From Pacificibacter marinus (GTDB lineage Bacteria > Pseudomonadota > Alphaproteobacteria > Rhodobacterales > Rhodobacteraceae): a stretch of DNA of 64,000 nucleotides. The stretch is taken from assembly GCF_018860665.1 (NCBI RefSeq), contig NZ_JAHKPK010000062.1, positions 1-64,000 of the forward strand. The letters run 5' to 3'. The position numbers and the translations under genes are program-made. A model generated the notes under the pieces. It did not search any database. It worked only from the letters and a program-made list of their open reading frames with translations, and was not told where the DNA came from. Shown here piece after piece: positions 1 through 64,000 of the stretch (position 1 is the stretch's first letter; every line of letters starts with the position of its first letter).

Positions 1-203
1 CCCTTTTTTTTCCCCCCACCTTTCCCCCCCGACAGCTGAGGCCTCGCCATCCCCCCGAACTTCTTACGCCAATAATAATAGGTCTTGTCTGAAATGCCGG
101 CCTTACGAATTGCGCCTGCAACATCCATTCCATCATGCAAATGTACGTCAATTTCGCGCAACAACCTCAGTGCGTCTTCATCAGAATAACGTTTGCGTGC
201 CAT
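1..203 (-). mobile_element. IS3-family transposase OrfA, 5' fragment at window edge
   Basis: Reading the minus strand from the ATG at 203 gives MARKRYSDEDALRLLREI, then a stretch ending in DKTYYYWRKKFGGM. This is the helix-turn-helix N-terminus of IS3-family OrfA proteins, which bind the element's ends. The frame stays open to base 1, so only about 67 codons are present. Codons after the GGM motif turn into Gly/Lys because the last 30 bases are long C and T runs, where family members normally continue with a mixed leucine-zipper sequence. That suggests poor consensus at a contig end or real decay. The element sits 77 bp beyond the dnaE2 stop codon, so dnaE2 itself is not interrupted. Confidence 0.75.
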
Positions 204-279
204 GTCTCTAAACTCATGTTGTCAACAAATAGTGGCACAGTTTTAGGGGGCCAAGACAAGATTTTAGCCCTCGCAATAG

Positions 280-3200
280 TCAATGAAAGTCCCGGCTTGG
301 AAACAAGCGCTTGGCCTGATCTCGCGGGTGCATGGCGCGGGGTTGGGGGGGCGGTCTAGGAGCGTCGTCGGCCTGGGGCTGGGTGATGCCTATCGCCTCA
401 TCCATTGGGTGGCCGAGCGTGCTGAGGTGGTGTGAGACGTCTTCAACGGTTTGCGCGATGATATGCACCACAATGCCTTCGCGCTGCACCACGCCCGTGA
501 CGCGGAGCAATCGGCCGCCCATGACCGCACGGCGAAATTTCTTGTAGACGGTTTTCCAGATCACCACGTTTGATACGCCCGTCTCGTCCTCTAGTGTTAG
601 AAACACCACGCCTGAGGCGGTACCGGGGCGTTGGCGGGTGATCACCAAGCCGCAAACAGAAATGGCTCGCCCCGCAATCGGTCCGAGCGGTACATCGGGT
701 AGGGCGGCATGGGGTGTCAGACCGTCTATATCGGGTCGTAGCAACTCCATCGGGTGGGCCTTGAGCGACAGGCGCATGGCGACGTAATCCTCGACCACTT
801 CCTCGCCCAGATGCATTGTCGGCAGAGTCACAGATGGCTCATGTATGCCTTCTCCCTCAATTGGGTCGTTGAACAGAGGCAGTGGTTTGGGGCCCGTGAT
901 GGCCTTCACCGCCCAAAGTGCATCACGCCGCCCCATGCCGAGGCCCGCATAGGCGTCCGCCTCGGCCAGACGCTCAAGCACCGTAGGTGAAATCCCCGCG
1001 CGCAGCCACAGCGCCTCGGGGTCGGGATAGCCATTGCCACGCGCGGCCACGATCCATGCGGCGTCTTCTTCGCGAAAGCCCTTGATTTGACGAAATCCGA
1101 GCCTGAGCGCCAGCGTGCCATCGGCACGGCGTTCCAACGTGTTGTCCCATGCGCTGTTGTTCACGCAGATGGGGCGCACCTCGATCTGATGCTCGCGGGC
1201 GTCGCGCACAATTTGGGCGGGAGCGTAAAATCCCATTGGTTGGGAGTTGAGCAAGGCGCAAGCGAAAGCGGCGGGGTGATGGCGCTTGAGCCACGCGGAG
1301 ACATAGGCGAGCATTGCAAAAGCGGCGGCATGGCTTTCTGGAAAACCGTATTCGCCAAAACCCTCGATTTGAGAAAAGCAGCTCTCAGCAAAGGTCAACT
1401 CGTAGCCGCGTTCCAACATGCCTTTGACGAATTTCTCGCGCAACTGGCCGATGGTGCCCATTCGCCGAAACGTCGCCATGGAACGGCGCAGTTTGTCGGC
1501 CTCTGAGGGGGAAAACCCCGCCGCAACCACGGCAATTTGCATCGCTTGCTCTTGGAACAATGGCACGCCGAGGGTCTTGCCAAGCACCTTTGCCAACGCA
1601 TCAGACGGGAAGGTGACAGGCTCTTTGCCTTGGCGGCGGTTGATGTAGGGATGTACCATGCCGCCTTGGATCGGGCCGGGGCGTACGATGGCGACCTCAA
1701 TCACCAGATCGTAAAATACGCGTGGCTTCATGCGCGGCAAAAAATTCATCTGCGCGCGGCTTTCGACTTGGAATACCCCGATCGCATCGGCCACGCACAG
1801 CATATCAAAGGTCGGCGCGTCAGATTGAGGTACAGTCGCAATCGAAAATTGCGCGCCACCATGCTGTGCAATCAGATCAAAGCTCTTGCGGATACAGGTG
1901 AGCATCCCGAGGCTGAGGATGTCGACCTTGAGAATGCCAAGCGCGTCGATATCATCCTTGTCCCATTCGATGATTGTGCGGTCCTCCATCGCTGCATTCT
2001 CAATTGGGCACAATTCATCAAGTCGCCCTTTGGTAATGATAAAACCGCCGACATGCTGGCTAAGGTGGCGCGGAAATCCGATGATTTCTCTGATGAGTTT
2101 AATGGTCAACGCCAGACGCGGATTGTCCAAATCGAGGCCAAGCTCCTTGATGCGCTCGGGGTCTGCGCCGCCATTGCCCGATCCCCAAATTTGTCCCGAG
2201 AGATTGGCGGTGACATCCTTGGACAGTCCCATGACCTTGCCCACCTCCGAGATCGCGGCACGTGAGCGAAAATGGATCACGGTGGCGCATAGTCCGGCGC
2301 GATGGCGGCCATATTTGGCATAGATATGCTGGATGACCTCCTCGCGGCGCTCATGTTCGAAATCCACATCGATATCGGGAGGCTCGCCGCGATGTTCCGA
2401 GACGAACCGCTCTACCACCATTGTGATGGTCTCAGGGCTGACGTCGGTAATGCCTAAGAGGTAGCATAAGATGGAGTTTGCCGCAGAGCCGCGGCCTTGG
2501 CATAAGATGCCTTGGGAGCGGGCAAATTGCACGATGTCATGTACCGTGAGGAAATAGGCTGGAAAGTCGAGCGTTTTAACCAAGGCCAGTTCTTTGTTCA
2601 TCTGCGCAATCGCGGTGTCGGGCGCGCCCTTTGGGTAGCGGTTTTTCAACCCCTCACGCGCCAATCGTGCCAAGCGATCTTGAGGCGATTCATCATCCGC
2701 AATCTCATCGGGGTATTCGTAGCTCAACTCGGACAGGCAAAAGCTCGACTTGGCGGCAATCTCAACTGTACGGCGCAGGGCGGCAGGGTGACGCGCGAAC
2801 AGGCGCTTCATATCGGCCTCGTCTTTGAGGCGGCGCTCAGAGTTGGGTAGGGCGCGTGTGCCGATCTCATCGATGGTGATATGTTCGCGCAGGCAGGTCA
2901 GAACATCGGCCAATTGACGCCGTGATCCGTGATGCATAAGCACATCGCCCACGGCCACCATTGGCGCGGCGGTGCGGTGTGCGAGGGCGGCACAGGCGTC
3001 AAAATACCGCTGATCGCTGCCATCATAGCGCGGGGTCGCCCCGACGAAGACATCTGCGGGAAAGTGCTTTTTGAGAGTGGTGATTTCAGTCACGCTGTCC
3101 TTTAGCGCCTGTTGCGGCAAGGCAATGAGGCTCATTCCCACGCAGCTCTGTGCCACATCGCGCAACTCCAAGTGGCACGCTCCTTTGGGGGCACGTTGCT

Positions 3201-3543
3201 TGCCAAGGGTCAACAATCGCGTCAGTCGCGCATAGGCGGCGCGATTATGCGGCAAGGCGATCCAATGCGTATCGCTGTCGCGCAGGATCAGACGCGCCCC
3301 AATGATCAGTTTGGGCAGGGAGCGACCGTCGCCAAGCTCGCGGCGCAATTCCTTGAGCGCGGAATAGGCCCGCACCACACCTGCCAATGAGTTGTGATCA
3401 GTGATGGCCACGCCCGTTAGTTTCAGCGCCGCAGCGCGGGTGATCAATTCCTCTGGATGCGAGGCGCCGCGCAGGAACGTAAAGTTCGAGGTGCAACACA
3501 GCTCGGCGTAGCCGGGATCGAGAGAGGGGTTTCGGACGTTCAT
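280..3543 (-). CDS. dnaE2: Error-prone DNA polymerase DnaE2 (ImuC)
   Basis: This is the C-family translesion polymerase of the ImuA-ImuB-DnaE2 mutasome, responsible for damage-induced mutagenesis. The 1087-residue protein has an N-terminal PHP domain (ITDHNSLAGV near residue 45), a palm domain with the catalytic PDIDVDF motif near residue 389 and the third aspartate in KVDILSLGML near 538, helix-hairpin-helix and OB-fold regions (about 960-1040), and the family's typical end RLFPSRDFH. The ATG at 3543 overlaps the imuB stop by 4 bp (ATGA) and gives the usual N-terminus, so a longer in-frame extension upstream was rejected. Length is normal and no frameshift is seen. It is the third gene of the operon and is probably translationally coupled to imuB. 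Confidence 0.97.
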   Translation of the reverse strand: MNVRNPSLDPGYAELCCTSNFTFLRGASHPEELITRAAALKLTGVAITDHNSLAGVVRAYSALKELRRELGDGRSLPKLIIGARLILRDSDTHWIALPHNRAAYARLTRLLTLGKQRAPKGACHLELRDVAQSCVGMSLIALPQQALKDSVTEITTLKKHFPADVFVGATPRYDGSDQRYFDACAALAHRTAAPMVAVGDVLMHHGSRRQLADVLTCLREHITIDEIGTRALPNSERRLKDEADMKRLFARHPAALRRTVEIAAKSSFCLSELSYEYPDEIADDESPQDRLARLAREGLKNRYPKGAPDTAIAQMNKELALVKTLDFPAYFLTVHDIVQFARSQGILCQGRGSAANSILCYLLGITDVSPETITMVVERFVSEHRGEPPDIDVDFEHERREEVIQHIYAKYGRHRAGLCATVIHFRSRAAISEVGKVMGLSKDVTANLSGQIWGSGNGGADPERIKELGLDLDNPRLALTIKLIREIIGFPRHLSQHVGGFIITKGRLDELCPIENAAMEDRTIIEWDKDDIDALGILKVDILSLGMLTCIRKSFDLIAQHGGAQFSIATVPQSDAPTFDMLCVADAIGVFQVESRAQMNFLPRMKPRVFYDLVIEVAIVRPGPIQGGMVHPYINRRQGKEPVTFPSDALAKVLGKTLGVPLFQEQAMQIAVVAAGFSPSEADKLRRSMATFRRMGTIGQLREKFVKGMLERGYELTFAESCFSQIEGFGEYGFPESHAAAFAMLAYVSAWLKRHHPAAFACALLNSQPMGFYAPAQIVRDAREHQIEVRPICVNNSAWDNTLERRADGTLALRLGFRQIKGFREEDAAWIVAARGNGYPDPEALWLRAGISPTVLERLAEADAYAGLGMGRRDALWAVKAITGPKPLPLFNDPIEGEGIHEPSVTLPTMHLGEEVVEDYVAMRLSLKAHPMELLRPDIDGLTPHAALPDVPLGPIAGRAISVCGLVITRQRPGTASGVVFLTLEDETGVSNVVIWKTVYKKFRRAVMGGRLLRVTGVVQREGIVVHIIAQTVEDVSHHLSTLGHPMDEAIGITQPQADDAPRPPPQPRAMHPRDQAKRLFPSRDFH

Positions 3544-5003
3544 GCAAATTCCCCATGTACGAACCAGCCGGGATCTTGCGGGGTGTAAAACAGCCACAAC
3601 CGCCGCCCTTCGCGGGTGTCCACTGTCCAATAGTCGCGCACCCCTGAGCGCCAGTTGTCATCGGGCAGCCACCATTCGGGGGCGATGCGCTCTGGGCCGG
3701 TTGCCCGCCCCGTTGTCAACGACATGCGCCGCCATCGAAATTTTTGGGGCGGCTTTGATCCGCCCGCAGCAATCGGTTCGGGAGCAAATAGGCGTAAGGG
3801 GCGTGGGCGCAGGCTGGCCCATGATCCCGACGCGGTACTATACGCCGCAGGCACGGTTTGAAAACTGCGCTCAGGGATGTGACTGTCGGCTGGTAAAAAA
3901 CGGTGAATATTGTCTAGCCCAATGCGGTTGCCCAGACGCGTTATGAGATCGTTCAAATCATCCGGGTTCGAGGTCGTGGTCGAAGTGAATTGTGCGTTCA
4001 ATAAACGTTCGACCTGTGTGGCCTCCAAGCGCATTTGATCAATGCCATAGCCAGCGTCCACCGTATCAACGCCGCGCGCGAATAGCGGCAAGATCCGTGC
4101 AGCATCACGCATGGGGGCTGCCAAACGTAGCTCGACCTGTTGTGCGCCTTGATCGACGCGGCGCAGGGTCAGTTGCAATTGGCGCGCCCCCATTTCTTGA
4201 TCTTTGAGCTTGTCGCATAGCCGCGCCAAAAGACGATCGGTGGCCATCATCACGTCTTCGATCAACCCAATCGGGTCGGGCAGCGTCAGGCGAACGCCGT
4301 AGTGCGGGGTCTCGCCCAAGGGCGAAATGACCTCATCTTGCGCTCCCATTGCTTGATCCAGACGCAGCACCACATCGGGGCCAAAACGGCGCACAATCGT
4401 GGCGCGGGGCAGCGCGAGAAGGTCGGATATTTTGCGCAACCCAAGACGTTGCAAGGCAGTGTCCGTCTTGGCATCAATGCGTAGGGCGGCAACGGGCAGA
4501 GCGCGGATGTCGTCATGGGCTTTATGTCCGTAATGGGTGAGCGCCCACGCCGCACCACGCGTGTTGGCCGCCGCGATATGGCTGCTTAGCCCCGCACGCG
4601 CGAGGCGGTGGCGCATGTCGTCAAGCATCGCCGCCTCGCCACCAAACAGATGCGCTGATCCCGTGATGTTAAGCATCAACCCATCCGTGCCATCCAAGCC
4701 AACCCACGGGCAGTACCGCTTGCTCCACCGCGCCAACGTGTGGAGGAACTTTGCATCTGCGATCCTGTCGGCGGGTTGGCTTTGAAGGTCAGGGCAATAG
4801 GCCCGTGCATCCGATAGAACCATGCCTCGATGTAGGCATTGCGTCTCTGCCGCGTCGTTCAAGCAATAAATGCGGTCAGTGTTCTTCTCATGATGGATGA
4901 GCGCAAACGGGCGATTGTCATTGGCGGTGTGCAGCAGGCCTGCGCGCAGAACCCTATCGCTGGGCAATCTCGGAAACCACATTGATACGACGCGTTTGCG
5001 CAT
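3540..5003 (-). CDS. imuB: ImuB, Y-family polymerase-like mutasome protein
   Basis: The 487-residue protein has the ImuB hallmarks: SMWFPRLPSDRVLR at the N-terminus and LNITGSAHLFGG near residue 110, then a little-finger-like region and a C-terminal segment RPLRLFAPEPI near 390. ImuB proteins resemble Y-family polymerases but lack the catalytic acidic residues. In characterised systems ImuB is the scaffold that binds the beta clamp, ImuA and DnaE2. Here the motif I acidic residue is likewise absent from the first strand. The start at 5003 lies inside the end of imuA (50-bp overlap); an ATG at 4982 is possible but would trim the usual basic lead-in. The gene ends in a 4-bp overlap with dnaE2. 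Confidence 0.94.
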   Translation of the reverse strand: MRKRVVSMWFPRLPSDRVLRAGLLHTANDNRPFALIHHEKNTDRIYCLNDAAETQCLHRGMVLSDARAYCPDLQSQPADRIADAKFLHTLARWSKRYCPWVGLDGTDGLMLNITGSAHLFGGEAAMLDDMRHRLARAGLSSHIAAANTRGAAWALTHYGHKAHDDIRALPVAALRIDAKTDTALQRLGLRKISDLLALPRATIVRRFGPDVVLRLDQAMGAQDEVISPLGETPHYGVRLTLPDPIGLIEDVMMATDRLLARLCDKLKDQEMGARQLQLTLRRVDQGAQQVELRLAAPMRDAARILPLFARGVDTVDAGYGIDQMRLEATQVERLLNAQFTSTTTSNPDDLNDLITRLGNRIGLDNIHRFLPADSHIPERSFQTVPAAYSTASGSWASLRPRPLRLFAPEPIAAGGSKPPQKFRWRRMSLTTGRATGPERIAPEWWLPDDNWRSGVRDYWTVDTREGRRLWLFYTPQDPGWFVHGEFA

Positions 5004-5520
5004 TCCACCTCACCGACCATGCTTTATTTGTTCCTGATTTGTTCTTTATAATTTTCCACCGTTGCAGAGTCGAGTCCTCTGCCGCATTTGCGGCATCAAA
5101 GATAGGCGCGCAATGCCACCGAGTCTGTGCGGCATTGCTACCCATCCCCTCGGGCAGCACGCAAAGGCCCATGGTTTTTCCGCTTTGAGCCGCAAGCTGC
5201 AAGCGTCGCCCTTCGGTTAAGCCAACGGGCTGCGTGACTTCCATGACGACTAAGGCGACACTGCCAGAACGCAGTGCTTCTTCGGCGCTGGCAAGCACAT
5301 CCAAGTGATTTTGAGCCTGCGCCAAAAGCAGGTGCTGCGGATCAAGATAGGGGGCAATACCCACAGGATTGATCTGTTCACTCCGCCAAGCCTCTCGCAC
5401 CCAAAGCACCTTACCGCCCAACCGAGCGCCAAGTGCAACGGCAAAGGTCATCGCAGACGGGCCGCAAACCTCATGGGTGCGGGATGCCATTGGGGGGAAT
5501 TGAGATTCGAAAGCAGTCAT
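4954..5520 (-). CDS. imuA: ImuA, RecA-like mutasome protein
   Basis: This is the small RecA/SulA-related first gene of the imuA-imuB-dnaE2 cassette. Visible features are HEVCGPSAMTFAVALGARLGG near the N-terminus, a beta strand VLWVRE, the segment HLLLAQAQNHLDVLASAEEALRSG (shortened here to its key residues L-D-V-L and E-E-A-L), and the C-terminal WSVRWNAQTRRINVV. It probably regulates RecA or mutasome assembly. I chose the ATG at 5520; an in-frame ATG at 5535 is the alternative, and neither has a clear Shine-Dalgarno sequence. Family members are SOS-induced, but I find no GTTC-N7-GTTC (or GAAC-N7-GAAC) LexA box between the start and the insertion-sequence debris that begins about 115 bp upstream. 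Confidence 0.88.
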   Translation of the reverse strand: MTAFESQFPPMASRTHEVCGPSAMTFAVALGARLGGKVLWVREAWRSEQINPVGIAPYLDPQHLLLAQAQNHLDVLASAEEALRSGSVALVVMEVTQPVGLTEGRRLQLAAQSGKTMGLCVLPEGMGSNAAQTRWHCAPIFDAANAAEDSTLQRWKIIKNKSGTNKAWSVRWNAQTRRINVVSEIAQR

Positions 5521-5638
5521 GCGGGGATTATACATAAAACTGGGGCTGGGGGATCAGTCTTCATCAAAATGAATATGCGGCTCAAAATCGACCTTCGAGA
5601 TTGGCGCTAATGCGGCGAAGTAGCAATCCAATCGGTTA

Positions 5639-5734
5639 CCATTGCCACAGTTGTTCTAGCTTCCGTGCAGACGACAAAAATCCCAAGGCTTTCCGTGGCC
5701 GATTGTTTAGGTGGTTTGTATGCGATGTTGCGCT
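5639..5734 (-). pseudogene. IS30-like transposase, C-terminal fragment
   Basis: The minus strand encodes [14 protein letters not shown], the conserved C-terminal motif of IS30-family DDE transposases (usually LNNRPRKxLGY/F followed by TP). It then degenerates into [12 protein letters not shown] before a stop near 5636. The recognisable homology begins exactly next to the left end of the IS3-like remnant at 5735, as if that element had landed in the IS30 transposase and the rest had been lost. No start codon or catalytic residues remain, so this is inactive debris. The call rests on one strong motif only. Confidence 0.6.
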
Positions 5735-6142
5735 TGATCTGCGCCCTGAAAACGCCTCCAAATTTGTGTAGAGCCCGCTCAACAAAAGGACGGACAAATG
5801 AAGGCAGGCTTCACAGACGAGCAGATCATTCACTTCTCGGCATCGATTGGCATTATATCGCGCCTGAAAAGCTCCAGCAGAACGGCTTCATGATGCGCTT
5901 CAACGGAAAACTGCGGGACGAATGTCTCAACGAAATGCTATTTGGAACATTGCGCGATGTCCGCAACACGCTTGAATAATGGTAGGAGGGTTACAACTGC
6001 CGCAGACCTCATTCAGCATTGGGCAACCCGACACCGATGGAAATTTTGCACAGAAAGACAATGGACGAGATGGCGGCCTAACGCCAAAGATTTAACCCCA
6101 AGGACGCCGTCCAAAGCTGGAGGAAACTTGGGGCTCAGGTCA
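5735..6142 (+). mobile_element. Internally deleted IS3-family element (408 bp) with both ends
   Basis: The left end TGATCTGCGCCCTG and the right end, read inward as TGACCTGAGCCCC, are imperfect terminal inverted repeats of the IS3 (IS407-like) type. Just inside the left end an orfA start (ATG at 5798) reads [11 protein letters not shown] and then jumps directly to the last third of orf[28 protein letters not shown], and, beyond two in-frame stops, RRPHSALGNPTPMEI. About 0.8 kb including the first two catalytic acidic residues is therefore missing. I see no matching target duplication at the flanks. It could in principle be moved in trans by a full-length relative, since both ends survive. Confidence 0.75.
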
Positions 6143-6357
6143 CTTGCAAAAATTGCCGATTAGAGCTACGCATGCCGCACTTTCATGGAGATTCTATGTC
6201 CCGGTAATGTGGGGAGGCAAAGCGCCCTCCCGGTGCAAATTTAAACCAAGCTCACGCCTCGCTCTATTGTCGGTGGCGATTGGTTTTTTGCGATCTAGTT
6301 AATCTACACATTATGGCGTGGACTTAGCCTGCGCCCAGAATATGAAAGTTCACAACA
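6143..6357. other. Non-coding gap before rsgA
   Basis: These 215 bp hold no convincing reading frame. The region must contain the rsgA promoter. I see no operator palindrome, no strong Shine-Dalgarno sequence before the rsgA ATG, and no target-site duplication belonging to the IS remnant on its left. Confidence 0.5.
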
Positions 6358-7443
6358 ATGACACGGGACTATTCCCAATTTTTGCCATCTGCGCGTTCAG
6401 GAAAGCTTCCAGCACGCGAGCGTTCTCCATTGGAAAACCTTGGTTGGAAGCCTTTCTTTAGCCAGCAAACCAGCATAGATACCGTTGCTGATATGCAGCC
6501 CGTTCGAGTGGTTGAAGTTCACAGAACAGGCCTGCATGCACTGGGCGAAGGTTTTGATGCCGTTATTCCCCCAAGGCCGGACGCGACAGTCGGTGACTGG
6601 TTGCTCTATGATCGGCAACACCCATCCAACAGCAAGGTTTTGAAACGCATGAGCGTTTTTGAGCGCCGTGCGCCCGGATCAGACCGCAAGAGGCAACTGA
6701 TTGCTGCTAATGTGGATACGGTTTTCATAGTGTCTTCATGCAATAAGGATTTCAATATCGCGCGGCTTGAGCGGTATGTTGCCTTGGCATTCGACGCTGA
6801 AGTAACGCCTGTAATCTTGCTCACAAAAGCTGATCTCTGTGATGATCCTAATCGCTACGCTGACGAAGCAAGCGCAATCTCAAATCGTGTTCTGGTGGAA
6901 GTGCTTAATGCCTTGGGTGAGCAGACAATTGCCAAGCTCGCTCCATGGTGCAAGCCTGGACAAACGGTTGCGTTTCTAGGGTCGTCAGGTGTTGGAAAAT
7001 CCACATTGGTCAACGCTCTATTTATGGACGGTGTCGCTGAAACGGCTGCCATTCGCGAAGATGACAGCAAAGGTCGTCACACAACGACACGGCGACAATT
7101 GCACTTCACATCCGATGGCTGCGCGGTGTTGGACACCCCTGGAATGCGAGAGCTTCAGCTTACAGATGTAGAGGCGGGGATTGCTGACGTGTTTGCAGAC
7201 ATGGTCGCTTTAGCGGGCCAATGCCGTTTCAACGATTGCAAACACGACACCGAACCCGGTTGTGCCATTCAAAGCGCATTGGAGCGCGGGGACATCGACA
7301 CCGCCAGACTTGCACGATGGACCAAGTTGACTGCGGAAGATCGTTTCAACTCTTCCTCACTGGCCGAACGCAAATCCGCTGAAAAGTCATTTCAAAAAAT
7401 GATCAACACAGTTCAACAAAAAAGCAGAAAGCCGAAAAAATGA
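6358..7443 (+). CDS. rsgA: Ribosome small-subunit-dependent GTPase A
   Basis: RsgA (YjeQ) is a late 30S-subunit assembly GTPase. The 361-residue protein shows the family's circularly permuted G motifs: G4-like LLTKADL near residue 153, then the P-loop GSSGVGKST near 207, the switch region RHTTTRRQ, and G3 DTPGMREL near 258. An N-terminal OB-fold spans roughly residues 40-110. The C-terminal zinc-binding cluster Cys-x5-Cys-x-His-x5-Cys (CRFNDCKHDTEPGC) starts near 289. The gene shares an ATGA overlap with the downstream acetyltransferase, so the two are one transcription unit. All key residues are intact. Confidence 0.96.
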   Translation: MTRDYSQFLPSARSGKLPARERSPLENLGWKPFFSQQTSIDTVADMQPVRVVEVHRTGLHALGEGFDAVIPPRPDATVGDWLLYDRQHPSNSKVLKRMSVFERRAPGSDRKRQLIAANVDTVFIVSSCNKDFNIARLERYVALAFDAEVTPVILLTKADLCDDPNRYADEASAISNRVLVEVLNALGEQTIAKLAPWCKPGQTVAFLGSSGVGKSTLVNALFMDGVAETAAIREDDSKGRHTTTRRQLHFTSDGCAVLDTPGMRELQLTDVEAGIADVFADMVALAGQCRFNDCKHDTEPGCAIQSALERGDIDTARLARWTKLTAEDRFNSSSLAERKSAEKSFQKMINTVQQKSRKPKK

Positions 7444-7868
7444 TCCGTAAGTATAAAACTGAAGACACCGATGCCCTGATTGCAATCTGGAACAACGCAG
7501 AGGCACTTGCGCATCCTTTCCTGTCGGATGACGTCAGAAACCAAGTGCGCAAAGACATGCGTAACATGTATCTCCCGAATGCCGAAACATGGGTGCTGGA
7601 AGATGACGGGACCCCAGTCGGCTTCATTGCAATGATCGACACAGAAATTGGCGGGCTGTTTCTTGACCCTTCCCAACACGGCAAGGGCATGGGCCGCCAA
7701 ATGATCGATCACGTCGTATCGTTGAAAGGGCCGCTCAAAGTGGAAGTGTTCAAGGACAACAAAATCGGACTGCCGTTCTATGAGCGGTATGGATTTGAGA
7801 TAACCGGTGAAGACATATTTGATGTCACCGGCGATGAAACATTCAAGATGGCTATGCCAGTCTCATAA
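7440..7868 (+). CDS. GNAT-family N-acetyltransferase (YjaB-like)
   Basis: This is a 142-residue single-domain GNAT protein. The acetyl-CoA pyrophosphate loop is visible as GLFLDPSQHGKGMGRQMIDH (Q/R-x-x-G-x-G type) at residues 71-90, followed by the C-terminal NKIGLPFYERYGFE segment characteristic of the fold. The overall layout (AIWNNAEALAHPFLS near the N-terminus, TWVLEDDGTPVGFIA in the middle) resembles E. coli YjaB, whose natural substrate is not settled. The start ATG overlaps the rsgA stop by 4 bp, indicating translational coupling. Substrate cannot be inferred from sequence. Confidence 0.88.
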   Translation: MIRKYKTEDTDALIAIWNNAEALAHPFLSDDVRNQVRKDMRNMYLPNAETWVLEDDGTPVGFIAMIDTEIGGLFLDPSQHGKGMGRQMIDHVVSLKGPLKVEVFKDNKIGLPFYERYGFEITGEDIFDVTGDETFKMAMPVS

Positions 7869-7877
7869 CAATCATGT

Positions 7878-7904
7878 GGAAGGCGCCCTAAGTTGGTGCC
7901 TTCC
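7878..7904 (+). terminator. Hairpin after the rsgA-GNAT unit
   Basis: GGAAGGCGCC and GGTGCCTTCC form a 10-bp stem (one G-U pair) around a 7-base loop, 10 bp after the acetyltransferase stop. There is no T run on either side, so it may be a Rho-assisted terminator or an mRNA-stabilising hairpin. Confidence 0.5.
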
Positions 7905-8099
7905 AAGCTCTCAGGCTTTGCCTTTAGGTGGCATTCGTATGGCTTGGGCGAGCAGCAGCAAGGTCCGTCAAGCGGGCCTCGCTGGGAAATACAGCTTGCG
8001 GCGGGCTCCGTTAATCACACCAAGCTTGTCAGGTTGATGCCGATCGACATGGGCGGCAAACTAAAAAACTGTCGCGGGGCCTTGCCGTAAGTTGCGATA

Positions 8100-8162
8100 T
8101 GTCTGCCCCCAGCTAAATTGGCGATTGGCGCCATATATTTAGTCCATTAAGGGGGCAGATCA
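8100..8162. repeat. 63-bp sequence bounded by IS3-type inverted repeats
   Basis: TGTCTGCCCCC on the left and GGGGGCAGATCA on the right form near-perfect terminal inverted repeats. An inner pair CTAAAT / ATTTAG adds a second nested palindrome. Read on the minus strand the right end is TGATCTGCCCCC, differing at one base from the left end of the IS3-like element at 5735 (TGATCTGCGCCC). It looks like two insertion-sequence ends joined after loss of everything between them. The remaining sequence between 7905 and 8190 has no supported gene. Confidence 0.55.
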
Positions 8163-8190
8163 TTTCAGATAAGGTGCAACGTTAGCCTTA

Positions 8191-8721
8191 TCATTCGCTG
8201 CGGGTCGCCCAATTTTGAAACGCAGCTTGTTCGGTTGAACAAAGTTGCAGTGTCAGAGTCTTGATCTGGTTGGTGTCACTGCGACCTGATCTCGTGTCTT
8301 CTCCGACGGTGAGGCACATATCCTGCGCGGCGCTGGGGCTGATCACGCCTTCGCCAGAAAAGATGAAGCTTTGCACATCGCTGTCATCGCAGTCGGCCAG
8401 CTCAATCTGTGCACCGGCCTCTAAGCCCGTAACCTGCGCGCAAACGTCGAATTCGGTCATGTAAAGCTTGCCATCTGCGAAGCGGTCAATGTCAAAAATC
8501 TGATCAACCAATAACTCGCCCAACGGGCTGTAGCAGGTATGCCCTTGAAGGCCATTGGCAGGGTCGGCGTCGGCACCTTTGCCGCCCGCGATGTCGAGGC
8601 AGTAGCCGGCCTGAGTATTGTCGAGCATGTCGGTTAGATAAACCTCAACAGAGTCGGCTTGAGCTGTGCCTGCGGATAAGATGGCAGCCATCATGGTTGC
8701 TGAAAGGGTCGATTTAAACAT
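8191..8721 (-). CDS. Secreted ricin-type beta-trefoil lectin domain protein
   Basis: The 176-residue product begins with a Sec signal peptide (MFKSTLSATMMAAILSAG, cleavage likely after AQA at 22). The rest resembles a ricin B-type beta-trefoil: YCLDIAGGKG, then LQGHTCYSPLGE, DVCAQVTGLEAGAQIELADCDD, QSFIF, and a last unit DMCLTVGEDT...LQLCS ending in QNW. Paired cysteines and Q-x-F/W positions match the repeats, so a carbohydrate-binding role outside the cytoplasm is likely. A good GGAG ribosome site precedes the ATG. It lies 75 bp downstream of the DUF1566 gene on the same strand, so the two are probably co-transcribed. Confidence 0.72.
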   Translation of the reverse strand: MFKSTLSATMMAAILSAGTAQADSVEVYLTDMLDNTQAGYCLDIAGGKGADADPANGLQGHTCYSPLGELLVDQIFDIDRFADGKLYMTEFDVCAQVTGLEAGAQIELADCDDSDVQSFIFSGEGVISPSAAQDMCLTVGEDTRSGRSDTNQIKTLTLQLCSTEQAAFQNWATRSE

Positions 8722-8795
8722 TGTCTTTCTCCAGTTTTGATAGAGTATTTTTTGAAACGAAGAGGGCTAAAATGGCCTGCTTCGATCGAGGAAGG

Positions 8796-10019
8796 TTAGC
8801 GGATACAACGGACCAGATTGTCCGAACGGTTGAAATCGCATGCATTGATCGAGCATGTTGTATCATCTGTCATGGCTTGACCAATAATTGTTTTGATAGA
8901 CGAACGTTGAGCGCCCGCACCATGCCAATCTGTAAATTCGGTCTGTTCACCTGCCTTGCTAAGTGCTTTGCCGAAGGCGATTACGTTGGCATAGTTTTTC
9001 CAGTCCCCGAACGTCGTGCTTGTCCAGAAATCAAGGGTCTCGCCATCTTCGGTGATCGTAAAGACAGTTTCGTCAATCGCCGGAAAGCCGGTGCGACGGT
9101 AATCGACGATACTTTGCAGTTCTTTGGAGTTCGGCAGGTACCAATCGTCATAACCGCCCAAATCCAATGCCTCACAATATGCCAGTGCCTCAGCCCATTC
9201 GCGGCGGATTCCATCATCTGATTGTTGCCACATACGTCCGGTGGCCTCATCAGTGATTGTGCCGTCTTCGTTGTCACGAAAGTCATTCACGCCATATATG
9301 CCTTCGTCCGCGCTTACGCAGCGTACGTAGTTACCCGGTGCGTCGCTGCCCGCGTTGTCGCCGGAAAAGCCGTTGTTGGCGGCTGCTGCTCCGGTGTAAA
9401 AGTCCAAGCCTGTGCCGTAAGATTTGATGTGACCGTCCGCAAAGTTGAACCCGAATGCCCCTTGGTTCAGGCCGTTCATTACGGGGCCTTTGATGTACAG
9501 TGTTGAACTCCAGTATTGGCCTGCAAACATCAAACCTTTAGGGTATTCGAAGTCGAAAACACTGGTGTCAATATAGGGCGTCGGTTCGCCTTCCTCTGGC
9601 ATAAGCAACTCACCGCGGTTGTCGGCAAGTGAATAAAGCTCTTTGATCGTGGGGACACGCCAATCGTCACGACCGCCCAATTCCAAGCTGCCGCAATATG
9701 CAAGAGCGTCTGTATATTGCTTACGATCATACTCCGGTGTCTGCTGCCAGAGCATGCCCGTGTTGTTATCGATCACCGTGCCGTCACCATTGTCTGTATA
9801 AGAGGCTGGGAGGCGCGGGTGTTGAGCATCCTGACCGTAAAGGATTTCACCGGCGGCAGGGCAGGTGATTTCATTCCCCGTGAGATCAAAACAAGCATCC
9901 TGCATTGTATCGACCAAAGAGTATGTCACATTCTGCGCCGCGCTAGGCTGGGCAGAGAAGATGAAACAAACTGAGGCGAAATGCACGGCAAGAGATTTCA
10001 TTGATACGCCAGATGCCAT
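8796..10019 (-). CDS. Secreted protein with two DUF1566 (Lcl C-terminal-like) domains
   Basis: The start at 10019 is chosen because AAAGG lies 9 bases upstream; it gives a signal peptide ending SAQPSAAQ. Two copies of the DUF1566 fold follow. In the first, DNGDGTVIDNNTGMLWQQ, GGRDDWRVPTIKEL, GQYWSSTL and NYVRCVS are visible; in the second, DNEDGTITDEATGRMWQQ, GGYDDWYLPNSKEL, DFWTSTTF and NLVRCIR. DUF1566 is found in surface and secreted proteins, including the collagen-like adhesin Lcl of Legionella, where the domain binds glycosaminoglycans. A surface or periplasmic ligand-binding role is therefore plausible but unproven. The gene lies between a membrane-bound AraC regulator and a lectin-like gene on the same strand. 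Confidence 0.82.
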   Translation of the reverse strand: MASGVSMKSLAVHFASVCFIFSAQPSAAQNVTYSLVDTMQDACFDLTGNEITCPAAGEILYGQDAQHPRLPASYTDNGDGTVIDNNTGMLWQQTPEYDRKQYTDALAYCGSLELGGRDDWRVPTIKELYSLADNRGELLMPEEGEPTPYIDTSVFDFEYPKGLMFAGQYWSSTLYIKGPVMNGLNQGAFGFNFADGHIKSYGTGLDFYTGAAAANNGFSGDNAGSDAPGNYVRCVSADEGIYGVNDFRDNEDGTITDEATGRMWQQSDDGIRREWAEALAYCEALDLGGYDDWYLPNSKELQSIVDYRRTGFPAIDETVFTITEDGETLDFWTSTTFGDWKNYANVIAFGKALSKAGEQTEFTDWHGAGAQRSSIKTIIGQAMTDDTTCSINACDFNRSDNLVRCIR

Positions 10020-10128
10020 TGTAGGTAACCTTTCAGGAACGTCTTGATGTCCGATTTTTTGCATGCTGGTACGACGAAATCGTCCCAGCCGCTAAGCTCG
10101 AACGTTTAAGTGTCGATAAAACGCGACT

Positions 10129-11250
10129 TCACTCCAACTGGCGGCGGAACTGCGACGGTGTCATACCTGTCTGCTGTTTGAATGCGGTATTGAACGACGA
10201 TTTGGAATTGAAGCCTGCAGCATAGGCCATGTCCAACAGGGTTTGTTTGGCTCGCGCTGGGTCTTGCATAGCTTGTTTGACGGCCTGAATTCGGTACTCG
10301 TTGACGAAATTAAAGAAGTTCTTTTGATGACGGGCGTTGATGACTTCGGTCAAGTGATGGCGCGGCACTGCCATTCGTTTTGCTAAGGCTGTGATGGTTA
10401 AGTCTGCGTTCAAATAGGGCCGTTCGGACTGCATGTAACAGTCTAGACGATGTTGAATGACATCGGCCAGTTCTGCACTGAGGCCTGATCTATCATAGCT
10501 TGGTTTTTCGGCGGTGAGGGCGGTGACTGCGGGTGTCGCATCAGTGCCCTGCTCAGGTTCATCAAGTGTCTCGACAGTATCTGACACCTGATCTTGCTGT
10601 AGCCCGAAGTAGCTGAGCATAAGAATAGCAATGATCAATGACACCAAGTGCAAATCCATTATACTTGGTTGGGACAATAACGCCGCCAGAAACAGGAGCA
10701 AAAAGACGCTTGTTATCCCCACAGACATCCATCGTATCCAAGCCAAGGTGAGATAACCCTGCAAGTTTGAAAACCGTTCCAATACCTTTTGGTCGTGGTC
10801 ACGCAACTGCCGAAACACAGCTATGGAATATGTAATGAGCAAAGCGCAGTTGACCCCGCCAATCACACGGATTGATGTGTTAAAAGCTACACTGTCCGGG
10901 TTCGGTGGTGCTGGTGCCCATCCGCTCAAAAGTTGAAAAAGGCTGATTGTGACGAAAGGCAGGAAATGCAAGATTTGGCGTAGGGCGATCTTTTCATGCA
11001 CCGCTGTAAGTGAGCTAACATAGAGCCACAAAAATGGACCATAGGTCAGTGGATAAATCAGATCGGCACTTAAAATAGGAATGTGCGAACTCGGCCATAT
11101 CTGAACCGCTATTGCTGCGATCAAGGGCATGGCCATAAACACCATCCAAACCGCTAAAATCGTATCATGCAGTTTCTTGGCGCGTTTGGTCCATAGGAAT
11201 ACGGTGGTGAAAAGTGATTGCACGCTGCCGACGACGAGCAAGTATTCCAT
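10129..11250 (-). CDS. Membrane-anchored AraC-family transcriptional regulator
   Basis: The 373-residue protein has an N-terminal half with about seven hydrophobic segments (for example LLVVGSVQSLFTTVFLW, ILAVWMVFMAMPLIAAIAV, VFLLLFLAALL, LVSLIIAILMLSYFGL). A polar linker follows at about 220-265, then a C-terminal AraC/XylS double helix-turn-helix: LTITALAKRMAVPRHHLTEVI and LLDMAYAAGFNSKSSFNTAF, ending QQTGMTPSQFRRQL. Such proteins sense a signal in or across the membrane while the DNA-binding domain stays cytoplasmic. It is encoded just upstream of, and on the same strand as, the DUF1566 and lectin genes, its most likely targets or partners. Confidence 0.9.
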   Translation of the reverse strand: MEYLLVVGSVQSLFTTVFLWTKRAKKLHDTILAVWMVFMAMPLIAAIAVQIWPSSHIPILSADLIYPLTYGPFLWLYVSSLTAVHEKIALRQILHFLPFVTISLFQLLSGWAPAPPNPDSVAFNTSIRVIGGVNCALLITYSIAVFRQLRDHDQKVLERFSNLQGYLTLAWIRWMSVGITSVFLLLFLAALLSQPSIMDLHLVSLIIAILMLSYFGLQQDQVSDTVETLDEPEQGTDATPAVTALTAEKPSYDRSGLSAELADVIQHRLDCYMQSERPYLNADLTITALAKRMAVPRHHLTEVINARHQKNFFNFVNEYRIQAVKQAMQDPARAKQTLLDMAYAAGFNSKSSFNTAFKQQTGMTPSQFRRQLE

Positions 11251-11597
11251 GTAACCTCGATCAGAATGGAAAAATAATTACAGTTTTGCAGCCTGTATCA
11301 TTCACATGCAGAAAACGCAATAAAACTGACTGTTATGCTACAGGTGTTCGGCTTGAGCGATTTGATGGGCCGATATGTTGCACTTTACTCTTGTCACGAT
11401 TGATACGCGCGATGAGGCATTCCATCGCTTTTTACAAAGTTGGATCAGTTACTGATTGTGCAGTCAGAAAATTTACGTTTTGGGAACCATTTTTGCATCC
11501 GATCATCGATGTCGGATGCACCTTAGCATACTGTGGAAATGCGTTGAGCCACTTCAGTCTGGCCTTTCGTCGATTTGCTAAACAAACCCAGCTAACG
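11251..11597. other. Non-coding gap between AraC and GntR genes
   Basis: About 350 bp without a supported gene. It should hold the promoter of the AraC-type regulator (minus strand) and the 3' end of the GntR transcript. It is AT-rich in places, but I find no strong hairpin, palindrome or coding relic. Confidence 0.4.
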
Positions 11598-12296
11598 CTA
11601 GAACATGCCCAAGAGCCGTTGCTGAGCCGCTTGGAAATGTGCCGAAACGGCGGCTTCGGCCCCAGATAGGTCACGTTTCTCCAAGTTTTCAAGGATAACG
11701 ATGTGTTCCTCAAGCGTCTTTAATGCCAAAGGCGGGGTCATAAGGCGATCGAGGCGTATAAGGCGCACATAATTTTTCAGTCGCGCAGCGGTGGTGGTCA
11801 CAAGTGGATTGTGCAGGCTGGCAACCATGTTACCGTGAAGCTCTTCTTCTAGATCTTCAACTCTGTCCAGAATGGCGTCGTCAAATTGGCCAGATTTAAT
11901 GTCAGAAATTAGAATTTCATGGCGTTCTTTAAGGTCCTTGAATTCGCTCATATCGCCGGTTTCGGCGTAGCGCATGGCCGCAGCGCGCTCGATAATGGTT
12001 CGAAACTGATAAGTTGAACGAGTCAATTCCAGATCCAGCTTTAGAAACTCGATCCCCGAGCGGGGGTGTATCGTCACAACGCCTTCCGTCTCTAAAATCT
12101 TCAAAGCATCTCTGAGGGGCTGAACGGCCACGTCCAGTAATTTTACGAGTTCGCTTTGAGAGACAAACGCGCCCGTTGGAATGGACTTGTCAAAGAGACC
12201 CTCCAGAACTTTCTTGTATGCGACATCGCCTAAACTAGGCGTTGAAGCATGCGTTTTGTTGGCTGCCATCTTTGTTCGCTTTGCACTGCGTGCCAT
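11598..12296 (-). CDS. GntR-family regulator, FCD (FadR) subfamily
   Basis: This 232-residue protein has an N-terminal winged helix (residues about 22-85: FVSQSELVKLLDVAVQPLRDALKILETEGVVTIHP) and an all-helical FCD ligand-binding domain (residues about 95-230). The FCD domain carries the metal/ligand positions around EEELHGNMV, LHNPL and HIVILENLEKRD. FCD regulators usually repress carbohydrate or organic-acid genes and are released by a pathway metabolite. Placed 120 bp downstream of two sugar permease genes on the same strand, it is the obvious regulator of the surrounding ABC-transporter cluster. A start at the internal Met 10 is also possible. Confidence 0.9.
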   Translation of the reverse strand: MARSAKRTKMAANKTHASTPSLGDVAYKKVLEGLFDKSIPTGAFVSQSELVKLLDVAVQPLRDALKILETEGVVTIHPRSGIEFLKLDLELTRSTYQFRTIIERAAAMRYAETGDMSEFKDLKERHEILISDIKSGQFDDAILDRVEDLEEELHGNMVASLHNPLVTTTAARLKNYVRLIRLDRLMTPPLALKTLEEHIVILENLEKRDLSGAEAAVSAHFQAAQQRLLGMF

Positions 12297-12416
12297 TTAG
12301 ATCGCCTTTTCGTTGTGACCAACCACATTGATGGTCAGGTCCGTTTTTGCGTGCGCTTGTACCGAGAAATGACAAGCATCGCTAGTGGCCAAAATGAGTC
12401 CGTAGACCATGCGGTA

Positions 12417-13241
12417 TTACCCCTTTACAGCGCCACTGGTCATGCCTCCTAAAATGAACCTTTGGCCTAGCAAATAGATGATAACCACTGGCGTAATATT
12501 CAGCAGAATGTTGGCTGAGACGAGATTCCATTCAGAGCTAAATCGGCCAAAGAAGTTGTAGATGGATAATGTCATCGGCCATTTTCCTGAATCGTTCAGG
12601 TAGTAGAGAGGGTAGAGGAAGTCGCTCCAAACTCCCAGAAAATTCAGAATTCCGGCCGTAACCAGCACGGGAGTCAAGAGTGGCAAGACGATTAAAAAGA
12701 ATACGCGGAACGTGCCGCAGCCGTCCATAGTCGCGGCTTCATCGAGTTCGGTTGGGATGGTTTCGACAAACCCGTAAATCAGAAAGATCGAGAATGGAAT
12801 ATTCATCGCGGTGTAAAGAAAAATCATCCCGCCACGAGTGTTAATCAATTCCAATGCTTGAAGGACCCATGTCAGGGTGAAAAAATTTACCGGCAGGGCA
12901 ATGCCCATGATCAGGAAAAAATATAGAAAACGGTTGAATCGCGATCGGTGACGCGACAGGACGAAAGCTGCCATTGCCGCCAGCAGTGTCGCGAAAATCG
13001 TTGAGATCGACGAATAGATCAAAGAGTTGAGAAAGCCCTCTACGAGATTGCCCTTCTCTATTACGGTCGCAAAATTACCGAATTGTGGGACTGCAGGCAA
13101 ACTCGCGCTGAGTGTGCTCGCCTCTGCACGGGTTTTGAGGGAATTCACGATCACCAAGTAGACGGGGGTGAACATGATAAGGCTGGCTGTAATGGCTGCA
13201 AGATGCGCAAAGCCCAACCGTGTTCTGCTGGATTTGATCAT
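12417..13241 (-). CDS. Carbohydrate ABC transporter permease (MalG/UgpE type)
   Basis: The 274-residue inner-membrane protein has about six transmembrane helices and the cytoplasmic EAA loop EAATMDGCGTFRVFFLIVLP, which contacts the ATPase. The N-terminal helix is followed by the periplasmic loop NSLKTRAEAS that is typical of MalG-type subunits. It starts 6 bp after the stop of the partner permease, so the two are co-translated. It probably forms a heterodimer with that protein, powered by the ATPase encoded divergently at 14341, to import a mono- or oligosaccharide. The substrate is not visible from this gene. Confidence 0.93.
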   Translation of the reverse strand: MIKSSRTRLGFAHLAAITASLIMFTPVYLVIVNSLKTRAEASTLSASLPAVPQFGNFATVIEKGNLVEGFLNSLIYSSISTIFATLLAAMAAFVLSRHRSRFNRFLYFFLIMGIALPVNFFTLTWVLQALELINTRGGMIFLYTAMNIPFSIFLIYGFVETIPTELDEAATMDGCGTFRVFFLIVLPLLTPVLVTAGILNFLGVWSDFLYPLYYLNDSGKWPMTLSIYNFFGRFSSEWNLVSANILLNITPVVIIYLLGQRFILGGMTSGAVKG

Positions 13242-13247
13242 ATCGAT

Positions 13248-14135
13248 TTACCTATTTGGGCTGCGGTCAAGAAGGCGCACAACGAACACGCCGACGATCA
13301 GAAGAATGACGAGAAGAACAGTCGAAAGTGCCGTTCCGAGGCCATATTGTCCCTGCGAAAAAGCTTTGAAAATAACGGTGTAGACGACTTCTGTTGCAAA
13401 ACCTGGGCCGCCGTTTGTGAGGGCAAACACCATATCAAACACCCGCAACCCATAGATGACGTTCAAGACAGTCACCACAGCAAGTGCAGGCATCAACATG
13501 GGAATTGTCACAAATCGAAGCCGTTGCCAGGCATTGGCGCCATCAATTTCTGCTGCTTCGTAATAGTCTTTGGGGATGCTTTGCAGTCCGGCCAAAAGAA
13601 TGACCATGATGTAGCCAACACCTTTCCATGTATCGACGCCGATAATTGAATAAAGAGCAATTGAGGGGTCGACGAGCCACTTTTGAGCCAAAAATCCAAG
13701 CCCGACGGCATCCAGTCCAAGATTGAGAATTCCCTCACTCGGATGGAGGATAGACTTAAACACCAAGGCCACTATGAGGGTCGGCAGGATCGCCGGTAGG
13801 AAAATCATGATCCGGTAAAGGTTTACAAACCGTTTGATCGTACCATTCAGCAGCAAGGCAAATGCCAGCGCGAAAACTGTCTTGAAAAAGATGGTGGCGA
13901 TGGTGAAAATCAGCGTGTTCTTCAGATAGAATAAATACAGCTCGTCGGGTGATAACACCTCGCGGAAGTTCTTGAGGCCAACGAAATTGATATCGCTGCG
14001 ATATGCGTTCCAGTCTGTAAAGGCAAAGCCGACGCCAAGAACTGTAGGTACGATCGTAAAGGTCAAGTAAATCGTCAATGCGGGCAACGCAAAGAGCAGT
14101 GGATATCTTGAATTGTTCTTGAACCAGGGCAGCAA
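13248..14135 (-). CDS. Carbohydrate ABC transporter permease (MalF/UgpA type)
   Basis: This 295-residue membrane subunit has six predicted helices and the EAA motif YYEAAEIDGANAWQRLRFVT near residue 195. The opening YPLLFALPALTIYLTF is usual for MalF/UgpA-type permeases of the CUT1 class. It is the first gene of the minus-strand operon permease-permease-GntR, diverging from the ATPase gene across a 205-bp AT-rich intergenic region that must hold both promoters. It pairs with the permease just downstream. Confidence 0.93.
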   Translation of the reverse strand: MLPWFKNNSRYPLLFALPALTIYLTFTIVPTVLGVGFAFTDWNAYRSDINFVGLKNFREVLSPDELYLFYLKNTLIFTIATIFFKTVFALAFALLLNGTIKRFVNLYRIMIFLPAILPTLIVALVFKSILHPSEGILNLGLDAVGLGFLAQKWLVDPSIALYSIIGVDTWKGVGYIMVILLAGLQSIPKDYYEAAEIDGANAWQRLRFVTIPMLMPALAVVTVLNVIYGLRVFDMVFALTNGGPGFATEVVYTVIFKAFSQGQYGLGTALSTVLLVILLIVGVFVVRLLDRSPNR

Positions 14136-14255
14136 GCTAAACTCCTTCGATATTAAACACGTGCTTGGTGGCGGCGCCTGAAACTTTGTTGTCTTGTGCT
14201 ATGCGCCTGTGTTCGGTGTTGGCTAAAGTTAGGCATCATTTATCTTGATGGCAAG

Positions 14256-14267
14256 TTGAAATATCAA
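14256..14267. promoter_or_regulatory. Candidate operator TTGAAATATCAA in the divergent promoter region
   Basis: An imperfect palindrome TTGA-AATA-TCAA lies in the AT-rich divergent region, 121 bp from the permease start and 74 bp from the ATPase start. A related sequence, CTGATATATCAA, lies before the binding-protein gene at 15461. Recurrence at two promoters of the same cluster suggests an operator, perhaps for the GntR protein at 11598. This is inference from two sites. Confidence 0.4.
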
Positions 14268-14340
14268 TAAGCATTATAAATATACTATATCATCAGATTT
14301 ACGCTTGGTGAGCGCATCGTGGACAATGAGGGAGGATATC

Positions 14341-15432
14341 ATGGCTTCGATTAAGTTGAGTAATGTCTGCAAGTCTTATGGCGGATTGGAGGTCATGCGA
14401 GATGTGAGTTTTGACATCGAAGACGGAGAGTTCGTCGTTTTGGTTGGTCCCTCAGGCTGTGGAAAGTCTACTCTCATTCGCATGATCGCAGGGCTTGAAG
14501 AAATTTCTTCGGGTGAGGTCATGATCGACGATAAGCAGGTTAATAATGTGTCGGCCAAAGATCGTGACATCGCTATGGTTTTCCAAAGTTATGCTTTGTA
14601 CCCCCATATGAATGTCGAGCAGAATATGGGGTTTTCTCTGCGGATTGACGGTCGTCCAAAGGACGAGATTCGCAAAAAGGTGGCGGAAGCTGCAGAGGCT
14701 TTGGAGCTTACGCCGTTGCTGCGCCGTAAGCCCGGTCAACTTTCGGGCGGGCAGCGGCAACGGGTTGCTATGGGGCGTGCTATCGTGCGTGACCCGCGCG
14801 CTTTTCTGTTTGATGAGCCGCTGTCGAATTTGGATGCGCAGTTGCGTGTGCAAATGCGTGCGGAAATCACTTTGATGCAGAAAAAATACAAAACAACAAC
14901 GGTTTACGTTACACACGATCAGGTCGAAGCGATGACAATGGCCGACAGGATCGTTGTGCTGCGGGCGGGGCGCGTTGAGCAGGTCGGCACGCCTTTGGAT
15001 CTTTTCGATCAGCCACAAAATATCTTCGTTGCACGGTTTCTCGGGTCTCCACAGATGAACTTTATTCCGGGAGTGATCGAAGCCAGAGGAGGGCAATGCT
15101 TCTTTAAGGCAGAAGGGGTCGATGTCGAAATTGCGGCGGCTTATGCGAACCATGACGGCTTGGCTGTTCAGCTCGGTATTCGCCCGAGTCATGTCTATCG
15201 CACGCGTTTAGGCGGGGAAGGGGCGCTTCAAGCAAAGATCGCATTTTTGGAGAATACAGGCTCTGAGACGATGTTGAAACTGGACCTGCAGGGGCATGCT
15301 ATTCAATGCGTCATCAATGAACGGCTGAGCGAACAGCAAGGGGATGCGATGATCGTTTCCTTTGATCCTGATTGCTTGCACTTGTTCGATGCGCGAACTG
15401 AGCAGCGCTTGGATGCTGGGGTAAAAAAATAG
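14341..15432 (+). CDS. ugpC: Sugar ABC transporter ATP-binding protein (MalK/UgpC type)
   Basis: This 363-residue ATPase energises the permease pair encoded divergently. It carries Walker [10 protein letters not shown] near residue 37, the Q-loop [11 protein letters not shown], the signature [15 protein letters not shown], Walker [13 protein letters not shown], and the H-loop VTHDQ. A C-terminal TOBE/MOP regulatory domain follows (about 235-360, IRPSHVYRT). The ATG at 14341 is preceded by GGGAGG at good spacing; an upstream in-frame extension to 14305 has no such site and adds no conserved residues. The symbol denotes the subfamily (UgpC/MsmX-like, often shared between transporters), not a proven glycerol-phosphate substrate. 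Confidence 0.92.
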
Positions 15433-15461
15433 CTATTGACTGATTTATCTTATGTTCATAC

Positions 15462-15471
15462 TGATATATCA
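15462..15471. promoter_or_regulatory. Candidate operator TGATATATCA before the binding-protein gene
   Basis: A perfect 10-bp palindrome in an AT-rich stretch 21 bp before the ATG of the solute-binding protein, between it and the ATPase stop. It resembles the site at 14256 (TGAAATATCA). Its closeness to the start would suit repression of the abundant binding protein independently of the ATPase. Confidence 0.4.
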
Positions 15472-15491
15472 AAATTTAAACTGGAGGGATC

Positions 15492-16772
15492 ATGCATTTA
15501 TCTAAATTACTCAGTGGGGCGGCTATTTCTGCACTCACTCTCGCCACGACTGCTGCGTTCGCGCAGGATGTGACGATCAGCGTTATGGGCAGCCAGAATT
15601 GGATCAACGAACCAGAATTGGAGATCGCGCGTCAGTTTGAGGCTGAAACAGGTATTAAAGTTGATTTTCAGGCCATTCCTGATGATCAGTATCACTCTGT
15701 GCTCAAGGCGCGCCTGAACTCTGGTGAGGCTGCTGATATCTTCATGGGGCAGAGCGGGTATAGTGATCTTTTGTCCTATAATATCACGGAAACGGCTGTG
15801 GATCTTAGCGCAGAGGATTGGGTGGATCGTGTTCAACCGCTGGTGCGCGAAGCCGCGTCAATGGGCGATGAATTCTATGGTTTGACATACTGGCCATCAG
15901 GGGTCGCGCCATTTATTTACAACTACAACATAGAGTTGTTTGAAGCTCACGGTGTTGAAATTCCGCGTAGCTTTGATGCGTTGCTTGAGGTCTGCGGAGT
16001 GTTCAAAGATGCTGGCATTACGCCGATCTATGAGCCTTTCGGTGATGGCTGGCATCACGTGCTGATGTTTGCGCATTCTGGCCCGAAGGTGGCAGACGCG
16101 ACCGAAGGCTTGTTTGATCTGCTGAATGCCAATGAAGCTGTCTTCGAGGGCAACGAGGCAATGATCGAGAACCTTGAGCAGATCAAGACGCTCTACGATG
16201 CTGGTTGCTTTGGCGATAATGTGTTGTCCGATCTATATGCTGCTACTCCGAAGAAATTTGTTAACGAAGAGGTTGCCATTGTTCATGACCGCGCGTCCTT
16301 TTTCTCGGCTGTCCTCGGGGAGTACCCTGACTATGATGTGTCGAACATCGGCGTCTTCCCTGTGCCTTTGAGCGACAATCAATATGTTACGATCAACCCT
16401 GCAGGTCCGACAAAGTTCGTATTCTCTGGCGGTGATAACATTGATGCGGCGAAGCAATACTTGGCGTACTTGATGCGTGAAGATGTTCTTGAAACCTATA
16501 TGTCCCTTCCGGGCGCGCCGTCCAACCTGCCGTTCATTGGCACGCCGAGCGGTCTGCCGGATGGCATCCAAGCGGCGATAGACGAGAGCGAAGATATGAA
16601 GCGCGTTGTGATGCAAACGGCCGTAACATATTTCAACCCGCAGTGGATGGATATCGGTCAGGATATGACAGCGATGATGACTGGCATGTTCTCGGCGAAC
16701 GACATTTTGCGTAACATTGATAAGCGTCGCGCAAGCATGGCTGGCCCAGCTGGCGACCCTGCTTGGCAGTAA
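15492..16772 (+). CDS. Carbohydrate ABC transporter solute-binding protein
   Basis: The 426-residue periplasmic protein starts with a Sec signal (MHLSKLLSGAAISALTLA, cleavage after AFA at 24). The mature part shows the family 1 (MalE/UgpB) pattern: IARQFEAETGIKVDF near the start, ADIFMGQSGYSDLL, then YGLTYWPSGVAPFIYNYNIELFEAHG and the hinge region near PAGPTKFVFSGGD. GGAGG lies just before the ATG. It captures the sugar for the two CUT1 permeases. Aromatic residues such as the two tryptophans around the hinge may form the binding pocket, but the ligand cannot be named. A terminator follows. Confidence 0.93.
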   Translation: MHLSKLLSGAAISALTLATTAAFAQDVTISVMGSQNWINEPELEIARQFEAETGIKVDFQAIPDDQYHSVLKARLNSGEAADIFMGQSGYSDLLSYNITETAVDLSAEDWVDRVQPLVREAASMGDEFYGLTYWPSGVAPFIYNYNIELFEAHGVEIPRSFDALLEVCGVFKDAGITPIYEPFGDGWHHVLMFAHSGPKVADATEGLFDLLNANEAVFEGNEAMIENLEQIKTLYDAGCFGDNVLSDLYAATPKKFVNEEVAIVHDRASFFSAVLGEYPDYDVSNIGVFPVPLSDNQYVTINPAGPTKFVFSGGDNIDAAKQYLAYLMREDVLETYMSLPGAPSNLPFIGTPSGLPDGIQAAIDESEDMKRVVMQTAVTYFNPQWMDIGQDMTAMMTGMFSANDILRNIDKRRASMAGPAGDPAWQ

Positions 16773-16796
16773 CGCCGAACGTTACATCGTGAAATT

Positions 16797-16829
16797 AGGC
16801 CACAGATTTTTTTGACCGTGGCCTTTTTC
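16797..16829 (+). terminator. Terminator after the binding-protein gene
   Basis: AGGCCAC and GTGGCCT pair around a 14-base T-rich loop, followed directly by a T run. It is a good intrinsic terminator 24 bp after the binding-protein stop, separating transporter from enzyme genes. Confidence 0.75.
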
Positions 16830-16854
16830 ATTCCATGACATCCTGCGCCCATGC

Positions 16855-16867
16855 CTGAACAGTTCAG
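16855..16867. promoter_or_regulatory. Palindrome CTGAACAGTTCAG before the enolase-superfamily gene
   Basis: A perfect 6+6 bp inverted repeat around a central A, 66 bp before the dehydratase ATG and just after the terminator, where a promoter is expected. It could be an operator, but there is only one copy in the cluster. Confidence 0.3.
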
Positions 16868-16932
16868 CCTGCGTGGGAGAGGGTGCCATTGTTTCCAATT
16901 GATCCACAAATGGATAGTTTTAATAGGCCAAA

Positions 16933-18084
16933 ATGAAAACTAAGATTTCAGATTTCAAGATCACACGGTTTGAATTCAAACGCGACCGTATCATCGGGGA
17001 CAGTCAGGTCGGCTTTGATCGGTTCTATGGTTTCGCGTTAGAAATCAGCGATGGGGCGGGGCATGTGGGCTTGGGGTTCGGCCATGCGCTTTGGGATGCT
17101 GTGCCTCCGCTTTTGCAGCTTAACTCGATTTTTACAAACCACGTTTGGCCCGATCTAGATGGGCAAAATCCGCAAGCGCTTGTTCACCGTGTGACCCGTC
17201 CGCGGGGTGGTAATCAACGCGACGCGACTTACGGTTTTGGTGAAGCTTTGCAAATCGCGCTTTGGGATTTGGCAGCGCAACAGGCAGGGTTGCCGTTGGC
17301 CGATTATCTTGGGGGGCAACGCAGGTCGGTTCCAGCCTATGCCAGCGGGATCGAATTTCATCTTTCGGATGCAGATTTTTGTGCCTTTTTCAAGGATGCG
17401 GCAGATTGCGGGTTTACAACTTTCAAGATCAAGCTAGGCCACACAGACCCCGCTTGGGATATGAACCGGCTCGAATTGCTTCGTAAAACGGTCGGGTCGG
17501 ATGCGGGTATCATGATTGACGCAAACGAGGCGTGGTCGCCGAAGCAAGCGATGATGCGTTTGGATATGTTTCGACGTGCCGGATTTGATTTCATCTGGGT
17601 CGAAGATCCGATTTTGCGCAGTGATTTAGCTGGGCTTCGGGCGCTTTGTTCCGCGACGCCTTGGACACAGATCAATTCCGGCGAATATTTGGATGTGTCG
17701 GGGCGCGCTGAACTTTTGATGTCGCGGGCGTGCGATATTGTGAACCTGCATGGCCGTGTCAGTGATGTGATGCGGCTGGGCTGGCTTGCTGCCGAACATG
17801 GGTTGCCTGTCGCGCTTGGCAATACAACGCTTGAAACCGGTGTCCATACGGCCTGCGCCTTGCCGGAGGCGACATGGATGGAGTTTGCCTTCCAAAACTA
17901 TGATCACTTGGTCGATGCCCCTGTCGAAATGCGCGACGGTTTTGCCCATGTGTCCGACAGGCCAGGTCTTGGCTTTGGCTTGTCGGATGAGGCGCGCACG
18001 GTTTGGGCCGCGCCCGATCCCGTTGCGGATGTGGACATCAAAACGGGGCCTGACTGTCAGGCTCTCACTAGATTAAGGGCGTGA
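16933..18084 (+). CDS. Mandelate racemase/enolase superfamily sugar-acid dehydratase
   Basis: The 383-residue protein has the capping domain (residues 1-125) and TIM barrel of the enolase superfamily. Visible active-site elements are the KxK pair in FKIKLGH near 170, metal ligands in MIDANEAWS (Asp near 195), VEDP (Glu near 221) and NSGEYLD (Glu near 246), and the barrel-end segment GNTTLETGVHTA near 296. Members with this pattern dehydrate aldonic or deoxy-aldonic acids (rhamnonate, fuconate and similar). The next gene resembles L-rhamnose mutarotase, so a 6-deoxysugar acid is a reasonable guess. I cannot assign the exact substrate; racemase or epimerase activity is less likely. Confidence 0.85.
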   Translation: MKTKISDFKITRFEFKRDRIIGDSQVGFDRFYGFALEISDGAGHVGLGFGHALWDAVPPLLQLNSIFTNHVWPDLDGQNPQALVHRVTRPRGGNQRDATYGFGEALQIALWDLAAQQAGLPLADYLGGQRRSVPAYASGIEFHLSDADFCAFFKDAADCGFTTFKIKLGHTDPAWDMNRLELLRKTVGSDAGIMIDANEAWSPKQAMMRLDMFRRAGFDFIWVEDPILRSDLAGLRALCSATPWTQINSGEYLDVSGRAELLMSRACDIVNLHGRVSDVMRLGWLAAEHGLPVALGNTTLETGVHTACALPEATWMEFAFQNYDHLVDAPVEMRDGFAHVSDRPGLGFGLSDEARTVWAAPDPVADVDIKTGPDCQALTRLRA

Positions 18085-18118
18085 GCGCGAATTCAACTGC
18101 CACTTTTGGGGTGAAGAC

Positions 18119-18466
18119 ATGTCAGAACAGTCAGTGATCACGCCGCAGCGACGCGGAATGGTGGTGCGCTTACGCGAGGATCAGGTGGTAGCGTATACAG
18201 ATATACATGCGCAGGTTTGGCCTGATGTTTTGGCTGCGCTCAGTGCGGCAAACATTCGAAAGTATACAATATACCTACGTCGGCCTGAGAACATATTGTT
18301 TGGCCATTGGGAATATCATGGACAGGACTGGACCACCGATCAGGCGGCATTGGATGCCTCTGCGGCCATGCAGAGATGGTTGGCGATCTGTGGCCCCATG
18401 CAGATCGGCCTGTCGAGTGACGATGACGGTTGGGCAGACATGATTGAAGTCTTCCATCTTGATTGA
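18119..18466 (+). CDS. L-rhamnose mutarotase (RhaM)-like protein
   Basis: This 115-residue dimeric alpha/beta-barrel protein is of the RhaM (DUF718) family, which interconverts alpha and beta anomers of L-rhamnose or related sugars. Family landmarks are GMVVRLREDQVVAYTDIHA (Tyr and His positions), VWPDVLAALSAANIRKYTIYL, LFGHWEY, and the terminal MIEVFHLD. GGGGTGA precedes the ATG at 18119; a shorter start at Met 14 (18158) would still retain the fold. It closes the ABC-transporter/dehydratase cluster, 34 bp after the dehydratase, and supports an L-rhamnose- or L-fucose-like substrate for the whole locus. Confidence 0.85.
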   Translation: MSEQSVITPQRRGMVVRLREDQVVAYTDIHAQVWPDVLAALSAANIRKYTIYLRRPENILFGHWEYHGQDWTTDQAALDASAAMQRWLAICGPMQIGLSSDDDGWADMIEVFHLD

Positions 18467-18887
18467 CTATTAAGTCTGCAAGTCATGACGTTAAAATTCG
18501 CTTCGACCCGCAATGATGGATCGATTTTTGAGTCTGCTTGAGCGCTCAATCTGCTTGGGAGTCTGAATGTACGACCTTAGGGATTTGTTTAGATGATCTA
18601 GAAGGCGTCTTGCTTTAGGTGGGATGTTCCGCGTTCCATAGGTGCCCGCCGCTTCTCAAATAGATCAAAGGTAGCTTCGGCTTTATTTTGAAAGATGAGA
18701 GCCCGCGCTGGCGCTGATATTTCGCGTGCGAAGGTCGTTCAGCCATGTTTCGGTAAGGCTGCGGTGTTCTTTGTTGTTGGCAACAAAAGCTTGGCCGTCT
18801 TTGCCGCATTGTATGGTAATCGAGTAAATTTTATATAGAGACAGAAGTGAAATTTATGCAGGTTTCCGAGCAGACGAGGATATATAC
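18467..18887. other. Gap before copA with a possible frameshifted coding relic
   Basis: These 421 bp carry no intact gene. On the minus strand two short frames read protein-like stretches (GKDGQAFVANNKEHRSLTE, NDLRTRNIS and, in another frame, EATFDLFEKRRAPMERG), which looks like a gene broken by frameshifts. I cannot name the family. The copA promoter must be at the right end. I see no CueR-type dyad there. Confidence 0.3.
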
Positions 18888-21335
18888 ATGCAAAATGTGC
18901 GGTTGTCTGTTGAAGGCATGAATTGTGCGTCCTGTGTTGGGCGAGTCGAGCGCGCGCTGTTGGCGCATGGCGGTGTTAAGATGGCGCAGGTCAATCTGGC
19001 GACGCAAACCGCCGAAGTCCAATTTGAAGCCCCCGCGACCATTTTGGACCTGTCTGATATATTGACGCGTACGGGATATCCTGCGCAAATCGAGACGTTT
19101 ACGTTCAATGTCAGCGACATGAGTTGCGCGTCTTGCGTGGGACGTGTTGAACGCGCGCTTATGGCCTTGCCGGGTGTGGTGCGCGCAGCGGTGGATTTGG
19201 CAGCCGAGACGGTTCAGGTTGTTGTCATCGCGGGTTTGTTTTCGGAGCAAAAGCTGATCGATGCCATTAAAACATCTGGATACACAGCCGTTCTAGCCGA
19301 AGGTGATGCACGGGAGGCACGCAAGGTCGATGAAGCGCGACATTTGAAATCACAATTGATTTTGGCGCTGGCTTTGACCCTGCCTGTGTTTTTGATCGAG
19401 ATGGGCGGGCATCTGATCCCCGCATTCCACCATTGGTTTGCGATGCTTGTGCCTGTGCAAATCTGGCGGTTTGTTCAGTTTGCTTTGACCTTGGTTGTGT
19501 TGATCGGCCCTGCGCGAGTGTTCTTTGTCAAAGGTATTCCAGCACTGTTGCGCGGAGGGCCTGAGATGAACACCCTTGTGGCAATGGGGGCTGGCGCGGC
19601 TTTTGCGTATTCAAGCGTCGTGACCTTTGCGCCTGCTTTGCTGCCAGCTACGGCGCGATTTGTCTATTTCGAAGCGGCCTGTGTGATCGCAACGCTCATT
19701 CTATTGGGGCGATATTTTGAAGCGCGCGCCAAAGGGCGCACGGGCGAGGCTATTCGGCATCTGGTTGGCTTGGGCGCAAAATCTGCACGAGTCGAACAGA
19801 ACGGGCTTCTGGTTGAGTTGCCCTTTGAAGCTTTAAGTCTTGATGACATTATTCATGCGCGTCCCGGCGAAAAAATTGCCGTCGATGGCATTGTTGTGAG
19901 TGGCGAAAGCTATGTGGATGAAAGTATGATGACGGGCGAACCTGTGCCTGTGGTCAAATCGATCGGCGCGGTTGTGCGTGCGGGCACGATCAATGGCAAT
20001 GGGGCATTGGTCTATCGCGCCACAGGTGTCGGGGCCAACACGCAATTGGCGCAGATTATTCGCATGGTTGAGGCAGCACAGGGGGCAAAGCTGCCTATTC
20101 AGTCGCTTGTTGATAAAATCACGCGGGTCTTTGTGCCCGTCGTTATGGCGCTGGCCTTTGTGACCGTTTGCGCTTGGCTCTTTTGGGGACCTGAACCGGT
20201 ACTACAATACGCGTTGGTGGCGGGCGTTTGCGTTTTGATCATCGCTTGTCCTTGTGCCATGGGTTTGGCGACGCCCACCTCTATTATGGTGGGCACGGGG
20301 CGAGCGGCGGAACTTGGCGTGCTGTTTCGCAAGGGCGATGCGCTGCAGGCCTTGGGAGATGTCGCGGTTATGGCCTTTGACAAAACAGGTACGCTGACAG
20401 TAGGCCGCCCTGAGGTGAGCGATATTGTGATGCTCGCCAAGGGGGGCTCCGATGGGGATGAGGTTGATCTTTTGTCTTTGGTCGCAGCTGTCGAAGCGGA
20501 GTCCGAACATCCGCTTGCGCGCGCGATTGAGCGGGCAGCTGATGCGCGCGGTGGGGCGCGTCCTGAGGTTAAAGAGGTGACGTCTTTAACAGGATTTGGT
20601 TTGAAGGCGACCTCAGGCGGTCGTTCCGTTTTAATCGGCAATATCGCCTTGATGGAGCAAAACAGCGTTGAGACCTCAGCGTTTCAAGAGGCGCTAGATG
20701 CGCTGGGCGCGCGCGGTGTGACGCCCGTTTTGGTGGCTGTCGGTGGCGAGCCAGTGATGGTCTTGGGGATTTCAGATCAACTGCGCCCATCGTCGAAGCG
20801 CACGGTGCAGGCATTGCAACGCCGCGGCATCAAAGTGGCGATGATATCCGGCGATACGCAGTCTGCCGCGAAAGCCGTTGGGCAAATCTTAGGCGTCGAT
20901 ACTGTACTGGCGGGGATTTTGCCTGCGGGCAAGGCTGAGGCGCTTGTGGCCTTACGCGGCACCTATGGTCCGGTGGCCTTTGTTGGCGACGGGATCAACG
21001 ATGCGCCCGCGCTGGCTGAGGCTGATGTGGGGCTTGCCGTTGGAACAGGCACTGATGTCGCGATTGAGAGCGCCGATGTGGTTTTGGTGGCTGGCGATCC
21101 ACAAGCCGTATTGACGGCGCTTAAGTTGAGTGACGCTGTGATGCGCAACATTAAGCAAAACCTCTTTTGGGCCTTTTCCTACAATGTCATTCTTATTCCT
21201 GTGGCTGCTGGGGCGCTCTATCCCGGTTTTGGCCTTTTATTATCGCCGATGCTTGGCGCAGGGGCTATGGCGCTGAGTTCAATTTTTGTGCTTGCCAATG
21301 CCTTGCGATTGCGGCGCGTGAGCGGCGTGGCATAA
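18888..21335 (+). CDS. copA: Copper-exporting P1B-type ATPase
   Basis: CopA pumps Cu(I) out of the cytoplasm. The 815-residue protein has two N-terminal heavy-metal-binding domains with GMNCASC and DMSCASC, which look like internal duplicates (both continue VGRVERAL). Eight membrane helices follow, with the transport motif CPC in IACPCAMGLATP near residue 452. Other landmarks are the TGEP actuator loop, the phosphorylation site DKTGTLT near 497, SEHPLARAI (the HP motif), and the hinge GDGINDAPAL near 699. All catalytic residues are intact. It appears monocistronic; no CueR regulator, chaperone or CopB is adjacent. Confidence 0.95.
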   Translation: MQNVRLSVEGMNCASCVGRVERALLAHGGVKMAQVNLATQTAEVQFEAPATILDLSDILTRTGYPAQIETFTFNVSDMSCASCVGRVERALMALPGVVRAAVDLAAETVQVVVIAGLFSEQKLIDAIKTSGYTAVLAEGDAREARKVDEARHLKSQLILALALTLPVFLIEMGGHLIPAFHHWFAMLVPVQIWRFVQFALTLVVLIGPARVFFVKGIPALLRGGPEMNTLVAMGAGAAFAYSSVVTFAPALLPATARFVYFEAACVIATLILLGRYFEARAKGRTGEAIRHLVGLGAKSARVEQNGLLVELPFEALSLDDIIHARPGEKIAVDGIVVSGESYVDESMMTGEPVPVVKSIGAVVRAGTINGNGALVYRATGVGANTQLAQIIRMVEAAQGAKLPIQSLVDKITRVFVPVVMALAFVTVCAWLFWGPEPVLQYALVAGVCVLIIACPCAMGLATPTSIMVGTGRAAELGVLFRKGDALQALGDVAVMAFDKTGTLTVGRPEVSDIVMLAKGGSDGDEVDLLSLVAAVEAESEHPLARAIERAADARGGARPEVKEVTSLTGFGLKATSGGRSVLIGNIALMEQNSVETSAFQEALDALGARGVTPVLVAVGGEPVMVLGISDQLRPSSKRTVQALQRRGIKVAMISGDTQSAAKAVGQILGVDTVLAGILPAGKAEALVALRGTYGPVAFVGDGINDAPALAEADVGLAVGTGTDVAIESADVVLVAGDPQAVLTALKLSDAVMRNIKQNLFWAFSYNVILIPVAAGALYPGFGLLLSPMLGAGAMALSSIFVLANALRLRRVSGVA

Positions 21336-21580
21336 GGGATATCTGAGGGAATTTCTCGGTTGCATCCAGCGACCAATATCTCGCAGTGATAACCATATGT
21401 ACCCATTTCCCCAGTCACGATGGGGGTATTTGGTAGTGAAATAGGGCATTTTTGTGTCCGAGGCTCATTTTGACTCTAGTCACTGATTCGCCTTTCGTGT
21501 AGATTCACAGTGAGCAATTAACGAAAAAGATGCGACGCAAAAACAGTCGTGTGTTCCTTGGGGTAAAGTAAAGTAGTATT
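21336..21580. promoter_or_regulatory. Intergenic promoter region of the secretion/adhesin operon
   Basis: A 245-bp non-coding stretch between copA and the adhesin gene. It must contain the operon promoter. No clear ribosome-binding site precedes the adhesin ATG and no palindromic operator stands out. Confidence 0.4.
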
Positions 21581-24500
21581 ATGTTGGGCATTCAATTTTT
21601 TCTCCGCGATTCATCGGGCAATATCGAGCAGGGTACTTTGTCTCTTTCTGGGGAGTCCGAAACCCTCTCTATGAGTGGTGTTCAGGATGTGTCTTTGAAC
21701 ACATCTTCTGCGATGATTGCGAGCTATTCGCGCAGCGGCAGCGATTTGATCGTGACGCTTGTTGGCGGCAAGACGGTTGTGCTGGACGGCTATTTCGAGG
21801 GCGGCGATAAAGACCTGCTGCTTTCTGAGCGCGGCATGATGACTCACGTCGAGTTGGACGATATGGGTCAAGGCGAGTTGATCGCGACGTATAACGATGT
21901 CGATTTAACTGGCAAGTGGAGCGAATACGACCAGCTGGCCTTTTTGGATTTGGACCGTGTTGAGCCTGTTGTGGCTCCGTTGGCGCCAGCCCTTTTGGGG
22001 CTTGGTGGCGCAGGTGTAGCGGCTGCAGCAACGGCAGGTGTTGTCGGCCTTGGCCTTTTGACGGGCGACGGCGACGGCGATGGCGAGGAGCCCGATACAA
22101 CGCCGCCCGTTGTGTCTATCACGGATGGTGTCGAAAGCACTGACGACATCGTCAATGGTGATGAGTATGGTACAGGTACTGTGACAATCGTGGGCACAGG
22201 TGAGCCAGGCAATACAGTCGAAGTGACCATTGGCGACACGACGGTTGTGACAACCGTAGATGATGACGGCAATTGGGTTGGCGACTTCGATAGCGCGGAT
22301 CTGGACGAAGGCGAATACACCACTGACGTGACCGTTGTGGCGACGGATGAGGCGGGCAACAGCACGACTGTGACTGACGTTCTTGTCGTCGACACCGAAG
22401 CAGAAGACCTAACATTTGATACCGTTGAAGGTGACGATGTTGTCAATATCGAAGAGGCCAGCGATGGCTTGACGATTTCTGGTACATCCGAGGCTGGCGC
22501 CACAGTGAGCGTCGATCTGGAAGGTCAAATCGTTGAAACCACAGTGAACGCAGACGGCACTTGGAGTGTCGCATTCGATGCCGACGCTTTGCCTGCGGGT
22601 ACTTACGACACAATCGTTCGGGCGACTGTAACGGATGCGGCGGGCAATGCGGCGACGTATATGCATGACGTGCATGTCGATCTTGAAGGCTCACTGACCA
22701 TCAGCACTGGCACGGTTGGCGGTGACGGCACAGTGAACGGTGTTGAAATTGCATCAGACGTATCGATCACGGGCACGGGCGAAGCGGGGTCCACGGTTGT
22801 CGTAACGGTCGAGGGCGTATCGCGCACTGTGACTGTCGACGACAACGGCTCTTGGTCTGCGACATATGAGGCAGGCACGTTGCCAAGCGGCACATACGAT
22901 GCGGCCGTGACGGCTGTGGCAACAGATGCGGCTGGAAACGTGGTGTCCTCTTCTGGCACATTCCACATCGATACCGAAGCTGGCGTTGCAATCGATGCAG
23001 GTCACTCAGGTGGTGACGAAGTTATCAACTTGAGCGAAAGCGCCGCGCCGATGACCTTTACAGGTACGGCTGATGCGGGTTCGACTGTTGTTGTGACGCT
23101 CGGCACATCGTCTTTAACAACTGTTGCGGGCAATGACGGCACTTGGTCGGTCACTTATCCTGCGGGCACATTGGCCGCTGGCGAATACGACACAACTTTG
23201 ACAGCTGTCGCAACCGACGAATACGGCAATACGGCGACCTCTGTGACATCTGTTGGGGTTGATACTGTTGCTGGTACAGTTGCTTTGTCGACCAACCCAA
23301 TCGAGGGCGACAATGTCATCAACGCTGTTGAAGCGTCTGATGGTGTTTGGGTGACGGGTACAGCCACACCTTACCACGAAGTCGAAGTGACTTTGGGGGG
23401 CGCTACACAGACTGTGACATCGACATCCGCGGGAACCTTCTCTGTCTTGTTCGCGGCATCAGAAGTGGTTGCCGGTGAATACGATACTACAGCGACTGCG
23501 ACGATTTCTGACGCGGCTGGCAACACGATGAGCGTTACAACCGGTGTTCAGGTTGATACCTTTGTTGATGGTTTCGCGGTCACATCGACCACGGGCGGCA
23601 GTGACATGATCATGAACTCAGCCGAGACAGCGGAAGGTCTGACATTGTCAGGAACTGTCGAGCCGAATTCGACTGTCAGCGTTACTATCGGCGGCGCGAA
23701 CTATTCTGTGGCCACGACTGCGGATGGGTCTTGGACGTTGGATGTCCCATCGGGCGCACTTCCGCGAGGTGAAGGCTCAACTGACGTCGAAGTCGTTGCG
23801 ATCGATCCGGCAGGCAACCGCGCCACGTTGAGCGAAGCCGTGACTTATGACACCTTGGTCAACGAGCTGTCTATGGACAGCGGCGTTGGTGGTGATGGCA
23901 TCTTTAACGGGACTGAAATGAGCACCTCTGGCGTGACATTGACAGGGGTTGTGGAAGCCGGTTCCACAGTGTTCGTGACGGTTGAGGGTGTGTCTCAACA
24001 AGCCTCCGTTGACGGGCAAGGCAATTGGTCCGTGACCTACGCGCCAGGCACTTTGGCGACTGGAGATTACACAGCCTCTGTCACCATTGATGCGACTGAT
24101 GCAGCAGGCAACACGGCCACTGAAACCACCAGCTTTGAAATCGACACCATTGGCGATGCGCCGATGATCGAAGGGTTCTCCCGCTCGGTTCAAGGTGTTG
24201 ACTCTGTACGCGTGCAAGAAAGTGACGACAGTGTTTCGGTCTTTTCTATCAGCGAAACAGGGCAAACGGCACAGGTTTCTGTTGATGCAGAATATGACCT
24301 TGGTTCGACCACCATGTTGGACTTTGCAGGTGAAGTCCCCAACGGGTCGCAAATCGTTGTGTCCTCTTTGGATGACGCAGGGAATACCTCTGACACGCTC
24401 TTCGTGCTCGACACTGGATCTTCGCGTCCTGAGGGCGTCTATTTCAGCGTTGATACCGATAACTCTGGATTGGGCGATTTTGATCTGGGCGCGATTGACT

Positions 24501-24733
24501 TGCAATTCGTCAATGGCGGCGAGCTGACATTGTCTGCGGCTGATCTGGATCGTTTAACAGGCGTTGACGGCACGCTGACAGTTCATGGCGGTGGCGATGA
24601 TCGGGTTGTGTTGACAGATGACGCAACTGCAGGTGGCTCTACAGACATTGATGGTCAATCTTACGACATCTACACACTCGGCGACGACAGCGTCTTGTTC
24701 GTGGATTCAGATATCGACGTTGTACTTCCTTAA
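21581..24733 (+). CDS. Bap-like Ig-repeat adhesin, probable type I secretion substrate
   Basis: The 1050-residue acidic protein opens with a BapA-prefix-like beta-rich domain (residues 1-125), then an Ala/Gly-rich hydrophobic segment (about 128-160) and the run GDGDGDGEEPDTTPP. Seven tandem Ig-like repeats follow. The conserved D-x-x-G-N motif recurs near residues 254, 351, 448, 545, 643, 741 and 839, a strict 97-98-residue period. A degenerate eighth unit and a C-terminal region (about 935-1050: SVDTDNSGLGDFD, LTVHGGGDDRVVL, YDIYTLGDDSVLFVDSD) resemble T1SS-adhesin tails. There is no N-terminal Sec signal and no RTX nonapeptide block. Being directly upstream of the TolC, ABC and HlyD genes, it is very probably their exported substrate, acting in attachment or biofilm. 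Confidence 0.85.
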   Translation: MLGIQFFLRDSSGNIEQGTLSLSGESETLSMSGVQDVSLNTSSAMIASYSRSGSDLIVTLVGGKTVVLDGYFEGGDKDLLLSERGMMTHVELDDMGQGELIATYNDVDLTGKWSEYDQLAFLDLDRVEPVVAPLAPALLGLGGAGVAAAATAGVVGLGLLTGDGDGDGEEPDTTPPVVSITDGVESTDDIVNGDEYGTGTVTIVGTGEPGNTVEVTIGDTTVVTTVDDDGNWVGDFDSADLDEGEYTTDVTVVATDEAGNSTTVTDVLVVDTEAEDLTFDTVEGDDVVNIEEASDGLTISGTSEAGATVSVDLEGQIVETTVNADGTWSVAFDADALPAGTYDTIVRATVTDAAGNAATYMHDVHVDLEGSLTISTGTVGGDGTVNGVEIASDVSITGTGEAGSTVVVTVEGVSRTVTVDDNGSWSATYEAGTLPSGTYDAAVTAVATDAAGNVVSSSGTFHIDTEAGVAIDAGHSGGDEVINLSESAAPMTFTGTADAGSTVVVTLGTSSLTTVAGNDGTWSVTYPAGTLAAGEYDTTLTAVATDEYGNTATSVTSVGVDTVAGTVALSTNPIEGDNVINAVEASDGVWVTGTATPYHEVEVTLGGATQTVTSTSAGTFSVLFAASEVVAGEYDTTATATISDAAGNTMSVTTGVQVDTFVDGFAVTSTTGGSDMIMNSAETAEGLTLSGTVEPNSTVSVTIGGANYSVATTADGSWTLDVPSGALPRGEGSTDVEVVAIDPAGNRATLSEAVTYDTLVNELSMDSGVGGDGIFNGTEMSTSGVTLTGVVEAGSTVFVTVEGVSQQASVDGQGNWSVTYAPGTLATGDYTASVTIDATDAAGNTATETTSFEIDTIGDAPMIEGFSRSVQGVDSVRVQESDDSVSVFSISETGQTAQVSVDAEYDLGSTTMLDFAGEVPNGSQIVVSSLDDAGNTSDTLFVLDTGSSRPEGVYFSVDTDNSGLGDFDLGAIDLQFVNGGELTLSAADLDRLTGVDGTLTVHGGGDDRVVLTDDATAGGSTDIDGQSYDIYTLGDDSVLFVDSDIDVVLP

Positions 24734-24744
24734 ACCTACTCACT

Positions 24745-24768
24745 GCGAGGGCGGCGTTCTGCCCTCGC
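24745..24768 (+). terminator. Intercistronic hairpin between adhesin and secretion genes
   Basis: GCGAGGGC and GCCCTCGC form a perfect 8-bp stem with an 8-base loop, 12 bp after the adhesin stop. No T run follows, so partial termination or protection of the adhesin mRNA 3' end is more likely than full termination. This would favour more adhesin than exporter. Confidence 0.6.
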
Positions 24769-24796
24769 ATAAAGAGAAAAAAAGGTGAGGTAGAGA

Positions 24797-26149
24797 GTGA
24801 AAAGAGCAGGGTTACTAAGTTGCATTCTGATTGGAGGCGCCACATTTTTGGGCGGCTGCAGTGATGGTGCGTCTGGTGTGTCAAAACTTTCAGATGTAAA
24901 ACCTGTCGCCTTTATTAAGGGTTTGGCCGGTGGTCATGCGCGTGCCGAGGTCGACCCAAACGAGCCAAGTCTCAGCACTGCGGGCCGTGACGCTTCATCA
25001 GATATCATCGACGGCTTGCTCGCGCGTCAGTCCGTGTTGTCATCTTCTTCTCCATACGCGCCGGTTGCCAAAACGATGTTGGAAACCTCATCTGGTTTGG
25101 CCCAAGCCGAACTGCGCGCCTCTAAGATGCGCTCGATTGCACGTGACCAAAATTGGCTTCCCACAATTGGTCCGTCGATCACACTAAGCGCCCTTGGCGA
25201 CTTAGCTGCAGGTCTCATCGTAGATCAGGTGCTCTATGACAACGGTAAGCGCAAAGCTGAACGGGCATTTGCGGCTGCCGATGTCGAAGTGTCTGCGGTG
25301 GCTCTGTCTCAAGACATGAATGATCGTCTGCACGCGGGCCTGACGTTGTACATTACGGCAGCTGAGGCGCACGAAAAGGCGGGCATGGCCGAACGTGGAT
25401 TGGGGCGGATGCAAGAATTCAATCGCGTGGTGTCTGTGCGTGTGACGGGCGGACTGTCCAGCCTATCAGATCAACGGGTCATCCGTGCCAAACTTGCGGA
25501 TATGGATCAAGAAGCCTCCACCCATCGCGAAGCGGAACGCGCTGCCTTATCCGAGTTTAGCGCGATGACAGGCGGGCATTATGCGACACCTCTGACGCAA
25601 GCCTATGCTATATCTGTCCCATCTACATCTTTGGTGCCGCTTGACGTTCTGCGCGCCGAGGCCGAGGCCAAACGGTCTGTTGCAGAAGCGAAAGCGGCAC
25701 GCGCGGGCCTATTGCCCAGCTTAAGCGCTGGCGGCATTTTGGGGCAAAAGGACAGTGCTGAGGTCACTTTTGGGGGCACGGCGAACCTTGGTGTTGGCAC
25801 AGGTGCTGAAATCGAAGCGCTCAAAGCAGAAGAACGCGCTGCCGCTGCCCGTGTCGCTTTGGCCAAAGAAACCGCAGCCCGAAAATCCGCACGTTTGCAA
25901 AACGAATTGAAAGCCTTGCTGCGACAAGAGCGCGACACAGCCGATTTGGTTCAGCAAAATCGTACCAATTTCAGATTGTTCCAAGAGCAGTTTGAAGGCG
26001 GGCAAAAAACAGTTATGGATGTGGTCGCAGTGTACGAACAAATGGTGCAAAGCGAATTGAAACACATCGATTTAAAATACGAAATCAGTTTCACGCAGCT
26101 TGAAATGGCACGTCTTGCTGGTGCTTTGGCAGATGGAGCGGACATTTGA
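24797..26149 (+). CDS. TolC-family outer-membrane channel of type I secretion, lipoprotein-type
   Basis: The 450-residue protein begins with a lipoprotein signal: MKRAGLLSCILIGG leads to the lipobox LGGC (Cys 21). The body has the TolC/OEP long-helix pattern in two halves (about 90-250 and 270-440: LAAGLIVDQVLYDNGKRKAE, VSVRVTGGLSSLSDQRVIRAKL, FRLFQEQFEGGQKTVMDVVAV). These form the outer-membrane barrel and periplasmic tunnel. With the ABC and HlyD-type proteins downstream it completes a tripartite exporter. Its stop overlaps the TTG start of the ABC gene. A lipid anchor is common in OprM-like channels but less usual in dedicated T1SS channels. Confidence 0.88.
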   Translation: MKRAGLLSCILIGGATFLGGCSDGASGVSKLSDVKPVAFIKGLAGGHARAEVDPNEPSLSTAGRDASSDIIDGLLARQSVLSSSSPYAPVAKTMLETSSGLAQAELRASKMRSIARDQNWLPTIGPSITLSALGDLAAGLIVDQVLYDNGKRKAERAFAAADVEVSAVALSQDMNDRLHAGLTLYITAAEAHEKAGMAERGLGRMQEFNRVVSVRVTGGLSSLSDQRVIRAKLADMDQEASTHREAERAALSEFSAMTGGHYATPLTQAYAISVPSTSLVPLDVLRAEAEAKRSVAEAKAARAGLLPSLSAGGILGQKDSAEVTFGGTANLGVGTGAEIEALKAEERAAAARVALAKETAARKSARLQNELKALLRQERDTADLVQQNRTNFRLFQEQFEGGQKTVMDVVAVYEQMVQSELKHIDLKYEISFTQLEMARLAGALADGADI

Positions 26150-28983
26150 GCCTTTTGCCAAAACTCACCTTCACCTCGACTGCGCCTGAGACGCCGAAAA
26201 ACGTTTCAAACGAGGCCAAGCCGCCGCGGGGCAAAAAGATTGGTCCGTTGACCGTGCATTTTGGCGGCATGGCCAAACCAAAATCTGCTCCGAAAGGGAC
26301 AGAGGCTTTAACGCCTGCGCCTCAAGAGACTTCCAAAACAGCACCGCGTCCCCAGCCCAAGCCACGCGCAAAGGTCACTTTGCCGGATGCTGTCGTTAAA
26401 TCTGCGCTCAAATCCTCTAAATCTGAGGTGAAAGTCGAAGCGCCTGCTGCGGCCGAGCCACCCAAAAATGTTGAGCCAGAAGATCCCAATGCCGCTTTGA
26501 AAAAAGCAGCAGCAGAGGCTGTGCGCCGCCGCGTCAGCGATGCTGCAAAGCCCGCTGTGGCATCAAAAGTCGACACACCCCAAAAGGCGCCAGCGCAAAA
26601 CGACAAGATCATTGAAAGGCCAGCCGCTGCGTCGCAGCACGACAGCGTTGCTAAGAATATGTCCGACAGCAAGGCTGTTTCGGATGTCACTAAGCCTGAG
26701 CCGCAAAAGTCTGAACCGCAAAAGCCGACCCGCGCTGCAACCACTCCTGTTTCGACACCTGAGGTGAAACTCCCGCTGCCTGATACTAAGACTGCCGCGC
26801 CAAAAACGGCTGCGCTTCCTATGCGCGCGCAAGTGGGCAAAGCCCCCGCCAAAAAACGTTCTGTTGTGACCAAACATGTGCACCGTGCCGAACTTGTTGC
26901 GACCTATGCGTCGAAACTTGGCGTGACGGCGATGGTGTCGGACATTTTGGAAGCCTTTTCTGGCCAGCCAGACGAAGACGTCAGCGTCGAGGCCATGGTC
27001 AAAGGGCTTGAGGTCTGCGGCCTCAACGCCGATGTCACCGTGTTGGCCAGCATCACGCCGAAAGCATGGCCGGCTTTGGCGAAAATGACCTCTGGTCATG
27101 TGATCCTTGTGCTGTCGCAGAAAGGCGATGTGATTACGATTTTCGATCGCAGCGCCCCAGATCAAACCGCCGAAGTGCCGATGTATGAATTCGCGCCCTT
27201 CTTTTCTGGTACTGTTGTGCGGGCGGGAAAATCACTTGCGACATTGACCAAATCCTATGCCCCTGCCGCGATGGCAGAGCATTGGTTTTGGGGGCAATTC
27301 GGCGCATTCCGCAAACAAATCGGTGAGATCGCGCTTGGGTCTTTGGTGGCCAACCTTTTGGCCGTCGCCGTGGCACTGTTTTCACTGCAAGTCTATGACC
27401 GTGTGATCCCGCACAAGTCACAGTCCACTTTGTGGGTTTTGGCGTTGGGCGCTGTTTTGGCCGTGGGTTTGGAAGCTGCGATCAAGCTGGCGCGGTCGCG
27501 CCTAATGGATGGTGCGGGGCGTCAAATTGAGATGCGTGTGCAATCAATGTTGATGGAACGATTGCTTGGGATGCGCTCAGATGCACGCCCCTCATCGCCC
27601 TCTGGCTTGTTCTCGGCGATGCGCGAATTTTCGTCTGTGCGTGAATTTTTCACAGCCTCTACCATTGGCACCGTGGCCGATATTCCGTTTATCTTTTTGT
27701 TCTTCGCGTTGGTCGCAACGATTGCGGGACCTGTTGTTTGGGTCTTGATGCTCGGCGCATTCATCATGGTTGTGCCTGGATATTTCTTTCAAAAGAAAAT
27801 GATGCGGTTGACGGTCGAATCCCAAGGGGCCTCTGCCAAAGCATCGCGCCTGTTGCATGAGGCTGTGTTCGAACTCGACACGATCAAAACCCAGCGCGGC
27901 GAAGACCGTGTTCGTCGCATTTGGGACGAGCTGAACGTGCTAGGTGCTGCCAAATCGTCGGAGCAACGCAAACTTGCGGGCTTCTTGACGTTTTGGAGCC
28001 AAGGCATCCAGCAGGTCACCTATTTGTCTGCTGTGGTTTTAGGCACCTATTTGGTTTTTGCTGGCGAGTTTACAGTAGGCACAATCATCGCCACAGGGAT
28101 TTTGACGTCGCGCACTTTGGCCCCTTTGACGCAGCTGTCGGGCACGATGGCGCGCTGGAGCAATGTGAAAACCGCGCTTGAGGGACTGAACGCCATTGCT
28201 CTTGCACCGCAAGACGCAGGGGAAGATCGCAATTTCTTGCGCCGAGAAGACATCGAGGGCGAATTTGCCTTGCGCGAATTGCAGTTCCGTTACGATGACG
28301 AGGGCGCGCCGACGCTGGATATTTCGGCGCTCGATATCAAAGCCGGCCAAAAGATTGCGGTGCTTGGCGCCAATGGATCGGGCAAGTCATCGATGTTGAA
28401 AGTGCTCGCAGGGCTATACGCACCGACGCGTGGTCGTGTGCTGCTGGATGGCGCAGAGATGAGCCAGATCGACCCGCGCGATATTCGTCGCAACGTTGGT
28501 TACTTGGGGCAAGATGTGCGTCTGTTTGCCGGATCGTTGCGCGACAACCTGAATTTGGGCGGGCTGGAGCGTGATGATGATCGTTTGCTCGACGCCCTTG
28601 ATTTCTCTGGACTTGGCCCTTTCGTGCGCGGACATCATCGTGGCCTTGATTTGGAAATTCGTGATGGTGGCGAAGGCCTGTCTGTTGGGCAACGTCAATC
28701 GATTGGCTGGGCGCGTTTGTGGTTACAAGACCCGCGCGTGTGCTTGCTGGATGAACCTACTGCCTCGCTTGACCAGTCCTTGGAAACAGGGCTGGTAGGA
28801 CGTCTCGGGCCATGGCTCGAAGGGCGCACGGCTTTGATAGCAACGCACCGGATGCCCATCGTTGGGCTTGCCGATCGCACGATGGTCCTTAAAGATGGCC
28901 GTTTGGTTGTCGATGGTCCGCGCGATCAAGTGCTGGCGCATTTGTCGAAATCCAGCGGCGGACCCAACGGCGGGCAAGGCTAA
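26146..28983 (+). CDS. Type I secretion ABC transporter with long Pro/Ala/Lys-rich N-terminal extension
   Basis: The 945-residue protein has, in order: a low-complexity, probably disordered Lys/Pro/Ala-rich region (1-240); a C39-like domain (about 245-370) lacking the catalytic Cys; six membrane helices (about 390-680); and an ATPase domain. In the ATPase, Walker A GANGSGKSS is near 740, the signature LSVGQRQS near 845, Walker B VCLLDEPTAS near 865 and IATHR near 897. Inactive C39-like domains hold the unfolded substrate in HlyB/LapB-type exporters. The start is a TTG overlapping the previous stop (TTGA), supported by GGAG eight bases upstream; the next ATG is at 26269. It powers adhesin export across the inner membrane. 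Confidence 0.92.
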   Translation: MSLLPKLTFTSTAPETPKNVSNEAKPPRGKKIGPLTVHFGGMAKPKSAPKGTEALTPAPQETSKTAPRPQPKPRAKVTLPDAVVKSALKSSKSEVKVEAPAAAEPPKNVEPEDPNAALKKAAAEAVRRRVSDAAKPAVASKVDTPQKAPAQNDKIIERPAAASQHDSVAKNMSDSKAVSDVTKPEPQKSEPQKPTRAATTPVSTPEVKLPLPDTKTAAPKTAALPMRAQVGKAPAKKRSVVTKHVHRAELVATYASKLGVTAMVSDILEAFSGQPDEDVSVEAMVKGLEVCGLNADVTVLASITPKAWPALAKMTSGHVILVLSQKGDVITIFDRSAPDQTAEVPMYEFAPFFSGTVVRAGKSLATLTKSYAPAAMAEHWFWGQFGAFRKQIGEIALGSLVANLLAVAVALFSLQVYDRVIPHKSQSTLWVLALGAVLAVGLEAAIKLARSRLMDGAGRQIEMRVQSMLMERLLGMRSDARPSSPSGLFSAMREFSSVREFFTASTIGTVADIPFIFLFFALVATIAGPVVWVLMLGAFIMVVPGYFFQKKMMRLTVESQGASAKASRLLHEAVFELDTIKTQRGEDRVRRIWDELNVLGAAKSSEQRKLAGFLTFWSQGIQQVTYLSAVVLGTYLVFAGEFTVGTIIATGILTSRTLAPLTQLSGTMARWSNVKTALEGLNAIALAPQDAGEDRNFLRREDIEGEFALRELQFRYDDEGAPTLDISALDIKAGQKIAVLGANGSGKSSMLKVLAGLYAPTRGRVLLDGAEMSQIDPRDIRRNVGYLGQDVRLFAGSLRDNLNLGGLERDDDRLLDALDFSGLGPFVRGHHRGLDLEIRDGGEGLSVGQRQSIGWARLWLQDPRVCLLDEPTASLDQSLETGLVGRLGPWLEGRTALIATHRMPIVGLADRTMVLKDGRLVVDGPRDQVLAHLSKSSGGPNGGQG

Positions 28984-30152
28984 TGTCCAAACTTGAAAAT
29001 CTGCTCGACAAAGACATGGACCGGCCCGGCTGGATCATTCGCATCGTCGCTTTGGTGATCGTTGTGTTTATCGTCTGGGCCTCGTTTGCGTCAGTTGACG
29101 AAATTGTGCGCGCTGATGGTGAAATGATTTCATCTTCGCGTCCGCAGATCATCCAAAATCTTGAGGGTGGTATCTTGTCGTCATTGCGGGTGTCTGAGGG
29201 CGATGTGGTTGAGCAGGGCGACATTTTGGCGACGCTCAGTGGCACAGAATTTCGGACATCAGCCGAAGATTTACAAGAAAAATTGGACGCTTTGGAAGTG
29301 CGTAAACTGCGCTTAGAGGCTGAGCTGGATGATAAGGATTCCTTTGACGTGCCAGAAGCTTTGGCCGCGCGTGCCGCAGGGGTTATCGCCTCGGAACGCG
29401 CGCTTTTAAAGGCGCGGAGTGCTGATTATTTGGCGCGATCAGAAGGCGCGCTGAATGTACTTAAGCAGGTCGAAGCCGAACGTTCGTTGATGGAAGACAT
29501 GCTGACACGCAATGTGGTGGCGCTGATCGAAGTGACGCGCACGCGCAAAGCCCATTTGGATGCGCAGCTAAAATACAACGAAATTGTCACCCAAGCGAAC
29601 TTGTCAGAAGCCGAAGAGTTTTCGGAAACGCTGCAAGAAATCGCTTCGGTGAAACAGGCGCTGACGTTGGCCGAAGATCAATTGGATCGCACCATCATCA
29701 CATCGCCGATGCGCGGTATTGTGAACAACCTGAGCCTGACCACAATCGGTGGCGTCGTGCGCCCCGGTGAAGAGATCGTACAGATCATTCCTGTGGATGA
29801 GGAGCTGTTTGTCGAGGCACGTGTGCGCCCCGAAGACATCGCGCATGTCGAACCAGGGCAGGCGGCAACGATCAAGCTGACAGCATACGACTATACTATT
29901 TTTGGCACGCTATCTGGACAGGTTAAGGTCTTGTCGGCTGATACGTTCCAAGATGAACGCGACCCCAATGCACTGCCCTATTACCGTGTGACTGTGTCTG
30001 TGAACCTCGACAGTTTGACAGAACGCCAAAGCCAGATCGAAATCCGCCCCGGTATGCGCGCGCAGGCTGAGTTGCACACAGGGTCTAAAACATTTTTGCG
30101 CTACCTGCTTAAACCTTTGTATAAATCGCGCGAGGCCTTTCGCGAGCCCTAA
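28983..30152 (+). CDS. HlyD-family membrane fusion protein of type I secretion
   Basis: This 389-residue periplasmic adaptor has one N-terminal membrane helix (residues 19-40, WIIRIVALVIVVFIVWASFA). The biotinyl-lipoyl half-motif near 60-85 (IQNLEGGILSSLRVSEGDVV) is followed by a coiled-coil hairpin (about 90-235), the second lipoyl half TIITSPMRGIVNNL near 238, and a beta-barrel domain ending with IEIRPGMRAQAELHTG, the usual HlyD signature region. The ATG overlaps the ABC gene stop (TAATG). It bridges the ABC pump and the TolC-like channel. It is slightly shorter than typical HlyD proteins, mainly in the coiled coil. Confidence 0.93.
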   Translation: MSKLENLLDKDMDRPGWIIRIVALVIVVFIVWASFASVDEIVRADGEMISSSRPQIIQNLEGGILSSLRVSEGDVVEQGDILATLSGTEFRTSAEDLQEKLDALEVRKLRLEAELDDKDSFDVPEALAARAAGVIASERALLKARSADYLARSEGALNVLKQVEAERSLMEDMLTRNVVALIEVTRTRKAHLDAQLKYNEIVTQANLSEAEEFSETLQEIASVKQALTLAEDQLDRTIITSPMRGIVNNLSLTTIGGVVRPGEEIVQIIPVDEELFVEARVRPEDIAHVEPGQAATIKLTAYDYTIFGTLSGQVKVLSADTFQDERDPNALPYYRVTVSVNLDSLTERQSQIEIRPGMRAQAELHTGSKTFLRYLLKPLYKSREAFREP

Positions 30153-30172
30153 ATGCGGTTTAGGTTGAACCT

Positions 30173-30793
30173 ATGACGCACTCTGTTTCAGATACCCCAA
30201 CCCCCATTCACGACGCGGCGACTGTTATTTTGCTGCGTAAATGCGGCGATGAAACTCGCGTTCTTATGGGGCAACGCGGCAAATCTGCTGTGTTCATGCC
30301 CGGTAAATTTGTGTTCCCCGGGGGGCGCGTTGATCCGCAAGATTATGACGCCTCAGACCCTAACTTGATCAACCCCGTTTGCCGCGCACGTCTTGCGATT
30401 GAGGCGACACCTGAATTGGCCACGGCGCTTTTGGTTGCAGCGCGCCGCGAGTTGCATGAAGAAACAGGATTGAGCCTGAAACCCTCGGCTGACATGCGCT
30501 TCATCTTTCGCGCGATCACGCCGCCCATGCGACCACGGCGTTTTGATGCGCGTTTTTTGATCTGCGATGCCAGTGATGTGCTGGATGATCTTGATGATTT
30601 TTCACGCGCCGAAGACGAGCTGGTGCATTTGCAATGGGTGAGTGTCGCCGAGGCGCTGACGCTTGATTTGCCGTTTGTGACGCGGATCGTCTTGGCTGAG
30701 GTCAACGCGCTTACCGCCATTTCAGGCCCGCCAGAAGTTGTACCGTTCTATGACCATCGTGACCCCGTTGGGCGGATCACATCACTTGGGTAA
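30173..30793 (+). CDS. NUDIX hydrolase, CoA-pyrophosphatase-like (NUDT7/19 type)
   Basis: The 206-residue protein carries a NUDIX box split by an insertion of about 35 residues: FPGGRVDPQ near residue 48, then AARRELHEETGLSL near 91-104 with the catalytic REx2HEETG glutamates. This arrangement is typical of the NUDT7/NUDT8/NUDT19 group, which hydrolyses CoA or other nucleoside-diphosphate derivatives. VPFYDHRDPVGRITSL forms the C-terminus. It starts 20 bp after the HlyD gene, so it may be read from the secretion operon without a functional link. Its 3' end overlaps the convergent exonuclease gene by 12 bp. Confidence 0.88.
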   Translation: MTHSVSDTPTPIHDAATVILLRKCGDETRVLMGQRGKSAVFMPGKFVFPGGRVDPQDYDASDPNLINPVCRARLAIEATPELATALLVAARRELHEETGLSLKPSADMRFIFRAITPPMRPRRFDARFLICDASDVLDDLDDFSRAEDELVHLQWVSVAEALTLDLPFVTRIVLAEVNALTAISGPPEVVPFYDHRDPVGRITSLG

Positions 30794-32884
30794 CGGTGCT
30801 GTGTTGAGGTCTTGCAGCAAACGTTTGTGACGTTTCATTTCAGCTAAAAGCGCTTCGAATGTGGTTAGCCCTTTGGCCTCTGCCATTGAAAGCATTTTCA
30901 AAAACACTTTGGCTGTTGCAAGCGTGTCGCCTAGGGCCGTGTGGCGTTGCTCCGGCGGAATGGTAACATTCAAACGCCGGCAGATATCATCAAGCGAATG
31001 CGAAGCACTTTGCCCGAAAACGACAGCGGACAACAGCACAGTGTCGATCACGGGGTGGTCAAACGGTGCGCCTATCCTGTCTGCGTGCCGGTGCAAAAAC
31101 GCCATGTCAAACGGCGCGTTATGGGCCACTAGAACAGAACCGCGGGCAAAGCTGTGCAGCGCACGCCCCGCAAGATCAATCTTGGGCTGACCTTGGATCA
31201 TTTCATTTGTGATGTGGTGAATCTTGGTCGCTGCCATCGGAATGGTGCGCTCAGGATCAACAAGGGTATTGAGCTGTTCGTCCGGCACAATCTGTCCGTT
31301 GACGATACGCGTGGCTGCGATCTGGCAAATTTCGTCGCCATCTTCGGGCGAAAGCCCCGTCGTCTCAGTGTCAAACACCACATAGGCGAGATGTTTGAGA
31401 GGTGTCGTTGCGGTGTTGTCTGTCGTTTGTTGGGTTAATAGATCAAAGTCATAGGCAAGGCCGCCGCTTGATCCGGTTTTAATTGATGCCTGCGGGATTG
31501 GCAGTTTCACAACACGACGTGATCCGATTCCGAATTCTGGCCAAATATCGGTGTTCATGTCGTTTAAGTAGGCACGTCCAGTGATATCTGGATCGAGCAT
31601 CTTTGTCGGCTCATTGAGCCAGGCCTCGAGCCGATCAATGTACAGAAGCTCTCCCATCCAACCCAAGGCAATGATCACGCCTGTGTCTTCGGTACTGATC
31701 AGCAAGGACAGTGCCTTTGCTCCGTCACGCGATAATCGCAGCGCAAGATAGCTTATGAGTGCGACCAGTTTGTCGGGATCAACATGGAAAAACAGCGGCG
31801 TGCTTTCGCTCGCGATGATGGTGATCCCGCTGTCTTTGAGGCGCGCGGTGATGGCGTTGCAGATGTCTTGCCCTGTGACCTTCATTAAGGCTGTCGTTTC
31901 ACAGTCATCGCCCAAGTCGCGATACTGTTTCAACAGCGCGGAGGCGTCATGTGCAGCCTGAGCCAACGCGTCATCACATGCACGGTTTAGGGCGCGGCTT
32001 TCGGCGGTATCCCCAAGATATTGGCGGGCCATCTGAGCGGTTTGAAGCGTCGCCCCCATCTGGGCAAATTGATGAACCGCAAGCGTCCCCAGATCAAGGC
32101 GGGCTTGTTGCAGGTGATGGTCTTGCGCCAGATCATCCAGCGTCAAGACATAGGCAGGCAGCGCGTCTATATCGTTTGGCGCATGAACCAAGCGCAAGCG
32201 TGCGGATAGGAAATCAGTGCCGTTCGAAAGTCTGACAGTGGTTGAAATCACATGCCCAATCCCACCGTCCCCTGCACATAATCGCGCATAGGCCGACAGG
32301 ATCGCAGCGCTGTCCAATGTGTCGAACAGACAGTGCCCAAGCCCAAGGTCGTGGTCACCACTGCACATGGCACGTGCGGCACCGTTGTAGAATACGACGC
32401 GGTGCATGCCCGACACCAGCAAGACCCCAAAGGGAATTTCAGCGGCCAAGGCCCCCAGCTTTTCGTTGGTCTCGATCAACTGCGTGGTTTCAAGCGCCAC
32501 TGTTTGCGCCAAGGCTTTGCGGGTACGTGTCAGCTCATCACTTGCCGATTGTGCGGCAATGCCAAGATCGCCCAGATAGCGCGCACCGGTTTTGGTGGGC
32601 ATATCGTCTTGCTCGGTATGTGTCGCGGCCAGCAACGCGCCTGATAATGCGCCGATGGGCTTGGCAATATGTTCATCAAACAGCATCCAGACCCAAGCCG
32701 AGAGGCCGAGTGTCCCAAAGCCCGCGATGATGCCAGCAAAGACAAAACCATCCAAAGCCTCAGGGTTTCCCAGTTTATTAAACCCTAGCACAAGACCCAA
32801 ACAGAGAGCGGCCACAGTGCTGCTTGCCAAAAAGGCAAAGAACAAAAACATGCGCAGGCGCAAGGACCAGTGTTCAAACCTCAT
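30782..32884 (-). CDS. Membrane PAS/kinase-like protein fused to a DnaQ-type 3'-5' exonuclease
   Basis: The 700-residue protein has two N-terminal membrane helices (about 10-35 and 42-68) and a HAMP-like linker. A PAS-like domain lies near 125-235 (FGVLLVSGMHRVVFYNGAARAM), followed by a region laid out like a histidine kinase (about 240-460) but without a recognisable phospho-acceptor H-E/D motif or a good ATP-binding G box. A C-terminal DEDD exonuclease domain follows: Exo I VFDTETTGL near 503, Exo II HNAPFDMAFL near 588 and Exo III HTALGDTLAT near 646. The nuclease residues look intact. It is the last gene of the acetate locus and overlaps the pseudo-receiver gene by 11 bp. The nucleic-acid substrate is unknown. 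Confidence 0.85.
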   Translation of the reverse strand: MRFEHWSLRLRMFLFFAFLASSTVAALCLGLVLGFNKLGNPEALDGFVFAGIIAGFGTLGLSAWVWMLFDEHIAKPIGALSGALLAATHTEQDDMPTKTGARYLGDLGIAAQSASDELTRTRKALAQTVALETTQLIETNEKLGALAAEIPFGVLLVSGMHRVVFYNGAARAMCSGDHDLGLGHCLFDTLDSAAILSAYARLCAGDGGIGHVISTTVRLSNGTDFLSARLRLVHAPNDIDALPAYVLTLDDLAQDHHLQQARLDLGTLAVHQFAQMGATLQTAQMARQYLGDTAESRALNRACDDALAQAAHDASALLKQYRDLGDDCETTALMKVTGQDICNAITARLKDSGITIIASESTPLFFHVDPDKLVALISYLALRLSRDGAKALSLLISTEDTGVIIALGWMGELLYIDRLEAWLNEPTKMLDPDITGRAYLNDMNTDIWPEFGIGSRRVVKLPIPQASIKTGSSGGLAYDFDLLTQQTTDNTATTPLKHLAYVVFDTETTGLSPEDGDEICQIAATRIVNGQIVPDEQLNTLVDPERTIPMAATKIHHITNEMIQGQPKIDLAGRALHSFARGSVLVAHNAPFDMAFLHRHADRIGAPFDHPVIDTVLLSAVVFGQSASHSLDDICRRLNVTIPPEQRHTALGDTLATAKVFLKMLSMAEAKGLTTFEALLAEMKRHKRLLQDLNTAPLPK

Positions 32885-33269
32885 CGGATTCCCCTGTGTT
32901 AAATTGAGCTACCAGATCGATGATGTTTTGTGGGGCGAGGGGGGGCGACAGCACAGCGCTTGCACCCAAAGCGGCCAACTTGCGTTGAAAAACAGTGCGC
33001 GTATCTGGGGTGATCATGACCACGGGCAACTCAGCAGTGGCCGCATCTGCACGCAGGCGTTGGCAGACTTCTAGCCCGGAGATCTCGGCAAGTTCCGGAT
33101 CGAGCAGCACCAGATTAGGCTGCAAGGACTTGATATGCGCGAGCGCCTGCGCGCCTGACGAGACACATGTCACGCGGTGGCCTTCATGGGTCAATATCAA
33201 TTCGATCGCGGTGCTCTGTGGGGCGTTTGAACCTGCGATGAGAATGTCGATAGCGCCGTGCATGTGCAT
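32874..33269 (-). CDS. Receiver-domain protein with degenerate acidic pocket
   Basis: This 131-residue stand-alone CheY-like receiver has no output domain. The phosphorylatable Asp is present (D57 in VLLDPEL), as is T87 (VMITPDT). However, the acidic pair after strand 1 is replaced by AGSN (residues 12-15), and the conserved Lys before strand 5's loop is replaced by Pro (LSPPL, position 109). Without metal-binding acids and Lys, normal phosphorylation is doubtful, so it may act as a pseudo-receiver binding the kinase-like protein encoded immediately downstream. The start at 33269 has a weak AAGGTGA site; Met 3 is an alternative. Confidence 0.85.
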   Translation of the reverse strand: MHMHGAIDILIAGSNAPQSTAIELILTHEGHRVTCVSSGAQALAHIKSLQPNLVLLDPELAEISGLEVCQRLRADAATAELPVVMITPDTRTVFQRKLAALGASAVLSPPLAPQNIIDLVAQFNTGESDEV

Positions 33270-33307
33270 TGCCTAGATCACCTTGGTCTGTCTTATGGGG
33301 GCGACGG

Positions 33308-33829
33308 TTAACTTGACCGTAACCTGTCACAGGCTGCGCGCAAGACCGGATCGCTTGCACCAACAGCCAGCCAGTCTGCAGATTGTAAGGTGGTCGTGAT
33401 ATCTTCGCCGCGTCCCTTAAATAAATCTGCGCGTCGGTTTAATAGGCAGTCAAAGGCGGCGGGCACCACAGCGCCGCTCTGCCAGCGTGACAAAAGATAC
33501 ATGTCGACGACCACTGTGCCGTCCATGTCCACCGCATGCGCGCCGTTTAAGGCAATCAAACGGGTGGTGACAGGGGCAATGAATGTCCAAGGGCGCCAGA
33601 CTTGTTTTTGCGTCACCTCGGTGGCGATAATCGCCTCTGGGTCGAGCGCCTCCATGGATCGCGCGCTCCAAGAATATTCGCTCCAAACTGCAAAGGCTAA
33701 CATGGCAAGACCTGCGGCAGCAGGCATGGCCCAACGGGGCAGTGTGCCGCGTGTTAGCTTTTGAATCAGTAAACTAATCCCAGCAGCACCTGCACCGAGT
33801 GACAAAGTGGCGAAGAATTCTAACAGCAT
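33308..33829 (-). CDS. Small membrane protein of the acetate locus, unknown function
   Basis: I do not recognise a named family. The chosen ATG at 33829 has AAAGG upstream and lies 14 bp after the DUF294 gene, giving 173 residues. A hydrophobic N-terminus (LLEFFATLSLGAGAAGISLL) and a second helix (AMPAAAGLAMLAFAVW) anchor it. The remainder (about 60-173) is predicted periplasmic or cytosolic, with QVWRPWTFIAPVTTRLIALNG, a predicted beta strand AVDMDGTVVVDMYLLSRW and a C-terminal segment ASDPVLRAACDRLRSS. Its position inside a compact same-strand run suggests a role linked to the DUF294/receiver/exonuclease proteins. Confidence 0.7.
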   Translation of the reverse strand: MLLEFFATLSLGAGAAGISLLIQKLTRGTLPRWAMPAAAGLAMLAFAVWSEYSWSARSMEALDPEAIIATEVTQKQVWRPWTFIAPVTTRLIALNGAHAVDMDGTVVVDMYLLSRWQSGAVVPAAFDCLLNRRADLFKGRGEDITTTLQSADWLAVGASDPVLRAACDRLRSS

Positions 33830-33842
33830 GTGAGGCCTTTGT

Positions 33843-35663
33843 TTAAGATCGCGCGCCCTGTGCGCTGAGTGAGGATTGCATAGTGCGTACGATAACGAAA
33901 GCATCGCGCAGGTGCGAGCGTTCAAAGGCGGGAATTGACGAGGGGCTGAGATAGTTGTCAGGGGCCGTTTGATTGCGCACCTGTGCGGCTTGGTGTGCCA
34001 GCCGCGCCGTTGCTATGGTGTCATAGGCCGCCATGAGATCGTCGCCGCCAGATTTGGAAATGATACCAGCCTCATTTGCCTCATCGATGCGCGCGCGGGT
34101 GTTCACAGCCAGCAGTCCACCTTGTAAGGCATAGACGCGTCCCAGATCGACGACGGGCACAACGCCTGCGTGCTTCATGTCGATATGGTTGCGATGTTCG
34201 CCGGATTTGATCGTTGCAAGACCGCGCAACAGTCCTAATGGTGGCGCGTGAGTGAGCGAATTTGCAATCATATGCGCAACAAAGATTGAATTGTCGCGGG
34301 CTGCTTCAAGCGCCTTGGCATGCAGGGGCAAAAACAGGTCTTCATCGCCAGCTATGACGCGCAGGTCAAACATGACAGAGGCCAACATCTGCGCCTCAGC
34401 ATCCGGTGCGGCGATCCAGTTTGCAAAATAGGATTCCCACACATCAAGTCTTTGACACCAGCGTTCGTTCATCGCCATCATATCACCTGGACAATAAACA
34501 TATCCGCAGGCATCTAAGCCTTTGCAGACGAAACTAGCCATGGTTTGAAAATAGGCCATGTCCTGATCGGTGGCGGCAGAGGCAATGATCAAACAATTGT
34601 CCTGATCCGACACACCTGTTTGTTCGCGCCGCCCTTGGCTGCCGCAAGCCGCCCATGCGAAACCCACAGGCGCAGGACCGTTTTCCGCCTGAAACATCGC
34701 GATCAATTTACGGGTGACTAAGTCGGCGATATCAGTGATTTTTCGCGTGACCACATCATGGGCCAAATGCGCGCCCACCAGTTGCATCAAGAATTCTGGC
34801 AAACGGGCTGTGACCTGCGCCATCTCTTGGATTGTATTGGCCTGGGACAGATCAAACAGCATCTGGGTTTGCGAGGATCCAAAGAACCCTGTGATATCGG
34901 TCTGCGTAACCATGCCCACCAACTGCCCTGCATCGATGATAGGCAGGTGGCCAATCTTGGCCTCCAACATCGTGTGAATAACATCGCTGCAAAGCGCGTT
35001 TGACGGCAGGCTGATGGGGTTTTCTGTCATGATGGTTGATACCGCATCATCACTGCTGCGACCTGCGGCCAAAACCTTGTTGGTCATGTCGCGCAGTGTG
35101 ACCAGCCCCTTTAGCGCACCTTCAGAAATCACCGCGACGGAGGATACTTTATTGTCCCGCATCAAAAGAGCGCAGTCTTTGATTGTTAAGGATGGCGGGC
35201 AGGTGATGGGGCTTGGGGCCATCAAATCAGACACGTGCTGGGTCATCAAACTTGGTGCCGCCGCCGTGCGGATCTGTCCGCGATTGAAATAGCGCGCAAA
35301 TTCAGGGTTGCGGGCAATTTCGGTTTGGAACACGTCGCGCGAAAGTATCAGTAAAACAGCATCGGTCACGGCAACGGCGGTCGTGGCGGCACGCCCAGTG
35401 CGCAAAAGCCCGCGTTCGCCAAAATGGTTTTGACGTTGCAAGACAGACAGCTGCGCGCCGTTAACCTCTGTGATTTCCACCGTGCCAGATTTGATCAGGT
35501 ATAACCCGTCAAGCAAGTCATCATGGGTGTAAATCGTCTGACCAGCTTGAAAGGTCTTGCGTGAAAACTGTCCTGCAAGGTCTTGCAGACGCTCGAGCGG
35601 CAAAACGTCATAGGGATGGGCCGTTTGCAAAAACGCGATCACATTTTGCGCAGCTATATCCAT
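33843..35663 (-). CDS. cNMP-binding, CBS-pair and DUF294 nucleotidyltransferase-like signalling protein
   Basis: The 606-residue protein has an N-terminal cyclic-nucleotide-binding-like domain (about 1-125: GLYLIKSGTVEIT, HFGERGLLRTGRAATT), a CBS pair (about 140-270: MRDNKVSSVAV, LVGMVTQTDITGFF), and a DUF294 nucleotidyltransferase-like domain. The last carries the GSxxRxExT-D-D signature GSQGRREQTGVSDQDN near 350, and a DUF294 C-terminal helical domain completes the protein (about 450-600). It resembles the GlnD nucleotidyltransferase layout, so nucleotidylation of a partner or adenylate/cAMP sensing is plausible. In many proteobacteria this family is encoded beside an acetate-type symporter and a DnaQ-like exonuclease, as here. 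The molecular target is unknown. Confidence 0.9.
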   Translation of the reverse strand: MDIAAQNVIAFLQTAHPYDVLPLERLQDLAGQFSRKTFQAGQTIYTHDDLLDGLYLIKSGTVEITEVNGAQLSVLQRQNHFGERGLLRTGRAATTAVAVTDAVLLILSRDVFQTEIARNPEFARYFNRGQIRTAAAPSLMTQHVSDLMAPSPITCPPSLTIKDCALLMRDNKVSSVAVISEGALKGLVTLRDMTNKVLAAGRSSDDAVSTIMTENPISLPSNALCSDVIHTMLEAKIGHLPIIDAGQLVGMVTQTDITGFFGSSQTQMLFDLSQANTIQEMAQVTARLPEFLMQLVGAHLAHDVVTRKITDIADLVTRKLIAMFQAENGPAPVGFAWAACGSQGRREQTGVSDQDNCLIIASAATDQDMAYFQTMASFVCKGLDACGYVYCPGDMMAMNERWCQRLDVWESYFANWIAAPDAEAQMLASVMFDLRVIAGDEDLFLPLHAKALEAARDNSIFVAHMIANSLTHAPPLGLLRGLATIKSGEHRNHIDMKHAGVVPVVDLGRVYALQGGLLAVNTRARIDEANEAGIISKSGGDDLMAAYDTIATARLAHQAAQVRNQTAPDNYLSPSSIPAFERSHLRDAFVIVRTMQSSLSAQGARS

Positions 35664-35731
35664 TGCGTTTGTCCTTGGAAAAATGGGGTGGGGCGCATGT
35701 CATCGTTAATAAACACGCGCCCCGAGAGGAA

Positions 35732-35760
35732 GGTTGGGCCTGTGTGGGTCAGGCCCAACC
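35732..35760 (-). terminator. Strong hairpin after the symporter gene
   Basis: GGTTGGGCCTG and CAGGCCCAACC form a perfect 11-bp stem around a 7-base loop, 6 bp beyond the symporter stop. In the direction of the genes the tail is TTCCTCTC, only moderately T-rich. It probably lowers read-through from the symporter into the DUF294 gene. Confidence 0.7.
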
Positions 35761-35766
35761 TTATTC

Positions 35767-37491
35767 TTAATGGTCTACAGCTTGGCCCGCACCGCGTGGG
35801 ATGCGAATGCTTTCGACCAATTCTTGGATTTCCGCAGGTGGCTCATCCGTTGCACGAGACACTGCGAAGGCCACGATAAAGTTGATCATCGCACCGACTG
35901 CGCCAAAGGATGTCGATTTGATCGACAACAACAGCGGCTCTGCGTCTGTGAATGCATTTGTCCCCGGAATAAAGAACCAACCTTTGTGCAAGAAAATGTA
36001 GACAAGCGTTACGATCAAACCTGCAAGCATACCGGCCACGGCACCCTTGTTGTTGATGCGCTTTGAAAAGATCCCCATCATCAAGGCAGGGAAAATTGAC
36101 GAGGCAGCCAAACCAAAGGCCAAAGCCACCGTTTGCGCGGCAAAGCCGGGAGGGTTCAGGCCAAGATAGGTCGCAACCACGATGGCAACTCCCATCGAAA
36201 TCCGTGCCGCTAACAGCTCGTTTTTCTCTGAAATACCAGGGTTGATTTGCGCCTTGATCAAGTCATGCGCCACAGCTGATGAAATCGCCATCAACAGACC
36301 CGCAGCGGTAGACAAAGCAGCCGCCAAGCCGCCAGCGGCAACCAATGCGATCACCCAACCTGGAAGGTCGGCAATCTCAGGGTTTGCAAGCGTGATGATG
36401 TCACGGTTTACAGTCAGCTCGTTGGCATCGCCGTTGACGTATTGGATATTGCCATCGCCGTTTTTGTCGTCAAACGTCAGCAGACCGGTTTTTTCCCAGT
36501 TCACCATCCAGTCAGGACGTTCATCATAAGCCACAGGCGTAGAGGCCACGCCATCAGGGTAAACGGTGTTGATCAGGTTCACGCGGGCCATTGCACCAAC
36601 CGCAGGGGCCGTGAGATACAAAAGTGCAATGAACACCAATGCCCAACCCGCAGAAGAGCGCGCATCCGCAACCGTTGGCACTGTGAAAAAGCGCACGATC
36701 ACATGGGGCAAACCTGCTGTGCCGATCATCAAAGACACAGTGAATAAGAATAGGTTCAATGTCGTGTCATGTTGCTCGGTGTAGGATTTGAAGCCAAGAT
36801 CAGCCAAGAGGCCCTCGAGTGTTTCCAGCAAAGGTTGACCGGTCGCAGTTGCGTCTGAAAACAGACCCAAAGCAGGGATAGGATTGCCTGTGAGATGCAG
36901 CGAAATAAAGATCGCTGGGATCGTGTAGGCGATGATCAACACAACATATTGCGCCACTTGGGTGTATGTGATGCCCTTCATGCCGCCCAATACTGAATAC
37001 ATGAAAACGATCGCGGCACCGATGAGCAAACCCGTTGAATTGGACACTTCCAAAAAGCGCGAAAACGCTACGCCGACACCGGTCATTTGCCCGATCACGT
37101 AAGTCACAGAAGCTGTAATCAAACAGATCACCGCAACGATGCGGGCTGTTGGGCTATAAAAACGATCGCCGATAAATTCAGGCACGGTGAACTTGCCAAA
37201 TTTCCGCAAGTAAGGCGCAAGCAACATGGCGAGCAATACATAACCGCCAGTCCAGCCCATCAAATAAGCAGAGGTGTCGTAACCACCGAAAGAGATGATG
37301 CCGGCCATCGAAATGAATGACGCAGCCGACATCCAGTCCGCGCCTGTCGCCATACCGTTGAGCACAGGGTGCACACCGCGCCCCGCCGCGTAGAATTCCG
37401 CAGTGGACCCCGCACGGGCCCAAAGTGCGATGCCGATATAAAGCGCAAAGGTCGCGCCAACAAAGAGCAGGTTAAGTGTAAACTGATCCAT
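35767..37491 (-). CDS. Sodium:solute symporter, large subunit (acetate/short-chain acid type)
   Basis: This 574-residue member of the SSS family has about 13 membrane helices. Landmarks are ADWMSAASFISMAG near residue 52, YPTARIV-type loop FYSPTARIVAVICLITASVTYVIGQ (key residues T-Y-V-I-G-Q), YSVLGGMKGITYTQVAQY near 165 and a C-terminal AQTVALAFGLAASSIFPALM. It belongs to the two-component group that needs the small DUF4212 protein encoded 3 bp upstream. With acs nearby the substrate is probably acetate or a similar monocarboxylate. The sequence alone does not discriminate between acetate, pyruvate and propionate. Confidence 0.9.
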   Translation of the reverse strand: MDQFTLNLLFVGATFALYIGIALWARAGSTAEFYAAGRGVHPVLNGMATGADWMSAASFISMAGIISFGGYDTSAYLMGWTGGYVLLAMLLAPYLRKFGKFTVPEFIGDRFYSPTARIVAVICLITASVTYVIGQMTGVGVAFSRFLEVSNSTGLLIGAAIVFMYSVLGGMKGITYTQVAQYVVLIIAYTIPAIFISLHLTGNPIPALGLFSDATATGQPLLETLEGLLADLGFKSYTEQHDTTLNLFLFTVSLMIGTAGLPHVIVRFFTVPTVADARSSAGWALVFIALLYLTAPAVGAMARVNLINTVYPDGVASTPVAYDERPDWMVNWEKTGLLTFDDKNGDGNIQYVNGDANELTVNRDIITLANPEIADLPGWVIALVAAGGLAAALSTAAGLLMAISSAVAHDLIKAQINPGISEKNELLAARISMGVAIVVATYLGLNPPGFAAQTVALAFGLAASSIFPALMMGIFSKRINNKGAVAGMLAGLIVTLVYIFLHKGWFFIPGTNAFTDAEPLLLSIKSTSFGAVGAMINFIVAFAVSRATDEPPAEIQELVESIRIPRGAGQAVDH

Positions 37492-37494
37492 ATC

Positions 37495-37752
37495 CTATTC
37501 CTCTACGCCGTGTTCGCGATCAAGCTTATTCATGCGCCACGCGTAAGCAAAAATCAGCACGAGAAACACAAGGATCGAGCCTTGTTGTGCAAACCAAAAC
37601 CCAAGGTCTGTACCGCCAATTTTGATGCCTGCCAAAGCTGGGCGCAGCAAGATACCGAACCCGAATGAACAGACAAACCAGATGACAAGGCTGACGCCAA
37701 TAATCCGTAGGTTTGCCGACCAATATGCGTTGTTTTCTGAATTCTCCGCCAT
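37495..37752 (-). CDS. DUF4212 small subunit of the sodium:solute symporter
   Basis: The 85-residue protein has two membrane helices (LRIIGVSLVIWFVCSFGFGI and ILVFLVLIFAYAWRM) framing the conserved motif FWFAQQGSI. This matches DUF4212, which is nearly always encoded directly before an SSS-type symporter and is thought to be its accessory subunit. It ends 3 bp before the symporter start. GGGGAGG precedes its ATG, so it leads the symporter transcript. Confidence 0.92.
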   Translation of the reverse strand: MAENSENNAYWSANLRIIGVSLVIWFVCSFGFGILLRPALAGIKIGGTDLGFWFAQQGSILVFLVLIFAYAWRMNKLDREHGVEE

Positions 37753-37915
37753 TGCGGGTCCTCCCCTTTTTGTCCCTGATCTCGTTGCGGCTTGATGCTG
37801 CCTGCGAGATCGATTTACGAAACCCGCATCATGCGTGTTCCGCCTCCCAAACTGCTTGACGCTTCAGCGCCAAACAGCCCAATTGTGCCGCCCGCAAATG
37901 CAGGCGGCGTGAATG
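37753..37915. promoter_or_regulatory. Intergenic region between acs and the symporter genes
   Basis: 163 bp that should include the 3' end of acs and perhaps a promoter for the symporter pair. I see no clear palindrome or T-tailed hairpin. Confidence 0.35.
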
Positions 37916-39883
37916 TTATGCGTCTGCCGTGGCTTGCACGTTATGAATCGACCCGTTGATAAGATCCTCGACGACGGCGGGTTCGGCGAGAGTTGAGATG
38001 TCGCCCATTGTGCTGGTGTCGTTTTCAGCGATTTTGCGCAGGATGCGGCGCATGATTTTGCCGGATCTGGTTTTGGGCAGGCCCGGTGCCCATTGGATGA
38101 AGTCCGGTTTGGCGATGGGGCCGATTTCGGTGCGGACCCATGTTTCCAGCTCTTTTTTCAAGGCCTCGGATGGGGTTTGGTCGTTCATCAAAGTGACATA
38201 GGCGTAGATGCCTTGGCCTTTGATTTCATGGGGGAATCCGACAACTGCGGCTTCGGCGACGGCGGCGTGGGCCACCAGCGCACTTTCCACTTCGGCGGTG
38301 CCCATGCGGTGGCCTGAGACGTTGATCACATCGTCAACGCGCCCCGTGATCCAGTAGTACCCATCGGCATCGCGGCGACAGCCATCGCCTGAGAAATAAT
38401 AGCCTTTGTACTGCTGGAAATAGGTCTCTTGAAAGCGCTCGTGGTCGCCCCAAACGGTGCGCATTTGGCCGGGCCATGAGTCCTTGAGACAGAGCACCCC
38501 TTCGGCCTCAACCGTGGCGATCTCTTCGCCGGTTGTGGCATCCAAAATCACCGGTTGCACGCCAAAGAACGGCAGGGTGGCCGATCCGGGTTTGGTGGCG
38601 ATAGCCCCGGGCAGAGGCGCCAAAAGATGCCCGCCGGTTTCCGTTTGCCACCATGTGTCAACGATCGGCGCGCGGCCTTTGCCGACGACGTCATTGTACC
38701 AATTCCACGCTTCTGGATTGATCGGCTCGCCCACGGTGCCCAGCACTTTGATAGCGGACAGATCGTATTTTTCGACGAAGGAATTACCTTGTCCCATCAG
38801 CGCGCGCAGGGCTGTCGGCGCGGTGTAGAATTGGTTCACTTTGTGTTTTTCACATACGGCCCAGAACCGCCCCGCATCGGGGTATGTCGGCACGCCTTCG
38901 AACATCACGGTTGTGGCGCCATTGGCCAGCGGGCCGTAGACGATATAGCTGTGGCCCGTGACCCAGCCCACATCTGCGGTGCACCAAAACACATCGCCGT
39001 CGTGGTAATCGAACACATATTTATGGGTCATCGCCGCATAGGCCAGATAGCCGCCGGACGTATGCACCACGCCTTTGGGTTTGCCGGTCGAGCCGGATGT
39101 GTAGAGCACGAACAGCGGGTCTTCGGCATTCATCGGACGGGGCGGGCACTCAGGCGAGGCGTGCTGCATCAGGTATTTGACGTCCACATCGCGGCCATCG
39201 ATCCAAGTGGTCTGATCGCCGGTGTGTTTGACCACCAAGCAGCGCACCTTGTCAGAGCAATGCAGCAGCGCCGCGTCAGCGTTGGATTTAAGCGCTGTCT
39301 TGCGGCCGCCGCGCGGGGCTGTGTCGGCTGTGATCACAAGTTTTGCGCCGGAATCATTGATGCGATTGGCCAAGGCATCAGGGGAAAATCCAGCGAAAAC
39401 AATAGAATGGATCGCGCCGATGCGCGCGCAAGCCAGCATGGCATAAGCGGCCTCTGGGATCATCGGCAGGTAAATCACCACGCGATCCCCGCGCATCACG
39501 CCTTGGGACAAGAGCACATTGGCAAAGCGATTGACCTTATCCGACAGCTCTTTGTAGGTGATGTGCTGCGCCTCGGCATCGGGATCATCGGGTTCAAAAA
39601 TGATCGCGGTTTGCAGCGCGCGGGTGGGCAAATGGCGGTCGATACAATTGGCCGAGACGTTCAAAACACCGTCGGCATACCATTTGATATCGACTTGGCC
39701 GAAGTTGAAATTGGTCTGTTTGACGGTCGTGTAGGGCTCGATCCAATCTAGGATTTTGCCCTGCTCCCCCCAAAACGCCTCAGGATCCGCCACAGAGGCC
39801 GCATACATCGCCTCATAGCCCGCGCGATCAACATGAGCAGACGCCGTAAATGCGGCATCAGGTGAATAAGTCTTCGTCGTCAT
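37916..39883 (-). CDS. acs: Acetyl-CoA synthetase
   Basis: Acs activates acetate to acetyl-CoA through an acetyl-AMP intermediate. The 655-residue length is normal. The AMP-binding P-loop [12 protein letters not shown] is near residue 263, WWQTETGG near 414, the [21 protein letters not shown] hinge region near 497 (key residues S-G-D-G-C and I-T-G-R) and the catalytic, acetylatable Lys in [11 protein letters not shown] near 617. GGGAGG lies upstream of the ATG. It heads the minus-strand acetate locus. The 500-bp AT-rich intergenic region upstream probably carries a sigma-70 promoter and regulator sites. Confidence 0.97.
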
Positions 39884-40025
39884 GATCGTCCTCCCTGACT
39901 GTGCGGTTCATATCGATTGGCCGCTACTTGCAGGGTTTTTACAGCTATTGGTGTCAAAGGTCTTGTAACTTACTGGTAGCGCTATATTTTTTTGTAAATA
40001 TTTTTTCTATTGTGAGTTGTATATT

Positions 40026-40040
40026 GTAAATTTTATTTAC
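40026..40040. promoter_or_regulatory. Inverted repeat GTAAAT-TTT-ATTTAC upstream of acs
   Basis: A perfect 6+6 bp dyad with a 3-base spacer, 143 bp upstream of the acs ATG, inside the AT-rich tract. A half-site-like TTGTAAATA also occurs around 39992. It is a plausible operator for an acs regulator; identity unknown. Confidence 0.35.
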
Positions 40041-40365
40041 GGACTGAGAAAAATATTTATTTTACAATTGCTTATGCGTGGCTCAACTGCGGTCCTGTGG
40101 CGGGCAGGGGTCTTAGGTGGGCAAATGGGGGCGCTAACATCAATTCTGACGATGGTTTTGAGGACATATTGGGGCAACACGCAATAATAGGTAAACGTTC
40201 CAAAACGACTCATCTGTAAGGGGGCTGATGGTCGCGCAAAGTCTTTGAATGGTGTCTGACGTTTGATCGTATCGGCGTTAGTTGGGGGCATTTTCCAACG
40301 GGTGAGATAAGGGTGCTTTCTTTTTTGCGAGAAGAGTTGCCCTTGCCCGTGATGCCTGTTTAAAA

Positions 40366-40375
40366 CGGTATACCA
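40366..40375. promoter_or_regulatory. UxuR/ExuR-type operator half-extended (CGGTATACCA) before LysR gene
   Basis: It contains the perfect 8-bp core GGTATACC found at five other places in the acid-sugar island. Here the flanks are less symmetric (CGGTATACCA). It lies 14 bp before the LysR ATG and just in front of its GGAG ribosome site, so binding would block transcription or initiation. Confidence 0.6.
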
Positions 40376-40389
40376 AGTTGGAGCGGATA

Positions 40390-41382
40390 ATGGCGCGCAT
40401 GAACAGTCTGAACAGTTACGTATTTTTTGAAGCTGTCGCGAGACGTAAATCTGTCACGCGCGCTGCAGAAGAGCTATTGGTGTCCCCCTCTGCCGTCAGT
40501 CAGCAAATCAAACTTCTGGAACAGCAATTGGGCATCAAATTGTTTCGCAGAGAAGGGCGAAATTCAAGCCTGACGTTAGAAGGTGAACAATTGTTTCTTG
40601 CCAGTGCGTCAGCCATCCGCATGCTGAAAGACGCAGAGCGTCACTTGGGTAAGCAACATGAGGCGCGCAGGCTCAATTTGCGCGTGACCCCCAGTTTTGG
40701 GGAGCGGTGGCTTGGGGCGCGCTTGGCGGACTTTGTTCAAAATCATCCCGGTTGGGATTTGCGTATTGATGCAGCCCCCGATCCGACAGATTTTGATCGC
40801 GAGATTATGGATTTTGATATTCGCTATGGTCTGTCTGATTGGGGGGGATTCCATTGCAAACCGATTTTGCCTGATCAAGTGCTGCCGATGTGTAGCCCAA
40901 GTGTACGCGATGACTTGCAGACGCGTTTTGGCACTGATCCCGAAGCTCTATTGGATGGCGCGCAATTGATCGACAGTGCGCGGGCCATTTGCCAATGGGA
41001 TTTTTGGTTACACCGGAATGATCTGACGGTGAGCTCGAACATCAAGTCAATTTTGTTAGATCGCTCGTCGCTTGCGCTGCAAATGGCTGTGGATGGAGCT
41101 GGCGTTGTGCTTGAATCATTGGCGGTTGCTGCCAAAGAATTAGAGCGCGGTGATCTTGTGCCACTCACGCCATCTTTGCCTGTGATCGAATTTCCAGCCT
41201 ATTGGGTGGTCTGCCCTGCACGCCATATGAAAAGGCGTGCTGCGGTCACATTCGTGTCATGGATGGCGCAGCAAGCCGATGCGCATCGTGTTCTGACCGC
41301 GCGCCTTATGGATCAACACGGTTTGATATCTGATGTGATCGAGGCTCCGTCTGAAGTGTTTTGGGGATCAAAGCGTCCATAA
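40390..41382 (+). CDS. LysR-family transcriptional regulator (GcvA-like)
   Basis: The 330-residue regulator has an N-terminal winged helix (SYVFFEAVARRKSVTRAAEE...SPSAVSQQIKLLEQQLGIKLFRR, residues about 7-60) and a periplasmic-binding-protein-like effector domain. RVTPSFGERWLGARLADF and DIRYGLSDWGG match the GcvA subgroup. GGAG sits six bases before the ATG at 40390; an in-frame TTG at 40378 is less suitable. It carries an island-type operator at its start, so it may sit under control of the nearby GntR protein and in turn control part of the acid-sugar island or a glycine/amino-acid gene. Target unknown. Confidence 0.9.
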   Translation: MARMNSLNSYVFFEAVARRKSVTRAAEELLVSPSAVSQQIKLLEQQLGIKLFRREGRNSSLTLEGEQLFLASASAIRMLKDAERHLGKQHEARRLNLRVTPSFGERWLGARLADFVQNHPGWDLRIDAAPDPTDFDREIMDFDIRYGLSDWGGFHCKPILPDQVLPMCSPSVRDDLQTRFGTDPEALLDGAQLIDSARAICQWDFWLHRNDLTVSSNIKSILLDRSSLALQMAVDGAGVVLESLAVAAKELERGDLVPLTPSLPVIEFPAYWVVCPARHMKRRAAVTFVSWMAQQADAHRVLTARLMDQHGLISDVIEAPSEVFWGSKRP

Positions 41383-41810
41383 GGCCCAAGCGTTTTTAGT
41401 GTATCTACGATCCGTCAATTACATCAATTCCACGCTCAAGCTACGACGCAGGTCGCAATCGCGTCAGCGGTTAGTCAACCTTGATCATGCGCGTTGTGTC
41501 GGATGCGGTGATCTGCGCATTCAAATCATTTCCATTTGCTTGCCAATCGCTGAGGTCGACGATGCACTTCAGATTGTCGAGCTTTTAGGGCAAATCTGAC
41601 GGGGCGGAGGGCTATCGCAGGAACTTCCAAGCGCTGCGCGCAAGGCTGAGAATTGAGGGAGGAAGGCACGATGACAGGGCCATTGTGACTTCCTTTTGAC
41701 AGTGTCGCGGGGGAGGACGCGTTTTACTATCTAAGGGTAGAAAACGCATGATGTCTATCATGATGACTTAACTATAAGTTTAGCTCAGCTTAATAATGGC
41801 TGAGGTAGAG
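41383..41810. other. Gap between LysR and GntR genes with a short unexplained frame
   Basis: 428 bp without a recognised gene. A 66-codon plus-strand frame at 41399-41599 contains DHARCVGCGDLRIQI and ends EVDDALQIVELLGQI, which reads like protein, but it has no ribosome site and no family I can name. Near 41784-41804 CTCAGC / GCTGAG form a short stem that may end the GntR transcript. Confidence 0.3.
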
Positions 41811-42467
41811 CTATTTGCTTTCGGATTCTTTGGCGTATTTGTCTCTTACATTTTCGATTAGTGCATCAAGGTGAACGCTGATTTTTGCGCACATCAGTTC
41901 AGGGTCGCGGTCGCAAAAGGCTTGCATGATGTCGTGATGTTGGCGTTTGACGCGGTCGGAACTGTCCTTGCGGGACGCTGACAGGTAGCGTGCGCGCCAA
42001 AGGCGCCGCACAAAGGCACTATGCGTTTCCGCAAGAACTGCGTTCTTTGAGGCTGCTGCAATCGCCATGTGAAATTCCATATCAAGTTCGAAAAAATCGA
42101 TTCGATCGATTTTGCCCTGACAGCTGTCCATGTGGTCTTGCATGGCTTGAATGCGTGTGATGTCTTCATCGGTTGCGTTCTGGCAGGCCAAAGCGCCACT
42201 GCGCAACTCAAGGGCTGTAAGGACTTCAATTACATCAGAAATCTCTTCAAAAGACGGATCTGCAACAATGGGGCTGCGCGAGGGGCGCAGCAGGACAAGA
42301 CCTTCTTTGGCCAAAATGCGAATCGCCTCGCGCATTGGGGTCCGTGAGACATCCAAATCGGTGGCGTGATCGCGTTCCTTTATTTGCTGACCAGGGGCGA
42401 GGACACCTTTCAGGATGTCGCGGCGCAGCTTATCGGCGATTTGGTCTGGCAGTGCTTTATCGGTCAT
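41811..42467 (-). CDS. GntR-family regulator, FCD subfamily; probable master regulator of the acid-sugar island
   Basis: The 218-residue FadR-type regulator has a winged helix (residues about 5-70: IADKLRRDILKGVLAPG, ATDLDVSRTPMREAIRILAKEGLV) and an FCD domain (about 80-210) with metal/ligand positions DMEFHMAI and RQHHDIMQAF. FCD regulators such as UxuR and ExuR bind palindromes of the form TGGTATACCA, exactly the sequence repeated across this island, including two copies in its own divergent promoter. It therefore probably represses the TRAP, UxaA, XylD, DenD and LtnD operons and itself, with an aldonic or uronic acid as inducer. This link is inference from operator type and position. Confidence 0.9.
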   Translation of the reverse strand: MTDKALPDQIADKLRRDILKGVLAPGQQIKERDHATDLDVSRTPMREAIRILAKEGLVLLRPSRSPIVADPSFEEISDVIEVLTALELRSGALACQNATDEDITRIQAMQDHMDSCQGKIDRIDFFELDMEFHMAIAAASKNAVLAETHSAFVRRLWRARYLSASRKDSSDRVKRQHHDIMQAFCDRDPELMCAKISVHLDALIENVRDKYAKESESK

Positions 42468-42561
42468 CGTTTCTATAGCCTACGGTAATTATGTGTTCTG
42501 GCTAGCTCAATGTTGTTGCGCGATTAATGATCTTTGGTCCAGAGAAAAGTGAATTAATTGC

Positions 42562-42577
42562 ATTTGGTATACCAAAT
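42562..42577. promoter_or_regulatory. Operator ATTTGGTATACCAAAT (GntR/TRAP divergent promoter, site 1)
   Basis: A perfect 16-bp palindrome, identical to the one at 51679. It lies 95 bp upstream of the GntR start and about 120 bp upstream of dctP. The match to the UxuR/ExuR operator type is established knowledge; occupancy by the local GntR protein is inference. Confidence 0.8.
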
Positions 42578-42618
42578 TTCTGTTGATTGTCGAGAACGAC
42601 ATCGTTAGCTTCTTTCTG

Positions 42619-42632
42619 GATGGTATACCATC
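42619..42632. promoter_or_regulatory. Operator GATGGTATACCATC (GntR/TRAP divergent promoter, site 2)
   Basis: A perfect 14-bp palindrome centred 56 bp from site 1 and 74 bp before the dctP ATG. Two sites in one intergenic region suggest cooperative binding or separate control of the two divergent promoters. Confidence 0.8.
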
Positions 42633-42699
42633 TCGACGACAGTTTGAGGATTCTGTCGGTGAAGATAACGCGGCGGAAACGCCGATAGGGAGGACGACA

Positions 42700-43713
42700 A
42701 TGAAATTTAAGACACTCATGACAGCGACCGCTGCTGCAACTGTACTGGCTGGCGCTGCCGATGCGCAAACACACCTGCGTATCCAGACGCATTACGCGAC
42801 TGAGCACCCATCCGGCAAACTTGCAGCGCAATTCGTTGACGATGTTCAGACTATGTCTGGTGGTGAGATCACCATCGAGATGTTCTATTCATCATCTGTT
42901 GTGGCAACTGTTGAAACATTCGATGCGGCCGTTAACGGCATTCTTGATTGTGACATGACTGGTGGCGCCTACCAAACTGGTAAAGACCCAGCGTTCCAGT
43001 TTGTTGGTGACATCATGGGCGGCTACGACACACCTTGGCAGCAGTTGTCTTGGCTCTACTACGGTGGCGGCTATGACGCGGCACAAGCCCTCTACAATTC
43101 CGAAGGTATGCAGCTTGTTGGTTGGTGGCTTTACGGTCAAGAATCATTTGCCTCATCTCGTCCACTTGCAGGTCCTGAAGATCTGAAAGGTTGGAAGTTC
43201 CGTTCACCTCCAGGTCTTGAAACAGCGATTTTCACCGAAATGGGCGCAACTCCAATCGTGATGGATTTCACTGAAATCTTTACAGCGCTTGAAACTGGCA
43301 TCATCGATGGCGCAGATGCGTCTGGTCTTGCCAACAACGTTGGTCTTGGTTTGTACGACATCGTTAAGCACGCAAACTACCCTGGCTTCCACTCCATGCC
43401 ATCTGACCACCTTGCGTGTAACAAAGCTGTTTGGGACGGCATGAGCGAGCAAGAACGCCGCATCATGGACACGGCAATGCAAAAATTGTCACTGCACACA
43501 GCGCTTTCCAATGAAAAGCTAAACGCTGAAGCAGCTGCAAAGTTGAAAACCCAAGGCGTGACTTTGCACGATTGGTCTGATGAAGACAAAACTGCGTTCC
43601 GTACCACAGCTCAAAAAGCGTGGGACACATTTGCTGAAGGGTCACCAAAAGCTATTGCGTTGGTCGAAAGCCACCGTGGTTACCTTAAGCAATTGGGCCT
43701 GCTTTCCGAATAA
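42700..43713 (+). CDS. dctP: TRAP transporter solute-binding protein (DctP family)
   Basis: This 337-residue periplasmic receptor carries a signal peptide MKFKTLMTATAAATVLAG cleaved after ADA. DctP features are HLRIQTHYATEHPSGKLAAQ at the mature start, FDAAVNGILDCDMTGG, WRSPPG-type FRSPPGLETAIFTEMGATP near 165 (the carboxylate-binding Arg region), and TALETGIIDGADA. GGGAGG precedes the ATG at 42700; longer frames upstream run through the operators and are rejected. It captures an organic or sugar acid for the DctQM permease encoded next. Two operators lie upstream and a hairpin lies downstream. Confidence 0.94.
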   Translation: MKFKTLMTATAAATVLAGAADAQTHLRIQTHYATEHPSGKLAAQFVDDVQTMSGGEITIEMFYSSSVVATVETFDAAVNGILDCDMTGGAYQTGKDPAFQFVGDIMGGYDTPWQQLSWLYYGGGYDAAQALYNSEGMQLVGWWLYGQESFASSRPLAGPEDLKGWKFRSPPGLETAIFTEMGATPIVMDFTEIFTALETGIIDGADASGLANNVGLGLYDIVKHANYPGFHSMPSDHLACNKAVWDGMSEQERRIMDTAMQKLSLHTALSNEKLNAEAAAKLKTQGVTLHDWSDEDKTAFRTTAQKAWDTFAEGSPKAIALVESHRGYLKQLGLLSE

Positions 43714-43747
43714 GACAGGCATAATGATCTAAGATCATGGAATACTT

Positions 43748-43780
43748 GGGCGAGCTGAATAGAATTTGGTTCGCCCTCTC
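43748..43780 (+). terminator. Hairpin between dctP and dctQ
   Basis: GGGCGA and TCGCCC pair across a 17-base loop and are followed by TCTCTTTCTC. A leaky terminator here would give the excess of binding protein over permease that TRAP systems need. Confidence 0.5.
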
Positions 43781-43824
43781 TTTCTCAAAAAAATCAAAAA
43801 CTTAAATAGTGGGGTGCTAAGCAC

Positions 43825-44625
43825 ATGGAAAGCGAGAGCATATGGCTCGGCTCGATGCGCAAACCAATCCGTTTTGGAATGATTGGATTTGCCATAGCTG
43901 CCGCCATCACCTTTGCGTGGATGGCGATTCAGACTTTTGTCGCAGCAGAGCCCGTGACAATGTACGATCTACTCAGCCCGTCTGGTGTCCTTTTGGCGCA
44001 GATGATTTTGTTCACATTCTCGGGCACGGTTTTACTAACAGCCATTTACCTGTCCGACACGGTCGGTCCGATTGAATCAAAACCGCAAGGGTTCTTTGAT
44101 ATCTTGTCTCTGGTGTGTTCACGCATCTCGATGATTGGTGTTGTCTGTCTTGTTTTGGTGATGTTCTACGAAGTCGTCTCGCGTTACGGATTCAACACGC
44201 CAACGCTTTGGGCCAATGAAATGTCCTTATGGATGGCATCGTTTTTGTTCTTGCTTGCGGGGCTTTATGCCATGCAACAACGCAGTCACATCCGTATCTA
44301 CGTCATCTATGACATCCTGCCACGCTGGATGAAGAAGATGGCTGACGTTATTTCGTTGTTTTTGATCTGGGTCTTTACCTTCGCACTTGTTTGGGGCGGC
44401 TTTGATGAAGCGAAACTCAAATTTATGCGCATGGAAACATTTGGCACAGCATGGGATCCGCCCATTCCTGCGACGCTCAAACCTGCCATTTTGATCATCA
44501 TGTGTCTTGTTGCATTGCAAGCCTTGTCCAATCTCATTGCTGATTGGCACAAAGAGCCCGCCGCGCATGACGATATTGATGAGACTGAAATCGAAAATAT
44601 CCGCGCGACGTTGAGGGAAGATTGA
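43825..44625 (+). CDS. dctQ: TRAP transporter small permease (DctQ family)
   Basis: The 266-residue membrane protein is longer than a minimal DctQ (about 170 residues). It has two extra N-terminal helices (FGMIGFAIAAAITFAWMAIQ and LLAQMILFTFSGTVLLTAIY), then the four-helix DctQ core (about 95-235: VCLVLVMFYEVVSRYGFNTPTLWANE, MASFLFLLAGLYAMQQRSHIRI shown by their key residues E-V-x-x-R-Y and R-x-H-I-R). The motif around WANE..LW and the charged tail are typical. It ends 1 bp before dctM and forms the QM membrane complex with it. Confidence 0.9.
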   Translation: MESESIWLGSMRKPIRFGMIGFAIAAAITFAWMAIQTFVAAEPVTMYDLLSPSGVLLAQMILFTFSGTVLLTAIYLSDTVGPIESKPQGFFDILSLVCSRISMIGVVCLVLVMFYEVVSRYGFNTPTLWANEMSLWMASFLFLLAGLYAMQQRSHIRIYVIYDILPRWMKKMADVISLFLIWVFTFALVWGGFDEAKLKFMRMETFGTAWDPPIPATLKPAILIIMCLVALQALSNLIADWHKEPAAHDDIDETEIENIRATLRED

Positions 44626-44626
44626 T

Positions 44627-46255
44627 ATGGAATTCTTAGAAGCCTTCGCATGGATGAAAGTGACCGATATTGGCACGCTTTCGCTCTTGCTCTTGCTTGG
44701 CATGTTTGCGCTGTTGGCGCTGGGTATGCCGCTTGGCTTTGCCTCTGCCTTTTTGGCCGTTGCAACTTTGGTGATGAAATTCGGCCCTGAGCTGATGTTC
44801 AGTGACTTTGGTCGTGGCCCGTTCAACGTGTTGGGGCAGGCCGTCTATCGACAGATGACGAACTATGTTCTGATATCGGTGCCGCTGTTTATCTTTATGG
44901 CGTCCTTGTTGGAGCGGACCGGCATTGCGCGTGATATGTATTCATCGCTTAATGTTTGGCTGGCGCGTACACGCGGTGGTATTGCTGTTGTGACCTCTGT
45001 TATGGCGGTGATTATGGCGGCGATGTCTGGGATCATCGGCGGCGAAGTTGTGCTGCTTGGTCTGATCGCTTTGCCACAGATGCTGCGTCTTGGGTATAAT
45101 CAAAACTTGGCCATCGGGACGATCTGTGCCTCTGGGTCTTTGGGCACCATGATTCCGCCCTCTATCGTTTTGATTTTCTACGGCCTCATCACTGAGACCT
45201 CGATCAAAGCGCTGTTCACGGCGTCATTCCTGCCTGGTTTCATGTTGGCGAGTTTCTTTATTATATACATCATCGTCCGAGTGCGGTTGAATCCATCTTT
45301 GGCACCGCTGCCAGAGCCTGATCCCGAAGCGCCACACGGGTCTGAAAAATCGCTGATGTTCCTTGGCTTTATGGCTAAGTTTTCGATGTGGATCACAGGT
45401 GTCATCTTTGTCCGTGCGATGTTCTTTACGCTCACAGGTGAAAATACAGTGGCGGAAGGCGTTGATCCGATCTTCCTTGGGATGGTGAGTGATCTGCCCT
45501 TTATCGTGGTTGCATTTGCATTGTCTTATGTTGTGATGCGCTTCATCGTTGGCAAAGAACGGACTGATGAGGGTTGGCAGATGGGCAAAGGCTTGATCGC
45601 GCCAACTGTTGTGATCGGTGTTGTTCTTGGTTCCATCTATGGCGGCATTACGGGCATTACCGAAGCAGCGGGTATGGGCGTTATCGCGGTGTTCACTATC
45701 TCTGCGCTGCGTCGCGAGATGACCTTTGATATCGTCTACGACAGTTTGATGCGCACATTGAAATCGACAGGGACCATCATCTGGGTGACCATCGGTGCGG
45801 CTGCATTGGCTGCGGCGTACACTCTGGCCGGTGGCCCGACTTACGTTGCCAGCTTGATTTTGGGGGCTGACCTTCCAACCATGGGTGTCATTCTTGTGAT
45901 GATGTTCATCTTCCTCATCATGGGGATGTTTATGGACTGGGTTGGTATCGTGCTTTTGATCATGCCTGTGTTCTTGCCCATCGTTTTGAAACTGCCAATC
46001 GAAGAGATTGGTCTGTTTGGAACGTTGGACCCTAAGAACGTGGCGATTTGGTTCGGTGTGGTATTCTGTATGAATATGCAGGTCTCGTTCCTGTCACCAC
46101 CCTTTGGCCCTGCAGCGTTCTATTTGAAATCTGTCGCGCCATCGCACATCACTTTGGTCGATATTTTCAAAGGCTTCTTGCCGTTCATCGCGATCCAATT
46201 GTTCGCTTTGGCTGTCTTGATCATGTGGCCGTCACTGATTGAAGTGTTTTTGTGA
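44627..46255 (+). CDS. dctM: TRAP transporter large permease (DctM family)
   Basis: This 542-residue transport subunit has about 13-14 helices. DctM signatures are PLFIFMASLLERTGIARDMY near 85, GGIAVVTSVMAVIMAAMSG near 117, ASGSLGTMIPPSIVLIFYGLITETSI near 165 (key residues G-T-M-I-P-P-S) and the C-terminal MGMFMDWVGIVLLIMPVFLPI. It uses a sodium gradient to import the acid delivered by DctP. A central extension of about 100 residues (210-320) makes it longer than the 430-residue norm, as in several marine TRAP systems. A strong terminator follows 51 bp downstream. Confidence 0.93.
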   Translation: MEFLEAFAWMKVTDIGTLSLLLLLGMFALLALGMPLGFASAFLAVATLVMKFGPELMFSDFGRGPFNVLGQAVYRQMTNYVLISVPLFIFMASLLERTGIARDMYSSLNVWLARTRGGIAVVTSVMAVIMAAMSGIIGGEVVLLGLIALPQMLRLGYNQNLAIGTICASGSLGTMIPPSIVLIFYGLITETSIKALFTASFLPGFMLASFFIIYIIVRVRLNPSLAPLPEPDPEAPHGSEKSLMFLGFMAKFSMWITGVIFVRAMFFTLTGENTVAEGVDPIFLGMVSDLPFIVVAFALSYVVMRFIVGKERTDEGWQMGKGLIAPTVVIGVVLGSIYGGITGITEAAGMGVIAVFTISALRREMTFDIVYDSLMRTLKSTGTIIWVTIGAAALAAAYTLAGGPTYVASLILGADLPTMGVILVMMFIFLIMGMFMDWVGIVLLIMPVFLPIVLKLPIEEIGLFGTLDPKNVAIWFGVVFCMNMQVSFLSPPFGPAAFYLKSVAPSHITLVDIFKGFLPFIAIQLFALAVLIMWPSLIEVFL

Positions 46256-46306
46256 TACGCGCACTGCGCACAGATACCTAAACGTGCAATCTGATGTTGC
46301 AAACCT

Positions 46307-46340
46307 TGCCGGAGCGGCGCATCCGCTCCGGCACATTTTT
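46307..46340 (+). terminator. Terminator after dctM
   Basis: TGCCGGAGCGG and CCGCTCCGGCA form a perfect 11-bp stem with a 5-base loop, followed by CATTTTT. It is a classic intrinsic terminator separating the TRAP genes from the uxaA-type gene, though some read-through is possible since no operator precedes that gene. Confidence 0.85.
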
Positions 46341-46382
46341 GACCGATGATCTGTAACCTCCCTAAATCTCAGGCGAATTCTT

Positions 46383-47888
46383 ATGACAACTGCCCCCATC
46401 AATACTGTTAGACTTTCAGACCGCGACAATGTCGTAACCGCTGTTCGTGCCCTTCAAATCGGCGAAGAAGGGGCTATCGAGCTGATCCCGCGTGGGCATA
46501 AAATCGCGACTGCGGACATCGCCAAAGGGGATGCCGTGCACAAATACGCGCAAATCATTGGTTATGCTGCGGTGGATATCGCCAAAGGCTCGCATGTTCA
46601 CGTTCACAATCTGGATTTCCGCAACGTGGACCAAGAGCACGCTTTTGGCACCAATATGTTGCCAGCGACGCCCGTGGCTAAACCTGATACATTCATGGGC
46701 TACAAGCGCGCGAACGGCCGTGTTGGAACCCGTAATTTCATCGCCGTTTTGACCTCAGTGAATTGTTCTGCCACCGCCGCGAAAATGATTGCCGCGCATT
46801 TCACCGACGAAAAATTGGCCGATTATCCCAATGTTGATGGCGTCGCAGCCTTTTGCCACGGCACAGGTTGTGCCATGGGTGGCGATGGCACGGGCTTTGA
46901 ATTTTTACAACGTACGCTTTGGGGTTATGCGAAAAACCCGAACGTTGGCGGTGTTTTGATGGCCGGCCTTGGCTGCGAAATGATGCAGATTGACTGGTTG
47001 ATCGAAGCCTATGGTTTGGTGCCTGGTCCGCGCTTTCAATCGATGAACATCCAAGACGTTGGCGGTCTGCGCAAAACTGTCGAGCTTGGCATCAAAAAAG
47101 TCGAAGCCATGTTGCCGATCGTCAATGAAGACACGCGCACTGAATGCCCTGCGTCCGATTTGATGGTCGCGCTGCAATGTGGTGGTTCTGACGCTTGGTC
47201 TGGTATCACGGCGAACCCGGCTGTGGGGCATGCTGTTGATTTGCTGGTGGCGCAAGGCGGCACGGGCGTGCTGGCTGAAACCCCTGAAATTTACGGTGCG
47301 GAACATCTTTTGACGGCGCGTGCCTCAAGCGATGATGTGGCCAACAAATTGCTTGGCCTGATCGATTGGTGGCAAGAATACACATCAATCAACAAAGGCA
47401 GCATGGACAACAACCCAAGCCCCGGCAACAAAAAGGGTGGCTTGACCACCATCTTGGAAAAATCGCTGGGCGCTGCGGCCAAGGGCGGCACAACGCCTTT
47501 GAATGGTGTCTATAAATACGCGGAAACCGTCACTGAGCGCGGCTTTGTCTTTATGGACAGCCCCGGTTATGACCCCGCCTCTGTAACTGGGCAAATCGCT
47601 TCTGGCTGTAACTTGGTGGTGTTCACAACGGGGCGTGGGTCTGCGTTTGGCTCCAAACCGTCGCCAACGCTCAAAGTCGCGTCAAACACCGAAATGTATA
47701 CGCGCATGTCTGAGGATATGGACGTCAATGCGGGTCGTATTTTGACCGAAGGCGCCTCTGTCGAAGAGGTTGGTCGCGAGATCTATGACGCTTGGTTGCG
47801 TATGGCATCAGGCGGGCAGTCTAAGTCAGAGGCGCAAGGGCTTGGCGATTACGAGTTCGTGCCTTGGAACGTCGGCGCTGTGATGTAA
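46383..47888 (+). CDS. uxaA: UxaA/GarD-family altronate/galactarate-type dehydratase
   Basis: The 501-residue protein contains the N-terminal SAF domain (residues 1-95: ELIPRGHKIATADIAKGD) and the catalytic GD_AH domain. Landmarks of the latter are FMGYKRANGRVGTRNFIAV near 102, FCHGTGCAMGG near 160, LQCGGSDAWSGITANPAVG near 263 and VFTTGRGSAFGSKPSPTLKV near 415 (key residues T-G-R-G-S and P-T-L-K). Such enzymes are iron-dependent and convert D-altronate, galactarate or related acids to 2-keto-3-deoxy acids. With TRAP uptake upstream it is probably the first catabolic step for an imported acid. The precise substrate is open; altronate is the default by family, hence the symbol. Confidence 0.88.
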   Translation: MTTAPINTVRLSDRDNVVTAVRALQIGEEGAIELIPRGHKIATADIAKGDAVHKYAQIIGYAAVDIAKGSHVHVHNLDFRNVDQEHAFGTNMLPATPVAKPDTFMGYKRANGRVGTRNFIAVLTSVNCSATAAKMIAAHFTDEKLADYPNVDGVAAFCHGTGCAMGGDGTGFEFLQRTLWGYAKNPNVGGVLMAGLGCEMMQIDWLIEAYGLVPGPRFQSMNIQDVGGLRKTVELGIKKVEAMLPIVNEDTRTECPASDLMVALQCGGSDAWSGITANPAVGHAVDLLVAQGGTGVLAETPEIYGAEHLLTARASSDDVANKLLGLIDWWQEYTSINKGSMDNNPSPGNKKGGLTTILEKSLGAAAKGGTTPLNGVYKYAETVTERGFVFMDSPGYDPASVTGQIASGCNLVVFTTGRGSAFGSKPSPTLKVASNTEMYTRMSEDMDVNAGRILTEGASVEEVGREIYDAWLRMASGGQSKSEAQGLGDYEFVPWNVGAVM

Positions 47889-48114
47889 TGACCTAAACGC
47901 CTCTATGCGCGAATTGCAAAGGGCCTATTGGGCGTGTCCAATGCGCGTTGCAGCTGCCTGCGTGATTTGCTGCGGCGCGTAAACTGTGTGTCGATCTTGG
48001 TCGAGGCAAAGCTGTCTATGCTTTTGTTTAAATATCAGAACAGTCAATTTAGGCCGCGTGCCTGAAGGTTTTAACGACAACGCGCTATGAACGCGTCGGA
48101 TTAGGAATGCATGT
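47889..48114. other. Gap before the DMT transporter gene
   Basis: 226 bp without a supported gene or strong secondary structure. No GGTATACC core is present, so the transporter gene is probably not a direct target of the island regulator. Confidence 0.4.
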
Positions 48115-49014
48115 ATGTCTCGCTCTGTGTTGAAAACGATCGCCCCGCGCGAAGATAAAGTTGGACTTGGGGTGGCCATGATGGCGCTCGCAATTTTCTT
48201 TTTCACCTGCATCGATACTTCGGCGAAATGGCTTATCTTGGCGGGCTTGCCCGCACTTCAGGTCGTGTTCGCCCGATACGCTGTCCATTTCTTAGTGTCC
48301 TTGGTGCTTTTCCTTCCCAAAGAAGGCATGGATGCCTTGCGCACCAACAATCCTTGGAAAGAGTTCTTTAGGGCCGCGTTCTTATTTGGGTCGACGATTT
48401 GCAACTTCACTTCTCTGAAATATCTGCCGATTACCGTGACCACGACGATCATGTTTGCAGCCCCCGTGGTGGTGACGCTTTTGGCTATTCCTGTGTTAAA
48501 AGAAAAAGTCGGCATTCGCCGTGTTATCGCTGTCTGTGTGGGCTTCATCGGGGTGTTGGTCGTGATGCAGCCTTGGGGGACGGCCTTTCATCCTGCAATG
48601 TTTTTGAACATTGGTGCTTTGGCATTGGCTGCGATGTATTTTGTGATGACGCGGTTGTTGGCGGGGATTGAACGCAATTCAACGATGCAGCTTTGGTCCT
48701 CTGGTTTGGCCAGCCTGTCCCTTGCGCCTGTGGCTTTACCGATTTGGGTTTGGCCCACGCAGATCGTAGATTTTATTGTCTTGGGGCTTATTGGGATGTT
48801 TGGCGCGTTTGGCCATATCAGCGCCACCTATGCACACCGTTTGGCGGATGCGTCGATATTGTCGCCTGTTGTTTATATCCAACTGTTCTTGGCCGCCGCC
48901 GCCAGCTTTTTGGTATTTGGCACATGGCCAACGCTGTGGACGCTGGTGGGAGGCTTGATCATTATCGGCTCAGGTATCTACATCTGGCAACGCGAGAGAA
49001 CCAAGATGGCCTAA
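48115..49014 (+). CDS. DMT-superfamily (EamA) transporter
   Basis: This 299-residue membrane protein has ten predicted helices in two EamA repeats (about 20-150 and 165-295). Typical pieces are ALAIFFFTCIDTSAKWLILAG, FTSLKYLPITVTTTIMFAAPV near 105 and a second-half counterpart HRLADASILSPVVYIQLFLAA near 242 (key residues A-D-A-S and P-V-V-Y). Drug/metabolite exporters of this type move amino acids, nucleobases or organic acids. AGGA precedes the ATG. It ends at a bidirectional terminator. Substrate unknown. Confidence 0.88.
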   Translation: MSRSVLKTIAPREDKVGLGVAMMALAIFFFTCIDTSAKWLILAGLPALQVVFARYAVHFLVSLVLFLPKEGMDALRTNNPWKEFFRAAFLFGSTICNFTSLKYLPITVTTTIMFAAPVVVTLLAIPVLKEKVGIRRVIAVCVGFIGVLVVMQPWGTAFHPAMFLNIGALALAAMYFVMTRLLAGIERNSTMQLWSSGLASLSLAPVALPIWVWPTQIVDFIVLGLIGMFGAFGHISATYAHRLADASILSPVVYIQLFLAAAASFLVFGTWPTLWTLVGGLIIIGSGIYIWQRERTKMA

Positions 49015-49020
49015 ATACAA

Positions 49021-49052
49021 AAGCGGGCCGCATCGTAACGACGCAGCCCGCT
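49021..49052. terminator. Bidirectional terminator
   Basis: AAGCGGGC and GCCCGCTT with inner pairs form a long stem between two convergent genes. On the minus strand the stem is followed by TTTTGTATTT, so it serves the convergent SDR gene best. Confidence 0.8.
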
Positions 49053-49075
49053 TCAGGGAGGAACTGTTGTGTGGT

Positions 49076-49810
49076 TTAGCCGCGCCCGATGTAGGGCATG
49101 TTGGTGGCCATAACGGTCATGAACTGTACGTTCGCGCCCTCTGGCAAAGTCACCATATGAAGCACAGAAGTCGCAACATTATCGACATGCATCACCGGTT
49201 CGATTTCGATCGACCCGTTGGCTTGCGGCATGCCTGTGGTCATGGATTGCGCCATGTCTGTTAGGGCGTTGCCGATATCGATCTGGCCACAAGCGATGTT
49301 GAATGGGCGACCATCAAGGGAAAGCGTGCGGGTCAGGCCAAGAACGGCATGTTTCGACATCGTGTAGGGCGCAGAACCGATGCGTGGCACGTAAGATGAC
49401 ACCGATCCGTTGTTGATGATCCGACCGCCTTGTGGCGATTGCTTGCGCATCAAGCCAAAGGCGGCGCGTGCTGCGATGAATGCACCGCTGACATTCACAT
49501 CCATCAGGGTGCGGAATCCATCGACGGACAACTCATCCACTGGTGCGCCTTTCATGCCGACACCTGCATTGTTGAACAGTGCGTCAACGCGGCCCCATGC
49601 GGTGTAAGCTTTGCCAAACTGTGCCTCGACTTCGGCCTCGTTGGTGACATCGCATGGCAAAACCATCGCATGCTCGTAACCTTCGGCTGTCTCATGCAAG
49701 GGTGCTTCGCGGCGTCCCACGAGACCTACTTTCCAACCAGCGTTCAAAAAAGCATGAGCAGTTGCGCGTCCAACGCCGCTGCCTGCGCCTGTTACAATAA
49801 TTGTTTGCAT
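49076..49810 (-). CDS. SDR-family NAD(P)-dependent oxidoreductase
   Basis: This 244-residue classical short-chain dehydrogenase has the cofactor loop TGAGSGVGRATA (residues 7-18), NNAG near 80, the catalytic Ser in NGSVSSYVP near 134, and the Tyr-Lys pair in YTMSKHA near 148. R in GLVGRRE after strand 2 suggests NADP(H) preference. Located 12 bp downstream of the XylD-like gene in the same operon, it probably oxidises or reduces a sugar acid or aldehyde in that pathway. It is not close enough to any characterised enzyme to name the substrate. Confidence 0.88.
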   Translation of the reverse strand: MQTIIVTGAGSGVGRATAHAFLNAGWKVGLVGRREAPLHETAEGYEHAMVLPCDVTNEAEVEAQFGKAYTAWGRVDALFNNAGVGMKGAPVDELSVDGFRTLMDVNVSGAFIAARAAFGLMRKQSPQGGRIINNGSVSSYVPRIGSAPYTMSKHAVLGLTRTLSLDGRPFNIACGQIDIGNALTDMAQSMTTGMPQANGSIEIEPVMHVDNVATSVLHMVTLPEGANVQFMTVMATNMPYIGRG

Positions 49811-49822
49811 TTCAAGGTGCTC

Positions 49823-51604
49823 CTAATGGTTGTCGCGAGGCAAATCTTGCCCGACTTTTTGATAGGCTGTCGCCAGCTCTAAACAGCCGCCGTCAGACAG
49901 TTGCCCGACGTTTTTGCGGTAAATTTCTTGCCATGGTGTTTGATTGCGCAGTTCTGGCGGGGTCCATGCATCGATGCGCGCCTGCCATTCGGCGTCGTCT
50001 ACCATCGCGTTCAGAACACGCGCATTCAGGTCAAGTTTGACCATGTCGCCCGTGTTCAAATGGGCCAAGCCGCCGCCAACAACACTTTCTGGCGAGGCGT
50101 TCAAAATGGATGGGCTTTCAGATGTGCCTGATTGACGGCCATCGCCCACGGTTGGCAAATGATTGATGCCTTGACGAATGATCGCGTCTGGAGGCTGCAT
50201 GTTCACAACCTCGGCGGAGCCCGGATAGCCGACACAGCCGACGCCACGGATGAACAAGATGCTTTTCTCGTCGATTTCTAGGGCTGGATCGTTGATTCGG
50301 TTGTGGTAATCTTCCGGTCCTTCAAACACCACAGCGCGGGCTTCATAGACGCCTTCGTTGCCGGGTTCTGACAGAAACCGTTCGCGGAAATCTTTTGAAA
50401 TCACCGAAGTTTTCATCAAGGCGCTGTCAAACAAATTGCCTGAAAGCACCATGAATCCTGCGTTTTCACGCATCGGCGCATCATAGGTTTTGATTACGTC
50501 GGTGTCTTCTGAGGCCAAACCGTTCAGGTTTTCGCCCATCGTCTTGCCTGTGGCGGTCATCGCCCCTTGATGAATGCGACCAGCCTTTTGCAGCTCGGCC
50601 ATCACAGCCGGCACGCCGCCTGCGCGGTAAAAACTTTCGCCTAGATATTTGCCTGCGGGCTGCATGTTGACCAAGAGCGGCACATCAAAACCGACGGTTT
50701 CCCAATCTTTCACATTCAATTCGACACCGATATGGCGCGCAACGGCTTGCAAATGCGGCGGCGCGTTGGTGGAACCACCGATGGCAGAGTTGGTGACAAT
50801 TGCGTTCTCGAATGCTTCGCGCGTCATGATGTCAGAGGGTTTAAGGTCTTCCAAAACCATGCCAACAATGCGTTTGCCCGTCTCGTAAGCCATGTTCATA
50901 CGCTCGCGGAACGGCGCAGGAATGGCAGAGTTTCCGGTCAAAGACATGCCCAATGCTTCGGCCATCGCATTCATCGTGGAAGCCGTGCCCATGGTGTTGC
51001 AGTGCCCAAGCGAGGGGGCAGATGAACAGGCGCGTTCAATAAATTCTTCGTAATCAATCTTGCCTTCAGCGAGCAATCGGCGGCTTTCCCAGATGATCGT
51101 GCCCGAGCCCGCGCGTTCGCCTTTCCACCAGCCGTCCAACATCGGACCGCCGTTCAAAGCGATGGCGGGAATATCAACCGTAGCCGCTCCCATCAACATC
51201 GCGGGCGTGGTTTTATCGCAGCCCGTGGTCAAAACAACGCCATCAATTGGATAGCCATGTAAGACCTCGACAAGGCCCAAATAGGACAGGTTGCGATCAA
51301 GTGCGGCTGTCGGGCGCTTGCCTGTTTCTTGAATCGGGTGGACAGGAAATTCCATCGGGATGCCGCCGCCGTCACGGATGCCAGCTTTGATCCGATCCAT
51401 CAAAAACACATGGATTTTGTTGCATGGCGCAAGGTCTGAACCAGATTGCGCGATACCGATAATCGGGCGTTCGTCTTGCAGCTCTTCGACGGTAAAGGCC
51501 TGATTTTGATAGCGTTCTAGATAGAGCGCCGTCATGCCTGGGTTGTTCGGGTTATCAAACCATTCTTGTGATCTGAACCTTTTTCCTGCCCTCGTATTGC
51601 TCAT
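49823..51604 (-). CDS. xylD: IlvD/Edd-family pentonate (D-xylonate-type) dehydratase
   Basis: The 593-residue protein closely follows the D-xylonate/L-arabonate dehydratase layout: RFRSQEWFDNP and MTALYLERY at the start, iron-sulfur Cys ligands C61 (LAPCNKIH), C129 (TTGCDKTTPA) and C202 (GHCNTMGTAST), GRQSGTSESPSILNASPES near the C-terminus, and the end LPRDNH. The layout, from the RFRS-x-x-WFDN opening to the LPRxNH end, matches what I remember of Caulobacter XylD. It dehydrates an aldonic acid to a 2-keto-3-deoxy acid. The next step could be the XylX-like enzyme at 56955. An island operator lies 75-90 bp upstream. L-arabonate or D-fuconate remain possible substrates. Confidence 0.9.
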   Translation of the reverse strand: MSNTRAGKRFRSQEWFDNPNNPGMTALYLERYQNQAFTVEELQDERPIIGIAQSGSDLAPCNKIHVFLMDRIKAGIRDGGGIPMEFPVHPIQETGKRPTAALDRNLSYLGLVEVLHGYPIDGVVLTTGCDKTTPAMLMGAATVDIPAIALNGGPMLDGWWKGERAGSGTIIWESRRLLAEGKIDYEEFIERACSSAPSLGHCNTMGTASTMNAMAEALGMSLTGNSAIPAPFRERMNMAYETGKRIVGMVLEDLKPSDIMTREAFENAIVTNSAIGGSTNAPPHLQAVARHIGVELNVKDWETVGFDVPLLVNMQPAGKYLGESFYRAGGVPAVMAELQKAGRIHQGAMTATGKTMGENLNGLASEDTDVIKTYDAPMRENAGFMVLSGNLFDSALMKTSVISKDFRERFLSEPGNEGVYEARAVVFEGPEDYHNRINDPALEIDEKSILFIRGVGCVGYPGSAEVVNMQPPDAIIRQGINHLPTVGDGRQSGTSESPSILNASPESVVGGGLAHLNTGDMVKLDLNARVLNAMVDDAEWQARIDAWTPPELRNQTPWQEIYRKNVGQLSDGGCLELATAYQKVGQDLPRDNH

Positions 51605-51678
51605 CTTTTGCCCCTCCGTCGTGATTCCTTGACCCGAAAATAGGCCACGTAATTATTGTTGCTTTGCATAGCATCGCG

Positions 51679-51694
51679 ATTTGGTATACCAAAT
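51679..51694. promoter_or_regulatory. Operator ATTTGGTATACCAAAT (xylD / secreted protein divergent promoter)
   Basis: A perfect 16-bp palindrome, identical to that at 42562. It is centred 82 bp before the xylD ATG and 60 bp before the divergent gene's ATG, well placed to control both. Confidence 0.8.
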
Positions 51695-51745
51695 GCAAGA
51701 GCAATTATGGATGACACTTGCGTCAATTGAAGATCGGGATATCAA

Positions 51746-52225
51746 ATGAAACGACTGGCTTTGATCGCGGCAATTTATCTTGCCCCTACCGCTCCACTGA
51801 GTGCAGACGAAATGCTGCAATCGCAAAGTCAGGTTGAAACCTGTCTGGCAACGCAGATGCAAAATGGCAGTCCCGTCATTGCCTGCGTAAACGAAGCGCT
51901 TGGAGCTTGTATTCAGTTCACAGCAGATGCGCCGCAAGCTGCATTGCAGTGTTTTCTTGAGGCGCAAACAACATGGACGCAGTATATCAGCGCGCGCATG
52001 GACCTTGTGTTAGAGAAAGGCGGCGAAGATATAGCCGCTATCGCTGGCATCGAAGTGAAATTCGATCTGTTGCAAAACAAATTGCAATGCCAGCGGATGA
52101 CAGAGCTGTCGATGTTGCAAGACGCACCGACCGAGCAGACGCAAGTCGCAGCGGCACGTTGTGATGCGACGGCCAACGGGTTGGTCTTTGCCAAGCTGTT
52201 CGCACAATCTGAAAATTTGAAATGA
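51746..52225 (+). CDS. Secreted six-cysteine protein of unknown function
   Basis: The 159-residue product has a short Sec signal (MKRLALIAAIYLAPTAPLSA, cleavage before DE). The 139-residue mature part has six cysteines spaced across helical segments (TCLATQ, ACVNEALGACIQF, LQCFLEAQTTW, LQCQRM, ARCDATANG). This is reminiscent of the small periplasmic LprI/DUF1311 proteins but not clearly one of them. It is the first gene of an operator-controlled operon with an RraA-family gene 34 bp downstream. Why a periplasmic protein belongs to the acid-sugar regulon is not clear; binding of a substrate or cell-wall role are guesses. Confidence 0.75.
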   Translation: MKRLALIAAIYLAPTAPLSADEMLQSQSQVETCLATQMQNGSPVIACVNEALGACIQFTADAPQAALQCFLEAQTTWTQYISARMDLVLEKGGEDIAAIAGIEVKFDLLQNKLQCQRMTELSMLQDAPTEQTQVAAARCDATANGLVFAKLFAQSENLK

Positions 52226-52259
52226 TTAAACGCCGTAGATTGAAATAAAGGATCTATTT

Positions 52260-52958
52260 ATGCTTGAGCAACCTGCAAAACTGAAAATAAAACGACTGAA
52301 CCCGCGCCCCAGTCAGGCACAGATCGATGCGTTTCAAGGTGTTCCCACTGGTTTTGTCGCAGATGCTATGGACGGTATTGGCGCGATGCATCACAGCATT
52401 CAGGCACTGGGCGTTGCTGAAGGTCTGCCTTTCGTAGCCGCAGGGCCTGCATTGACTGCCTATAATGGTCCGGGGGATGTTCTGGCAACACTTGCTGCGT
52501 TGAGCTTTATTCAAGCAGGGGATGTTCTGGTGGGGAGTGTTGATGGCTTTCAAGGCAGCGCCACTGTCGGGGATCGAGTCATCGGCATGGCTAAAAACTG
52601 CGGCGCTGTGGCCTATGTTACCGATGGTACCATGCGTGATTTTGAAGGCGTGGCCAAGGTCGGATTGCCGTGTTGGTGTACGGGGCTGACCCCCAATTCA
52701 CCTATGATCACTGGTCCAGGCACGGTTGGATTTGGCGTTCATGTTGGCGGGCGCCAGGTTGAGACAGGCGATATGATCGTTGCCGACCGTGATGGTGTGG
52801 TTGTGGTGCCTTTCGCCGAAATCGACGCAGTGATCGCGCGCCTTGTCGATATTAAAGCGCTTGAAGCTGAGCTTGATCAAAAGGTCGAAGAGGGACTGAA
52901 AGTGCCGCAAGACATTCTGGATATGCTCGATAGCGATCAAGTAAAATACGTCGACTGA
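52260..52958 (+). CDS. RraA-family protein (4-hydroxy-4-methyl-2-oxoglutarate aldolase-like)
   Basis: The 232-residue protein has the RraA/HMG-aldolase fold. It shows FVADAMDGIGAM near residue 32, GPALTAYNGPGDVLA near 61, GDVLVGSVDGF and GDRVIGMAKNCGAVAYVTDG near 102-118, and the metal/substrate motif DGTMRDFEG with VGLPCW just after. Family members cleave 4-hydroxy-2-oxo acids to pyruvate or decarboxylate oxaloacetate. In this island it may split or process a keto-acid intermediate of aldonic-acid breakdown. The enolase-like acid E/D residues seem intact. A strong terminator follows directly. Confidence 0.85.
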   Translation: MLEQPAKLKIKRLNPRPSQAQIDAFQGVPTGFVADAMDGIGAMHHSIQALGVAEGLPFVAAGPALTAYNGPGDVLATLAALSFIQAGDVLVGSVDGFQGSATVGDRVIGMAKNCGAVAYVTDGTMRDFEGVAKVGLPCWCTGLTPNSPMITGPGTVGFGVHVGGRQVETGDMIVADRDGVVVVPFAEIDAVIARLVDIKALEAELDQKVEEGLKVPQDILDMLDSDQVKYVD

Positions 52959-52961
52959 TGC

Positions 52962-53000
52962 AAAACGCCGCCCCATGCAATATGTTGGGGCGGCGTTTTT
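52962..53000. terminator. Bidirectional terminator after the RraA gene
   Basis: AAAACGCCGCCCCA and TGGGGCGGCGTTTTT form a 13-14 bp GC-rich stem with A and T tracts on both sides, serving the RraA gene and the convergent GarR-like gene. Confidence 0.9.
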
Positions 53001-53019
53001 ATGGTTTGAAACGGCGTGT

Positions 53020-53943
53020 TTATTTTGCGCCTTTTCGGACGGCTTCGGCCAAATCAAAGCCATTCATTTTTGCGACATGATCTGCCAGATGCGGCACATA
53101 ATCGGCACCGTGCCCGTTGGCTTCGACATAGGTGTAATAGGATTTCACCGCTTCGCCGACAGGGTTCAATGTGCGTGTGCTGGAAGCCATAGCGGAGGCA
53201 TAATGCACGTCTTTTGAGGCGTTGGTGATCGAGAACTTATGGATGTCCATGTCACGTCCAACAGCGCATCCCATGAAGGTTTCAAAGAATCCGTTCGACA
53301 AACGCGATGCACCGATCACATCATTGATGACCTGCGGTGTGACACCCGATTTGACGCCAATGCTGAGGGCTTCGGCATAAAGGGCGGCATAGCCCATGGA
53401 TATGAAATTCATGATGAGTTTCATTTTATGCGCCGATCCCACAGGGCCCACGTGGTTGATGATCCCCGCCCAGCAGTCAATGATGGGCAAGACCTTGGCA
53501 AAGATCGCATCATCGGCGCCGACCATGGCATCCAGCATGCCGGCTTCGGCTTCTTTCGGCGTGCGACCCAAAGGTGCGTCGACCATGTGCATTCCTGCGG
53601 CTTCCAGTTCTTCGGCCAATATGACCGTCGAGGTTGGGTTGGCTGTGCTCGAATCCACAACAATCAGTCCTGCCTTACCGCCAGCCAAAATGCCATCGTC
53701 GCCGCGAATGACGGCTTCAACGGAATCACTGTTTGGCAGGCACAAGTGAATGACATCGCACAACGCTGCCATTTCTTTGGGGCTGGTGATTTCGACGGCC
53801 CCCTTCGAGACAAGATCATCAATGGGTTCGCGGTTGCTATTGCCCTTAATGTACAGCGGGTAGCCGCCTTTAAGAATATTGGCCGCCATACCGTGGCCCA
53901 TCAAGCCGACACCAATAAAGCCTACTGTTGGTTTCTCTGTCAT
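53020..53943 (-). CDS. Beta-hydroxyacid dehydrogenase (GarR/tartronate semialdehyde reductase-like)
   Basis: This 307-residue member of the 3-hydroxyisobutyrate dehydrogenase family has the dinucleotide loop GFIGVGLMGHGMA at residues 8-20. The substrate loop DAPLGRTPKEAEAG is near 118 (the usual DAPVSGG region is altered to DAPLGRT), and the catalytic Lys lies in HKMKLIMNFISMG near 170. GGAGGAGGAAACG precedes the ATG at 53943; an in-frame extension upstream is rejected. Relatives reduce tartronate semialdehyde or succinic semialdehyde. The changed substrate loop suggests a different hydroxy acid. It follows the gluconate-dehydrogenase-like SDR gene by 49 bp. Confidence 0.88.
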   Translation of the reverse strand: MTEKPTVGFIGVGLMGHGMAANILKGGYPLYIKGNSNREPIDDLVSKGAVEITSPKEMAALCDVIHLCLPNSDSVEAVIRGDDGILAGGKAGLIVVDSSTANPTSTVILAEELEAAGMHMVDAPLGRTPKEAEAGMLDAMVGADDAIFAKVLPIIDCWAGIINHVGPVGSAHKMKLIMNFISMGYAALYAEALSIGVKSGVTPQVINDVIGASRLSNGFFETFMGCAVGRDMDIHKFSITNASKDVHYASAMASSTRTLNPVGEAVKSYYTYVEANGHGADYVPHLADHVAKMNGFDLAEAVRKGAK

Positions 53944-53992
53944 CGTTTCCTCCTCCCAAAGGATCAGTGAAATGGATCGTCGTAATATTCGC

Positions 53993-54754
53993 TTAAAGCG
54001 AGGCTGTGATGCCGCCATCGACGAATAGTGTATGTCCGTTTACGAATTTCGATGCATTGGACGACAAGAACACAGCCGCGCCCACAAGCTCTTCGATCTG
54101 GCCCCAACGTCCAGCCGGTGTGCGTTTTTCCAACCATGAGCTGAACTCAGGATCCGCCACAAGCGCCGCATTGAGTGGCGTGTCGAAATACCCCGGTGCG
54201 ATGGCGTTGCAGTTCAATCCAAGCGGAGCCCAGTCTGTGGCCATACCTTTGGTCAGGTTGGCAACCGCGCCTTTTGTGGCGGTGTAGGGGGCAATGCCGG
54301 GGCGCGCGAGCGCGGTTTGAACAGACGCGATGTTGATGATTTTACCGGTGCCGCGTTTGATCATGTGCACGGCGACGGCTTGGCCAACATTGAACACAGA
54401 TGTCACGTTGGTCTTCATCAGCTGTTCAAATTTATCTGCGGGAAATTCATGCAATGGTGTGCGGTGCTGCATGCCTGCATTGTTGAACAAGATATCGATA
54501 GGGCCGTGGTCTGCTTCAAAGCCGTCAACTGCAGCAGCAACGCCAGCATGGTCTGTGACGTCAAACGGCAGAGTGAAAACAGTGTGGCCCTCGGCGCGCA
54601 ATTCTGCTGCTGCGGCGTCAAGTTTGTCTGCGCCACGCGCGTTGAGGATCACTTGCGCCCCTGCTTCACATAGCCCGCGTGCAAGCGCGAAGCCGATGCC
54701 CATTGACGAGCCAGTGATAAGGGCGGTTTTTCCGGTGAGATCGAACAGTTTCAT
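53993..54754 (-). CDS. SDR-family dehydrogenase, gluconate 5-dehydrogenase-like
   Basis: The 253-residue classical SDR has the cofactor loop TGSSMGIGFALA (residues 14-25), NARG after strand 2, NNAGMQHR near 91, Ser in NIASVQTALARPG near 142 and YTATKGA near 157. The combination MxxFDLTGKTALITG start, MQHRTPLHEF and NAIAPGYFDTPLNAAL is typical of gluconate 5-dehydrogenase/IdnO-type enzymes, which interconvert aldonates and ketoaldonates. An operator lies 67-84 bp upstream. It probably feeds or drains the keto-acid handled by the GarR-like partner. Confidence 0.87.
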   Translation of the reverse strand: MKLFDLTGKTALITGSSMGIGFALARGLCEAGAQVILNARGADKLDAAAAELRAEGHTVFTLPFDVTDHAGVAAAVDGFEADHGPIDILFNNAGMQHRTPLHEFPADKFEQLMKTNVTSVFNVGQAVAVHMIKRGTGKIINIASVQTALARPGIAPYTATKGAVANLTKGMATDWAPLGLNCNAIAPGYFDTPLNAALVADPEFSSWLEKRTPAGRWGQIEELVGAAVFLSSNASKFVNGHTLFVDGGITASL

Positions 54755-54820
54755 AAGGGTGTGATGTCCTTTGAGTGAGTTATTATTTGTAAAGTTGCAA
54801 CTTGGTCTTGATGCTCCTCA

Positions 54821-54838
54821 AAAATGGTATACCATTTT
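54821..54838. promoter_or_regulatory. Operator AAAATGGTATACCATTTT (SDR / LysE divergent promoter)
   Basis: A perfect 18-bp palindrome, the most symmetric copy of the island operator. It is centred 75 bp before the SDR start and 66-98 bp before the plus-strand leader ORF and LysE gene. Confidence 0.85.
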
Positions 54839-54895
54839 GAGGGTTATGCAAGGCATGTGCGAAGTCCGTTTTTGACTTTGCAAGAGAGGGCGCTC

Positions 54896-54934
54896 ATGGA
54901 AAACAATTTTACGTCGGTTGTTACAAAATGCTGA
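54896..54934 (+). CDS. 12-codon leader ORF overlapping the LysE start
   Basis: ATG at 54896 has a strong AGAGAGGG ribosome site and encodes MENNFTSVVTKC before TGA at 54932. Its stop overlaps the LysE ATG at 54928 in a different frame, while that ATG has no ribosome site of its own. Translation of the transporter therefore likely depends on ribosomes finishing this leader. The alternative is an ancient or sequencing frameshift that cut the original LysE N-terminus (MENN..) from its body. Confidence 0.55.
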   Translation: MENNFTSVVTKC

Positions 54935-55527
54935 TTTTTCTAAGCGCAGTCTTTTTCCTTATTGTCACACCTGGACCTGGCGTTTTGTCGGCCGCAGGTG
55001 TGGGCGCTGCTTTCGGGTTCCGTGTTGGTCTGCGTTATGTCGTGGGCTTGTTCATTGGCTCAAACCTTGTGGCATTGGCTGCCATTTCAGGCATCGCCGC
55101 TGTGCTGTTGTCCCAACCCGCCGTGCGCACAGTGTTATTGGTGTGCTCAGTGGTTTATCTGACGTATCTCGCAGCCAAAATTGCTTTTGCAGGATCGAAA
55201 ATAGCCTTTATCGAGGCCCAAAACGCGCCCGGCATAAGGCAAGGAATTCTATTGCAAGCTATCAACCCCAAGGCCTATAGCGTCAATATCGCGTTCTTTT
55301 CGGGCTTTGCATTTATTCCCGACAACTTGATTTTGGAGGCGGGCGTCAAGCTTGCCTTAATCGCGATGCTGTGGATACCGATTCATCTGGGCTGGCTCTA
55401 TGCAGGGGTTGTTTTGCACCGGTTGGATTTGGCTGAAAAGACCCAGCGCAGAATCAATTACGCCATGGCGGCTTCCATGTTGTTGGTCGTTGCACTGGCC
55501 ATACTTTCAATGCGCGGGATAGGGTGA
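54928..55527 (+). CDS. LysE/RhtB-family transporter
   Basis: The 199-residue membrane protein has the family signature VTPGPGVLSAAGVGAAFGFRVGL (key residues P-G-P) near the N-terminus, a central motif QAINPKAYSVNIAFFSGF near 112 and six hydrophobic segments. LysE proteins export amino acids or small acids. Its ATG lacks a Shine-Dalgarno site and is embedded in a leader ORF stop. The protein begins a few residues later than usual for the family. It leads an operon with an FAD oxidase, a XylX-like enzyme and DenD, so exporting a toxic acid intermediate is a possible role. Confidence 0.85.
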   Translation: MLIFLSAVFFLIVTPGPGVLSAAGVGAAFGFRVGLRYVVGLFIGSNLVALAAISGIAAVLLSQPAVRTVLLVCSVVYLTYLAAKIAFAGSKIAFIEAQNAPGIRQGILLQAINPKAYSVNIAFFSGFAFIPDNLILEAGVKLALIAMLWIPIHLGWLYAGVVLHRLDLAEKTQRRINYAMAASMLLVVALAILSMRGIG

Positions 55528-55564
55528 TGCATCCTTTGACCTGCGCCATGACAAGGACTTTCAT

Positions 55565-56944
55565 ATGACAATTCAATCTGCTCTCAAGGCGCTTGAACGA
55601 CTTTTGGGAGATCGTTTGGTGACGTCTGACGCCGTGTGCGCACAGCATGGCGAGAATGAAACATACTTTCCCCATACGCCGCCTGATGCCGTTGTTTTCC
55701 CTGAGAACACCGAAGATGTGTCGCAGATCGTCAAGCTGTGTAACACCCACGCCTGCCCGATTGTGGCTTACGGCGCAGGGACGTGTTTGGAGGGTCAACA
55801 CTTGCCAGTCCAAGGTGGTGTGACGCTTGACTTCTCTAAAATGAACAAGGTTCTAGAGGTGCATGACGAGGACCTCACCGTCACGGTTCAACCCGGATTG
55901 ACGCGTGAAGAGTTGAACACGCATTTGCGCGATACGGGGTTGTTCTTTTCTGTTGATCCCGGTGCGAATGCATCGATTGGAGGCATGGCCGCGACGCGCG
56001 CCTCTGGTACGACGGCTGTCAGATACGGCACCATGAGTGACAATGTTTTGGCGCTCGAGGCCGTGATGGCCGATGGGTCAATCATTCGTACCGGCACAGG
56101 CGCACGCAAAACGTCGTCTGGATATGATCTCACCCATCTGTTGATTGGGTCCGAGGGCACGCTCGGCATCATCACAGAACTGACCGTCAAACTGCACGGT
56201 GTCCCAGAGGCGATGTCCGCTGCGACCTGTTACTTTGATAGCATCGAAGACGCTGTGAATACTGTGATTTTGACCATTCAATCGGGCATTCCGATGGCGC
56301 GTATCGAGTTGTTGGATGACGTTATGGTGCGTGGTTTTAACATGTATTCTAAAAGCGATCTGCCTGAGAAACCGCATCTGTTTGTTGAATTCCATGGCTC
56401 ACCTTCATCTGTTGCCGAACAGGCGGAAGGCTTTGGCGATATCGCAGCCGAGTTTTCAGCGCAGGCCTTTTCATGGACGTCTAAAGCTGAAGAACGCACA
56501 GCCCTTTGGGCGATGCGCCACAAAGCCCATTACGCATCACGGGCGCTAAGCCCGGGCAAGCATTTGATGTCCACCGACGTTTGCGTGCCGATCTCACGAC
56601 TGGCCGAAGCCGTGATGGAAGCCAAAGACAGCAGCCTGCGTTTGGGGTTGACCTCGACACTTGTCGGCCATGTTGGAGACGGAAATTTCCACTGTGGCAT
56701 TGGTGTCGATCCTGAAGATGCAGAGGAACTCGCGCGGGTCAAAGCCTTCAGCGACAATCTGTGTGAGCTTGCGCTTCGCCTTGGTGGCACTGTGACTGGC
56801 GAACACGGAATTGGCCTTGGCAAAGCGAAATATATGGAGGCCGAGCATGGGCCTGCTGTTGCATTTATGCGTGCCGTAAAAACTGCGTTGGACCCCAATA
56901 ACATCCTGAACCCTGGCAAGATTTTTCCTGCCGTAGATCTGTGA
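55565..56944 (+). CDS. FAD-linked oxidase, GlcD/D-lactate dehydrogenase family
   Basis: The 459-residue protein has an FAD-binding PCMH domain (residues about 35-215: VVAYGAGTCLEG-like PIVAYGAGTCLEG, SVDPGANASIGGMAATRASG, GYDLTHLLIGSEGTLGIITE) and a C-terminal FAD-oxidase domain. The latter includes GHVGDGNFHCGI near 378 (metal/substrate His region) and GTVTGEHGIGLGK near 420, where the conserved EHGIG motif is intact. Enzymes of this type oxidise D-2-hydroxy acids such as D-lactate, glycolate or aldonates and pass electrons to the respiratory chain. No iron-sulfur partner gene is adjacent. In this operon a D-aldonate or D-2-hydroxyacid intermediate is the likely substrate. Confidence 0.9.
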   Translation: MTIQSALKALERLLGDRLVTSDAVCAQHGENETYFPHTPPDAVVFPENTEDVSQIVKLCNTHACPIVAYGAGTCLEGQHLPVQGGVTLDFSKMNKVLEVHDEDLTVTVQPGLTREELNTHLRDTGLFFSVDPGANASIGGMAATRASGTTAVRYGTMSDNVLALEAVMADGSIIRTGTGARKTSSGYDLTHLLIGSEGTLGIITELTVKLHGVPEAMSAATCYFDSIEDAVNTVILTIQSGIPMARIELLDDVMVRGFNMYSKSDLPEKPHLFVEFHGSPSSVAEQAEGFGDIAAEFSAQAFSWTSKAEERTALWAMRHKAHYASRALSPGKHLMSTDVCVPISRLAEAVMEAKDSSLRLGLTSTLVGHVGDGNFHCGIGVDPEDAEELARVKAFSDNLCELALRLGGTVTGEHGIGLGKAKYMEAEHGPAVAFMRAVKTALDPNNILNPGKIFPAVDL

Positions 56945-56954
56945 AAGTAAATCT

Positions 56955-58106
56955 ATGATACCTTTTTCAAACCCAACGCCTGACGCCACATTCGTAGGCC
57001 GCGTTTGGCGCCCAAATATCGGTCCTTGTGTTGTTGTCTTGCGCGGCGATGCGGTGATCGACATCACGTCAAAAGATGCGCCCACCATGCGCGATCTTTT
57101 GGAGCGTGACGATCTGCTTGCTTTCGTGCGTGCGGCCAAAGGCGAAGTTATTGCGACATTGAGTGATGTTGCTAAAGGCTCTGTAGAAGGTGCGGGCGAC
57201 ACGGCGTTGCATTTCTTGGCACCGACTGATTTGCAGGCGATCAAAGCCTCTGGCGTCACCTTTGCCGAAAGCATGGTCGAGCGCGTGATCGAAGAGCAGG
57301 CCGCAGGCAATGCAGATCGCGCCGAAGAAATTCGCACGCGCGTCAAAGCCCGTATCGGGGATAGCCTGTCGGGTATCGTGCCGGGGTCTGACAAGGCGAT
57401 GGAGATCAAAACGATCTTGCAAGCCGAAGGCCTGTGGTCACAGTATTTGGAAGTGGGCATTGGCCCTGACGCAGAGGTTTTCACCAAATCGCAGCCTATG
57501 GGAGCCGTAGGCTGGGGCGCTTCTGTTGGTTTGCATCCGATGTCGAGTTGGAACAATCCCGAACCCGAAATCGTTTTAGCTGTCACATCGACGGGTAAAG
57601 TTGTGGGCGCGACCTTGGGCAATGACGTGAACCTGCGCGATGTTGAAGGGCGCTCTGCTTTGCTTTTGGGTAAGGCCAAAGACAACAATGCTTCCTGTTC
57701 CATTGGGCCTTTTGTGCGTTTGTTCGATGATGACTTTGACATGGAAACTGTACAAAACGCCGAGGTGGATTTGAAAGTCACTGGCGACGACGGCTTTGTG
57801 ATGGATGGGCGGTCTTCAATGAACAAAATCTCGCGCACGCCGCAAAGCATTGTCGACCAAACCATAGGCCGTCATCATCAATACCCCGACGGCTTTTTCC
57901 TATTTCTTGGCACGCTGTTTGCGCCGGTCAAAGATCGCGACACCAAGGGGCAGGGCTTTACGCATAAAATGGGCGATGTGGTGACCATTTCGGAACCTAC
58001 GCTCGGGGCGCTCACCAATACGGTGCGCCTATCAACGGAATGTCCGGCGTGGACGTTCGGCACATCAGCCTTGATGCGCAACCTCGCCGCACGCGAACTA
58101 ATTTAG
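56955..58106 (+). CDS. xylX: FAH-family 2-keto-3-deoxy-pentonate dehydratase-like protein (XylX-like)
   Basis: This 383-residue fumarylacetoacetate-hydrolase-fold protein has an N-terminal domain (1-130) opening FVGRVWRPNIGPCVVVLRGD. Its catalytic core carries metal ligands in WNNPEPEIVLAV (the two Glu near 200) and LGNDVNLRDVEGRSALLLGKAKDNNA (Asp near 222; key residues N-D-V-N-L-R-D). The length and layout match 2-keto-3-deoxy-D-xylonate dehydratase XylX of the Weimberg pathway, which makes alpha-ketoglutarate semialdehyde. A XylD-like dehydratase sits 5 kb away under the same operator, supporting the role. The alternative is another acylpyruvase-type FAH enzyme. Confidence 0.8.
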   Translation: MIPFSNPTPDATFVGRVWRPNIGPCVVVLRGDAVIDITSKDAPTMRDLLERDDLLAFVRAAKGEVIATLSDVAKGSVEGAGDTALHFLAPTDLQAIKASGVTFAESMVERVIEEQAAGNADRAEEIRTRVKARIGDSLSGIVPGSDKAMEIKTILQAEGLWSQYLEVGIGPDAEVFTKSQPMGAVGWGASVGLHPMSSWNNPEPEIVLAVTSTGKVVGATLGNDVNLRDVEGRSALLLGKAKDNNASCSIGPFVRLFDDDFDMETVQNAEVDLKVTGDDGFVMDGRSSMNKISRTPQSIVDQTIGRHHQYPDGFFLFLGTLFAPVKDRDTKGQGFTHKMGDVVTISEPTLGALTNTVRLSTECPAWTFGTSALMRNLAARELI

Positions 58107-58125
58107 TAAAACTGGGAGACAGGTT

Positions 58126-59091
58126 ATGAAAATTCTTATTGTTGGAGGCGGCGGTTTCGTCGGTCAAAAACTGGCATATTCACTCGCCGCGCGCGGTACT
58201 ATGCGTGGGCAAGCGATCGACACGCTTGTGTTGGCGGATGTTGTCGATCCCGCGACTGTTGAGGCGCCTTTTGCGGTTGAAACAGCCACATGCGACATCT
58301 CGGATGCGGCGCAAGTGAACCAACTGATTTCCGAAGATGTTGATGTCATCTATCTGTTGGCCGCCATTGTGTCGGGCCAAGCTGAAGAAGATTTAGATCT
58401 GGGGATGCGCATCAATATGATGGGCACCTTGAACGTACTTGAACGTTGCCGTGCTTTGCCGCACGCGCCTGTGGTTGTGTTCACATCCTCGGTCGCTTGT
58501 TTCGGTGGCGATCTGCCGGATGTGATTACGGATCAGACTTTGCTCAACCCGCAGACATCTTATGGTGCGCAAAAGGCTATCGGCGAATTGCTGGTCAATG
58601 ACTATTCCCGTCGTGGTTTGATCGATGGGCGCGGCTTCCGCTTGCCAACGATTTCAGTACGCCCCGGTAAACCCAATCGCGCGGCTTCTGGATTCATGTC
58701 GTCGATTTTCCGCGAACCTTTGAACGGCATTGCGTCCAACTGCCCTGTTAGCCGTGACTTCCCGCACTTCTATCTGTCGCCACGTAAATGCATCGAAAAC
58801 CTGATCAAAGGGGCTGAAATCCCTGCCGAAGACTTTGGTCCAAACCGCTGCATGACCATGCCGGGGCAGAATTTGACCATCGGTGAAATGATCGATGCGA
58901 TGACAGCCGTAGCAGGGCCTGAGCCTGAAAAACTGATCACCTTTGAGGCCGACGATGCGGTCTGGGCCATCGCCAAAGGTTGGCAGTTTAAGTTCGAAAC
59001 CAAGAAAGCGCTCGCGCTTGGCTTGACCGCTGACGAAAGCTTTGAAGACAACATTCGTTACTACATCGAAGACGATCAACCCAACGCGTGA
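58126..59091 (+). CDS. denD: D-erythronate dehydrogenase (DenD)-like SDR
   Basis: The 321-residue extended SDR opens with the Rossmann motif IVGGGGFVGQKLA (residues 4-16). It has LADVV after strand 2, the active-site Ser region FTSSVACFGG near 123, and the YxxxK motif YGAQKAIGE near 145. TISVRPGKPNRAASGF near 178 and HFYLSPRKCIENL near 217 are characteristic of the DenD group. DenD oxidises D-erythronate at C2 in the tetronate pathway described with LtnD, OtnK, OtnC and OtnI. The ltnD-otnK-otnC genes at 61.5-64 kb support this. Uronate dehydrogenase-like activity is a less likely alternative. Confidence 0.85.
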   Translation: MKILIVGGGGFVGQKLAYSLAARGTMRGQAIDTLVLADVVDPATVEAPFAVETATCDISDAAQVNQLISEDVDVIYLLAAIVSGQAEEDLDLGMRINMMGTLNVLERCRALPHAPVVVFTSSVACFGGDLPDVITDQTLLNPQTSYGAQKAIGELLVNDYSRRGLIDGRGFRLPTISVRPGKPNRAASGFMSSIFREPLNGIASNCPVSRDFPHFYLSPRKCIENLIKGAEIPAEDFGPNRCMTMPGQNLTIGEMIDAMTAVAGPEPEKLITFEADDAVWAIAKGWQFKFETKKALALGLTADESFEDNIRYYIEDDQPNA

Positions 59092-59117
59092 TCGACTTTG
59101 TTAAAGGCATAGACATG

Positions 59118-59149
59118 AAAAAGGGCGCCCAAGTGAGGCGCCCTTTTTT
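59118..59149. terminator. Bidirectional terminator after denD
   Basis: AAAAAGGGCGCC and GGCGCCCTTTTTT form a 12-bp stem around a 7-base loop, flanked by A and T tracts; good for both convergent operons. Confidence 0.92.
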
Positions 59150-59165
59150 GATGTGTTTGATTGGC

Positions 59166-60113
59166 CTAATTGACAGGTGTTAACAGATCTGTACCAGCAA
59201 GATGTGCCGACACATTCGCCAGCTGCAATTCTGCCATCGCACGGCGTGTTTCAACTGTTCCTGATCCTTGGTGTGGCTGCAAAACGGCTGTTTCTAGCGC
59301 ATAGAACCGCTCGTCGATTGTTGGTTCATCGTTGAACACATCAAGGCCGGCACCGGCGATTGAGCCATTGGCCAAGGCTTCGATCAGAGCCTCTTCGTCA
59401 ATAGTGCTGCCACGTGAAATGTTGACAATCACACCGCGTGGGCCAAGGGCCGCGATGGCTTCGCGTGAGACATATTTCTCTGTCGCTTTGCCACCAACAA
59501 GGGCGATGACAAGATAATCGACAGCAGAAGCCAAAGACACCACATCCGCATGATATGTCCAACCCGGCGTCTGTTTTTCAGAACGCGCATGATAGTGAAT
59601 ATCCATTTTGAACGCCGCCAAACGGTCCGCAATATCACGGCCAATCCGGCCAAGCCCGACGATCCCAACAGAGGACCCCGACATTTTGCGATTCAGCGGC
59701 AAGGTTTCGCCCGCAGCCCATTTTCCAGAACGCACCAATGCGTCGCCTGCCACCATGTTGCGGGATTGAGCGATCATCATGCCGACGGCGATGTCCGCCA
59801 CATCATCGTTCAAGACATCCGGCGTGTTCGTCACTTTGACGCCGCGCGCAGAGGCATCTTCAACATTGATCGCATCATAGCCAACGCCGTAGTTTGCGAT
59901 GATGCCAAGGTTTGGCAGCAAATCCATGACAGCCCCATTCAAGGGATTGTGGCCTTTAAATGCGATCGCTTTGACTGTGGCCCGTGATGCCTCAGACAGG
60001 GTCGCAACATCGTCAGGAGACCCTGCAAAACAGGTCGCATGGGCTGCTTGTAGGCGGGCACGTTCCTCGTCTGAAAAAGCTGCGCCAAGGATAAGAAGTG
60101 GTGTGTCGGTCAT
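59166..60113 (-). CDS. D-isomer-specific 2-hydroxyacid dehydrogenase
   Basis: The 315-residue NAD(P)-dependent enzyme has the catalytic domain split around a Rossmann fold. NYGVGYDAINVEDA near 73, the dinucleotide motif GIVGLGRIGRDIA near 150, the Arg in VIVNISRGSTIDEEAL near 231, Glu in FNDEPTID and the catalytic His in LQPHQGSGTVETR near 281 are all present. Relatives reduce glyoxylate and hydroxypyruvate. In this operon it could reduce 2-oxo acids from tetronate or serine-type metabolism. It follows the aminotransferase by 21 bp and ends at the bidirectional terminator. Confidence 0.9.
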   Translation of the reverse strand: MTDTPLLILGAAFSDEERARLQAAHATCFAGSPDDVATLSEASRATVKAIAFKGHNPLNGAVMDLLPNLGIIANYGVGYDAINVEDASARGVKVTNTPDVLNDDVADIAVGMMIAQSRNMVAGDALVRSGKWAAGETLPLNRKMSGSSVGIVGLGRIGRDIADRLAAFKMDIHYHARSEKQTPGWTYHADVVSLASAVDYLVIALVGGKATEKYVSREAIAALGPRGVIVNISRGSTIDEEALIEALANGSIAGAGLDVFNDEPTIDERFYALETAVLQPHQGSGTVETRRAMAELQLANVSAHLAGTDLLTPVN

Positions 60114-60134
60114 TTGGAATGCCCTTTCAAAAAT

Positions 60135-61307
60135 TTATAGTAGGCCACGAATGCGGCGGATGGCTTCGATGATGTTCTCGGTTGAGTTCGCATAAGAAAA
60201 ACGCAAATATCCTTCGCCCCAAGCGCCGAATGATGTCCCCGCAACGGTCGCGACACCTGCATCGTTCAGGAATTTATTTTGTGCTTCGACAGCAGTCATA
60301 CCCGTGCCCTCAATGTTGGCAAAGGCATAGAATGCGCCAGCGGCATCAGGGCAGCGTACACCAGGCAGGGCGTTGAGGTCACGCACGATGACTTCACGCC
60401 GCGCATCGAATTGAGCGACCATGCTGTGCACAGCAGTTTGCGGTCCATTCAATGCTTCCATCGCCGCAAATTGTGTCGCGGCATTGACACAAGAATGATC
60501 GTTGATGCACAGGCGCGTGACGTGATCGACCATAGAGTCCGGCCAAACGGCATAGCCAATGCGCCAGCCTGTCATGGCGTAAGTTTTCGACCATCCATCC
60601 AGCATGATCAGTCGATCTCTGATTTCGGGATATTGCAAAAGACTGACATGTTCGCGCCCGCCATAAAGCATGTTGGAATAGATCTCATCGGACATCAACG
60701 CCACATGGGGATGCTCTAGCAGCCCCGCGACCAGCTTATCGATTTCCACCTTTGGAGCCACGCCGCCTGTTGGGTTGGCGGGGCTGTTGATGATGATCAA
60801 TCGTGTTTTGTCGGTGATTTGGGCAAGCACGGCTTCGGCGGAAAAGGCAAACCCGTTTTCTTCTTTCAGCGCCATAGGCACAGGGGTCGCCCCTGAATAG
60901 TTGATCACGCTTTCATAAATTGGAAAGCCGGGGTTGGGGTAAATGATTTCCACGCCAGGTTGGCCGAACATCGTGATGGCAAAAAACATTGTCGGCTTTC
61001 CTCCGGGGACAACGACAATATTTTTCGGATCGACCTCGACATTATGACGACGGTGCAAATCTGCGACCACAGCTTCGCGCAGTTGCGGCAGGCCGTTTGC
61101 AGGCGTGTAGCCGTGATGCCCGTCACGTAAGGCCTTGATACCCGCTTCGACGATATTTTCAGGTGTTTGAAAATCGGGTTGGCCGATTCCAAGATTGATG
61201 ATGTCGCGCCCTTGCGCCGCCAAGTTTTGAGCGCGTGCTAAGACTTCGAAAGCGGATTCTGTTCCAAGCCGTGACAAGCTGTCGGCAAATTGTAGTTGAG
61301 CCTTCAT
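60135..61307 (-). CDS. Class I/II PLP-dependent aminotransferase (aspartate aminotransferase family)
   Basis: The 390-residue fold-type I enzyme has INLGIGQPDFQTP near 35, the PLP ring-stacking region VPGGKPTMFFA near 95, NSPANPTGG near 172 (Asn and Pro conserved), DEIYSNMLYGG near 200 (Asp binding the PLP nitrogen), the Schiff-base Lys in LDGWSKTYAMTGWRIGY near 232, and the Arg in YLRFSYANS near 372. GGGAGG precedes the ATG at 61307; the upstream in-frame extension crosses promoter sequence and is rejected. It may transaminate a 2-oxo acid of the pathway (for example hydroxypyruvate-like), working with the downstream hydroxyacid dehydrogenase. Confidence 0.9.
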   Translation of the reverse strand: MKAQLQFADSLSRLGTESAFEVLARAQNLAAQGRDIINLGIGQPDFQTPENIVEAGIKALRDGHHGYTPANGLPQLREAVVADLHRRHNVEVDPKNIVVVPGGKPTMFFAITMFGQPGVEIIYPNPGFPIYESVINYSGATPVPMALKEENGFAFSAEAVLAQITDKTRLIIINSPANPTGGVAPKVEIDKLVAGLLEHPHVALMSDEIYSNMLYGGREHVSLLQYPEIRDRLIMLDGWSKTYAMTGWRIGYAVWPDSMVDHVTRLCINDHSCVNAATQFAAMEALNGPQTAVHSMVAQFDARREVIVRDLNALPGVRCPDAAGAFYAFANIEGTGMTAVEAQNKFLNDAGVATVAGTSFGAWGEGYLRFSYANSTENIIEAIRRIRGLL

Positions 61308-61385
61308 ACCGCGATCCTCCCTTTGCGTCAGCCGAAGCATCGGACGCGAATTGTGCATATTGTGCGTTGCCATATGAATATGCAT

Positions 61386-61399
61386 TTTGGTATACCAAA
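61386..61399. promoter_or_regulatory. Operator TTTGGTATACCAAA (aminotransferase / ltnD divergent promoter)
   Basis: A perfect 14-bp palindrome centred 85 bp before the aminotransferase ATG and 58-70 bp before ltnD. It is the sixth copy of the island operator core. Confidence 0.85.
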
Positions 61400-61462
61400 T
61401 TCAAGCAATCAGTTTGCGTAACGCGACTTTGATTTTAAAATTTCACATAGATGGGACGGAAC

Positions 61463-62371
61463 ATGAGCGGAATTAAACAAACAATTGGCGTGATCGGTCT
61501 TGGATCGATGGGGTTTGGCGTGGCACAATCTGCTCTGCGCGCTGGGCACACCGTTCACGGTTTTGATATCAATCCCGCGCAAGTCGAGCGTTTTCAGTCA
61601 CTTGGTGGTGCATCAGGGACGATAGAGGACGTGGCTGGCGATCTTGATGCCGTGGTGATCATTGTTTTAAACGCAGCGCAGACTGAAACCGTTTTGTTCG
61701 GGCCAAATGGAATTGCCGCAAAACTGCGCAAGGGGGCTGCGATTTTGTCGAGCGCCACTGTAGCGCCTGATTTTGCACGCGATATGGAAAAACGTTGTCA
61801 GGATCTCGGGCTGCTGTATTTGGATGCACCAGTGTCCGGTGGCGCAGGTCGCGCCGCGACAGGTGAGTTGTCCGTGATGTCATCGGGCAGTGCAGAGACA
61901 TATGAAGCCCTCGCGCCAACGCTTGATGCGATTGCCTCTAATGTCTTTAAACTGGGCGATAGCGCGGGCGCAGGCTCGGCGATGAAGGCGGTGAATCAAC
62001 TGCTGGTTGGCGTGCAAATTGCCGCCTGCGCAGAGGCGATGACCTTTGGCATCTCGCAAGGCATTGAACCTGAATTGATGATTGATGTGATCAGTAAATC
62101 TGCGGGCACCAGCTGGGCGCTGGAAAATCGTGGGCCTAAAATGGCCGCGGCTGATTATACTCCCGCGAGCTTGATCAACATTTGGCCAAAAGACCTAGGG
62201 ATCGTGCAAGATATTTCGCGCGGGTCACAGTTTGCCACGCCGATCGCGTCAGCCGCTTTGCAAGTGTATTTGACGGCACAGGGTATGGGGCTGGGGCTTG
62301 AGGATGACTCGGCCATCACCAAAGTTTACGCCGCTCAATCCAACATTACATTGCCGGATCCAAAATCATGA
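61463..62371 (+). CDS. ltnD: L-threonate dehydrogenase (LtnD)-like
   Basis: This 302-residue beta-hydroxyacid dehydrogenase has the dinucleotide loop GVIGLGSMGFGVA near residue 9, GFDINP after strand 2, the substrate loop DAPVSGGAGRAATGEL near 120 and the catalytic Lys in GSAMKAVNQLLVG near 171. The family includes 3-hydroxyisobutyrate and tartronate-semialdehyde enzymes. The LtnD assignment rests on the directly following otnK and otnC genes. LtnD oxidises L-threonate at C2. An ATG at 61451 in the same frame is possible, but GGGACGGA before 61463 is better placed. The stop overlaps the otnK ATG. Confidence 0.88.
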   Translation: MSGIKQTIGVIGLGSMGFGVAQSALRAGHTVHGFDINPAQVERFQSLGGASGTIEDVAGDLDAVVIIVLNAAQTETVLFGPNGIAAKLRKGAAILSSATVAPDFARDMEKRCQDLGLLYLDAPVSGGAGRAATGELSVMSSGSAETYEALAPTLDAIASNVFKLGDSAGAGSAMKAVNQLLVGVQIAACAEAMTFGISQGIEPELMIDVISKSAGTSWALENRGPKMAAADYTPASLINIWPKDLGIVQDISRGSQFATPIASAALQVYLTAQGMGLGLEDDSAITKVYAAQSNITLPDPKS

Positions 62372-63636
62372 AACCTGTTTTAGGCTGTATTGCAGACGAT
62401 TTCACTGGTGCGACGGATTTGGCGGGCTTGCTGTCTCGTTCTGGTGTCGCTGTTCGATTGCGGTTGGGCGTGCCCAGCACGCCACCCACAGATACTTCAG
62501 CGTTTGAAGTGATTGCACTGAAATGTAGAACCGCGCCCGTTGATGAAGCCGTCGCCGAATGTCGCGCAGCGCTGGCATGGCTAAAGGCAGCTGGTGCAGA
62601 GCGCTTTTTTTGGAAATACTGTTCGACATTCGATTGCACACCCGAAGGCAATATAGGTCCCGTGGCTGAGGCTTTGATGGCTGATATAGGTGCGAAGCAA
62701 ACGATTTATTGCCCCGCATTTCCAGAAAATGGGCGCTCTATTTATATGGGCAATCTGTTTGTCGGACAGCAGCCTTTGGCGGAAAGCCCAATGAAAGACC
62801 ACCCGCTGACGCCGATGACAGATAGCAACTTGATGCGATTGTTGACGCCACAAGTCACCAAGCCTGTTGGCCTTGCCGCACAGCGTGCCGTGGCGAAAGG
62901 TACGGAAATGCTGCGCAGCGAACTTGCAGCATTGCGGGACGAAAAGGTCGCGCATGTTGTTGTCGATGCTGTTGCAGATGCCGACTTAAGCACCATCGCC
63001 GAAGCGTGTTGGGATATGAAGCTGATGACGGGGGGCAGTGCTATCGCAATGCCTTTGCCGAGCATCTATGTCAAACATGGGCTTTTACCCAGTAATGCGC
63101 CTGCTGCCGTCAAGCCTAATTTGCCTGATGAAGCTGTCATCCTGTCTGGCAGTTGTTCCAAAATGACACGGGCACAGGTGGCTGCTTATAGTTTGTTAGC
63201 GCCTAGTTTCCGCCTTGATCCGATTGAATTGGCCGAGCACGGGGTAGGTGCAGCCTTGCGCTGGTTGGCAGATCAAGATTTGACAACGGCTCCTTTGATT
63301 TATGCTTCGGCTGAGCCAGATCAGGTACGTGCTGCGCAAGACGCCTTGGGAGTTGCACGCGCGGGGGCAATTGTCGAAGAGGCTTTGGCCGAACTTGTTA
63401 TTGCCGCCCGTAATCAAGGCGCAAGACGCATTATTGCGGCGGGTGGTGAAACCTCTGGGGCGATTGCCTTGGCGCTGGGCATTTCAGACTTGGCCATTGG
63501 TGCAGAAATCGCTCCCGGTGTGCCGTGGTGTTATGCTGTATCCGATGGACATGATATTGCTATTGCATTGAAATCGGGCAATTTTGGCACAGAAACATTC
63601 TTCGCAGATGCTTTGAACGCATTGGAGCAATCATGA
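62368..63636 (+). CDS. otnK: Four-carbon acid sugar kinase, 3-oxo-tetronate kinase OtnK
   Basis: The 422-residue DUF1537-family kinase has an N-terminal substrate domain (ADDFTGATDLAGLLSRSG at residues 9-26; GRSIYMGNLFVG near 127) and a C-terminal nucleotide-binding domain (VILSGSCSKMTRAQV near 255; AAGGETSGAIALALGI near 353). It phosphorylates 3-oxo-tetronate at O4 before decarboxylation by OtnC. It overlaps ltnD and otnC by 4 bp each (ATGA), so the three proteins are made together. D-threonate kinase (DtnK) is the main alternative, but the LtnD-OtnC setting favours OtnK. Confidence 0.92.
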   Translation: MKPVLGCIADDFTGATDLAGLLSRSGVAVRLRLGVPSTPPTDTSAFEVIALKCRTAPVDEAVAECRAALAWLKAAGAERFFWKYCSTFDCTPEGNIGPVAEALMADIGAKQTIYCPAFPENGRSIYMGNLFVGQQPLAESPMKDHPLTPMTDSNLMRLLTPQVTKPVGLAAQRAVAKGTEMLRSELAALRDEKVAHVVVDAVADADLSTIAEACWDMKLMTGGSAIAMPLPSIYVKHGLLPSNAPAAVKPNLPDEAVILSGSCSKMTRAQVAAYSLLAPSFRLDPIELAEHGVGAALRWLADQDLTTAPLIYASAEPDQVRAAQDALGVARAGAIVEEALAELVIAARNQGARRIIAAGGETSGAIALALGISDLAIGAEIAPGVPWCYAVSDGHDIAIALKSGNFGTETFFADALNALEQS

Positions 63637-64000
63637 CCACAGAATCGCGTTTACGTGAACAGATTTGCGTTCTTGCCAAGTCGATGTTTGATCGCGGCTT
63701 GACCGGTGGTAGCACAGGCAACATTTCTGCACGCACGCAAGACGGCGGGCTTTTGGTGTCGCCAACAGGCACGAGCTTTGGGCGTCTTGATCCGGCCACG
63801 CTTAGTCGGTTTGACGCAAAAGGCGTGCTGATTGGTGGTGATCAACCAACCAAAGAAATGCCCCTTCACTCGGCGTTCTATGACACGCGTTCATCGGCGG
63901 GCGCTGTGGTGCATTTGCATTCGTGTCATTCGGTGGCCTTGTCTATGTTGCCTGATGTTGATCCTGATAATTTCATCCCACCTGTGACGCCATATGCGAT
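63633..64000 (+). CDS. otnC: 3-oxo-tetronate 4-phosphate decarboxylase OtnC (partial)
   Basis: Only the first 122 codons lie in the window. They show class II aldolase features: MFDRGLTGGSTGNISARTQD near residue 18, LVSPTGTSFG (phosphate-binding loop) near 41, KEMPLHSAFYDTR near 74 (the catalytic Glu) and the zinc ligand stretch AVVHLHSCHSVALS near 91. The enzyme converts 3-oxo-tetronate 4-phosphate to dihydroxyacetone phosphate and CO2. The frame is open at base 64000. The isomerase otnI often lies nearby and may follow outside the window. Confidence 0.92.
   Translation, partial: MTTESRLREQICVLAKSMFDRGLTGGSTGNISARTQDGGLLVSPTGTSFGRLDPATLSRFDAKGVLIGGDQPTKEMPLHSAFYDTRSSAGAVVHLHSCHSVALSMLPDVDPDNFIPPVTPYA

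Follow-up and report, generated by a model that had tools for sequence, protein, structure and literature searches.

The palindromic word GGTATACC, which recurs through a sugar-acid gene island in the 64-kb window (the whole stretch of DNA analyzed), very likely marks the operators of an FCD-type GntR protein (218 amino acids; positions 41811 to 42467, minus strand), a putative autoregulated repressor of a single sugar-acid regulon. Direct support covers the sites themselves, their conservation, their dependence on the regulator gene across genomes, their spacing, and a promoter-like element; from these we infer binding of GntR to the operators, repression, the inducer, and the substrates.

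Exact copies of GGTATACC begin at 40367, 42566, 42622, 51683, 54826, and 61389, with no further exact copy in the 64-kb window. A sequence-only reading of this DNA had listed six sites sharing one core, with the ends of longer palindromes as coordinates, and had seen no copy in the first 40 kb; both observations hold. Its count of five perfect palindromes of 14 to 18 bp was also correct: operator A (42562 to 42577, ATTTGGTATACCAAAT) and operator C (51679 to 51694, ATTTGGTATACCAAAT) span 16 bp, operator B (42619 to 42632, GATGGTATACCATC) and operator E (61386 to 61399, TTTGGTATACCAAA) span 14 bp, and operator D (54821 to 54838, AAAATGGTATACCATTTT) spans 18 bp. Operator F (40367 to 40374), about 20 bp before the lysR start, had been placed at 40366, one base ahead of the word, and is palindromic there over 8 bp only. 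The claimed site at the LysR start is thus present, but not in its perfect form, since this variant (ACGGTATACCAA) departs by a single change from the TGGTATACCA found in its closest relatives; two loci labeled Pacificibacter marinus carry TGGTATACCA at the lysR position.

The six copies occupy all four divergent promoter regions, as had been proposed, plus the position directly before lysR. Operators A and B share the gntR/dctP region, operator A lying upstream of both the gntR start and a −35-like element of dctP, while operator C separates ilvD from a divergent small protein gene and operator E separates an aminotransferase gene from ltnD. Operator centers fall 19.5 to 102.5 bp from the chosen start codons; the earlier reading gave 14 to 98 bp. 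If dctP is read in its longest possible frame, from a TTG at 42583, the copy at 42622 falls within the gene, but it precedes the likely ATG at 42700.

Only 0.10 copies of GGTATACC were expected in the window, and none of 100 shuffles reached six. The genome-wide count suggested earlier found 20 copies in 3.89 Mb (55 of the reversed word CCATATGG), 6 of them within about 21 kb; if copies were spread uniformly, at least 5 of the other 19 would land in that interval with a probability of about 5e-8. Genome-wide, the strict word WTGGTATACCAW has 9 copies, 5 of them in the island, and its reversed control has none. Allowing up to two mismatches to WTGGTATACCAW gave 8 window matches versus 4.1 expected, namely the six sites plus 14575 and 39672, both outside the island. 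A chance cluster or sequence-composition artifact, which has nothing in its favor beyond the shortness of an 8-mer, was rejected on these counts and is contradicted by conservation at orthologous promoters, leaving it a negligible probability. Among the 14 copies outside the island, 4 have the flanking T and A of TGGTATACCA and lie near a gene start, one of them (L010) inside the longest, TTG-started reading of its own gene. None of the other 10 has these flanks, and all of them overlap open reading frames of 80 or more amino acids, although one (L005) also sits 36 bp before a regulator gene.

The GntR protein scored above the cutoffs for PF00392 (55.9 bits) and PF07729 (92 bits), the N-terminal GntR winged helix and C-terminal FCD domain that place it in the FadR/FCD subfamily. 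An Asp-His-His-His metal site is typical of the FCD domain. In an alignment of 31 of 80 relatives plus the window protein, Asp129, His133, His177, and His199 are kept in 32, 32, 32, and 31 of the 32 sequences, so the site residues are intact and metal binding is predicted. FadR-subfamily operators are described, in the available part of the source, as palindromes with conserved TKGT/ACMA boxes (PMC4494728). TGGTATACCA fits this form: of 187 GGTATACC copies in the named loci (77 of the 80 contain at least one), 96% have the flanking T and 98% the flanking A.

Three tests that were not centered on the window support the earlier proposal that this one GntR protein governs the sites. First, GGTATACC lies just upstream of gntR relatives in 66 of 80 loci, compared with 18 of 80 for the next-best palindromic 8-mer. 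The word was absent from the upstream 300 bp in the other 14; ten of these (eight Paracoccus, L037, and L077) have it at ilvD instead, L074 has it elsewhere in the locus, and L060, L090, and L096 have no copy in the fetched stretch. Second, genome-wide site number tracks presence of the gene. This comparison drew on 198 family genomes, of which 8 with weak GntR matches (40 to 43% identity; G014, G035, G089, G094, G102, G125, G134, and G157, holding 5 strict sites in all) were set aside. The 26 genomes with a close GntR homolog, the window's own included, average 4.2 strict sites (110 in total), versus 0.27 (45 in total) in the 164 without one, and at least two strict sites occur in 24 of 26 versus 4 of 164 (Fisher P = 4e-24). 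The reversed control word was found 6 times in the positive group and 48 times in the negative group (23 in one genome). One or two strict sites also turn up in 41 of the 164 negative genomes, so a lone site does not prove regulation. Third, among the best 30 ilvD orthologs, the ilvD promoter carries GGTATACC in 21 of 22 GntR-positive genomes and in 0 of 8 negative genomes. Exceptions among the positive genomes were G112 (no strict site but two copies of GGTATACC at ilvD), G137 (no ilvD site), G088 (one strict site), and G023 (no site near gntR). The named loci and the family genomes overlap and are not separate samples. Relatives that carry the regulator gene have, for the most part, retained the word at the same genes, so it is very probably the regulator's binding site.

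The same targets recur when the surroundings of the sites are searched by tblastn with the window's proteins. In the 24 genomes fetched (the 26 positive genomes minus G000 and G112, which has no strict site), sites accompany gntR in 21, dctP in 20, ilvD in 18, the short-chain dehydrogenase/reductase (SDR) at 53993 in 17, the aminotransferase in 7, and the D-2-hydroxyacid dehydrogenase in 5. The gntR count leaves out G086, whose match is a different FCD protein (27% identity), and the gntR next to the sites in G168 is that genome's second copy (44 to 45%). Wherever a named locus holds both gntR and dctP (64 of 64), the two adjoin and diverge.

The genome encodes 29 FCD matches, so a paralog sharing the operator is possible, and the operators of the FadR subfamily resemble one another; in one relative the operator even precedes another FCD gene (27% identity). 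Another FCD/GntR protein, such as the one near an aldehyde dehydrogenase gene on contig 22, might therefore read the sites alone or jointly. We consider this unlikely, as site number across 190 genomes tracks the window's gntR, that gene's own promoter has a conserved double site, and the 10 kb around the contig-22 regulator holds a single GGTATACC, before the aldehyde dehydrogenase gene. The LysR-type regulator (40390 to 41382, plus strand) is a neighbor of the island with a site at the start of its own gene, as a master regulator reading the palindromes might have. It was rejected as the reader, a role with very little probability left to it: only 4 of 24 relatives have a homolog within the regions fetched, which do not always extend far past gntR, and the operator has the FadR-subfamily form. 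LysR is proposed as a target of the GntR protein.

The spacing of neighboring operators bears on the mode of action. In 62 of 77 distinct pairs (operators at most 120 bp apart), the two lie 54 to 58 bp apart; before de-duplication the count was 70 of 86, 9 pairs being identical DNA counted twice. Conserved TTGATTGTCG and TAGCGT stand between the two gntR/dctP operators in a consensus built from 47 pairs with 55- to 57-bp spacing, the TAGCGT part being weaker in the 57-bp class. In the window, the corresponding promoter-like element of the TRAP operon (42583 to 42611, plus strand) reads TTGATT, a 17-nucleotide spacer, and TAGCTT. Its −10 is not canonical, a simple sigma-70 scan called no promoter at gntR-dctP, and no clear shared promoter emerged when single sites were used to anchor alignments. 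The mostly kept spacing and the bracketed element suggest repression by blocking of RNA polymerase. Activation or dual regulation at some promoters is a possible but less favored alternative: operator A, which immediately precedes the −35-like element, could be an activator position, while blocking is the better fit for operator B, placed where transcription is expected to start, and for the lysR site, about 20 bp ahead of the start codon. Characterized FCD regulators of sugar-acid genes are, moreover, mostly repressors.

As a repressor, a GntR dimer would bind each TGGTATACCA palindrome, and two dimers would flank the transporter promoter between gntR and dctP, with operator B covering the predicted start of transcription and operator A immediately preceding the −35-like element, an arrangement that would block RNA polymerase. 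The inducer may be a carboxylate (a sugar acid taken up by the cell or a 2-keto-3-deoxy intermediate) that binds at the FCD-domain metal site and releases the protein from DNA. Release would switch on TRAP uptake and UxaA- and IlvD-type dehydration, along with follow-on dehydrogenases, aldolases, and hydrolases, the D-erythronate/L-threonate route, and unlinked target genes.

The gene content of the island outlines such a regulon. On the plus strand, the TRAP transporter genes dctP, dctQ, and dctM (42700 to 46255; PF03480, PF04290, and PF06808) are followed by a UxaA/GarD-family acid-sugar dehydratase (46383 to 47888; GD_AH_C, GD_AH_second, and SAF domains), which scores below the galactarate dehydratase cutoff, and by an EamA/DMT transporter (48115 to 49014; PF00892) that has no operator of its own and is possibly the end of the TRAP operon. 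A minus-strand operon (49076 to 51604) encodes an SDR and an IlvD/EDD-family sugar-acid dehydratase, the best-scoring solved structures for this entry being 5oyn (an IlvD/Edd-family dehydratase) and 7m3k (a galactonate dehydratase). Divergent from it are a small protein with no Pfam match and an RraA-like protein (51746 to 52958, plus strand). An NAD-binding beta-hydroxyacid dehydrogenase and a gluconate-5-dehydrogenase-like SDR follow (53020 to 54754, minus strand), then a LysE-type exporter, a GlcD-like oxidase under its own cutoff (371.5 of 567.9), an FAH-family protein, and D-erythronate dehydrogenase (DenD) (54928 to 59091, plus strand). The last pair is a D-2-hydroxyacid dehydrogenase and class I/II aminotransferase operon (59166 to 61310, minus strand) and, on the plus strand, L-threonate dehydrogenase (LtnD) and 3-oxo-tetronate kinase (OtnK) (61451 to 63636).

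The earlier reading described a 21-kb island, but the proposed regulon is larger: the ltnD/otnK operon runs past the window through otnC and then an otnI-like gene. NCBIfam cutoffs were exceeded by DenD (402.5/325 bits), LtnD (391.7/350), OtnK (525.4/350), and OtnC (295.3/250); the OtnI-like protein, at 270.9 of 325 bits, is under the cutoff of what is still its best model. The regulon probably also reaches unlinked loci, with sites before the aldehyde dehydrogenase gene on contig 22 and an SDR-FAH gene pair on contig 11. The aldehyde dehydrogenase was matched in 2 of 24 fetched genomes (one further match at 24% identity was left out). The contig-11 SDR is the best match for the relatives' SDR (60%, next 54%); for the contig-11 FAH, comparison with the FAH beside gntR in relatives gave four paralogs at 58 to 59%. 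The other two of the four unlinked sites, before a rarD-like gene and pntA, were not supported by the 24 fetched relatives. The protein encoded at L016:5098-6612 is an aldehyde dehydrogenase by Pfam, no NCBIfam model reaching its cutoff, and is a putative alpha-ketoglutarate-semialdehyde dehydrogenase.

Plant and algal polymers supply sugar acids that serve marine bacteria as carbon sources. Sequence by itself does not reveal what such TRAP transporters and dehydratases act on. Defining the regulon by operator and by presence of the regulator links about twenty genes to one inducer, and identifying it would indicate the substrates of every one of them. Among these genes are several whose products have no established role here (the RraA-like protein, the small protein, the LysE-type exporter, and the aminotransferase), and the bracketed promoter is a ready reporter. 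More broadly, and with the balance even for and against, this GntR group may be a widespread sugar-acid master regulator in Rhodobacteraceae, in which one inducer, perhaps a shared 2-keto-3-deoxy intermediate, coinduces uptake and the C4, C5, and C6 routes, unlinked genes are recruited per genome by operator gain, and the 54- to 58-bp two-operator bracket at the transporter promoter is the switch.

As FCD/GntR regulons go, this one is new but belongs to a well-known type. UxuR of Escherichia coli shares the GntR winged helix-turn-helix and FCD domains with the window's protein, ExuR of E. coli is a FadR-subfamily regulator of hexuronate genes, and Rhodobacter sphaeroides is related by order. 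According to the portion of PMC4494728 available, UxuR operators have the form GT-N2-AC, while ExuR operators have 3 nucleotides between GT and AC. The window operator, GT-AT-AC, is like that of UxuR in its palindromic spacing and its link to sugar-acid metabolism, so of the UxuR/ExuR operator type first suggested, the UxuR spacing stands and the ExuR spacing does not. Orthology to either was rejected, the protein scoring far below both models (32 of 442 bits for UxuR and 41.5 of 396 for ExuR), and the gene set differs from that of UxuR in its TRAP transporter, IlvD-type dehydratase, and tetronate genes. The accessible text of PMC9881133 gives no UxuR/ExuR operator sequence. Among the matches listed from open-license full text (titles and abstract starts), neither TGGTATACCA nor GGTATACC occurred under a title on bacterial sugar-acid regulation and no description of this regulon was found; the motif may sit in databases or figure logos. 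RSP_0489 of R. sphaeroides is a GntR-family sugar-acid regulator whose direct targets by ChIP-seq include a TRAP transporter, its main targets being uxuA and uxaC-kduID-uxuB; the five target motifs printed in the part of that report available lack GGTATACC (PMC4344238). DenD, LtnD, OtnK, and OtnC recall the D-erythronate/L-threonate pathway, but these genes sit here inside a GntR/FCD regulon, whereas the Brucella erythronate regulator VdtR is described in the available text as DeoR-type (PMC10580937). Excerpts on the nonphosphorylative pentonate Routes II and III of Herbaspirillum huttiense show families in common with the island (UxaA/GarD, IlvD/EDD, FAH, and SDR-type dehydrogenase) but ABC-type transporters in place of TRAP uptake, and the island's GlcD-like oxidase can be set beside Route III, which yields glycolate (PMC6336799).

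An exact-word search placed six copies of GGTATACC, the 8-bp palindromic core of the putative operators, in the window (0.10 expected), at the sites that the sequence-only reading listed as 40366, 42562, 42619, 51679, 54821, and 61386, with no further copy in the 64 kb. Direct inspection of the flanks bore out that reading in that five of the six are perfect palindromes of 14 to 18 bp and that the sites occupy four divergent intergenic regions (two sites between gntR and dctP) plus the lysR leader. The site preceding lysR is palindromic across 8 bp. A proposed genome-wide count gave 20 copies in the complete genome (3,886,717 bases, 65 contigs), below the 55 of the reversed control word, and the stricter word WTGGTATACCAW occurs nine times, five of them in the island. 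Among the 14 copies outside the window, four sit close to the start of a gene and are flanked by T and A: before a short-chain dehydrogenase (SDR)-FAH pair (L011), before pntA (L012), before an aldehyde dehydrogenase gene (L016), and at a rarD-like gene (L010), where the site is inside the longest, TTG-started reading and ahead of a later, preferred start. Two other loci involve FCD-domain genes. A single AGGTATACCG 36 bp upstream of one (L005:4994, contig 2:16993) might be a related operator belonging to a paralogue, and a GGTATACC copy within an open reading frame overlapping an FCD-domain match (L019:4927, contig 65:39926) is probably due to chance.

Gene families were assigned with Pfam and NCBIfam, and operons by gene direction and spacing. 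The island encodes a LysR regulator; the GntR/FCD protein (41811 to 42467, reverse strand); TRAP DctPQM; a UxaA/GarD-type dehydratase; an EamA transporter; an SDR and an IlvD/EDD-type dehydratase; a small unknown protein and an RraA-like protein; a beta-hydroxyacid dehydrogenase and a gluconate-5-dehydrogenase-like SDR; a LysE-type exporter, a GlcD-like oxidase, an FAH-family protein, and D-erythronate dehydrogenase; a D-2-hydroxyacid dehydrogenase and an aminotransferase; and L-threonate dehydrogenase and 3-oxo-tetronate kinase. The last operon continues past the window with 3-oxo-tetronate 4-phosphate decarboxylase (over the cut-off) and a 2-oxo-tetronate-isomerase-like protein (under it). 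From gntR on, an operator heads every predicted transcription unit. Lying 226 bp downstream of the UxaA-type gene and without its own operator, the EamA gene would have to belong to the TRAP operon to be an operator-controlled member. Top-scoring solved structures were 5oyn (IlvD/Edd-family dehydratase) and 7m3k (galactonate dehydratase) for the IlvD-type protein and 9kkt, an FAH-family protein, for the FAH protein. The 159-residue small protein (51746 to 52225), divergent to ilvD, has no Pfam match; weak homologues (32 to 45% identity) with an upstream operator occur in 13 of 24 relatives. Beyond the island, L013:5024-12073 carries genes resembling those for glycogen branching enzyme, ADP-glucose pyrophosphorylase, glycogen synthase, and debranching enzyme, named by reading translations only.

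Three comparisons linked the word to the regulator. When all 256 palindromic 8-mers were compared from 300 bp before to 30 bp within gntR relatives at 80 named loci (nearest relative, a Pacificibacter marinus strain, 97%), GGTATACC was present at 66/80, related loci being non-independent samples, and the runner-up, CGCTAGCG, at 18/80. Of the 14 others, eight Paracoccus loci, L037, and L077 carry GGTATACC at ilvD, L074 has it elsewhere in the locus, and no copy was present in the retrieved stretch of L060, L090, or L096. In a set of 198 family genomes, with each genus represented once, 26 (the window's own included) had a close GntR homologue (best match of at least 47% identity), 8 a weak match (40 to 43%), and 164 none at E 1e-40. 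Strict sites numbered 110 in the GntR-positive genomes (mean, 4.2) versus 45 in the 164 negative genomes (mean, 0.27), and at least two occurred in 24/26 versus 4/164. The reversed control word occurred 6 and 48 times, respectively (23 of the 48 in one genome), so the 45 sites in negative genomes approximate background. Finally, among the best 30 of the ilvD orthologue matches (at least 79% identity) in 99 genomes, GGTATACC was within 400 bp upstream of ilvD in 21/22 GntR-positive versus 0/8 GntR-negative genomes (p ~2e-6), and thus the operator tracks the regulator rather than the enzyme. These results (66/80, 24/26 versus 4/164, and 21/22 versus 0/8) favor the earlier proposal that a single GntR protein governs the sites, and support their interpretation as its predicted operators.

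In 24 other genomes, with regions chosen around strict sites and therefore biased towards sites, a site preceded gntR in 21, dctP in 20, ilvD in 18, the orthologue of the SDR at 53993 to 54754 in 17, the aminotransferase gene in 7, the D-2-hydroxyacid dehydrogenase gene in 5, glcD in 3, ltnD in 2, and denD in 1. At lysR, both loci labelled Pacificibacter marinus carry TGGTATACCA, from which the window's site differs by one change. Because the unlinked aldehyde dehydrogenase site recurs in 2/24 genomes and three named loci, it is probably genuine; the rarD and pntA sites had no such support among the 24 relatives. The SDR of the unlinked SDR-FAH pair has its best match within a relative's island, and comparison with relatives gave no single assignable orthologue for its FAH partner. 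In relative genome G168, a site precedes a DUF1537-type kinase gene (SBD_N/NBD_C domains; L193:2170-3414) on a contig distinct from that of the island. Strict sites in single relatives (L200:3618-5612, L211:3656-4984, L175, and L216:3568-4428) lie ahead of genes that were not expected there, encoding a 4Fe-4S protein, a pyridine-nucleotide-disulphide oxidoreductase, an MFS protein, a shikimate-dehydrogenase-like protein, and a transketolase N half. The regulon is well conserved between genera and hence readily testable.

A double operator lies between gntR and dctP, which are adjacent and divergent in all 64 named loci with both genes. When sites separated by no more than 120 bp were paired with their neighbours and each pair was counted once, most were spaced 54 to 58 bp (62/77), with a minor peak at 22 to 25 bp (9 distinct pairs), a recurrent second arrangement of two sites at one promoter (L187, L197, L169, L202, and others). 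Alignment of 47 pairs from named loci with spacings of 55, 56, or 57 revealed a conserved inter-operator block, TTGATTGTCG, plus TAGCGT 17 nt past TTGATT, TAGCGT being weaker within the 57-bp class. At L020 to L099, CGCTAGCG apparently lies within the conserved inter-operator -10-like block TTCGCTAGCGT. In the window, the conserved elements are a -35-like TTGATT (42583 to 42588) and a -10-like TAGCTT (42606 to 42611); a simple promoter scan made no call at the gntR-dctP promoter, so the predicted promoter rests on conservation. Operator A ends a few bases ahead of the -35-like element, and operator B starts ~7 bases past the -10-like element, at the expected transcription start. This arrangement suggests a repressor that would bracket and block the transporter promoter and, on operator A, could also limit gntR itself; from it we infer the direction of control. 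Certain FCD residues typically hold metal and carboxylate, and almost every one of the 32 sequences in an alignment retains them; that the regulon has an inducer is likewise something we infer.

The regulon is new, and its class is familiar. As described in PMC4494728, FadR-subfamily operators have TKGT/ACMA boxes with a GT-to-AC gap of 3 nt in most cases, ExuR included, and of 2 nt in UxuR, HypR, and a few more. The window's sites have a 2-nt gap, so the UxuR/ExuR operator type assigned from sequence holds for UxuR-like spacing but not for ExuR. Model scores rejected a UxuR or ExuR identity for the GntR protein itself. In Rhodobacter sphaeroides, the GntR-family regulator RSP_0489 controls uxuA and uxaC-kduID-uxuB by ChIP-seq, and the five motifs printed in the accessible portion of that report lack GGTATACC (PMC4344238). 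Among the GntR groups in the accessible part of a proteobacterial regulon comparison (BioR, FadR, GlcC, HutC, HypR, LldR, NagQ, and PdhR), none has the island's gene set, judged by stated pathway (PMC5343134). Non-phosphorylative pentonate routes, as far as outlined in PMC6336799, use the same enzyme families as the island, and the enzyme families of tetronate catabolism also match.
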